This document shows positions 1 through 31,817 of a stretch of 31,817 bases of DNA, piece by piece (positions within the stretch are counted from its first letter, which is position 1; every line of letters starts with the position of its first letter). Both the position numbers and the translations under genes were made by a program. The notes beneath the pieces were generated by a model. That model had not been told where the DNA came from. It worked only from the letters and a program-made list of their open reading frames with translations, and did no database searches. Source of the stretch: a virus; the IMG/VR virus record IMGVR_UViG_3300025426_000736, positions 1 through 31,817 of that record; one strand, written 5' to 3'.

Positions 1-297
1 TATCACGTTATGAACGGTATGATCCTTAGCCATATTCCTGTTCACGCAGAAAGTCTTGGACGTTTTGGTGTTAACATTCACGGACACTTACACGCAAATC
101 GTGTTAAAAAAGCCCGTGGAGTTGATGCTAGAACTGGTGAAGTTTTATACAGCGATGAAAACGATGTTCGCTATCATTGCGTTTGCGTAGAACAAACACC
201 AGACTTTGCACCTATCTTGTTTGAAGATGTTATCCGTAACATTGAAACAGAAGGTGGAAGCGTAGGATTTAGGAACGGAAATGGTCCTACTATGTAA
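1..297 (+). CDS. Metallophosphoesterase, C-terminal part (5' end outside window)
   Basis: The reading frame is open from the first base and ends at TAA 295-297, so this is the last 98 residues of a longer protein. It contains the metal-binding C-terminal motifs of calcineurin-like phosphoesterases: LSHIPVH (the 'GHxP'-type motif) and IHGHLHANRV (the GHxH motif). The N-terminal DxH, GD and GNHE motifs would lie upstream. Known members hydrolyse phosphomono- or phosphodiesters with two metal ions; the substrate here cannot be told. A second metallophosphoesterase is complete at 27083-27943, so the phage has at least two. A strong terminator follows 14 nt after the stop, so this gene closes its transcription unit. 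Confidence 0.8.
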   Translation, partial: YHVMNGMILSHIPVHAESLGRFGVNIHGHLHANRVKKARGVDARTGEVLYSDENDVRYHCVCVEQTPDFAPILFEDVIRNIETEGGSVGFRNGNGPTM

Positions 298-310
298 TAT
301 AGTAGCACTT

Positions 311-338
311 AAATAGGGCCTCAGGGCCCTATTTTTTT
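311..338 (+). terminator. Rho-independent terminator
   Basis: AATAGGGCC (312-320), loop TCAG, then GGCCCTATT (325-333) form a perfect 9-bp GC-rich stem followed by a run of T to 338. It sits just after the phosphoesterase stop codon and insulates it from the tail-fibre gene. Confidence 0.92.
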
Positions 339-361
339 GGCTAACGCTTCTATCTCTATTG

Positions 362-369
362 AATAAATA
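362..369 (+). promoter_or_regulatory. Possible T4-type late promoter (AATAAATA)
   Basis: AATAAATA followed by C matches the T4 late -10 element TATAAATA at 7 of 8 positions. It lies 26 nt upstream of the tail-fibre ATG, which leaves room for a short leader with a GGAG ribosome site at 383-386. A structural gene right after a terminator is a sensible place for a late promoter. In AT-rich DNA such a match can be chance, and I see no convincing second copy in the window. Confidence 0.3.
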
Positions 370-394
370 CACTATAGAATAACGGAGATAGCCC

Positions 395-1303
395 ATGTCG
401 CTACGTATTAGACGCGGAACAGACGCCCAAAGACAAACAACCCTACTCGATCAGGGAGAATTAGCTTATACAACAGATACTCAAAAACTTTTCATAGGTG
501 ATGGAGCAAGTTCTGGAGGTGTAAATGTACTATCTTCTGCAGCCGGTACTGGGTTAATATTCGATCACGTAACACAAACACTTAAAGTTTCTGGATCTAA
601 TACTATTGTCGAAGCAGATGCTGCTCCAAGCCTTGGTGGCACTTTAAATCTTAATAGTCATAATATTATTGGAACTGGTAATATTACTATCTCTGGCAAC
701 ATTGGCGCAACTGGTAATATTGGAACAAACGGTTCATTATACTCGTCCGGGTTAACTATTTCTGGAAATAGCAGTTTAGCATTATCAAGCAGTAATGTAA
801 GTACTTTAAATGTAACTGGTATTACAACTGGTGTGAATGGTGGCATTCCTACAGTGGCATTTTCTTCGTCTAAAGGAACATTGTCTAGTCCTGTAATTAC
901 AGGGCCTGGCGATCAGTTATTTGTTCTTTCATTTAGAGGATTCGTTACAGGATCTCCAAACAAAAATACAGTTTCGACAGCTTTAATTTCTTCGTGGGAT
1001 TCAGGCGCTACAATGACTAATAGTACTCCTGGAGGAGTATTTAAAATAGGTGTCCCGAATAACAACAGTGGTTTTAATTTTGTAACATTTACTGGTATAT
1101 CAGGAGTATTAAGTTGTCCAATATCTAGCACAACTGTATATTCAAGTCCATCACATCCATTACCAAGTGCTAGTATTGTAGGAAAAGGTGCTAGGGCATT
1201 TGTATCCGATGCTACAACAAATACATTTGGTTCTACGTACACTAGTGGTGGAACATACAATGTTCCAGTCTGGACCGACGGAACAACTTGGTATATTGGT
1301 TAA
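395..1303 (+). CDS. Tail-fibre / tropism-determinant-type virion protein
   Basis: This 302-residue protein starts with a repeat-type domain (MSLRIRRGT...GELAYTTDTQKLFIGDG, residues 1-37). The same pattern is found at the N-terminus of phage major tropism determinants and many tail fibres. The middle (about 60-150) is rich in Gly, Ser, Thr and Asn with short repeats such as NITISGNIGATGNIG, typical of beta-helical fibre shafts. The C-terminal part (about 160-302) is beta-rich with almost no charge clusters and ends in a TDGTTWYIG motif that looks like a compact tip. GGAG lies 9 nt before the ATG. It is the only recognisable structural gene here and stands immediately before the enzyme island, so it is a possible substrate of the island; that is inference. 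Confidence 0.72.
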   Translation: MSLRIRRGTDAQRQTTLLDQGELAYTTDTQKLFIGDGASSGGVNVLSSAAGTGLIFDHVTQTLKVSGSNTIVEADAAPSLGGTLNLNSHNIIGTGNITISGNIGATGNIGTNGSLYSSGLTISGNSSLALSSSNVSTLNVTGITTGVNGGIPTVAFSSSKGTLSSPVITGPGDQLFVLSFRGFVTGSPNKNTVSTALISSWDSGATMTNSTPGGVFKIGVPNNNSGFNFVTFTGISGVLSCPISSTTVYSSPSHPLPSASIVGKGARAFVSDATTNTFGSTYTSGGTYNVPVWTDGTTWYIG

Positions 1304-1374
1304 TTCTATTTGATAATATTTCAGTTTTAAAATCTCAAAAGATAACGAATGATATATAAATGAAAGGATCATTT

Positions 1375-2220
1375 ATGAATTATTCTATACACGAGAATGG
1401 CTGGACGGTGTTAGCCGATGTCGACTTAAAAACTATAACACAAGATGAAGTAAATCAATTAGCCAGATTGATTGCTTCAAACACATGTGTTGTAATTAGA
1501 AATCAATTCTTGACAGTTGAAGAAGAAATGCATGTTATTAACATGTTTAAAAATCCAGAAGTATTTGTTGAAGAACATGTATCCGAAGAACGATACAAGC
1601 AATGGTATGTGGAAAACTCTGGCGGAGTAATAACAAGAGTAACTGGCGAAAAAAATGAACATGGTACACCAGGAATTGCAGGTTACATTGATGAAATGAC
1701 TTGGCACTGCAATCATCCTTATCGAAAAGATCGTAAGCCAATTGTGTGGCTATACGGAGTTAGAGGAACCGCAGGATCTCGAACAAGTTGGAATAATAAC
1801 ATCTTATCATATAATGATTTAGATCAAACACAAAAAGATTTTTTATCCACGCTAAAGATACGTGCCAAGAAAGGTATAGACCATGCAGTACATAAAGCAG
1901 GTACAACTGGGATGGTAGTTGACGGGTATAATCCAGATGTCGTTTACACAAACATTGCTGGAAAAACTGGATTGTTTTTTCCTTTCCTACAAATAGAAAG
2001 TTTTGTAGGAATGACTCCTGCAGAAAGTCAAGCTATTATTAAGCCGTTAGCAGAATTTACAATACAAGAAAAATATTGTTATCATCATGATTGGCAAGAT
2101 GGTGATTTAGTTATTAGCGAACAATGGCTAGGTATACACAAGCGTTGGAAATTTGAAGGGATTGAAAAACGTATGGTACATCGTGCTGTATTTGATTTCC
2201 CCGATCAAGATTATAAGTAA
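1375..2220 (+). CDS. TauD/TfdA-like 2-oxoglutarate/Fe(II) dioxygenase, HxN variant
   Basis: This 281-residue protein has the size of TauD. It has a candidate metal motif WHCN (His111, Asn113), a distal His255 in WLGIHKRW, and Arg266 and Arg270 spaced His-x10-Arg-x3-Arg, as TauD uses for metal, 2-oxoglutarate and substrate. The first triad normally reads HxD; here the acid is Asn. Family members use O2 and 2-oxoglutarate to hydroxylate or otherwise oxidise small molecules. I place the start at 1375 rather than the in-frame ATG at 1360 because AAAGGA lies just before 1375 and the paralogue at 4158 aligns from its own MNY start. The gene ends in a terminator and converges on the next gene with a 10-nt overlap. 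Fold assignment is fairly sure; activity is open. Confidence 0.78.
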   Translation: MNYSIHENGWTVLADVDLKTITQDEVNQLARLIASNTCVVIRNQFLTVEEEMHVINMFKNPEVFVEEHVSEERYKQWYVENSGGVITRVTGEKNEHGTPGIAGYIDEMTWHCNHPYRKDRKPIVWLYGVRGTAGSRTSWNNNILSYNDLDQTQKDFLSTLKIRAKKGIDHAVHKAGTTGMVVDGYNPDVVYTNIAGKTGLFFPFLQIESFVGMTPAESQAIIKPLAEFTIQEKYCYHHDWQDGDLVISEQWLGIHKRWKFEGIEKRMVHRAVFDFPDQDYK

Positions 2221-2771
2221 TCCCATCTGGGATTTTTTTCTAATTCTTTTAAAAATTTATCAGCATACAATTCCCAGACAGTCTGTCTATTACCCCTGTA
2301 GTCTAATTCTTTAATACGTTTCATCTGTCCTGTAGCTTCCATAGCAGGCCCGAATATATTATGAACTAGTCGTTGTGTACCTACACTACTTTCATTACTA
2401 GTAATATACAGATTAGCCCAAGGCGGGCTCCATTCAATACAAGTAGGTATTAAAAACTGACTAGTTACATGCTGATGGGTGATTATTTGATTACGAGTTC
2501 TTATACTTGGAATCGGGATATGATCTGAAAAAACACAAGTACGTGCTGCAATTCGATAAGCATCTTCTCCCATTTCAGGAAAACTATGCGCAGCTACACT
2601 TCCAACTGCTTTATCATGGTAATATAGAATCCATACAGCCCAATGTTTTTCTTTGGCAAGACTGTCTACTAGCATTTTTTGACTAGAATTATTCGTAAAT
2701 CCTTTTGCTTCTGCTGTAGCATAAAATTCAGTAAGATTCAAATCTTCCGACCAAGGTATTATAGTAAACAT
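2211..2771 (-). CDS. GNAT-like acyltransferase (probable)
   Basis: 186 residues. A central segment (about 40-110: WAVWILYYHDKAVGSVAAHSF, then YRIAARTCVFSD) has the beta4-beta5 look of GNAT N-acyltransferases, where a 'kaVG' strand is followed by one reporting the effect. A later SSVGTQRL stretch (near 133) could be the phosphate-contacting loop. I do not see a textbook Q/RxxGxG/A acetyl-CoA motif, so this is a fold-level guess. Its start overlaps the upstream kinase-like gene by 13 nt, so the two are co-translated. It converges with the dioxygenase gene. In this setting an acyl transfer to an intermediate or to a carrier would fit, but no substrate can be named. Confidence 0.45.
   Translation of the reverse strand: MFTIIPWSEDLNLTEFYATAEAKGFTNNSSQKMLVDSLAKEKHWAVWILYYHDKAVGSVAAHSFPEMGEDAYRIAARTCVFSDHIPIPSIRTRNQIITHQHVTSQFLIPTCIEWSPPWANLYITSNESSVGTQRLVHNIFGPAMEATGQMKRIKELDYRGNRQTVWELYADKFLKELEKNPRWDYL
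2219..2239 (+). terminator. Rho-independent terminator at a convergent junction
   Basis: AATCCC (2219-2224), loop ATCT, GGGATT (2229-2234) and a T run form a short terminator starting in the stop codon of the upstream dioxygenase gene. The same bases encode the C-terminus of the minus-strand gene that ends at 2211. Confidence 0.75.
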
Positions 2772-3439
2772 TTAACTCTTTCAATAAATTCATCAGGATA
2801 ATTAGTTCTAAAACTTTCCCAACACAATTGATCCATAACAGCCCAAGGCTGCGGTTCATCCCATTTAATCCCTAATGCGTCTAAGTGCTTACGCATTTCA
2901 TCTTGTCGTGTTGTATAGATATGGCTTTCGACATCCTTAATACTAATATTAGGTTCAGTATCCCGATAGGTAAAAAAATAATTAATACTTCTTAATCTGC
3001 CGCCAACAACAAAGTAACTACTAGGATGCATACTATACTTGTGCCAACCCATACGCTTGTGAGTTTTAATAATCTCAATCATTTGTTCTTGCCAGTCGGG
3101 AACAACTAAATCATAGTTTGCTTGATCGCATCCTGCTTGTTCCCAAAAATCAGGACCATCGATTTCAAAAAATAACTTACGAGACTTTAAATCAATATTT
3201 GTAATTGTTGGAACTAGATCCGGATAAGCATTACGCATTTGGGTTATATAGTTTACTTCACGTATCCATTTTTCCTCCATCTTGTCAGGATCTACTACTT
3301 GATTTTTGCCCTTATGATATTCAGTATCATTATGATACCATTTACAAAATAATTTTTTATCTTCACTTATGAGGCTTGTATATATTAAATTATTTCGGCA
3401 TAAGCCTTGTCCTGGTACGTTATTGTAATAATATTTCAT
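2759..3439 (-). CDS. Kinase-fold (phosphotransferase-like) protein, degenerate
   Basis: 226 residues laid out like a small protein-kinase/APH fold. A beta-strand carries a lysine (FCKWYHND, Lys33), then a helix carries a glutamate (IREVNYI, Glu61), then an LFFEIDG hinge-like strand (about 90-95), and DWQEQMIEIIKTHKRMGWHK leading to HPSSYFVVGGRLRSINYF (about 138-155). That last stretch sits where a kinase has its catalytic loop and metal-binding Asp. The HxD...N and DFG residues are not clearly kept, unlike the paralogue at 10116-10802, which has TIDF. It could phosphorylate a small molecule or only bind one. The start has no clear ribosome site. It overlaps the GNAT-like gene downstream. Confidence 0.5.
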   Translation of the reverse strand: MKYYYNNVPGQGLCRNNLIYTSLISEDKKLFCKWYHNDTEYHKGKNQVVDPDKMEEKWIREVNYITQMRNAYPDLVPTITNIDLKSRKLFFEIDGPDFWEQAGCDQANYDLVVPDWQEQMIEIIKTHKRMGWHKYSMHPSSYFVVGGRLRSINYFFTYRDTEPNISIKDVESHIYTTRQDEMRKHLDALGIKWDEPQPWAVMDQLCWESFRTNYPDEFIERVKCLL

Positions 3440-3484
3440 AGTATAATAATTAGCAACAAATAAAATAAGTGTAGGAAATTAAGA

Positions 3485-4093
3485 CTACATCGAATAATAA
3501 CACGATTCAGCAACTATCTTATCTACGAACCACTCATAATCTATCGTTCCAAATATACGCATTGTAATTCGCATCCCCGATGACTTAGGAACTTCATGTT
3601 TAAATGCATCGTTTAATAACATTGCGTTGCCTGAAATTATTCTATGGGTTTGGTTTGATTCGTCCCATACCTTACAAAAAGTATTTCCGGTCAATGGAAT
3701 AATACTCAAACCTAGAGAGTTTTCTATATCTGTTGAGTCATCCCAATCTGTGTGAGGAGGAGCAGGTGCTTCGGAAAAATAAATTACTCTAATAGCTCCT
3801 AATTTATTAAACGGCAAATTACTAACAACTGATTTAGTATATGGTATATCCAGGTCATTATCCCAATTCCATTTGTTTAAATCTGCAGATTTAACTTTTC
3901 TAAAATTGTAGCTTTCAATAGTTGGGTTAGATCTTAAAAATAATGAATAAACATATCCTACATTTCCGTAATCATCGGTATGTGTAAATGGAAGACATTT
4001 TGGAGACTTTTTTAAAGGCAAAAGTTCTTCTGCCAGTTTATCATAATCTATGTCTAATTTTAGTTCTGCGGCAACAAGGTTTTTAAAATCCAT
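3485..4093 (-). CDS. 2-oxoglutarate/Fe(II) oxygenase (Asp/Asn beta-hydroxylase-like)
   Basis: 202 residues with an intact facial triad in the double-stranded beta-helix order: His114-x-Asp116 in PPHTDWDD, His166 in AFKHEVP, and Arg175/Arg179 in GMRITMRIFG for 2-oxoglutarate. A mid-domain strand LGLSIIPLTGN followed by GNAMLLNDAFKHEV is the usual core of phage and bacterial aspartyl-hydroxylase-type enzymes, which hydroxylate peptide side chains or small molecules. It is the first gene of a three-gene leftward block, 45 nt upstream of the kinase-like gene and divergent from the second TauD-like gene across a 64-nt gap. Confidence 0.75.
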   Translation of the reverse strand: MDFKNLVAAELKLDIDYDKLAEELLPLKKSPKCLPFTHTDDYGNVGYVYSLFLRSNPTIESYNFRKVKSADLNKWNWDNDLDIPYTKSVVSNLPFNKLGAIRVIYFSEAPAPPHTDWDDSTDIENSLGLSIIPLTGNTFCKVWDESNQTHRIISGNAMLLNDAFKHEVPKSSGMRITMRIFGTIDYEWFVDKIVAESCYYSM

Positions 4094-4157
4094 TGAATAT
4101 TTACCACAATTAAAATTTTCAAAAAAATAAAACGATAAGTATAAAAAAGGAACAGCA

Positions 4158-4994
4158 ATGAATTACCACTTACACAAAAATAATTGGACTGTTATATTAG
4201 ATGACGTTGATTTTAATTTTCTTACTCAAGATGATGTAAATCAATTATCAAAATTAGTAGCAAAATATACTTGTGTAGTTGCAAAAAAACAAAATCTATC
4301 TTTAGAAAATGAGTTAAAGATCTTAAAAATGTTTAAGAATCCCAAACCTCTGTTTAAACCTTCTGATTTTAAATTCAAACATTGTGCTGTAGATCCAGAA
4401 GGAATAATTTGTCGTGTAACAGCTGAGTTAAACGAGCACGGAGAAACCGGAATAGGAGCGAAGATAGGAGATTTTGATTGGCATAATAATTTGCCATGGG
4501 ATCCAACACGTAGTCCTATTATATGGCTTTACGGTGTTAAAGGAACAGCTGATTCTAGAACATCGTGGAATAACAATATACTTGCCTATAATGATTTAGA
4601 TAACACTACAAAAGAAAAATTAAAAAAATTAAAATTGATTGTTAAAGAGCCTTTGATGGCAGATGGTCATCGACCTGAATCATGGGTCAATAATAGACAT
4701 GCATTTGATTTTGTTTATACTAACAATGCAGGTCAAACGGGATTATATTTTCCAGTATATAATATAGATTATTTTGAAGGATTAACAAGAAATGAATCTC
4801 AAGAAATTATAGAACCTTTAAGGAATCATGTATTGCAAGAAAAATACATATACCATCACGACTGGGACGACGGAGACATCGTAATAAGCGATCAGTGGTT
4901 AGGTGTGCATAAGAGATGGAAATTTGTTTCTTTAGAAAACAGAGTGCTACACAGAGCGGCCATTGATTATCCAGATCAAAACTATGAAGAATAG
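4158..4994 (+). CDS. TauD/TfdA-like dioxygenase, second HxN copy
   Basis: 278 residues and a clear paralogue of the gene at 1375: same start (MNY.LH.N.WTV), same blocks RTSWNNNIL.YNDLD, GLYFP, and YHHDW.DGD.VIS.QWLG.HKRWKF. Candidate ligands are His109-x-Asn111 (WHNN), His251, Arg262 and Arg266, keeping the His-x10-Arg-x3-Arg spacing. Both copies therefore have Asn where the family has Asp. It begins the long rightward block running to 9526. AAGGAA sits 8 nt before the ATG and a weak TATAAA at 4140 is the only promoter-like box. The TAG stop overlaps the start of the next gene by 11 nt. Confidence 0.78.
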   Translation: MNYHLHKNNWTVILDDVDFNFLTQDDVNQLSKLVAKYTCVVAKKQNLSLENELKILKMFKNPKPLFKPSDFKFKHCAVDPEGIICRVTAELNEHGETGIGAKIGDFDWHNNLPWDPTRSPIIWLYGVKGTADSRTSWNNNILAYNDLDNTTKEKLKKLKLIVKEPLMADGHRPESWVNNRHAFDFVYTNNAGQTGLYFPVYNIDYFEGLTRNESQEIIEPLRNHVLQEKYIYHHDWDDGDIVISDQWLGVHKRWKFVSLENRVLHRAAIDYPDQNYEE

Positions 4995-6057
4995 TCAAGA
5001 AAATATTATGCCAGAACATACAATATCATTATGCGAACATTGTTATCGCCACATCCCAGCAACAAGATTCGAAAAAGATGGTCGGATGATGCTTGGCAAA
5101 ACTTGCCCTAAACATGGATATCAAGAAGCTATACTAGATATTAACACAGATTTTTACAAAAGCCAAGAGTATCAAAAACGTAAACCAAATTCTTACTGGT
5201 TAGATATTACCAATCGTTGTAATTTAGATTGTCCGCATTGTTATCAAATGCCCGACAATAAAAGTAAAGATCCTAGTATAGATTATTTACTAAGTGAAAT
5301 ACAATCCTGGCCAGACAACGGACTAGCAATAAGTTTAGTAGGAGCAGAGCCTACTGTGCGTAAAGACTTACCAGAGTTGATCAAAGCAATTCTAGCATTG
5401 CCTGGAAAACCTAGAACAATCATTGTAGTAACAAACGGAGTATATCTTGCCAAATGGGATTATGTAAAACGCTTTCAAGGTATACCGAATTTAAAATGGA
5501 CATTTGGTTTGAACCATCCAGACTACAACGGCGGCAATATTCGAGTCAAGCAAATGAAGGGATTAGAAAATTGTGTCAAACTAGGATTAGAAGTTAAGAC
5601 ATTAACTTATACATTGGCCAACCTTGCACAGTTAAAAGATGTACTAGAAGAAATGCAAGACTTTGCTCAACGAGGAGTTTGCTCTAATGCTCGAATACAA
5701 GTGGGTGTAAATATTGGTCGAGTTCCTGAAGGCGAGTTTAATGAATTGTATTTGTCAGATTTAGTTAAGGTTGCTCAACAATTTTGTCTAGATAATAATT
5801 GGTCATGGGAGCCAAACAATCGAACAGGAAATAGGACACACTATGCTGTTAGCATAAATGGTGTTGACCATAAATTCATTAAATGGTGCGATGTACGTAC
5901 AATCGATTTGGAAGAAGTACAAAGTGAGTCCTGGGCAAGTATTGTTCCAGGAAAACCCATGAGCCCGTTGTTACATCAAGTCATCCTTAGAGATCAAGCT
6001 GTAAATAAAGGACTGATGCTGTATGATACAGTACCTGAAAAATATAGACATGAATAA
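4984..6057 (+). CDS. Radical SAM enzyme with N-terminal Cys/His cluster (copy 1)
   Basis: 357 residues. The N-terminal domain has CEHC (Cys17, Cys20) and KTCPKHG (Cys41, His44), a metal-site pattern seen in front of the radical SAM core in the COG1964-like family that includes MJ0619-type methyltransferases and tetraether lipid synthases. The core begins with the [4Fe-4S]-binding NRCNLDCPHCYQ (Cys79, 83, 86) followed by LVGAEPTVR, a variant of the GGEP motif for SAM. The C-terminal third shows no obvious further Fe-S ligands. I chose the ATG at 4984 because it overlaps the upstream stop like its neighbours; ATG 5008 is an alternative that matches the paralogue's N-terminus better. Substrate unknown. 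Confidence 0.82.
   Translation: MKNSQENIMPEHTISLCEHCYRHIPATRFEKDGRMMLGKTCPKHGYQEAILDINTDFYKSQEYQKRKPNSYWLDITNRCNLDCPHCYQMPDNKSKDPSIDYLLSEIQSWPDNGLAISLVGAEPTVRKDLPELIKAILALPGKPRTIIVVTNGVYLAKWDYVKRFQGIPNLKWTFGLNHPDYNGGNIRVKQMKGLENCVKLGLEVKTLTYTLANLAQLKDVLEEMQDFAQRGVCSNARIQVGVNIGRVPEGEFNELYLSDLVKVAQQFCLDNNWSWEPNNRTGNRTHYAVSINGVDHKFIKWCDVRTIDLEEVQSESWASIVPGKPMSPLLHQVILRDQAVNKGLMLYDTVPEKYRHE
5336..5366 (+). repeat. 31-bp exact repeat, copy 1, in tandem radical SAM genes
   Basis: Thirty-one bases encoding the VGAEPTVRK segment are identical to 6384-6414. A 23-bp exact match also spans the CPHCYQM codons of both genes. This is nucleotide-level identity, including third positions. Confidence 0.85.
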
Positions 6058-7114
6058 ATTAGAAGATACATTATCTCTGTGTGAGCATTGTTACAGACAC
6101 ATTCCGGCTATTAGATTTGAACGTGATGGACAAATATGGTTATGGAAAAAATGTAAGTGGCACGGAGAAAGCGAACATTTAGTAGAGCCTAATGGAGAAT
6201 TTTATCTTAATTACATCTACAATAGGCATGCTTTAAAAAGTTATTTTGTAGAAGTTACTAATCGTTGCAATTTAAAATGTCCGCATTGTTATCAAATGCC
6301 AGACGCTGACAGTAAAGATCCTAGTATCGATGATCTATTAAATTTGATTAGTGCATGGCCCGATGACGGATATCCAGTAGCACTAGTAGGAGCAGAGCCT
6401 ACTGTGCGTAAAGATCTTCCTGAACTAATTTCGGCTATACAATCATTATCTGGAAAACCGCGTGGCATCATGATATTAACAAATGGTGTTAATTTAACAG
6501 ATAATGAATACACTAGTCGATTTAGCAATTTTAAAAATTTAATGTGGACTGTAGGTCTTAATCATCCAGACTATCAAGGACATGTTGTTCGTCGTAAACA
6601 AATGGAAGGAATTAAAAATGCTAAATCTGCTGGGCTAAGAATAAAGAATATAAGTTATACTTTAGAAGATCTAGGCCAATTAGAATATTGTTTAGAAGAA
6701 ATACAACAATTTGGTACAGATATTTGTGAACAATATCGAGTTAGGTGCGGAGCAGACATTGGTAGATATCCAGGATCCCCTAAAATATTTTTAAGTGATT
6801 TAATTAACGCAACTAAAGAAATTAGCAAAAGAAAAGGTTGGGATTATAAAGAAGATCCTGCTAGCGGTAATAGGGCTCATTATCCTGTTATAATTAACGG
6901 ATTGCTAATTAAAATTATTCAATGGCCTGATGTTAAAACACTAGACTTAAGAGAAATACAAACAGAAGCAATAGCAGATATTTTGCCAGGCAAGCCGCCA
7001 AGTCCATTAGTGCATCAAGTTATTTTAAGAGATGGCGCATTAAACAAAGGTTTACCTCTATACGATACAATACCACAGGAGTACATAGATAATTATGGCC
7101 ATAAAAGGAATTAA
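6050..7114 (+). CDS. Radical SAM enzyme with N-terminal Cys/His cluster (copy 2)
   Basis: 354 residues, tandem paralogue of the preceding gene. Cys11, Cys14, Cys35 and His38 form the N-terminal site, Cys73, Cys77 and Cys80 (NRCNLKCPHC) the radical SAM cluster, and LVGAEPTVRKDLPELI is identical in the copy next door. The start at 6050 overlaps the previous stop by 8 nt (ATGAATAA); an upstream in-frame start at 6023 would lengthen the overlap for no gain. The two C-termini also match (LHQVILRD versus VHQVILRD, GL.LYDT.P). Two linked copies suggest two sequential steps or a heterodimer. Confidence 0.82.
   Translation: MNKLEDTLSLCEHCYRHIPAIRFERDGQIWLWKKCKWHGESEHLVEPNGEFYLNYIYNRHALKSYFVEVTNRCNLKCPHCYQMPDADSKDPSIDDLLNLISAWPDDGYPVALVGAEPTVRKDLPELISAIQSLSGKPRGIMILTNGVNLTDNEYTSRFSNFKNLMWTVGLNHPDYQGHVVRRKQMEGIKNAKSAGLRIKNISYTLEDLGQLEYCLEEIQQFGTDICEQYRVRCGADIGRYPGSPKIFLSDLINATKEISKRKGWDYKEDPASGNRAHYPVIINGLLIKIIQWPDVKTLDLREIQTEAIADILPGKPPSPLVHQVILRDGALNKGLPLYDTIPQEYIDNYGHKRN
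6384..6414 (+). repeat. 31-bp exact repeat, copy 2
   Basis: Partner of 5336-5366. The direct repeats lie about 1,048 nt apart in the same reading phase, so recombination between them would yield a single in-frame hybrid radical SAM gene. Confidence 0.85.
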
Positions 7115-7901
7115 TAATCAAACATATTTAGACATGTCTCCATATTTAGATATGAATAAGTTTGATCAACTACAGCCTGAAATATTATCAGGGTTTGCTC
7201 TAGCTCGACCATATGCTAAAGAAGGTACGTGGATGGCTCCTGGATTTACATTCGACAACATGAGTTATGTTCCGCATTGGAAGCCTATATACAAAGCCAT
7301 GAGTGAGTTTTTAGATTTGCCTAACGACAGTCCTATTAAACAAGCAGGTCTAGCATTAATGCCTAAGGATTTTAAAAACTTTCAAGAACGCAATATATTC
7401 ACACGTTATCTAAAGATGGCCATGGGCGCATATGATCCATACATTTACTACTACTTGTGGGAAGAAGGTTCTTGGGATGATAGAACTGCTCCACGCAAAC
7501 TAACTTCTGAAGCTGAATACTTTCCTGAAACTGTTAAATGGGTTGAAAGCCTAGTAGGTACAGTGTTTGAAGAGATTGGGCGTGTTATATTCTTTCATTG
7601 TGAAGCAGATGGTATACCATTTGAACATAGAGACTTAGATGCTAAAAACGGCATTGACGTTGTTAAGCCACATCGCAATGAATTTATACACATACGCCCT
7701 AACACAAAGAAAGCATTTTATTTGTGGGATCCTGAAACTAAAGATAAAACATATCTTAACACTCGTGCCGCATGGTGGAATGATGTCGACTGGCATGGTG
7801 GTGAACGTATTATGGAACAAAGTTACGGACTACGTATTGATGGTAAGTTCACAGACGCATTCCGTAAACAACTAGGTATTGATCACATAGAGAGTTATTA
7901 A
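7095..7901 (+). CDS. 2-oxoglutarate/Fe(II) oxygenase-like protein, long form
   Basis: 268 residues. The C-terminal half has a plausible catalytic set: His178-x-Asp180 (FEHRDLD), His234 (DWHGGERI) and Arg247 (YGLRIDG), with core strands FIHIRPNTKKAFYLWD between them. The N-terminal 160 residues are mostly aromatic and helical (MGAYDPYIYYYLW) and match nothing I recognise; they may be a substrate-binding lid. Its first 20 nt overlap the radical SAM gene upstream and its stop shares one base with the next start. It belongs to the same oxygenase superfamily as the three genes that follow, but it is longer and more divergent. Confidence 0.68.
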   Translation: MAIKGINNQTYLDMSPYLDMNKFDQLQPEILSGFALARPYAKEGTWMAPGFTFDNMSYVPHWKPIYKAMSEFLDLPNDSPIKQAGLALMPKDFKNFQERNIFTRYLKMAMGAYDPYIYYYLWEEGSWDDRTAPRKLTSEAEYFPETVKWVESLVGTVFEEIGRVIFFHCEADGIPFEHRDLDAKNGIDVVKPHRNEFIHIRPNTKKAFYLWDPETKDKTYLNTRAAWWNDVDWHGGERIMEQSYGLRIDGKFTDAFRKQLGIDHIESY

Positions 7902-8404
7902 TGGAATATATCGGTAATTATTCAGACTGGGTACGACAAGAGTATATAGATTATATGTTGGCCAACAACGGTACTCCAAGACCAGGTGGCGGCCGAAACC
8001 CTGACTCGGAAGAATTTAGAAAAGCTAAAGAACACGGTTATGATCTTAGCCAAGTATATTGGTATATATACGAACCAGATACATTTCCGTTTGATGTCAA
8101 AATACCATTTGAAGACAATCGCAAATATTTGTGGTGGGCTATAAAAATGAATCCGGGAAACTTTATGCCTATACATAGAGATCCGCATACCTACGATCCT
8201 AATTTATATGATGTTAAAAGGTACTGGATGGCCTTACAAGATTGGGAGCCTGGTCATATTTTTATGTACGAAGATCAAGTATTAGTTAACTATGAAAAGG
8301 GAGATATCTATTGTTATACAGACCCTCAAGCAATTCATTGTGCTTGCAACATAGGAAATACTACTAGACTAACTTTTCACTTTAGCACATATATTAAAAA
8401 ATAA
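7901..8404 (+). CDS. 2-oxoglutarate/Fe(II) oxygenase, compact form A
   Basis: 167 residues. Ligands are His92-x-Asp94 (PIHRDPH), His146 (AIHCACN) and Arg156 (TTRLTFHF). Between them lies ALQDWEPGHIFMYED...NYEKGDIYCYTDP, almost the same as in the gene at 9002, so the two are paralogues. Both open with M.YIGNY..W. This small cupin-type family is common in marine phages and is usually annotated only as a 2OG-Fe(II) oxygenase or prolyl/aspartyl hydroxylase. Translation is coupled to the gene before (TAATG). Confidence 0.75.
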   Translation: MEYIGNYSDWVRQEYIDYMLANNGTPRPGGGRNPDSEEFRKAKEHGYDLSQVYWYIYEPDTFPFDVKIPFEDNRKYLWWAIKMNPGNFMPIHRDPHTYDPNLYDVKRYWMALQDWEPGHIFMYEDQVLVNYEKGDIYCYTDPQAIHCACNIGNTTRLTFHFSTYIKK

Positions 8405-8411
8405 ATTAGAT

Positions 8412-9005
8412 ATGATCATTACATTAACTAAACTTAATTTCAATGTAGAACACGCCATTGATTATTATAAAACTTTATTATCGCAACATGATGATTTACA
8501 TTGGTACTATACACAAGATCATAACAATCCAAATGTTATAGATCCTAAAAATAAATTAGATGCTATGCACGGGTGGGGGTTGCAGACAATTTATAGCGAT
8601 CTTTCATTTCCTTACCATTGCGATTTAGATCCGCACAATGAAGGTCCTCAATATTTCAAGAATACTAAATTAGTATTTGGGTGGGCAAAAAGTATGTTAG
8701 ATGCTGTTGAACAACCATATCGTTCTTTTGTGTTTGTATATCCATCTGGAGATTACTTGGGTAAATTTTTATCAACACCTCCTCCGCATTTTAGAATATA
8801 TATGCCTATAATTTCTAACGAACAATCCTGGCTAATTTCTCATACTGATCCTGTTACAAAAGTTTTACTAGTACCTGGATCAGTCTATTTGAATACATTG
8901 GATGTTGATACAGAAATTAGAAATGACGGAACTAGTGATTTGGTATTTTTAGAAACTAATTCCCCTATCGAACATTTAGAACAAATATTAATTAAATTTA
9001 AATGA
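8412..9005 (+). CDS. Cupin/2OG-oxygenase-fold protein lacking a clear metal site
   Basis: 197 residues. The later half (about 104-182) follows the beta-helix order of its neighbours: RSFVFVYPSG, HFRIYMPIISNEQSWL, KVLLVPGSVYL, then IRNDGTSDLVFLE. The position that should carry HxD reads KFLSTPP, and no distal His follows a GD motif. An HCD at residues 69-71 lies outside the expected place. It may be a pseudoenzyme, a partner subunit of the flanking oxygenases, or use a different site. It sits between two active-looking oxygenases: 7 nt after one, overlapping the next by 4 nt. Confidence 0.5.
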   Translation: MIITLTKLNFNVEHAIDYYKTLLSQHDDLHWYYTQDHNNPNVIDPKNKLDAMHGWGLQTIYSDLSFPYHCDLDPHNEGPQYFKNTKLVFGWAKSMLDAVEQPYRSFVFVYPSGDYLGKFLSTPPPHFRIYMPIISNEQSWLISHTDPVTKVLLVPGSVYLNTLDVDTEIRNDGTSDLVFLETNSPIEHLEQILIKFK

Positions 9006-9526
9006 AGTATATAGGAAATTATAAATCCTGGATACAGGAACAGAAAATAATAGAGCACCTTGTTTCGTGTCAAGGTGATAGCACTCCTGTATGGCAACCT
9101 GATAGGTGGACGGGCAATCCTATATTAGAAAAGTTTACAGAAATGGCTCGTCCAGGATATTCTAATAATAAGTTTTTCTTTCATCAGATGAATCCTAAAT
9201 CAAAAGAGATGCAAGATTTTAAATTTATATTACCTGATGTACCTGAAAAACGAACTAATATTAATTGGTGGTTTGTAATGTTATATCCAGGAGAGTTTCA
9301 AGCAATGCATATCGATCCCCAACTAACAGAAGTTAAAAATCCTGTACGTTATACAATGTTTTTACAAGATTGGGAACCTGGGCATATATTTGTATATGAT
9401 GATAAAATAGCTGCAAACTATAAAGCTGGTGACTTGTTTGAATGGAGCGATCCTATGATCGTACACGGACCAGCTAATATAGGGTATACTACTCGATACA
9501 CCTTACAAATAACAATGTATGATTAA
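9002..9526 (+). CDS. 2-oxoglutarate/Fe(II) oxygenase, compact form B
   Basis: 174 residues, paralogue of 7901-8404. His103-x-Asp105 (AMHIDPQ), His155 (IVHGPANIG) and Arg165 (TTRYTLQI) form a complete triad plus 2-oxoglutarate arginine, with LQDWEPGHIFVYDD and AGDLFEWSDP in the core. It is the last gene of the rightward block. Its TAA overlaps the TAA of the convergent minus-strand gene in a TTAA palindrome, and no terminator is visible at the junction. Confidence 0.77.
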   Translation: MKYIGNYKSWIQEQKIIEHLVSCQGDSTPVWQPDRWTGNPILEKFTEMARPGYSNNKFFFHQMNPKSKEMQDFKFILPDVPEKRTNINWWFVMLYPGEFQAMHIDPQLTEVKNPVRYTMFLQDWEPGHIFVYDDKIAANYKAGDLFEWSDPMIVHGPANIGYTTRYTLQITMYD

Positions 9527-10119
9527 TATGCTAATAAGTGGAGCATGTATTTTGGAGTCATTCCTGCGTTTATTCCACTGTGCCAATCTTGATAATTATT
9601 CCACTTAAAAATTGAACCTTGTGGAACATTGTATATGTAATCGTTATTAATAATAAAAATGTGTCCATGTGTAGGAGGACATAGTATAATACTATAACGT
9701 TTAGGTATACCTTTAGTCAAATATTCAGCAGCATTGTCATCGGCATCCCAATGCCACGGAGCAAAATATCCAGGATCTATTCGACTAATCCACGCACGAT
9801 GTACATTCACTCTTAGATATCTGGCAATGTCATTAACTAGTTGTTCAGGAAAATGTTTACCTGGATAGTAATTAATCCATTTAACAGCACTAATATTAAA
9901 ATTAGATTCGGTCCACAATCTATAAATTTTAGCATACTCAGGATTATCCATGTTCCATTTAGAAGGATCGGTAGTTATTTCTACACCATCTCTGGGCAAT
10001 TCTTTAATAACTTTATTCCAATCAACCCTATGGTAAGAATTAAGAAATACTGAATTTTTTAAATTTAAAAGATTAGTATCAAAGTAAGAAGTCGGATTAT
10101 GCAATTTTTGATCCTTCAA
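9523..10119 (-). CDS. 2-oxoglutarate/Fe(II) oxygenase-like protein
   Basis: 198 residues. His123-x-Asp125 (PWHWDAD) and His180 (QDWHSGIN) are in place, with RYSIILCPPTHGHIFIINND and PQGSIFKWN between them. At the 2-oxoglutarate arginine position it has Lys190 (TPKYMLHLL), which can bind the cosubstrate in some families. The start is TTG overlapping the upstream stop as TTGA; no nearby ATG competes. It is the last gene of a leftward three-gene set (oxygenase, kinase-like, oxygenase). Confidence 0.7.
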   Translation of the reverse strand: MKDQKLHNPTSYFDTNLLNLKNSVFLNSYHRVDWNKVIKELPRDGVEITTDPSKWNMDNPEYAKIYRLWTESNFNISAVKWINYYPGKHFPEQLVNDIARYLRVNVHRAWISRIDPGYFAPWHWDADDNAAEYLTKGIPKRYSIILCPPTHGHIFIINNDYIYNVPQGSIFKWNNYQDWHSGINAGMTPKYMLHLLAY

Positions 10120-10802
10120 CCGTTATCTAAGTCCAAATAAAATTTTGGAAACGGATTGTCCGGCCATCTTTTATCCAAATGAACCATCATAGTTTTTTTA
10201 AAAAACACGCTAAAATCTACCATACCATCTATTGTAGAATCATCAAAACGACCCGTTGAGTCTTTACCAATCATTCCTTCTATTTTACTACGCTCTAGCA
10301 TGCAGTTATTTTTTTCTATAATTGAATAAAAATCTATAGTCTTAACTTGTTTATTACTGTCTAAGAAAAAACAATGTGGATACAATGCTAGTTTATAATA
10401 TCCTGAACTATCAATATCTTTGATTATATTCCAGATTTGTTCTTTCCAGTCTGGGCATTCTTCATCTAGATTGCGACTAGGATTCATAATAATATGATTA
10501 AACGTTTCATTACTAAATTCTATGAATACGGATCTAGTTTCTTTATCAACTTCTAAAATCTTTGGAGCCCAAGTCCGATCTTGAAATATTTCCAAATATC
10601 GCAATTCTCGTTCAAAGAAAAAATTTACAAGATCCTTCGTAAGACCAGTGCTAGATTTTTGATACTTTTCTGTTTCATCATACGTCATGCATAACACATT
10701 TCGTTCAGGATTTATTCGAGGAGTATACAGTAAGTTAGTAGTACATTCAGTACGGTCAAAATAATCAATTTTATAAAGGTAATTCCAATCTGTAGTAATC
10801 AT
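10116..10802 (-). CDS. Kinase-fold (phosphotransferase-like) protein, second copy
   Basis: 228 residues, distant paralogue of 2759-3439. Shared blocks are N-terminal NLLYT, a glutamate helix FFERELRYLEIF, the VFIEFSNE hinge strand, CPDWKEQIWNIIKDI, and LALYPHCFFLDSNKQVKTIDFYSII. The Asp in TIDF lies where kinases have the metal-binding DFG Asp, so this copy may be better preserved than the other. No HxD catalytic loop is evident. Four-nt overlaps on both sides (ATGA, TTGA) tie it to the two flanking oxygenases. The same oxygenase-plus-kinase-like pairing occurs at 2759-4093, a repeated gene module. Confidence 0.5.
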   Translation of the reverse strand: MITTDWNYLYKIDYFDRTECTTNLLYTPRINPERNVLCMTYDETEKYQKSSTGLTKDLVNFFFERELRYLEIFQDRTWAPKILEVDKETRSVFIEFSNETFNHIIMNPSRNLDEECPDWKEQIWNIIKDIDSSGYYKLALYPHCFFLDSNKQVKTIDFYSIIEKNNCMLERSKIEGMIGKDSTGRFDDSTIDGMVDFSVFFKKTMMVHLDKRWPDNPFPKFYLDLDNG

Positions 10803-11464
10803 ACTATTTTAAATTCTTTTGGTAACATTTGTTTTAAACTATCAATTTTATTGTATTCTATATTAAACTTTACTCTTTCAGGGGTATAAGAAAAATCATT
10901 TATGAACTCATGCTTGTTTGCTGAATTAAGCCAAGGACTTATTGTGTTGTCAAATACAAACCTAGCATGGTCTAAACTACCCAATGTTGTAGTTATTGTT
11001 ATTGGTATAGGGATTATTAATTTATTGGTTTTTAATAAGTGTCTAATAACTAATTGTACCCTAGCACTCCGGCCAAAGTTTGCGGCACTGTGAATACAAC
11101 TAGTATCCATGCTATACCAAATTCCATTTTGTTCTAACTTGTGCATTTTTTTATGTACAAGATCAATTAAAAAACATTCTTCACCTAGTATGTTAAGATG
11201 ATATCTATCATCAATATCAGCATGGCTTTGATAGCATTGTGCCGGATCCAAAATTATGATTCGAGCTTCTCCCTTAGATTCGGGTAATGAGTTATATAGT
11301 GTTTCCCAAACTGTACCTTTATACTCTTCCTTTAAAATCCACGGATCATAAAAGAAATTGCCGGTAGGTTGGTTGATAGTTGTTTTCATGCCTGATTGAG
11401 GTAATTGGAGACAAGCCTCTTGAAATAGTTTTGTATCTATTGTATAATTGGTAGGAGTTAGCAT
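10799..11464 (-). CDS. 2-oxoglutarate/Fe(II) oxygenase-like protein
   Basis: 221 residues. The core lies at about 65-145: ARIIILDP, QSHADIDDRYHLNI (His81-x-Asp83), LEQNGIWYSMD, CIHSAANFG (His125), and RSARVQLVIRHLL (Arg132/Arg135). The tail (145-221) is an extra helical segment not found in the compact paralogues. It is the first gene of the leftward block. Its first codons overlap a strong rightward promoter for the gene at 11504, so the two directions may interfere. Confidence 0.7.
   Translation of the reverse strand: MLTPTNYTIDTKLFQEACLQLPQSGMKTTINQPTGNFFYDPWILKEEYKGTVWETLYNSLPESKGEARIIILDPAQCYQSHADIDDRYHLNILGEECFLIDLVHKKMHKLEQNGIWYSMDTSCIHSAANFGRSARVQLVIRHLLKTNKLIIPIPITITTTLGSLDHARFVFDNTISPWLNSANKHEFINDFSYTPERVKFNIEYNKIDSLKQMLPKEFKIV
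11420..11448 (+). promoter_or_regulatory. Sigma70-type promoter for the 11504-15437 block
   Basis: TTGAAA (11420-11425), a 17-nt spacer, and TATAAT (11443-11448) preceded by TG (extended -10). Predicted transcription start is near 11455, 49 nt before the ATG at 11504. It lies inside the N-terminal codons of the divergent minus-strand gene. Confidence 0.72.
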
Positions 11465-11503
11465 AGAAATATTTATGTGCTAGTATTATTACGTAAATAA
11501 AAC

Positions 11504-12352
11504 ATGGATAGAATTAAACGAGCGGATAGCTACGACATAAAATGGTTAGAAACCGAGAGGCCGCAACCTCTAGTAGATCTATTCATTGAGCAACTAATAC
11601 AAGATGTATTGACTGGAAAAATAGACAAAGATATTTCAAATCAAGTTTATACTAATTTTAAACAAGAAATGACTGCTTGGATATTTGGTAGCAAACTAAA
11701 CTCATTATCAGGATTTGACTCTTTTAGCAGGGTTGATATTATAAACGGGTGCACACAATTTATTGATAATATATACATGCAAGGGCAACCTCAGGTACTA
11801 GTTGGAGACTATCGATATCACGATAGGTTAGGTAATTGTGAAACAAGATATAAATCATTAAAAGAAAAAGTTCCTTTAGTAATTGCTATGCCATTTCCTA
11901 GTACCGGAGCAATACATGAAAACATGACGGAGATATTAGATGAGTGCTTGGAGAAAAAAATACCTGTTCACGTTGATGGGGCTTGGTACACTTGCTGTAG
12001 GGACATTGTTTTCGATGTCGGGCATCCTGCTATTCATAGTATTGGTATCAGTTTGTCTAAAGGGTTAGGGTTGGGGTGGAATCGCGTAGGATTACGTTGG
12101 ACTAAAAATTCAAATCCAGATGCTATCACTACTATGAATGATTTTAATATGAATTTACGAGCAACAGTAATGATAGGTTTATATTTTTTGCGTAAGTTGC
12201 CTTACGACTACCTATGGAATAACTATGGTGATATATATTACAAAATATGTAAAGATTTTAATTTAACTCCTACAAAAAGCATTTACCTAGCCTTACAGAA
12301 TAATCAACCCGTTGGACTAAGTCCCTTAATAAGATATGCCGCAAACCAGTAA
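11504..12352 (+). CDS. PLP-dependent aminotransferase/decarboxylase-fold protein, short
   Basis: 282 residues with the fold-type I signature in order: a glycine/aromatic region (NGCTQFIDNIY, about 81-91), AMPFPSTGAIHEN (128-140), VHVDGAWY with Asp158 for the PLP pyridine nitrogen, and SIGISLSKGLGLGWNRVG with Lys186 as the likely Schiff-base lysine and Arg194 nearby. Full-length family members have about 380-450 residues. Here the C-terminal small domain is largely missing (only about 85 residues after Lys186), so it may be a minimal enzyme or a remodelled one. It heads a rightward block and overlaps the next gene by 17 nt. Confidence 0.68.
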   Translation: MDRIKRADSYDIKWLETERPQPLVDLFIEQLIQDVLTGKIDKDISNQVYTNFKQEMTAWIFGSKLNSLSGFDSFSRVDIINGCTQFIDNIYMQGQPQVLVGDYRYHDRLGNCETRYKSLKEKVPLVIAMPFPSTGAIHENMTEILDECLEKKIPVHVDGAWYTCCRDIVFDVGHPAIHSIGISLSKGLGLGWNRVGLRWTKNSNPDAITTMNDFNMNLRATVMIGLYFLRKLPYDYLWNNYGDIYYKICKDFNLTPTKSIYLALQNNQPVGLSPLIRYAANQ

Positions 12353-13601
12353 AACATTCTGCATGCATCCTTTTACAGGATTGGCAACTAGAGAAGATGG
12401 CGCTATACAAGTATGCTGTCGTAGTCATCCTATTGGATTCATACAGGATAATACTCTAGAAGAAATTTGGAATAATAGGGCAATACGTAGAATACGTAAA
12501 CAGGTGTTAAAAGGAGAAAGACCTCCTGAATGCGAACCTTGTTTTAAATTAGAAGACCAAGGTGTTGAAAGTCTACGACAACGGCATATTACTGATAAAA
12601 TTCCAGAAGCTCGTATTAAGTTATATCCTAATGCATTAAAAAAATTAGGAGCAGATTATAAAATGCCGTTTGAGATTCCTACTATGGAACTTAAACTTAA
12701 TAATCTCTGTAATTTAAAATGCCGTATGTGTCATCCGGGTGATAGTACAAGTTGGAATGATTGGTCAGAGATAAAAGAATACTACAAAGATACCGGCAAG
12801 GTAATTTATAATTTAGTTGCAGATCACAACCTTGAACGTAAACCACTATTGGATAAATTTGAAGATAACCCCAACTGGTGGACTAGTTTAGAAAAGAACT
12901 TACCGTATTTCCGTCGAGTAGAATTTGCCGGCGGTGAACCTTTGATGGATCCACAGCACTATCGTATACTCGATATGCTGAAACCTTACGGTCATCAAAT
13001 TGAGATTAAGTATGCCACAAATGGCACAACATTAGGAATTAGCAAAGGCAGGACTGTACATGACTATTGGCCGCATTTTAGAAGTGTTGCCGTTAATGTT
13101 AGTCTTGACGGTATTGATGATGTTTACGAATACATTCGTGGTAACAGCGATTGGAATCAAGTTGTTAAAAATATTAGAGAAATACAGACAATACCTAATG
13201 TAAGTCGTGTTGTCGGTGCTGTTGCTGTACAAGTTAGCAATATCATGACTATTGACAAAATGATTAAATATTTTTTAGATGATTTAGGTATTGTATTTTA
13301 CACTAATATGGTTAACTACCCGGATGTGTTATCGATACAAGTATTGCCTGAATATCTTAAAGAACAAGCAACTGTTAATTTAAATTTTGCTAAAATGTAT
13401 ATAGATGATTATAAACTAGTAAAACAACATCCTATGTTGCTAGATCTTACACTTAAACAAATAGACGGCATTATTAATTTCATGTGGGCTACCGATCATA
13501 GTAATAAATGGCAAGATTGCATAAACTTTAACTTAGCATTAGATCAAACTAGAAGTCAGAGTTTCTTTGATACCAATCCAGAATTTAAAAATTATGTCTA
13601 A
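12336..13601 (+). CDS. Radical SAM protein with N-terminal twitch-type domain
   Basis: 421 residues. The N-terminus has a cysteine set (FCMHPF Cys9; VCC Cys27-28; PECEPC Cys66 and Cys69) ahead of the radical SAM cluster NLCNLKCRMC (Cys125, 129, 132), then AGGEPLMD for SAM. This order, an auxiliary-cluster region before rather than after the barrel, is the mark of the N-terminal twitch radical SAM family known from marine phages and bacteria, whose substrates are mostly unknown. A homologue is encoded at 15400-16785. Overlaps its neighbours by 17 and 8 nt, consistent with one operon with the PLP protein. Confidence 0.82.
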   Translation: MPQTSKTFCMHPFTGLATREDGAIQVCCRSHPIGFIQDNTLEEIWNNRAIRRIRKQVLKGERPPECEPCFKLEDQGVESLRQRHITDKIPEARIKLYPNALKKLGADYKMPFEIPTMELKLNNLCNLKCRMCHPGDSTSWNDWSEIKEYYKDTGKVIYNLVADHNLERKPLLDKFEDNPNWWTSLEKNLPYFRRVEFAGGEPLMDPQHYRILDMLKPYGHQIEIKYATNGTTLGISKGRTVHDYWPHFRSVAVNVSLDGIDDVYEYIRGNSDWNQVVKNIREIQTIPNVSRVVGAVAVQVSNIMTIDKMIKYFLDDLGIVFYTNMVNYPDVLSIQVLPEYLKEQATVNLNFAKMYIDDYKLVKQHPMLLDLTLKQIDGIINFMWATDHSNKWQDCINFNLALDQTRSQSFFDTNPEFKNYV

Positions 13602-14529
13602 CACAATTAAAGAAATGTTTTATAACTCAGAAGGTTTTAATACAGCCGAAATTATACTCGAGACTGATAACGGACCACTATCCTTATATTACCATTTAAA
13701 CGATAATCCAGTACAACATATATGGCAACATATACATAAAGATTCTACTAAATTTAATATGGGGATAGTGCACGGAAAACCTTTAGAAAAATTAGTTGAA
13801 GAAATAAACGAATTACTTAAAAAAACAAATAGACCCACATTAGAAGTGCCGGTGTTGCAAGAACAATTAAATGCACTACATAACAGTTTTGTAGAACAGA
13901 CTAAAAACAAATCGTCCGACGACGAACTAAAAATCAACTTATTAATTCACGCTATTGAATCTAAAAATAACTTTTTAACTGAATACGATTCTAGTACAAA
14001 ATTCTATAAAGATCCCGACAATGTTAAAATTCCAATTAAAGAAGAATATAAACTTTGGTTAATAAACGAAAACAAGTGGGGACATTTGTTACTAGGATTT
14101 GGTACACTAGGTAAATCATGGAATGAAATTGTCGAGACCGACGATAATTTAGATGATCTAAATTTGCAAACTGATATTAGTTCAGAAACAATTATGATCT
14201 TTAATGCAGACTATCCTTTTTTAAAAGTTCCTGAAAAACTTTTATATAATTGGGCAACAAGGTCTAAGTATGATGTACCTTTAGATAATTTAAATCAATT
14301 ATCTTTAGGATTATATTTGTTAGGTGAAATTATAATTACAGACACATTTTTAAATTCCCATCCTAATATCGGAGATTGGTATGTACCTAACCATTATTGT
14401 AGACTGGCTTGGAACAAAGAAGTGTTAGGTTATAATGCAAAAGTTAAAAAAATTAATTTTTTTAATAGCGACATGTTTTTTGATACCTTAATAAAACATG
14501 CTAAGTTAGAGTCACTATGCTTAAAGTAA
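13594..14529 (+). CDS. Uncharacterised island protein
   Basis: 311 residues, acidic and rich in Asn and aromatic residues; I do not recognise a family. Segments to note: LSLYYHLNDNPVQHIWQHI (about 30-48); a predicted helical, possibly coiled stretch with EKLVEEINELLKK (around 65-78); WGHLLLGFGTLGKSWNEIVE (about 162-181); and a C-terminal GDWYVPNHYCRLAWN (about 268-282). There are few cysteines, no signal peptide and no membrane span. I chose ATG 13594, overlapping the previous stop by 8 nt, over the upstream TTG. Placed between two radical SAM genes with overlaps at both ends, it is likely a substrate-handling or scaffold partner of one of them; that is inference. Confidence 0.6.
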   Translation: MSNTIKEMFYNSEGFNTAEIILETDNGPLSLYYHLNDNPVQHIWQHIHKDSTKFNMGIVHGKPLEKLVEEINELLKKTNRPTLEVPVLQEQLNALHNSFVEQTKNKSSDDELKINLLIHAIESKNNFLTEYDSSTKFYKDPDNVKIPIKEEYKLWLINENKWGHLLLGFGTLGKSWNEIVETDDNLDDLNLQTDISSETIMIFNADYPFLKVPEKLLYNWATRSKYDVPLDNLNQLSLGLYLLGEIIITDTFLNSHPNIGDWYVPNHYCRLAWNKEVLGYNAKVKKINFFNSDMFFDTLIKHAKLESLCLK

Positions 14530-15437
14530 CAAGTCGTTGGCCGCATCAAAACTCTATTAAAGTAGAGTGGAATCTTGGCAAACGTTGTAACTACAACTGT
14601 AGTTACTGCCCTAGTGAAATACATGACAACTCTAGTCCGCACACTGATATAGAAATACTCAAAGCAACTGTAGATAAATTAGTTGCATTAGGTAAACCCA
14701 TACGTCTTAGTTTCACAGGCGGTGAACCTACTGTACATCCTAAATTTGCAGAATTGATTAAGTATTGCAATCATGTAGGTATTAGTTGGATTAGTGTAAC
14801 AACTAATGGCACACTACCTTATGAATTTTATGCTAGCTTACCTGTAGATCAATATGTGTTTAGTTTACATTTAGAATACGACTGGCAACGTGTTTACAAC
14901 ACTATGAGTAAAATTGCTGACCGTACTAATCTTAGACTTGTAGCACAAATTATGTGCCACCATGATCATATGAACTCAGCATATACATTGTTTGCCAGAT
15001 GCCTAACTGATCATATTCCAGCTACATTGAGACGTATAAGATGGACCGAGGGCGATCACGATTTATTTGATGATATGCGTTATCATCCTGACGATTTAGT
15101 ATGGATTAAAAAGCAAGAAGCAACAGTAGAAGGTAATTGTGTTTACTGGATGAAGAACGAAGACCAAGAAAGAATTATTCACGCAAACGATGTAATTAAA
15201 CTACACATGAACAAATACAAAGGTTGGACTTGCAACGCAGGTATAGAAAGCCTAATGATAAATTGGGACGGAGATGTACACAGAGCGACTTGTAGAGTCG
15301 GTGGTAGCCTAGGCAACATATATGAAGATAGCTTCGTTGCACCTAGCGAACCCGTAACTTGTGACCGGAATTTCTGTACCTGCGCGGCAGACATTCCACT
15401 TACAAAATATGCGCCAACTCAGGAAACACTTCCTTAG
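14517..15437 (+). CDS. Radical SAM/SPASM-like enzyme
   Basis: 306 residues. The core opens with GKRCNYNCSYCPS (Cys24, 28, 31) and SFTGGEPTVHP; a C-terminal cysteine set (GWTCNAGIES, ATCRVGG, VTCDRNFCTCAAD) is arranged like a SPASM/twitch auxiliary-cluster domain. It shares this plan, including the GW.C..G...L.I...G segment, with the minus-strand genes at 20677 and 21666, so the three are paralogues across strand blocks. SPASM enzymes typically modify peptides or carbohydrates. Its 3' end overlaps the convergent gene by 38 nt, and no terminator is seen. Confidence 0.82.
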   Translation: MLKVTSRWPHQNSIKVEWNLGKRCNYNCSYCPSEIHDNSSPHTDIEILKATVDKLVALGKPIRLSFTGGEPTVHPKFAELIKYCNHVGISWISVTTNGTLPYEFYASLPVDQYVFSLHLEYDWQRVYNTMSKIADRTNLRLVAQIMCHHDHMNSAYTLFARCLTDHIPATLRRIRWTEGDHDLFDDMRYHPDDLVWIKKQEATVEGNCVYWMKNEDQERIIHANDVIKLHMNKYKGWTCNAGIESLMINWDGDVHRATCRVGGSLGNIYEDSFVAPSEPVTCDRNFCTCAADIPLTKYAPTQETLP

Positions 15438-16785
15438 CATCTAATCCTCTTATAGCATCCAAGTGCTCAACATACTCTTTAAAATCAGGTAATAAGTGTG
15501 TATGATCTTCTGCTTGAATAAATTTTAAAATACCTTCCCAACGTTTCCATCCATAAGGGTTATCTGTCCAAAAGCTATCGTTCTGTGTATAGTTGTCCCA
15601 TAGCCATTGTTTGAAATCAGCAAATTGCTTTACAATCTCTTTTTTATCTTCTTTTGGTAATATCCTGGCACTAAGAAAAGTAGGAATATACAATAGATGA
15701 AGGTTAATAATTCCGCCGCCAGTAATATATCCGTCTATTTGAAATTTGTTTATCTTTTTAAAACCTTGGCTAATTTTCCATTTAGAAAAATCAATAATAT
15801 GTTTTACATTAAACACTTGTACAGCACAGGCAATCGCACAATGTATATTATCAGGTGTACTATCCATTAACCACAAACTGTGTTCAATATCTTTCCACTT
15901 GCTAGGATATCTAATGTAATAATTTTTCTCCATAAGAGCATCTATGCTAAATGCGTAACGAACTTGTTTAAATTGTTTCCAAATATTGATAATATCATCG
16001 TTAACAAAAATGCCATTGCTGTTATAACGTAGGCTAATATTTTTAGCATATCCACGTTTGATAATTTCATCTAAGAACCTGCGATGTTCTTTGATCATCA
16101 ATGGTTCACCGCCAGCAAAGTATAGCTGTGTAATATTAGGTATTTGTTCAAATACATCATCCCAGAACTCTGGTTTTTCGTACCACGTATTATTAAAATA
16201 TTCTTTATCAAATTTTACCTGTTTAATAACTTGTACACTTTGAGCTTTAGCCATCAACTTATCATAGTCCTGGAGCCATCGACTACTATCATGCGGACTA
16301 CACATTACACATTTAAGATTACAAGTATGCCCTAGCCTTAAATCTAAATATCTAATTACTGGAGGCACACAACCAGTAGAGTCAGTATCTGCAATGAGTT
16401 TATTGAAATCTAAACCGTCACGATTCCATTCATACATTTCCCATAATCTTTTACTTACAACTCCGTTTGATTCTTCCTCGAAACACTTTGTACAGCTGGC
16501 CGGAATTTTACCTTCTAACATAGTCAATCTTACACTTCGCATGTACTGATTATTAAATGCTTCTAATGGTGTTTCGCGACCAAAATTAGCAGGCTCGCCA
16601 TCTTCTTTTTTAACCAGCCCTACATCATGCTCTCCAGTTGCGGCGCCGCTAGCATTAGTAACACAACATAATCTAGCATCTCCATTTGGGCGAGTAGCTA
16701 AATGTATCCAAGGTAATGCGCAGAAAGTAGGACTTCCAGTTTTTTCTTCAATAATTTTTACATATGATTTTATTTTATCAGTCAT
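15400..16785 (-). CDS. Radical SAM protein with N-terminal twitch-type domain, second copy
   Basis: 461 residues from the ATG at 16785, chosen because its 8-nt overlap (ATGACTGA) with the upstream gene and a preceding GTGGAA ribosome site fit the operon pattern; an in-frame start at 16809 is possible. Cys22, Cys40-41, Cys98 and Cys101 form the N-terminal set, TCNLKCVMC (Cys155, 159, 162) the radical SAM cluster, and FAGGEPLMI the SAM motif. It is a homologue of 12336-13601 with an insert before the barrel (about 100-145). It is the last gene of the seven-gene leftward operon starting at 22628. Confidence 0.82.
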   Translation of the reverse strand: MTDKIKSYVKIIEEKTGSPTFCALPWIHLATRPNGDARLCCVTNASGAATGEHDVGLVKKEDGEPANFGRETPLEAFNNQYMRSVRLTMLEGKIPASCTKCFEEESNGVVSKRLWEMYEWNRDGLDFNKLIADTDSTGCVPPVIRYLDLRLGHTCNLKCVMCSPHDSSRWLQDYDKLMAKAQSVQVIKQVKFDKEYFNNTWYEKPEFWDDVFEQIPNITQLYFAGGEPLMIKEHRRFLDEIIKRGYAKNISLRYNSNGIFVNDDIINIWKQFKQVRYAFSIDALMEKNYYIRYPSKWKDIEHSLWLMDSTPDNIHCAIACAVQVFNVKHIIDFSKWKISQGFKKINKFQIDGYITGGGIINLHLLYIPTFLSARILPKEDKKEIVKQFADFKQWLWDNYTQNDSFWTDNPYGWKRWEGILKFIQAEDHTHLLPDFKEYVEHLDAIRGLDAKEVFPELAHIL

Positions 16786-17578
16786 TATTCCACATTTCCT
16801 TAATAACATTAGTATAATCTAATATTACTCCGTCTTGATAATTATTCATAGCTGTTTTAATCCAATCGCAAACAATATTATTTTTTTCATCACCATCTAA
16901 GTGGTTAGGACGATCATCCATTTTAGGATAATGAAACGTGCTACTTTTATCACCGGCAATACTTAAACTGATGAGAGCAGGCCTTATTTCTACTCCATGT
17001 TTCCATTTATAGGTATAAGAAATATTACTTGGATGAAATCCATTAAAGTCCCATGTACTAGGAGTACCAAACGACCAAAAATGAATTATCTTTGTTGTTT
17101 GTGGAAATTTTGTAAGTATGTTATTATCGATATATTCTAAAATTGCTCTATGTTCAATTTCTTCTTTTTCCCTATCATATAGGTACATATAAAATTGTTT
17201 TGCGGCTTCCCATAATTCTTTTGTAAAAGGATTAGGCTTACCTGGATATTCTTTAGCAAACCATTTTTCTTTTTCTGGTTTATATCCAAGTATCCCTGAA
17301 CTAGAATGTATGCATCTTGCCTTACGATCGAATAATCTGCCCGGAATAGTCCATACAAAAACACAGACATCTGGAATCGATTGAGAATTTATTAATGGTT
17401 GTAATTGTATTAGTAATGAATCCCAGACAGAGGATCCTCCAAATCCTAAATTAACAATTTTAGCATTATAAAAATCTCTTGTTTTTTCTATATACGTTTG
17501 ATAATTATTTTCAATGCTATGCGGATTATTTAACTTAGTGCAAAAACTATCTCCAAAGAAGCCTATAGTTTTAATCAT
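16778..17578 (-). CDS. SGNH-type hydrolase/esterase
   Basis: 266 residues. FFGDSF (Ser11) near the N-terminus is block I, NLGFGGSSVWD (about 43-53) gives the oxyanion glycine, and DDRPNHLDGD (His226) lies where the catalytic Asp/His block is expected. Between them is a long insert rich in aromatic residues. SGNH enzymes remove or transfer acyl groups on sugars, lipids or proteins. There is no signal peptide, so it should act in the cytoplasm. Eight-nt overlaps link it to the B12-type radical SAM gene upstream and the twitch radical SAM gene downstream. With a GNAT-like gene elsewhere in the island, reversible acylation is possible but unproven. Confidence 0.68.
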   Translation of the reverse strand: MIKTIGFFGDSFCTKLNNPHSIENNYQTYIEKTRDFYNAKIVNLGFGGSSVWDSLLIQLQPLINSQSIPDVCVFVWTIPGRLFDRKARCIHSSSGILGYKPEKEKWFAKEYPGKPNPFTKELWEAAKQFYMYLYDREKEEIEHRAILEYIDNNILTKFPQTTKIIHFWSFGTPSTWDFNGFHPSNISYTYKWKHGVEIRPALISLSIAGDKSSTFHYPKMDDRPNHLDGDEKNNIVCDWIKTAMNNYQDGVILDYTNVIKEMWNND

Positions 17579-19118
17579 AACTACTCCAGCTTAGTTTTTT
17601 ATCTATATAAGATTGTACTAGATTTTTAAATTTAATATCTGCGGTATCAATTTTAGATAAGTTATAGTCATATACATCTTCATACTGATTCGTTTTGTAG
17701 TATGGAAACAATCTATCAGACAAAAACGGATTACATCCTCTTAAGCCTTTAAATCCATTATTAGAATAAAAATCTTTTACAAGAGATTCTGCTTGATACC
17801 AATCCATGGTATTGTGTTTCCAAATAACAACATCGTTTCTAGTACTACCTACTCCGCCGCCTCTAGGAGTAGTTGAATTAAAAATAACATTTCCTGCACC
17901 GTCTTTTTTAACTTCGTATCCTGGATTCGGTCTTGCTTCTAATTTAATCAATCCATTATTTACAAGTTCTTTGGTAAATCTGCTTTGATTAGTAAGTGTT
18001 TCATCATAATCTGGAACTTCTAATATATGTGCACTAGCACTTTGTCTAGTCCATTTAGTGTTTAGCCATTGTAAAGATTGTTGCCAAGACTCAATAGTTT
18101 CTCCAGGTATACCGCAAATCATTTGTATATTTGCCCTGTAACGACGTGGAGCATGGATATCTGTATATGTTTGAAAGTCTAACAAACCTTCTTGTAACTT
18201 ATCAGGATCCATGCCTTTACGTACAAGACGACCTGCTTCTTTGTTAAATGTTTCAATGCCCATACTGTGTCCAAGGAAACCTAGCCTAATATACGTGTCC
18301 CAATAGTCTCGATGTTTAACAACTAAATCGCCTCGGGCAAATCCACATATCCAAGGATTGTATCCTAACTCATCAACTGCGTCAGCATACTTTTGTAATT
18401 TCTCGGGGCGGTCATTAAATGTTTCGTCCATCACACGCCAATTAACTATTCCCCATTTTTCGTAACCTAGTTGTAGCTGTCTTTTAAATTCTTCTTTGCT
18501 TACACTTACATCTTTTGCTTGTCCAATGATAGGAAAATTACAGTAGGAGCAACTGAACATACAACCACGTGCTGTTTCAATTTGCGGGCATTCCCATGGA
18601 GTCATAAAATCGCGTAACTCATAATCTACTAAGTAACTGTCTAAAGGTGCACTTGGGTAGTGATATAAACCTCTGATAACTTTCTTACTACCAAAGAATG
18701 TGGGATCAGTCATTAAAGGTGCGCCTAGCGTTCCAATAAGATGCTGGCATAATGCTAATATAGAATTTTCACCGTAACTGTCAACCCAGTAGTCAACTCC
18801 TTCGGCAGGAGTAGTTAACGCATTGTTGCCACCTACTACAATAGGAACTGCGGGATATTCTTTTTTAAGCCATGCTATGAATTCATTTAAGTATGGACTC
18901 CACGGATTTAAAAATGCTGTTCCAAAACAAAACATAACAGTATTGACTGAAGTTCGAGAACGTACAAATTCTTGTAATTCCTCTAATTGCCAAAATGCTG
19001 TAAAATCAACTACTTCTGCATCCCAGTCGTTCATTCGTAAGAACGTGGCCACACGATGCGGCCACAATGCTCGTTCCCAACGTTTGCCTGTTAAGCTAAA
19101 GAATAATGCGTGATTCAT
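17571..19118 (-). CDS. B12-binding-type radical SAM enzyme
   Basis: 515 residues, the longest gene in the window. Residues 1-130 form a Rossmann-like domain (VVDFTAFW, VNTVMFCFGTAF, VPIVVGGNNALT, VDYWVDSYGE), as in the cobalamin-binding half of class B radical SAM methyltransferases and related enzymes. The cluster motif ARGCMFSCSYCNFP (Cys186, 190, 193) follows, then barrel motifs VMDETFND, LGHSMGIETFN and MICGIPGET typical of this group. I do not see the DxHxxG cobalamin motif, as is common in this class. Such enzymes methylate unactivated carbon or rearrange rings. Overlaps: 4 nt with the methyltransferase upstream and 8 nt with the SGNH gene. Confidence 0.78.
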   Translation of the reverse strand: MNHALFFSLTGKRWERALWPHRVATFLRMNDWDAEVVDFTAFWQLEELQEFVRSRTSVNTVMFCFGTAFLNPWSPYLNEFIAWLKKEYPAVPIVVGGNNALTTPAEGVDYWVDSYGENSILALCQHLIGTLGAPLMTDPTFFGSKKVIRGLYHYPSAPLDSYLVDYELRDFMTPWECPQIETARGCMFSCSYCNFPIIGQAKDVSVSKEEFKRQLQLGYEKWGIVNWRVMDETFNDRPEKLQKYADAVDELGYNPWICGFARGDLVVKHRDYWDTYIRLGFLGHSMGIETFNKEAGRLVRKGMDPDKLQEGLLDFQTYTDIHAPRRYRANIQMICGIPGETIESWQQSLQWLNTKWTRQSASAHILEVPDYDETLTNQSRFTKELVNNGLIKLEARPNPGYEVKKDGAGNVIFNSTTPRGGGVGSTRNDVVIWKHNTMDWYQAESLVKDFYSNNGFKGLRGCNPFLSDRLFPYYKTNQYEDVYDYNLSKIDTADIKFKNLVQSYIDKKLSWSSYD

Positions 19119-19714
19119 TTTTTTCCTACAATCATATAACGTGTATATAGCGGTAGTTGTAGCTCGCTAGCATAAATCACATCGAGTTGACTTTGTTCTT
19201 TGAATTCATCTAAACTATTAGCAATTCTGATATGTTCAGGTATATTATAGTTATTGCTTTGTAATACAATTAGGCTATCTTGCGGGTGACCACTTAACCA
19301 CAACTCATACTGATCTTGTGTAATATGTTCACAACTAGTGTTAATAATAATGTCTGCATCGCTGCGGATAGTGCACATGTCTGCTGTTACAGCACGAAAC
19401 TTGCCGGCAATCTCTTCTCCCTTATTCATCATAGTTGCAATCTCTTTGCAAGTGTGATCAATGTCTATACTTCGAATATGTTTAATTGGTAATGTACTTT
19501 GAAATAGCATACTAGCTAATACACCTACCCATCCACCGTGTATGTCTATAGAATACGGGCCGTCTTTAATAGAACTATGCATAGCCAAAGATTCAATTAA
19601 CCATTCTTTACTTTTGAGTTGACCAGACCAAAAGGCATCCATAGTTCTTAAAGGGTTTTCACTGTTACGTATGGCTTGCATCCAGTAGTGCAGATGTTCT
19701 GTATCAATTAACAA
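19115..19714 (-). CDS. SAM-dependent methyltransferase
   Basis: About 199 residues, class I Rossmann methyltransferase. YSIDIHGGWVGVLASML is motif I, IRSIDIDHTCKEIATMM binds the adenosine ribose, FRAVTADMC is motif III, and ADIIINTSCEHIT is the motif IV region, followed by LIVLQSNNY. I favour a TTG start at 19714 because GGGAGG lies 5 nt before it and the overlap with the upstream stop is then 11 nt, like other junctions. A GTG start at 19744 would add ten residues and a 41-nt overlap. The acceptor substrate is unknown. Confidence 0.72.
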   Translation of the reverse strand: MLIDTEHLHYWMQAIRNSENPLRTMDAFWSGQLKSKEWLIESLAMHSSIKDGPYSIDIHGGWVGVLASMLFQSTLPIKHIRSIDIDHTCKEIATMMNKGEEIAGKFRAVTADMCTIRSDADIIINTSCEHITQDQYELWLSGHPQDSLIVLQSNNYNIPEHIRIANSLDEFKEQSQLDVIYASELQLPLYTRYMIVGKK

Positions 19715-20684
19715 ATTGGCCTCCCATTTTGTCAAATTTGCCACATTGTTTAGAACATTCCATCAATGGTGTTTTGGACCAAGTGCTTTCTATTTTGTTA
19801 AAATAATTTGATTCAAAAATATCATCTAGTGTGGTTATATGTAAATTAGGAAATTCTCCTATTTGATCCATATAGTCTATTCTGTTAGGATGTTTAGCAA
19901 GCTGCCATGTTAAATCTAACCAGCAGCATGGACTGACTGATCCAGTAGCAGAAATGTAAAGTTGATTATGTTTTAATGCTTTACAATCAATAGTATTACA
20001 AGATGCATTTTCCTGTACTAAAGACGACATAAAAACACTTTGATCAGTAGGATACAATATGTTAACAGTTTTACCGGAGTCGTCGAGAACATTGAATTTT
20101 CCGTCTACGAATCTAGTAGTATGCTTAATTGTAAATTTTTTAAATCCTAACTCTTCACTTTTAGTACGACATGATTCTATTTGGTGCTCATTGTGCTTAA
20201 ACACTAGCATGTGCCATTCTGCATTACCTCCTGCATCGATAAATGATTTTGCATTTTCTATTATTTTAGAATAATCTGTTCCTATTCTATAAAGACCGTG
20301 CGTATCAAAATCTCCATCAATTCCAAAAGTAACTTTAACATTAGTTTTTGCTAGTTCACGCCACCAGCTTTCAGATCTTGCACTACCATTGGTATGCATA
20401 CTTATTTTTATCAAAGGATGTATCTCTCTCAAGTATTGAATTATTTCCAAACAATCTTGTGCTATTATAGGATCGCCCAAGTTCCCACACAATAAAATAC
20501 TATTCAATTGTTTAATAAATTCCCGAGAAAACCACTCTTTGAATACAGGTAAAGATATTTCTGTCGGATCAAATAATGGATTTATAGGACCTCCATTAAT
20601 CCGTCGTGGACACATAGGGCAACGTGCTTGACACTTGCTAGTTAATTCTACGTGTACATTTTGTATTTTTTTTAATTTATACAT
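19704..20684 (-). CDS. Radical SAM/SPASM enzyme
   Basis: 326 residues. LTSKCQARCPMC (Cys18, 22, 25) is the radical SAM cluster; CGNLGDP takes the GGEP place. The C-terminal part has a SPASM-type cysteine arrangement: ASCNTIDCKAL, SATGSVSPCCWLD and MECSKQC (about 225-315). 'G.v.pCC' is typical of SPASM domains from peptide- and sugar-modifying enzymes. It differs from the flanking radical SAM paralogues and looks like an independent acquisition. The start overlaps the upstream stop by 8 nt (ATGTATAA). Confidence 0.82.
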   Translation of the reverse strand: MYKLKKIQNVHVELTSKCQARCPMCPRRINGGPINPLFDPTEISLPVFKEWFSREFIKQLNSILLCGNLGDPIIAQDCLEIIQYLREIHPLIKISMHTNGSARSESWWRELAKTNVKVTFGIDGDFDTHGLYRIGTDYSKIIENAKSFIDAGGNAEWHMLVFKHNEHQIESCRTKSEELGFKKFTIKHTTRFVDGKFNVLDDSGKTVNILYPTDQSVFMSSLVQENASCNTIDCKALKHNQLYISATGSVSPCCWLDLTWQLAKHPNRIDYMDQIGEFPNLHITTLDDIFESNYFNKIESTWSKTPLMECSKQCGKFDKMGGQFVN

Positions 20685-21669
20685 TTAATATCGGAATTAC
20701 TTTTGTATTATACTTAAATTTTTTCATATTAACTTCGGTTCCGCACCAACAACTTTCTTTTGTACAGAGCGTATAATTTATCTCGGGAGTAAATTCTTGT
20801 TTAAAATTAGTAGAATAAAAATTTAACATTGGTGTGAGTGTAGGTTGGCCGCATACTCCAGTAATGGAACCTGACCGATTTATATGTAACCAATCAACTC
20901 CTAAACTACACATCCAACCATTAAATTGATTTAAACGTTTAAGAACTAATTCGTTATCTTTGAACTTATGTATTTTGCCATTACTGTCAGTAACTTTAAC
21001 TCTACTATTGTAGTATTTGTTATTTTTCAAAAACCAAAAAATATTTGAACTTCTAGCTTTTTGTTTTTTTAAAATTTCTATCTGATCAGTAGTGTATTGT
21101 ACATTTGCCCCTAACACTTCTCTGTACCTAATGACCCATTGATGTTTGCTTTTTTTTAAAAAACTAACAATGTCCATGCATTCGTTCCATGCTGGAGGAT
21201 TCATCATCATGTTGACAGATACTAATACATTATGTTCATATAACAAATCACATACATCTCTGAATTTTGTTTTATCCATAAATTCGTTATGACCACTTAA
21301 AGTTATACTGTCAAAATAAGGAGCTATGTCTTCCCAGTATTCAAGTTTTTTAGATCCATTAGAATGCATAGATATTAAACAATTAAAATTGTCTTTTAAG
21401 AACTTTACATAATCAATTAATTTTGGCCAGTGAGTAGGCTCGCCACCTTCGAAGTGAATATCAAATATCTCCTTATTTGAATGTTCTATATAATATCTAA
21501 TCAAATGTGCGGTATTAATCTTAATTAATTCTAAATCGGGCCAATAGTCGGTACCTGCATGACTTTCAGGCCAACAGTAAGAGCATTGATAATTACAAAT
21601 ATTACCGAGATTAATATGAATCTTTAGGGTATTTGCATTCCAATTATTTTCAACACTAACAATGTTCAT
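20677..21669 (-). CDS. Radical SAM/SPASM-like enzyme
   Basis: 330 residues. NICNYQCSYCWP (Cys25, 29, 32), HFEGGEPTHWP, and a C-terminal GWMCSLGVDWLHINRSG, GVCGQP and CTKESCWCGTE auxiliary-cluster set. It is a paralogue of 14517-15437 and 21666-22628, sharing CNY.CSYC and the C-terminal pattern. Starts four nt inside the upstream gene (ATGA). A lysine-rich stretch (near 195-245: ILKKQKARSS...KNNKYYNSRVK) is specific to this copy. Confidence 0.82.
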   Translation of the reverse strand: MNIVSVENNWNANTLKIHINLGNICNYQCSYCWPESHAGTDYWPDLELIKINTAHLIRYYIEHSNKEIFDIHFEGGEPTHWPKLIDYVKFLKDNFNCLISMHSNGSKKLEYWEDIAPYFDSITLSGHNEFMDKTKFRDVCDLLYEHNVLVSVNMMMNPPAWNECMDIVSFLKKSKHQWVIRYREVLGANVQYTTDQIEILKKQKARSSNIFWFLKNNKYYNSRVKVTDSNGKIHKFKDNELVLKRLNQFNGWMCSLGVDWLHINRSGSITGVCGQPTLTPMLNFYSTNFKQEFTPEINYTLCTKESCWCGTEVNMKKFKYNTKVIPILNV

Positions 21670-22628
21670 ATTTTATTTTTTGGTATCTTACTATCTGCAC
21701 TACTTACACATCTATCTGTTACACAAATTTTAGGTGCAGAAAACAAAGTAAAATTTTCAATTGTACCTAACGATTCTTCTTTACAACTATATGCTCGCTT
21801 GACCTCATTACCTCTTATTATAACACTTTGATATCCGCTATTGCAAGACCAACCGGCAAATTGATTGAATCCTAAAGCATTAAAACGTTCTGCCTGATCA
21901 ATGTAATAATCTTGTTCACCGTCGGTTAATCTAATTTGATATCCTTCTTGTTGCTCAAAATCATTTTTCATTATATCTATCATGTCTTGTGTATATCCAT
22001 CCACTACCGCAGTAGCACTTTCATTACTCTGCGGTTTAAGTGTTACATTTATTCCACGAGACCTAAAACGTTCACAACGTTCCAGTGTTTCATAAAACTT
22101 CTCAGGAACCATAACTTGATTAATAGTAACATGAACCAAATCGTACATTAGCTGTAAGCACTTGTCTCCAAATTCTGATTCCTTGGCATGCTCTGCGTGA
22201 AAGCTAGCTGTAATACTTCTACGCTGCAGTAGTTCGGTTGCATAGTGCCAACTGCGCCACCATGTCAAACTAGGACTCAAGTTGGTAGTCATATGCACAG
22301 TTTGGTATGGAGTTTGGACACCGTCGTCCAAATGTTTAATTAAATCAAGTAAGTACTTGTAAGCAGTTGGTTCACCGCCGCTGAACGACCAATGGAACTG
22401 GTTAAACCCGTTGGCTCGTGCTTGACGCTTAATCTCGTCTACAGTGGTTTTATACACTTCAAGCGGTTGGTGATCTGGTTTGTCAGTCCTAGCATAGGGC
22501 CAACAATAACTACATTTATAATTACAAAATCTTCCCAAAATCCAACTTATGTTAAATAATGGACGATCCAGCATAGTTTGCTGTCCAAAATGTGTAATTT
22601 TTTCGAAAGGTATGGTAGAAAATTGCAT
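21666..22628 (-). CDS. Radical SAM/SPASM-like enzyme, first gene of leftward operon
   Basis: 320 residues. GRFCNYKCSYCWP (Cys35, 39, 42), SFSGGEPTAYK, and a C-terminal GWSCNSGYQSVIIRGNE, YSCKEE and ICVTDRCVSS set. It heads the seven-gene leftward operon (three radical SAM, methyltransferase, B12-type radical SAM, SGNH, twitch radical SAM). Its start codon touches the -35 box of the rightward tRNA promoter, and a leftward -10 box (ATTATA, 22649-22654) overlaps that promoter's -10, so the two directions share control DNA. Confidence 0.82.
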   Translation of the reverse strand: MQFSTIPFEKITHFGQQTMLDRPLFNISWILGRFCNYKCSYCWPYARTDKPDHQPLEVYKTTVDEIKRQARANGFNQFHWSFSGGEPTAYKYLLDLIKHLDDGVQTPYQTVHMTTNLSPSLTWWRSWHYATELLQRRSITASFHAEHAKESEFGDKCLQLMYDLVHVTINQVMVPEKFYETLERCERFRSRGINVTLKPQSNESATAVVDGYTQDMIDIMKNDFEQQEGYQIRLTDGEQDYYIDQAERFNALGFNQFAGWSCNSGYQSVIIRGNEVKRAYSCKEESLGTIENFTLFSAPKICVTDRCVSSADSKIPKNKI

Positions 22629-22656
22629 TGACAGTATTTACAAAAGACATTATAAT
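22628..22656 (+). promoter_or_regulatory. Perfect-consensus sigma70 promoter for the tRNA-like gene
   Basis: TTGACA (22628-22633), a 17-nt spacer and TATAAT (22651-22656) match the Escherichia coli consensus at all 12 positions with optimal spacing. Transcription should begin at about 22663, the first base of the tRNA-like gene. Confidence 0.9.
22649..22656. promoter_or_regulatory. Palindromic -10 element (ATTATAAT), possible bidirectional promoter
   Basis: ATTATAAT reads as TATAAT on both strands. The leftward reading would start about 15 nt before the ATG at 22628. Its -35 (TACACT) is weak, 3 of 6, so leftward use is less certain than rightward. Confidence 0.5.
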
Positions 22657-22662
22657 TAAATG

Positions 22663-22757
22663 GTAGACGTGAGTGTAACTGGTAAACCTCCGGCTTGCTG
22701 GGAATGGGTCTAGCTCATTGAGCGACTTTGTAGGTTCGAATCCTACCGTCTACACCA
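22663..22757 (+). tRNA. tRNA-like gene with non-canonical centre; anticodon uncertain (CUA or GCU)
   Basis: The 7-bp acceptor stem GTAGACG/CGTCTAC is perfect, discriminator A and CCA are encoded, and the T arm GTAGG-TTCGAAT-CCTAC is textbook. A D loop with CTGGTAAA is present. The centre (22690-22729) does not fold cleanly. Reading 1: anticodon arm AATGG-GTCTAGC-TCATT (22703-22719) with U33 and anticodon CUA (22710-22712), which leaves an extra CCGG-CTTG-CTGG hairpin before it. Reading 2: class II with a variable arm GTC-TA-GCTC-ATT-GAGC-GAC (22708-22726) and a poorly paired anticodon arm around GCU. At 92 nt plus CCA, the length suits class II. It opens the rightward block. Confidence 0.72.
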
Positions 22758-22786
22758 TTTATAACACAGGCACAGAAAGGCATCAA

Positions 22787-23122
22787 ATGAAAAAAGCACT
22801 ATTGGTATTGGCATTGTTATCTGCTAACGCATTTGCGTATTATGAAAATCCTAAAGAAGAGTTTGACATGACTCATAATATTTCAAATAACATGACGCTG
22901 TCATTTAGGCAGGCGGCCGATGTTCAGCAGGCTTGTAATGCAGAAACTCGTCGTAGAGGTTATGCTCCATACACATTCAAAGTAGACTCATGCAGTTTTT
23001 GGAGTGATAGTCATAATGAATGTTTAATTATTACAGAACTTACTGCCAATTTCCATACCATTGGACACGAAGTCCGTCATTGCCTACAAGGTAATTTTCA
23101 TGCCAACAAACCCAATTTCTAA
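22787..23122 (+). CDS. Exported HExxH protein (putative zinc metallopeptidase)
   Basis: 111 residues. MKKALLVLALLSANAFA is a signal peptide with an AFA cleavage site near residue 17, so the mature protein should be periplasmic or secreted. TIGHEVRHCLQG carries HExxH (His94, Glu95, His98), the zinc-binding motif of gluzincin-type peptidases; Cys50, 69, 79 and 99 could form disulphides. No clear third zinc ligand. I start at ATG 22787, after AGAAAGG, because an earlier in-frame start would run through the tRNA. It is co-transcribed with the tRNA-like gene. Confidence 0.7.
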   Translation: MKKALLVLALLSANAFAYYENPKEEFDMTHNISNNMTLSFRQAADVQQACNAETRRRGYAPYTFKVDSCSFWSDSHNECLIITELTANFHTIGHEVRHCLQGNFHANKPNF

Positions 23123-23675
23123 AAAAGTAGCAAGTAGTCCAGAACGCCATACCTTTCAAAAAGAAGGGTATATCAAACGCCTTGAGAAAGAAGGCAAAGA
23201 GCCTAATCCTGCCTATACCGCTATGTATAAAACTTGGCGTGAACAAGACGAAGAAAATCTAAAAGATCCTGCTTGGCAAAAGAACAATATGGAATACGAT
23301 CTGCGTAGTAGTAAAGAACTTTGTGACAAAGTTAAAGCCAGTGATGTGTATGCTCAAAACTTATATGCGGCCATGTGCAATATGACTTGGCAAAGCCGTG
23401 AGTTTTGGCAAGAAATGAAAGGTGAAACTTGGAGTTGCTCTTGGCGCCATGCTGGTGGTATAATTGCTGATATGCGTGAACAAGGTGATTATATCGATTG
23501 GTACTGTAGCGGTATTGGAAGCCAAGATACCGGTTATGGATTAAGTGACAAAAAGCCAGATCTTGACGAAGATGGCCGTACCTATGTGCCAGAAGGTCAA
23601 GTAACTGAAGAAATTGAATTGGATCTAAACCGGTTGGGCTGGAGACCAGTTCCTTACAATGATGACCAAAATTAA
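23100..23675 (+). CDS. Conserved phage protein, function unknown
   Basis: 191 residues, soluble and acidic. The central part has a block rich in Trp and Cys, EFWQEMKGETWSCSW followed by RHAGGIIADMREQGDYIDWYCSGIG (about 110-145), which looks like a conserved phage domain, and a C-terminal VTEEIELDLNRLGWRPVPY tail. I start at ATG 23100, which has AAGG 8 nt upstream and overlaps the preceding gene by 23 nt. No enzyme motif is recognised. Confidence 0.68.
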   Translation: MPTNPISKKVASSPERHTFQKEGYIKRLEKEGKEPNPAYTAMYKTWREQDEENLKDPAWQKNNMEYDLRSSKELCDKVKASDVYAQNLYAAMCNMTWQSREFWQEMKGETWSCSWRHAGGIIADMREQGDYIDWYCSGIGSQDTGYGLSDKKPDLDEDGRTYVPEGQVTEEIELDLNRLGWRPVPYNDDQN

Positions 23676-23689
23676 GAGTAAATACTATC

Positions 23690-23860
23690 ATGGATAAATT
23701 AACATTTAAAGTAGAAGAAATATTTGAAGACATACCTGGAGATCCAGACAATGTTATCATGCGAATTCCGCCTGAAGTTTTAGAACATACTGGGTGGCAG
23801 GAAGGCGACACATTAAATATTGAAATTGAAGACGGCGCTATTGTTATTAATAAAGTATGA
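23690..23860 (+). CDS. AbrB/SpoVT-fold small protein (antitoxin/regulator-like)
   Basis: 56 residues. VIMRIPPEVLEHTGWQEGD followed by LNIEIEDGAIVINKV is the swapped-hairpin AbrB/MazE pattern: strand, 'IPpevl..lGw..GD.l.i...dg.ivi'. Such proteins bind DNA as dimers or act as antitoxins. No toxin gene is adjacent; its stop overlaps the IF-1 start (ATGA), so the two are translated together, and it may regulate this operon. Confidence 0.72.
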   Translation: MDKLTFKVEEIFEDIPGDPDNVIMRIPPEVLEHTGWQEGDTLNIEIEDGAIVINKV

Positions 23861-24078
23861 GTAATAAAGAAGACGTACTAGAACTTACCGGATTTGTAGA
23901 AGAAGTACTGCCCGGCAATATGTTCAGAGTTAAAGTAGAAAATGCAGAAAAAACACTACTTTGCTATTTAGGTGGCAGACTTAAACAAAATAAAATTAGG
24001 ATAATCTTAGGTGACGAAGTAAGACTAGAAGTCAGTGTCTACGACCTAAGCAAAGGTAGAATTACTTATAGGTTGTGA
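23857..24078 (+). CDS. infA: Translation initiation factor IF-1 homologue
   Basis: 73 residues against 72 in Escherichia coli IF-1 and colinear throughout: EDVLELTGFVEEVLPGNMFRV at the start, the OB-fold core with N.IRI..GDEV, and the diagnostic VYDLSKGRITYR end. IF-1 binds the 30S A site and helps IF-2 and IF-3 start translation. A phage copy could favour phage mRNAs or make up for loss of host factor. Next to a tRNA-like gene it points to takeover of translation. Start overlaps the AbrB-like gene by 4 nt. Confidence 0.93.
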   Translation: MSNKEDVLELTGFVEEVLPGNMFRVKVENAEKTLLCYLGGRLKQNKIRIILGDEVRLEVSVYDLSKGRITYRL

Positions 24079-24080
24079 TT

Positions 24081-24743
24081 ATGAATATAATTCTCGGACG
24101 AGTATACGATGTTTGTAAAAGTGTTCGAGAATCTATTCAAGGATTAACAACATTTAAAAAATTAATTAACCGTACTAGAAAAACATTCAAAGAACACAAC
24201 TTTGATATTGTAATCAAAACCAAAAAAGAAAAAAGTCTAGACATTGATAAGTGGTATGTCATGGCATACTACGATTCCGAAAATGATTTAAATGACGATA
24301 CACCTATAGAGATTGTTGTACATCATAACTTAGATGGGACTGAGGAATTTGGTCCTAGACAGATAACACTATTTCTTACAGAAATTTTCGATGCCACGGT
24401 GCATGAATTCAGGCATCAATATCAAAGTATGCGTAGAGATTATGCTATTCACAGTGCACAGGCTAGCAGTCCATATGATGAATATTTGTCGGATTATGAC
24501 GAGTTAGATGCGTATGCGTTTAGTATCAGTTTAGAACTATTAAGGTCGATGGATACACAACGGGCTCGACGTAATCTAAGTCGTATCAGCATTATGAGCA
24601 AAATGCGTACAGGTCCAAATTTTGTTAGCCCAACTTTACGAGCTTACATAGACCATTTTGGATTAAACTATATTACCAAAAAACTAGCCAAAAAGATATA
24701 TCAGCATTTGGATACTGTTGACAAGAGATACATTTTCATGTAA
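24081..24743 (+). CDS. HExxH metalloprotein, cytoplasmic (putative peptidase)
   Basis: 220 residues. ATVHEFRHQYQS has HExxH (His108, Glu109, His112), followed by DEYLSDYDELDAYAFSISLEL, where an acidic residue could be the third zinc ligand. The N-terminus is helical (VYDVCKSVRESIQG), then a beta hairpin (WYVMAYYDSE, IEIVVHHNLDG). No signal peptide, in contrast to the HExxH protein at 22787. I prefer ATG 24081 with AGG 8 nt upstream; a GTG at 24075 would add two residues. Confidence 0.68.
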   Translation: MNIILGRVYDVCKSVRESIQGLTTFKKLINRTRKTFKEHNFDIVIKTKKEKSLDIDKWYVMAYYDSENDLNDDTPIEIVVHHNLDGTEEFGPRQITLFLTEIFDATVHEFRHQYQSMRRDYAIHSAQASSPYDEYLSDYDELDAYAFSISLELLRSMDTQRARRNLSRISIMSKMRTGPNFVSPTLRAYIDHFGLNYITKKLAKKIYQHLDTVDKRYIFM

Positions 24744-24746
24744 AAT
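24718..24746 (+). promoter_or_regulatory. Sigma70-type promoter
   Basis: TTGACA (24718-24723), a 17-nt spacer and TAAAAT (24741-24746), 11 of 12 consensus positions. Located at the end of the HExxH gene, with a start near 24753 and a GTG start codon at 24777. Confidence 0.75.
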
Positions 24747-24776
24747 ATGTCTATATTGTATTAGAAAGAAGGCAAA

Positions 24777-25463
24777 GTGAAAACGTTTCCTACACAACAA
24801 GTATTGGAATTGGCCTGTGCGGCACAGCGAGTCAACCGTGCATACCTCAAAGAATCCGAAACTGTATATTCAGAGGACGGCAGATACATGTACTCTAACC
24901 ATACTAACAAGATGTTGATGCTTTGCACATTAACTCCTGCAATTTGGACTGCGGACCCAAAAGAACAACCTTTCCCTCTTAAAGTTCTTCCCGAAGACAT
25001 TGCTAGTGCAGAAGAAATTCGAAAGTATTATAAGCGACTATTGTTTGCCGCTATCGAAGGTGAGAATGAATTTCAAACCAAAATTAATTCATTGCTGAGT
25101 AGCGAAGAAGTTAAAGAAAATGAATTTGGTTGGATGGCCTGCTTGCCCAGTGTATTCATTAGAGACTTTGTTCAAAACGAAGTTAAACGAGTTGCACGAT
25201 CAGTTGACGAAGGTTATCTAGGCAAACCTGGTGATCGTTTGGCAGATTTAGACTGTGAAATACTGGAAGTAATTAAATCAAAGAACTTTGACGGATGGAA
25301 CATTTGTGCTATAATAAACAACAAGATGGCTTCCTGGTTGAGTCAGGTAGAACTTAAAAGAGGGCCTTGCGTAGTTGTAAAGGCCAAGGTAAAAGACAAC
25401 AACAAACACTGGAAGCATCAAAATGATGAAACCAGACTTAACTATGTGAAAGCGGTACAATAA
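24777..25463 (+). CDS. Conserved phage protein, function unknown
   Basis: 228 residues starting with GTG, preceded by AGAAGG at a good distance. The N-terminal third is helical (VLELACAAQRVNRAYLKE), the centre acidic (NEFQTKINSLLSSEEVKENEFGW), and the C-terminal part ends in beta-rich WNICAIINNKMASWLS and GPCVVVKAKVKDNNKHW, then a basic tail with HWKHQNDETRLNYVK. The end resembles an OB-like strand set that might bind nucleic acid, but I cannot assign a family. First gene after a strong promoter. Confidence 0.65.
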   Translation: MKTFPTQQVLELACAAQRVNRAYLKESETVYSEDGRYMYSNHTNKMLMLCTLTPAIWTADPKEQPFPLKVLPEDIASAEEIRKYYKRLLFAAIEGENEFQTKINSLLSSEEVKENEFGWMACLPSVFIRDFVQNEVKRVARSVDEGYLGKPGDRLADLDCEILEVIKSKNFDGWNICAIINNKMASWLSQVELKRGPCVVVKAKVKDNNKHWKHQNDETRLNYVKAVQ

Positions 25464-25636
25464 TGGCAGGTAAAGCAAAATCGGTTTACTTAACAGTAAC
25501 CAAAAAGGGTTCGTTTAAAACAGAGTTTACTAAGATATTTTTCGATGCTAAAAGTTACAACGAATATGTTAAGTCAGACGAATTTAAAACTAAATGGCCA
25601 GACACGGAGTATGTAATCATTAAAGAGACTTATTAA
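25463..25636 (+). CDS. Small hypothetical protein
   Basis: 57 residues, basic: MAGKAKSVYLTVTKKGSFKT, then FDAKSYNEYVKSDEFKTKWP and a short IIKETY end. It looks like a beta-hairpin plus helix. Its start shares one base with the preceding stop (TAATG) and the next gene starts 2 nt after its stop, so it belongs to the operon. Confidence 0.65.
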   Translation: MAGKAKSVYLTVTKKGSFKTEFTKIFFDAKSYNEYVKSDEFKTKWPDTEYVIIKETY

Positions 25637-25637
25637 A

Positions 25638-25892
25638 ATGACCAAAGCCGAACATAAACCCTATCAATGGATCGATGGCGAAACTGCGGATCGTATTACT
25701 AGTCTTAACCTAAAGGACTATCGTGCGTATCTTAAAAAAGAATTAAAGCAATGGAAAAAGAATCCTAAAACAGAATCTAACCCAGATGGCTACTGGTTGC
25801 ATCCAGAAGACATAGTAATCAATATGCGTACTATCGAAGCATTAGATTTGATCATTAGTCACTTTCCAGTAACGTCGGATGAAATAAAATGA
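25638..25892 (+). CDS. Small hypothetical protein
   Basis: 84 residues, highly charged, mostly helical (YRAYLKKELKQWKKNPKTE; MRTIEALDLIISHFP). No recognised motif. Overlaps the next gene by 4 nt (ATGA). Confidence 0.65.
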   Translation: MTKAEHKPYQWIDGETADRITSLNLKDYRAYLKKELKQWKKNPKTESNPDGYWLHPEDIVINMRTIEALDLIISHFPVTSDEIK

Positions 25893-26476
25893 AACGAGAA
25901 CTAGACGAATACCTATGTAAGGTATATCCAAAGATGATGGTTAACCGAAATGCACCTATGACTGAAACTTGTATGTGCTGGGGATTTGAATGTGGCGATG
26001 GTTGGTTTCAGATCCTGAATCAGCTTATGAGTAATATCCAGCATCACATTGATTGGAAGGAACATCAACGTGAAGTTGCTATCAAATTTAACCGGATGTC
26101 TGAACAGCTCAAAGCTGGAGACTCTACTCTGTTTGACGAAGAGTACAAAGACATGATTAACCAAGAGTATAAAGAAAAGCGTAGACAAGAGCTTATCGAT
26201 CGGTACCCTATAGCGATTCCCGAACCTATTCCGCAAGTAATACTAGATCAGGTAAAAGAAAAGTTTGGTACACTACGTTTCTACTACATAGGCGGAGATG
26301 ATTATATCCGCGGTATGGTTACTATGGCGGAATCAATGTCAGGCGTTACTTGTGAAGAATGTGGTAAGCCAGGAACACAAACACCTGGTGGATGGATTAA
26401 GACTGTATGCGTAGAGCATGGCGGTGAAGATTTTGATACTCCTGAAGATGAATACTTAGCAAAGGAAACAGAATGA
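25889..26476 (+). CDS. Conserved phage protein with C-terminal zinc-ribbon-like Cys set
   Basis: 195 residues. The conserved part is ILDQVKEKFGTLRFYYIGGDD, then MAESMSGVTCEECGKPGT and IKTVCVEHGG, where CxxC...CxxH can bind zinc. The N-terminal half is helical with MCWGFECGDGWFQILNQL near residue 35. This architecture recurs in many phages and prophages without known function; the zinc knuckle suggests nucleic-acid or protein binding. Confidence 0.7.
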   Translation: MKRELDEYLCKVYPKMMVNRNAPMTETCMCWGFECGDGWFQILNQLMSNIQHHIDWKEHQREVAIKFNRMSEQLKAGDSTLFDEEYKDMINQEYKEKRRQELIDRYPIAIPEPIPQVILDQVKEKFGTLRFYYIGGDDYIRGMVTMAESMSGVTCEECGKPGTQTPGGWIKTVCVEHGGEDFDTPEDEYLAKETE

Positions 26477-27081
26477 TTACAATGAAAGAATGGATAGAAT
26501 TGGTCGACTATAAGATCACTGAAGGTAGTGATTTTTGTTGGCGTTGCTACGGACCTAATGCTTATCAACTGAGTAGTTGGAATGGTGTTCACGGTAAAGG
26601 CGGGTACAGTTTCAATATTGTATTCAGCACCAAAACACAAAAAGTCTACGAAGTAACAGTATGCGACTATACCAACGATCGTGCTTATCGCATGATTGTG
26701 GAAAACAAGCAAACAAAACATCTTAAAGAATCCGAAGCTCGTGGAGTCAATATAAACGAAGCATGGGACGATGTCGAGTATGTAGATTTGGAAGTGGACG
26801 ATGACTTTATCTCAAAGTGTCTAGCAATCAAGACAGGTGAAGACTACAGCACAGATATTAGCGTTCCTTTAGACTTGCCAGACGACCTGCTTATGTTTGC
26901 TTTTAAACAAGCTCATGCAGAAAATATGACGTTCAATGATTGGATGAACAAAATGCTACGAGAGTTTATAGACAAGTGCGACCGTGGCGAATATACAACA
27001 GAAGATGTTAAAAAATGGCTTGACAAACAGTCTACTCCTAGTGTACAATACGAGTTCGGAGAAGAAATAAACGAGGAATAA
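26473..27081 (+). CDS. Hypothetical protein with ribbon-helix-helix-like C-terminus
   Basis: 202 residues. The N-terminal 80 residues are beta-rich (FCWRCYGPNAYQLSSWNG, YSFNIVFSTKTQKVYEVTVCDY). The C-terminal segment DISVPLDLPDDLLMFAFKQAH followed by MTFNDWMNKMLREFID (about 135-172) has the strand-helix-helix look of Arc/MetJ-type DNA-binding domains. It could be a phage regulator; this rests on pattern only. Overlaps the gene before by 4 nt. Confidence 0.6.
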   Translation: MITMKEWIELVDYKITEGSDFCWRCYGPNAYQLSSWNGVHGKGGYSFNIVFSTKTQKVYEVTVCDYTNDRAYRMIVENKQTKHLKESEARGVNINEAWDDVEYVDLEVDDDFISKCLAIKTGEDYSTDISVPLDLPDDLLMFAFKQAHAENMTFNDWMNKMLREFIDKCDRGEYTTEDVKKWLDKQSTPSVQYEFGEEINEE

Positions 27082-27082
27082 A

Positions 27083-27943
27083 ATGAGAATCAAACTAGTC
27101 TCTGATCTCCATTTAGAGTTCAGTGACATCAACATTCAGAACGACAACAACTATGACGTGTTGATCTTAGGAGGCGATATTATGATCGCCCAGGATCTCC
27201 ACGATCATCCTGAGCTCGTTAATACTAGTGATCAACGGGCTATTGCCGCAGGTACCGGATTGGGTCGTAGACAAGAACGTGCTCAAAGGTTCCGTGACTT
27301 TTTGAAGCGTTGTAGTTTTCAGTTTCCCCATGTAATCTACATCATGGGCAATCACGAATTCTACAATGGCAAGTTCTATGCTGGCATCGATTATATGCGT
27401 GACGAAGTTGCCAAGTTCCCTAACATCTATATGTTGGAACAGGACACTAAGATTATCAACGATGTAGTGTTTGTGGGTGGAACACTTTGGACTAACATGA
27501 ACAAGCGTGATCCATTGACCATGCATGCCATCGAGGGTATGATGAACGACTTTAGAATCGTGCGTAACGACTACAGAAGTTATGCCCATATGAGTGCGTT
27601 GGATGTTGCGATCCGTCATGATAAGACTTTGCAATACTTCCGTCATGTTCTCAGTGAAAACAAAGACAAGAAGTGTGTAGTAGTTGGGCATCACAGTCCT
27701 AGCTTCCAAAGTTGTCATCCAATGTATGGTAACGACACATTGATGAACGGTGGATACCACAGTGATCTAAGTGAGTTCATTTTGGATCATCCACAAATTG
27801 TTCTATGGACACATGGACACACTCATCACCCGTTTGACTATGTAATTGGTGAAACTAGAGTAGTATGTAACCCACGTGGTTATGAATCAGATGGCTACAG
27901 TGAAGACAGTGGCTGGGACCCCGACATTTTATTGGAGATTTAA
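27083..27943 (+). CDS. Metallophosphoesterase (calcineurin-like)
   Basis: 286 residues with the full motif set: SDLHLEF (Asp8, His10), LILGGDIM, IMGNHEFYN, VVGHHSPS and WTHGHTHHPFDY. These bind two metal ions and act on phosphomono- or diesters. An insert after GGDIM (about 35-75, RQERAQRFRDFLKRC) forms a helical lid. T4-like and other large phages often carry such an enzyme in their small-gene regions; candidate substrates are nucleotides or cyclic dinucleotides. Confidence 0.87.
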   Translation: MRIKLVSDLHLEFSDINIQNDNNYDVLILGGDIMIAQDLHDHPELVNTSDQRAIAAGTGLGRRQERAQRFRDFLKRCSFQFPHVIYIMGNHEFYNGKFYAGIDYMRDEVAKFPNIYMLEQDTKIINDVVFVGGTLWTNMNKRDPLTMHAIEGMMNDFRIVRNDYRSYAHMSALDVAIRHDKTLQYFRHVLSENKDKKCVVVGHHSPSFQSCHPMYGNDTLMNGGYHSDLSEFILDHPQIVLWTHGHTHHPFDYVIGETRVVCNPRGYESDGYSEDSGWDPDILLEI

Positions 27944-28099
27944 ATGACAACTGAAAATACAACACCGCTTACACACAGCGATATGATTAGAAACACAGCA
28001 GCTAACTTACAAGAGCTGTTACTTAAGGTTGCTGATCATATAGATTTTTTACAAAATCATATCAAAGAGTTAGAGGACAAACTTAATGCCACTCAATGA
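27944..28099 (+). CDS. Small helical hypothetical protein
   Basis: 51 residues: MTTENTTPLTHSDMIRNTAANLQ, then ELLLKVADHIDFLQNHIKELEDKL, a likely amphipathic or coiled-coil helix. Starts directly after the phosphoesterase stop and overlaps the next gene by 14 nt in another frame. Confidence 0.6.
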   Translation: MTTENTTPLTHSDMIRNTAANLQELLLKVADHIDFLQNHIKELEDKLNATQ

Positions 28100-28373
28100 A
28101 GATGACATGTCTAAATTCAAACGCTGGTTTAAGGGCGTTTTAAAAAGAGAAAAAGTCACAGTAACTTTTACTAAAAAGGATGGTAGTGAGCGTGTTATGC
28201 GTTGCACTACCAATCCTACTTATATTATGTTTAAAGATCCTGCTACTGTAGAATCTAAACGAGAACGTAAAGTAAATGACGATGCTATGCCAGTATTTGA
28301 TTTAGATGCTGATTCTTGGCGTAGTTTTAGATGGGACAGCATTAAAAGTGTATCAGTTACATTAGGATCGTAA
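28086..28373 (+). CDS. SH3-barrel-fold phage protein
   Basis: 95 residues. VTVTFTKKDGSERVMRCTTNP, then YIMFKD, KVNDDAMPVFDLDADSWRSFRWDSIKSV match the small phage family annotated as SH3 beta-barrel fold-containing protein: 'KkDGteR.MrcT...ip' and a 'D....WRSFr.dsi' end. Function unknown. A good marker that the window is phage DNA. Confidence 0.8.
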   Translation: MPLNEDDMSKFKRWFKGVLKREKVTVTFTKKDGSERVMRCTTNPTYIMFKDPATVESKRERKVNDDAMPVFDLDADSWRSFRWDSIKSVSVTLGS

Positions 28374-28374
28374 A

Positions 28375-28608
28375 ATGACAACAATTATCAGACACGGCGA
28401 TACTTGTCAAATTAAAATGTCTAAAAGTGCCAAATTGACAGAAGCAGTAGTTCAAGATTTTGAAGAGCATAACATCTTAAATGTTATTGTTAATAAAGCA
28501 GTAAAAATCAGTATGAAGTGGAATGGTAAAATCTATGAAGGTCGTAGCGCCGGCATGGATTTTGAAAGTGCAGGGCCGCAGGTTACTCGCACAACCACAG
28601 GAAGATAA
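28375..28608 (+). CDS. Small hypothetical protein
   Basis: 77 residues: TIIRHGDTCQIKMSKSAKL, a helix AVVQDFEEHNI, then two strands (NVIVNKAVKISMKWNGKIY) and a disordered Thr/Arg tail. No recognised family. Starts 1 nt after the preceding stop. Confidence 0.6.
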   Translation: MTTIIRHGDTCQIKMSKSAKLTEAVVQDFEEHNILNVIVNKAVKISMKWNGKIYEGRSAGMDFESAGPQVTRTTTGR

Positions 28609-28609
28609 A

Positions 28610-29029
28610 ATGAAAATTGGACTAAGTTATAGTCGGTGTGTAAGAGATATTGTCGATGGTGTGGTGAACATTGATGATGTTCTCATTATCATTGCTCGCA
28701 CAGATTTTGATCCGCACGATGATGCCCAGTGGTCGGGCATTTGGCTAGGGTATCATGGACGTAGTCCGTTTTCCAATCCAGAATGGGCTAACTACCCACC
28801 CGAAGACGAAGATCGTTTTCGTAGTGTAAGTATTGAACTTTGGGAAACTGGGAAACTGCACCAGCCACGCAAGTTTGGCGCACATCCTGCTCGCCGTCCA
28901 GAAATTTGGTTAGAAGCTGTATTGCCAAATAGCGAATTGGAAAATAATCCTGCTGCCAAAATAGCCTGGAATAAGTTCCAAACTATTGCTGGACTTTTGA
29001 GCGTCGAATTGGATGACAAATATCAATAA
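28610..29029 (+). CDS. Conserved hypothetical phage protein
   Basis: 139 residues, starting MKIGLSYSRCVRDIVDG. A Trp-rich centre (WSGIWLGYHGRSPF, NPEWANYPPEDEDRFRSV) precedes a helical C-terminus (AAKIAWNKFQTIAGLLS). No enzyme motif. ATG 28610 directly follows the preceding stop; an upstream in-frame start would overlap it heavily. It ends just before a sigma70-type promoter's -10. Confidence 0.65.
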   Translation: MKIGLSYSRCVRDIVDGVVNIDDVLIIIARTDFDPHDDAQWSGIWLGYHGRSPFSNPEWANYPPEDEDRFRSVSIELWETGKLHQPRKFGAHPARRPEIWLEAVLPNSELENNPAAKIAWNKFQTIAGLLSVELDDKYQ

Positions 29030-29041
29030 TGACAGTATAAT
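29013..29041 (+). promoter_or_regulatory. Sigma70-type promoter
   Basis: ATGACA (29013-29018), 17-nt spacer, TATAAT (29036-29041), 11 of 12 consensus positions, 30 nt before the ATG at 29072. Confidence 0.75.
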
Positions 29042-29071
29042 ACTAATATCGTAACTGATAGAAAGTATGAT

Positions 29072-29431
29072 ATGTTAGCGTTTATTATAGGCATTTGCTT
29101 ACTGGCATTGTTCATGCCGGTATTAAGGTTCTTATTTGGAATTGCAATACTTTGTTTATTTTTTGTAATATTCTCGGGTGGTTCGAATAGTACACCAGTT
29201 ACACAGACTAATGATATTAAAAATTTTGAATACATTTTATCGTATCAAGAACTCAAAGAATTCGAGCCAAGTTGTGATCAAAAAGAAGATCAATTAAAAC
29301 AGTTACGTTATATCCAATCTGTTAAAAATTTTAAAGAAGATCCTAATCAATTAGAAGCAGGCGAGCGTGCCTATAACAGCAGACTCAAAGCTACCATTTG
29401 GTGGTATACTTACAGTTGTGAACAATCATGA
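29072..29431 (+). CDS. Small membrane-anchored protein
   Basis: 119 residues. The first 38 residues are hydrophobic (MLAFIIGICLLALF, then FLFGIAILCLFFVIFSGG) and should form one or two membrane helices; the rest is soluble and charged with two cysteines (PSCDQKEDQLKQL; YTYSCEQS). The stop overlaps the next start by 4 nt. A membrane or periplasmic role is likely; the function is unknown. Confidence 0.62.
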   Translation: MLAFIIGICLLALFMPVLRFLFGIAILCLFFVIFSGGSNSTPVTQTNDIKNFEYILSYQELKEFEPSCDQKEDQLKQLRYIQSVKNFKEDPNQLEAGERAYNSRLKATIWWYTYSCEQS

Positions 29432-29961
29432 AACTAATATTATTAGCATCACTATTGTCAAGTTCTATTGCATTTGCTGACTGTAATGTCAAGAGTGCAA
29501 GTCAACTGGCTAACGAACATAATGTCGGTCCAATCGTCAACTTAGTCAAAACTAAAGGTATGGATACATGCACAGTTGAGTTTGACATCGCTGTCGACGG
29601 AGTTAACCATCATTTAAAAGAATTTGAAAAAGGTCTTGAGAACACTGAGAGCTTGTGTTATTACGCTAGAGAACGTGCTCGACGGAATCTTCTTATGGAC
29701 TTACCTGGCAGATTTAAAACAGAAAGTGTAACTACCTGTCGAGAAGGCGAAGTTGTTGCTCGTCAAGTGCGTAAAGGTGACACTATTTTGGAAATGGAAG
29801 TAGGACCTAGCCCAATCAAACAATATTTCAAATATCATAACAGTCGTTGCCGATTGTTTCAAGAACACTTGGTTGTAGATAGAGATTTGAGAAGCTATAA
29901 CGGTGTAATATGTCAAATTGAAAATTCGGACACAAACTGGTTGGTAGTGGACAAATGGTAG
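29428..29961 (+). CDS. Exported cysteine-containing protein
   Basis: 177 residues with a signal peptide (MKLILLASLLSSSIAFA, cleavage near residue 17). The mature part has six cysteines that could pair in the periplasm (DCNV, DTCTVEF, LCYYAR, TTCREG, SRCRLF, VICQIE). No family recognised. Followed directly by a strong promoter. Confidence 0.65.
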   Translation: MKLILLASLLSSSIAFADCNVKSASQLANEHNVGPIVNLVKTKGMDTCTVEFDIAVDGVNHHLKEFEKGLENTESLCYYARERARRNLLMDLPGRFKTESVTTCREGEVVARQVRKGDTILEMEVGPSPIKQYFKYHNSRCRLFQEHLVVDRDLRSYNGVICQIENSDTNWLVVDKW

Positions 29962-29962
29962 G

Positions 29963-29990
29963 TTGACAAATGTCATTTTTAATGTATAAT
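29963..29990 (+). promoter_or_regulatory. Sigma70-type promoter
   Basis: TTGACA (29963-29968), 16-nt spacer, TATAAT (29985-29990); both hexamers perfect. A second overlapping TATAAT starts at 29990. Leads into two small envelope genes. Confidence 0.82.
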
Positions 29991-30017
29991 ATAATTTTCA
30001 CACACAGAGAGGTAGAT

Positions 30018-30146
30018 ATGAAGGCATTTATAGCAGGCACAATCTTTGGATTGATCCTGGCTACTGTTGGATTCAGCGGTATCGCTAGGATGTTAGACAA
30101 AGGCGTAGACACAGTTAAAACACAGAGTACGGAGTTGGCAAAATGA
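30018..30146 (+). CDS. Mini membrane protein
   Basis: 42 residues: MKAFIAGTIFGLILATVGFS is a single membrane helix followed by a short soluble tail, GIARMLDKGVDTVKTQSTELAK. AGAGAGGT lies at a good distance before the ATG. It overlaps the lipoprotein gene by 4 nt (ATGA). Similar single-helix 'MKAF..GTIFG' peptides are common in aquatic phages without a known role. Confidence 0.65.
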   Translation: MKAFIAGTIFGLILATVGFSGIARMLDKGVDTVKTQSTELAK

Positions 30147-30319
30147 AAAATCCATATTTTTTAAAAAACATGTTATGGCTATGTATTATCGGTTTGTTTC
30201 TGACAATATTTTTACTTTCCGGTTGTAGTACGGTATCTGGACTAGGTTCAGATATTAAAGGTGCGTCCGACTGGACGCATGAAAAAATTACTAAATCTTC
30301 TGTTGAACTTAACAAATAA
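30143..30319 (+). CDS. Small lipoprotein, entericidin-like
   Basis: 58 residues. A hydrophobic helix (LWLCIIGLFLTIFL) ends in the lipobox LSGC (Cys at residue 27), followed by STVSGLGSDIKGASDWTHEKI. Signal peptidase II should process it to a lipid-anchored peptide of about 32 residues. The sequence after the Cys resembles entericidin A/B ('GC.TV.G.G.Di...'). Entericidins are cell-envelope lipoproteins linked to stress lysis. It could act in superinfection exclusion or envelope weakening. Confidence 0.68.
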   Translation: MKNPYFLKNMLWLCIIGLFLTIFLLSGCSTVSGLGSDIKGASDWTHEKITKSSVELNK

Positions 30320-30327
30320 GGCAAATT

Positions 30328-31125
30328 ATGAAAACTACTTTTAAAACTCTTTTGGCAACTTCTGTTCTTGCACTAATTGCAACCAATGCTAGTGCACAAT
30401 GGTTTGGATCTACACAAGACGCATATGAACGTCGTGCGGATGCTGAACGTCAGCGACAAGAAAAATATGTGGAAAATGCAATTGATAAGGCTCCTAAATG
30501 GATGTACGAATTACCCGTTAGTAATAATGCTGTATATGCAACAGGTACGGGTGTTAGTTATGATATGGCCATGGCTGATCATAAGGCTAAATCAGATGCT
30601 TACGGGAAGGTTTGTATGACCGCTGGCGGTACAGCTAGCCAAAGTACAAAGATCTTTAAAACAGACAATGAAAAAGCCAGCACTGATAACACAGAAATTG
30701 CTATGCGTTCTGCATGTCGTGAAGTTAACTTACTCGGCGTAGAAGTTCGAGAAGTTAAACATATTGCCGAAGGAAATCGATTCCGATCATTTGTACTAAT
30801 TGTACTACCCACCGGTGATGCTAATGTACTTAAAAGCGGTAAGGAAATACAACGACAAAAAGAGTCTGCAATGACTCGAGAAGAGAAGGCGTTTAAAGAT
30901 CTAGACGGTGATCAAGTTACAGTAACTCCAATCCCTGCTCCTCAAAGTCTTTCACCTAATGAACAAATTGCTCCTACTAAATCGGATAAGGTTAGTGTAG
31001 TAACGCCCGTCAGCTCTAGTCAATTCCAATTATTGCCTGTAGATAATGCAGAGTATCGAGCTCGTCGAGATGCTGCATTACAAAAGCCAGGTGCTGTAGT
31101 TGGACAAATAACTCTTAATAATTAA
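30328..31125 (+). CDS. Exported LPP20-like protein
   Basis: 265 residues with a signal peptide (MKTTFKTLLATSVLALIATNASA, cleaved before Gln). The domain at about 45-165 starts APKWMYELP and VYATGTGVSYDMAMADHKAKSDAYGKVCM and continues ACREVNLLGVEVREVKH, matching the LPP20/FlgT-type envelope domain ('p.W......YavG.g.s...A...A...A'). The C-terminal 90 residues are low-complexity (TVTPIPAPQSLSPNEQ) and probably extended. No lipobox, so it should be soluble in the periplasm. Confidence 0.7.
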   Translation: MKTTFKTLLATSVLALIATNASAQWFGSTQDAYERRADAERQRQEKYVENAIDKAPKWMYELPVSNNAVYATGTGVSYDMAMADHKAKSDAYGKVCMTAGGTASQSTKIFKTDNEKASTDNTEIAMRSACREVNLLGVEVREVKHIAEGNRFRSFVLIVLPTGDANVLKSGKEIQRQKESAMTREEKAFKDLDGDQVTVTPIPAPQSLSPNEQIAPTKSDKVSVVTPVSSSQFQLLPVDNAEYRARRDAALQKPGAVVGQITLNN

Positions 31126-31128
31126 AAT
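31101..31128 (+). promoter_or_regulatory. Sigma70-type promoter upstream of the gene pair with clpP
   Basis: TGGACA (31101-31106), 16-nt spacer, TAAAAT (31123-31128), 10 of 12 consensus positions. It overlaps the preceding stop codon; the predicted start near 31135 lies at the ATG 31137 itself, so any mRNA would be leaderless or nearly so. Confidence 0.5.
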
Positions 31129-31136
31129 TTAGTAGC

Positions 31137-31424
31137 ATGAAATTTAGAAAAAAACCAGTAGTAATCGAAGCTGTTCGTTTTATCTACAACGAACAGGGAA
31201 TGGTTGCTCTTAAATCTTTTTGCGGCAATGCATTGGGAAACGTTTATAAAGAACGGCATCCTGGTGCATTAGCAGAAGCAGAAATTGGCACACTTGAAGA
31301 CGGTGTACACTTGACTGTAAAACACGTTGCTACCGAAGGCGACTGGATAATTAAAGGTGTTCAGGGCGAGTTTTATGCTTGCAAACCAGATATTTTTGAA
31401 CAAACTTATGAGGAAGTAAAATAA
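31137..31424 (+). CDS. Conserved phage protein ([10 protein letters not shown] family)
   Basis: 95 residues, typical at both ends of a family found in very many phages: [15 protein letters not shown] at the start and [27 protein letters not shown] at the end, with a [13 protein letters not shown] strand pair between. Function unknown. Its stop shares one base with the clpP start (TAATG). Confidence 0.82.
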
Positions 31425-31817
31425 TGCCAAATTTGGTACCAATGGTAATTGAGCAAGAAGCTCGCGGAGAACGTAGTTATGACATTTACAGTCGTTTGCT
31501 TAAAGATCGTATTGTCATGTTAGATACGGATGTAAATGAACATAGTGCTAGTTTACTTGTTGCTCAACTATTATTTTTAGAAAGTCAAGGTAATGAAGAT
31601 ATTCACTTTTTTATTAATAGCCCTGGCGGTGTTGTTACCGCTGGCATGGCAATTTACGACACTATGCAGTTCATCAAACCCGATATCCAAACCATCGTTA
31701 TGGGACAGGCTTGCTCAATGGGTAGTTTACTCGCCACTGCTGGCGCTCCTGGCAAACGCAAGATTCTACCTAATGCTCGTCACATGATCCATCAGCCCTC
31801 AGGAGGTGCGGGTGGAC
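31424..31817 (+). CDS. clpP: ClpP-type serine protease, N-terminal part (runs off window)
   Basis: The first 131 residues are visible and colinear with Clp[27 protein letters not shown], then [15 protein letters not shown] with the nucleophile Ser, and [11 protein letters not shown] with the catalytic His. The Asp of the triad lies beyond the window. ClpP forms a 14-subunit chamber and needs an unfoldase such as ClpX or ClpA; no such gene is visible, so it may use the host's, divert it, or act in head maturation. Translationally coupled to the preceding gene. Confidence 0.93.

Follow-up and report, generated by a model that had tools for sequence, protein, structure and literature searches.

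A conserved phage island of radical SAM and oxygenase-type genes, read as a candidate system for tailoring a surface macromolecule

In a viral stretch of 31,817 nucleotides (IMG/VR record IMGVR_UViG_3300025426_000736, here called the window), we found an island of 25 genes that we tentatively read, at a probability of roughly 45%, as a modular system for C-H tailoring whose target would be a macromolecule at a surface, with a host envelope glycan (LPS, O-antigen or capsule) as the likeliest candidate. That phages give over 20-35 kb, in conserved order, to radical SAM (rSAM) and oxygenase enzymes indicates strong selection for undescribed chemistry, and the island is present in hundreds of metagenomic contigs, yet in no cultured phage record of the collection searched. 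If confirmed, the chemistry, whether of the phage-host surface or of the virion, would be of a new type, and with it would come a large set of uncharacterised rSAM and 2OG enzymes, among them TauD-type proteins with a metal-site Asn and kinase-fold proteins that lack the catalytic Asp.

Layout and gene content of the island

Among the open reading frames of the window, the island spans 1360-22628 and comprises nine rSAM proteins, nine oxygenase-type proteins, two kinase-fold proteins and five others, with a coding fraction of 0.993 (~99%). The sequence-only reading had counted 21 genes from 1375, although its own categories sum to 25. It had also described nearly all genes as overlapping by 1-20 nt; 20 of the 24 junctions do overlap, but by 1-41 nt, and the other four are gaps of 7, 39, 45 and 64 nt. 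The genes form six blocks of alternating strand, and the island is therefore not one operon. In the contig layouts of many relatives, a tail-fibre-type gene precedes the island as it does in the window. Families were assigned with Pfam at curated cut-offs and, for twitch-domain rSAM proteins, with NCBIfam NF033640 (cut-off 170):

395..1303, +, Mtd_N-domain tail-fibre-type protein, directly upstream of the island (PF18454, E 6.8e-11)
1360..2220, +, TauD-type protein, WHCN replacing WHxD (PF02668, 2.7e-21; motif)
2211..2771, -, GNAT-like acyltransferase (FeeM match below cut-off; 27/30 contigs)
2759..3439, -, kin1, kinase-fold protein without catalytic Asp and DFG Asp (AF2 pLDDT 89; Foldseek; motif)
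3485..4093, -, 2OG oxygenase-like, Asp/Asn hydroxylase type (PF05118, E 0.022, below cut-off; HxD/E..H 9/9)
4158..4994, +, TauD-type protein with WHNN (PF02668, 3.4e-19; motif)
4963..6057, +, rS1, rSAM with HMPTM zinc ribbon (PF04055, 8.5e-14; PF23545)
6023..7114, +, rS2, rSAM, rS1 paralogue at 53% identity (PF04055, PF23545)
7095..7901, +, OG_7095, 2OG-oxygenase-like, kin1 partner (AF2 pLDDT 82; Foldseek; co-occurrence)
7901..8404, +, 2OG oxygenase-like, HRDPH motif (HxD/E..H 15/15)
8412..9005, +, 2OG oxygenase-like, cupin type (HxD/E..H 8/8)
9002..9526, +, OG_9002, 2OG oxygenase-like (H103, D105, H155, R165 invariant)
9523..10119, -, OG_9523, 2OG oxygenase-like (HxD/E..H 31/31)
10116..10802, -, kin2, kinase-fold protein (profile matches kinases and Bud32, E 0.004-0.1)
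10799..11464, -, OG_10799, 2OG oxygenase-like (PF05118, E 0.0029, below cut-off; HxD/E..H 31/31)
11504..12352, +, PLP-enzyme-like protein, SLSKGLG lysine motif (motif only; K186, D158 invariant)
12336..13601, +, rS3tw, twitch-domain rSAM (NF033640, 342 bits, cut-off 170)
13567..14529, +, accessory protein without assigned family, rare in relatives (no match above cut-off; 1/30 contigs)
14517..15437, +, rS4, rSAM (PF04055, 4.3e-13)
15400..16809, -, rS5tw, twitch-domain rSAM (NF033640, 387 bits, cut-off 170)
16778..17578, -, SGNH-hydrolase-like accessory protein (GFFGDSFC motif; no family match)
17571..19118, -, rS6B12, B12-type rSAM (PF04055, 9.8e-13)
19115..19744, -, methyltransferase-like protein (motif only; 30/30 contigs)
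19704..20684, -, rS7, rSAM with SPASM domain (PF04055, PF13186)
20677..21669, -, rS8, rSAM (PF04055, 1.1e-9)
21666..22628, -, rS9, rSAM, right end of the island (PF04055, 2.2e-13; 29/30 contigs)

All nine proteins that had been called rSAM from CxxxCxxC exceed the curated PF04055 cut-off, and the motif is kept in 253 of 254 rSAM orthologs, the sole exception being one of 28 rS2 copies. The models nearest to these proteins are of enzymes that take peptides, lipids or cofactors as substrates; for rS6B12 the nearest NCBIfam model is the PhpK P-methyltransferase TIGR04479 (57 bits, below cut-off). Peptides are often the substrates of SPASM and twitch rSAM domains.

The nine oxygenase folds claimed from sequence stand in part. 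Two are TauD proteins above the Pfam cut-off, and seven are recognised by motif or weak match (two with sub-threshold Asp_Arg_Hydrox matches, five without a Pfam match). Across orthologs, the HxD/E...H pattern is present in all copies of seven oxygenase-type families, whereas in the TauD-type family 32 of 45 copies, including both window copies, have WHxN, with Asn for the Fe-binding Asp. Foldseek matches of the OG_7095 model are 2OG oxygenases at low TM and include PHD2, AspH and a viral collagen hydroxylase. Profiles of OG_7095, the GNAT-like and PLP-like proteins, the GT-like family f45/f95 and family f18 gave nothing usable against the PDB.

For the two kinase-fold proteins, models and profiles bear out the fold but not an intact catalytic site. 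The AF2 model of kin1 matches TTK, RET, Bud32 and WbdD in Foldseek, and its profile also points to a kinase fold; the motif K[YF]SMHPSSYF...INYFF is present in 80/80 kin1 copies, and the catalytic (HRD) Asp and the DFG Asp are missing from all of them. In kin2 the DFG-type Asp is kept (D157 invariant) and the catalytic Asp is not apparent. The GNAT, PLP, SGNH and methyltransferase calls remain motif calls made by eye, with no match above cut-off in the family libraries.

Conservation among related contigs

Across 30 related IMG/VR contigs, 334 of 347 adjacent pairs of core genes follow the same order, and the strand of core genes is the same in 368 of 377 cases. Relatives in viral contigs number 350 for kin1, 401 for OG_7095 and at least 550 for rS3tw. 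Where dS is computable, dN/dS of island genes is ~0.03-0.2, and the island genes are under purifying selection. In contigs of 221-353 kb, the majority of rSAM matches lie in or near one stretch, and each of seven large contigs carries exactly one OG_7095. Taken together, the conserved order and strand, dN/dS values far below 1 and the concentration of rSAM matches in one stretch indicate that the island is not a chance cluster.

The most invariant members are kin1 and OG_7095, which occur together in 42/42 full loci, and rS3tw and rS4 are near each other on the same strand in 43/43 loci. The sequence-only reading had proposed that the genes are not scattered but make up a tailoring pathway of several steps, and had suggested searching for the block in viral metagenomes. 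In that search, co-occurrence and order were upheld, and the block recurred with fixed order and strand in the 30 contigs. Separate and random occurrence of the genes in relatives was looked for and not found, which supports the pathway reading.

While the order is fixed, alleles and accessory genes shuffle among relatives. Between one island gene and another, the protein distance matrices show only weak agreement (correlations ~0 to 0.7), and the variable accessories include PP-loop, AMP-ligase, hexapeptide acyltransferase and FkbM methyltransferase genes. Kept order, weak matrix agreement and changing accessories are as expected of variable surface decoration. The carriers appear to be uncultured T4-like jumbo phages, with contigs up to 353 kb; the gp23 capsid protein is found in 3 of 26 related contigs and is absent from the window.

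Database searches and nearest known systems

A nucleotide search of window positions 1-25000 against phage records gave no match, and rS6B12, OG_7095 and kin1 had no protein match in 50,697 phage records, so that the earlier suggestion of a possibly new system is reasonable. For rS5tw, rS2, OG_9002 and rS9 we found weak partial matches only, among them a weak OG_9002 relative in Synechococcus phage S-SCSM2R; for the seven island proteins searched, no match in the 50,697 records covered 80% of the protein. Scans of genome contigs found no OG_7095 and two remote matches only to rS3tw. In a Bdellovibrionales MAG, the neighbours of other twitch rSAM genes were uninformative.

The pelagimyophage host recognition cluster resembles the island in that rSAM genes were acquired as cassettes in a variable region by the tail fibres of a T4-like phage; in contrast to the island, with its fixed order and strand and no GT2 that exceeds the cut-off in 26 relatives, the pelagimyophage regions lack synteny and abound in glycosyltransferases (PMC7029224). 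The T4-related Campylobacter phages CP220 and CPt10 encode 11-12 rSAM proteins (PMC2853527). Profiles of rS7, rS8, rS4 and rS2 match CP220 proteins; however, rSAM families alone are in common: across the 30 kb examined, neither kin1 nor OG_7095 nor any other oxygenase family had a match, and CP220, unlike the island, has amidinotransferase and NDP-sugar transferase-type proteins. Cyanophages carry an LPS cluster and a second cluster for sugar/amino-acid modification, which are, like the island as we read it, large tailoring clusters with several 2OG and cupin-like enzymes (PMC7824862, section 3.4.10). They are defined by a halogenase, carbamoyltransferases, epimerases and glycosyltransferases (PMC7824862), none of which is recognised in the rSAM-dominated window island. 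Vibrio phages K566 and K567 also have a cluster of several twitch-type rSAM genes, but at 22% identity and with the island oxygenase and kinase-fold families unmatched in the 25 kb examined. We therefore rejected Vibrio K566 and CP220 as island members, as they share rSAM families alone.

Possible substrates of the island enzymes

We infer that the island enzymes share one macromolecular substrate, which would be made or displayed in the course of infection and would receive from them acyl groups and several C-H oxidations, methylations or cross-links. As a scaffold without both catalytic Asp residues, kin1 would hold or recognise this substrate, OG_7095 would perform a constant oxidation, and variable rSAM, oxygenase, acyl-, methyl- and ester-type enzymes would contribute strain-specific decorations. 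If the substrate is a glycan, a putative benefit is that rival phages could not adsorb to the altered glycan or that the infected cell would persist. It is possible, though rather doubtful, that kin1 and OG_7095 form the constant core of a categorically new combinatorial C-H functionalisation machine, in which exchangeable rSAM, atypical HxN TauD-type and 2OG units would let every phage mark one macromolecule in a chemically distinct way.

A glycan substrate is favoured by the conserved block under purifying selection, the kin1/OG_7095 pairing, the Mtd_N fibre neighbour, KdsA in relatives and Fe-S supply genes; in published parallels, variable regions of phages likewise hold rSAM genes and sugar genes (PMC7029224, PMC7824862, CP220). 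KdsA, encoded outside the island in 4 of 26 related contigs, would tie some carrier phages to LPS; the majority lack it, though most contigs are fragments and the window is short. Against a glycan, no GT2 above cut-off is found in 26 relatives, no sugar-nucleotide enzyme is recognised in the window island, the nearest rSAM models act on other substrates and the OG_7095 fold matches include protein hydroxylases. The sequence-only reading had taken missing glycosyltransferases to argue against a standard surface-sugar pathway. The absence of GT2 agrees with this, but relatives encode KdsA, FkbM, a hexapeptide acyltransferase and sub-threshold GT8/GT9 matches, and decoration of an existing surface glycan is therefore possible.

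Alternatively, the enzymes could act on virion proteins, in the first place on the adhesins or Mtd_N tail fibres encoded next to the island, and tune binding or stability through hydroxylation, methylation, epimerisation or cross-linking. The fibre gene upstream in the window and in many relatives, the SPASM and twitch domains and the similarity of OG_7095 to PHD2, AspH and the collagen hydroxylase are consistent with this, but the fibres are just 27-44% identical, and adjacency is a weak argument because fibre genes by variable regions are common in T4-like phages. We consider this reading unlikely, though it is the one to be taken most seriously after the glycan.

Still less probable is a diffusible secondary metabolite, peptide-like or amino-acid-derived, acting on competitors or on the host in a long infection. 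The variable sets of AMP-ligase, PP-loop ATPase, PLP-like, SGNH-like and acyltransferase genes resemble biosynthetic clusters, and Iyer et al. suggested a secondary metabolite as the product of a cluster in cyanophages that has 2OG and cupin enzymes (PMC7824862), which we count in its favour. However, Pfam recognised neither a carrier protein nor an exporter or a protease among the island genes of the window, and no precursor peptide fits into an island that is 99% coding with gaps of at most 64 nt. A RiPP cluster was rejected for this lack of room for a precursor gene.

A hotspot near tail fibres, in which unrelated metabolic genes gather without sharing a substrate, would explain the strongly varying accessory genes and the only partial agreement of distance matrices, but we judge it improbable given that core order and strand are kept, that kin1 and OG_7095 travel together, that rS3tw and rS4 were together at every locus and that the large contigs have a single OG_7095 each. 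A base or nucleotide modification pathway, for example of 7-deazaguanine type, is very improbable: relatives have QueC-like PP-loop proteins and a QueD/PTPS-family protein, and rS4 has weak QueE-like scores, but the QueC-like genes are accessory rather than core, the scores for QueD and QueE do not reach the NCBIfam cut-offs, and we rejected 7-deazaguanine DNA modification because DpdA/TGT (PF01702) is absent from 26 contigs and present in 14/14 control genomes.

As for the supply of so many rSAM enzymes, a search for flavodoxin as a phage-borne reductant found none. Some relatives encode IscU, an A-type Fe-S carrier and an Fe/Mn superoxide dismutase, which fit a heavy Fe-S demand. The marine T4-like virus TARA_ERS488813_N000010, for which gene counts only were reported, has 12 rSAM genes and Fe-S carriers (PMC5332604), and by these counts alone resembles the carriers in combining many rSAM genes with Fe-S assembly genes.

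Composition and borders of the enzyme island

Within the 31,817-base window, which is the entire IMG/VR record, we found an island of 25 genes at 1360-22628, bounded by a tail-fibre-type gene and a tRNA gene.

Borders of the island and the proteins discussed here
395-1303, Mtd_N tail-fibre-type gene, borders the island start
1360-2220, TauD-type protein
2759-3439 (-), kinase-fold protein kin1
4158-4994, TauD-type protein
7095-7901 (+), 2OG-oxygenase-like protein OG_7095
10116-10802 (-), kinase-fold protein kin2
12336-13601 (+), twitch-domain radical SAM protein rS3tw
14517-15437 (+), radical SAM protein rS4
21666-22628 (-), radical SAM protein rS9, island right end
22663-22757, tRNA-Pro (GGG), just past the right end

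Nine island proteins score above the Pfam cut-off for the radical SAM superfamily and two are TauD by Pfam; seven further proteins carry an oxygenase-type HxD/E...H pattern that is retained in all orthologs of each, and two of these seven have sub-threshold Asp_Arg_Hydrox scores. Two proteins have a kinase fold, and the last five comprise one GNAT-like, one PLP-like, one methyltransferase-like and one SGNH-like protein together with one unknown. The sequence-only reading gave a total of 21 genes, which is too low; its own categories add up to 25. Coding density in the island is 99%, 20 of 24 gene junctions overlap, and the genes fall into six strand blocks. At the record's right end is a clpP-like gene (31424-31816) with a median identity of 95% among seven relatives.

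Conserved order and motifs, purifying selection and association of the island genes

Scanning IMG/VR with the window proteins gave 95 loci, and tblastn showed that the block recurs there. We compared 30 contigs (full sequence except for the final 117 bases of one) and clustered their ORFs. The sequence-only reading, which proposed a multi-step tailoring pathway, had looked to co-occurrence and order of the block in viral metagenomes, and this expectation was borne out: order is kept in 334 of 347 core adjacent pairs and strand in 368 of 377 core cases. Because the contigs were retrieved through island genes, gene presence is conditioned by the search; order and strand are not. Most island genes have dN of about 0.05-0.25 and dS near or above 1 against their closest relatives, indicating strong purifying selection.

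Profile scans found 350 relatives of kin1, 401 of OG_7095 and at least 550 of rS3tw. Of the 42 long-flanked kin1 loci, every one contains OG_7095, 39 contain kin2 and 35 the GNAT gene; rS4 lies near rS3tw on the same strand in 43 of 43 rS3tw loci. Seven large contigs (127-353 kb) each hold exactly one OG_7095 copy and 8-17 radical SAM matches, mostly inside one stretch. The most invariant pair is kin1 and OG_7095, retained in divergent islands where other families fall to 25-45% identity. Correlations between the distance matrices of one core protein and another are only 0 to 0.7, and all six tested pairs exceed 500 label shuffles; we read this weak agreement as alleles shuffled by recombination with gene order preserved. 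Accessory genes occupy fixed insertion places: PP-loop ATPases, AMP-ligases, a hexapeptide acyltransferase, an FkbM methyltransferase, SGNH-like proteins, glycosyltransferase-like proteins (family f45/f95, assigned by motif only) and additional radical SAM and oxygenase-type families.

The kin1 model (pLDDT 89) matches the kinases TTK, RET, Bud32 and WbdD (E about 1e-5 to 1e-4, TM about 0.4), and its profile matches TTK at E 0.001. All 80 of 80 copies carry K[YF]SMHPSSYF in the catalytic-loop region and INYFF in that of DFG, so the catalytic and DFG Asp are both absent; in kin2 the DFG position is occupied by an invariant Asp. The OG_7095 model (pLDDT 82) matches solved 2OG oxygenases at low TM (about 0.3), and its viral matches are chiefly Asp/Asn/Pro hydroxylases; HRD and DWHG occur in 72 of 72 copies, and both together with the Arg motif in 66 of 72. 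In the TauD-type family, the predicted metal site is WHxN, with Asn replacing the carboxylate, in 32 of the 45 copies from 31 contigs, the two window proteins (1360-2220 and 4158-4994) among them, and the distal His and Arg motifs are retained.

Proposed substrate and novelty

The island enzymes may act on one shared macromolecular substrate, through constant core steps and variable decorations. That substrate would most likely be an envelope glycan, because the accessory chemistry (acyl, O-methyl, ester, amino and AMP-ligase types) resembles surface-sugar decoration, because published phage analogues lie in host-recognition regions alongside sugar genes (PMC7029224, PMC7824862, PMC2853527), and because KdsA (KDO-8-phosphate synthase; TIGR01362, 396 bits) occurs in four of 26 contigs, the jumbo-phage contigs G005 (L122:4985-5812), G003, G007 and G050. 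Counting against a glycan, glycosyltransferases are missing and several radical SAM enzymes have peptide-type nearest matches; the strongest rival is that the enzymes modify virion proteins. No GT2 above cut-off, TGT/DpdA or flavodoxin was found in the related contigs, nearly all of which are fragments, so these absences carry little weight.

Radical SAM clusters of T4-like phages are already reported (CP220, TARA_ERS488813_N000010, pelagimyophages). In searches of open-access papers we came across no description of the fixed-order radical SAM-plus-oxygenase block with a kinase-fold/2OG core. We give the system about one chance in three of being categorically new.

Carrier phages and neighbouring genes

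The window has no capsid gene. Gp23 is present in three of 26 related contigs, and that of one 186-kb relative is 63-68% identical to jumbo-phage capsids such as those of PA5oct and Munch. IscU occurs in five of 20 contigs and an A-type Fe-S carrier in nine of 24, adjoined by an Fe/Mn superoxide dismutase (one case, Pfam-checked). Dismutase, IscU and carrier genes are adjacent in contigs G005 (L122:1651-2887), G003 (L113, contig positions of about 96.4-98.6 kb), G031 and G033. In G003 and G005, these Fe-S supply and dismutase genes and KdsA lie about 10-13 kb past the rS9 end of the island.

Contig G001 has a second cluster at 37.7-44 kb (L100-L101), where twitch-type radical SAM proteins are encoded together with one GT9-like and one glycosyltransferase-like gene; this phage also has a very long series of tail-fibre or adhesin-like genes at 92-150 kb. 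A Bdellovibrionales MAG (L200, 9977-20182) carries five radical SAM genes of island families close to an integrase-like gene, and six twitch radical SAM proteins score above the cut-off in its genome.
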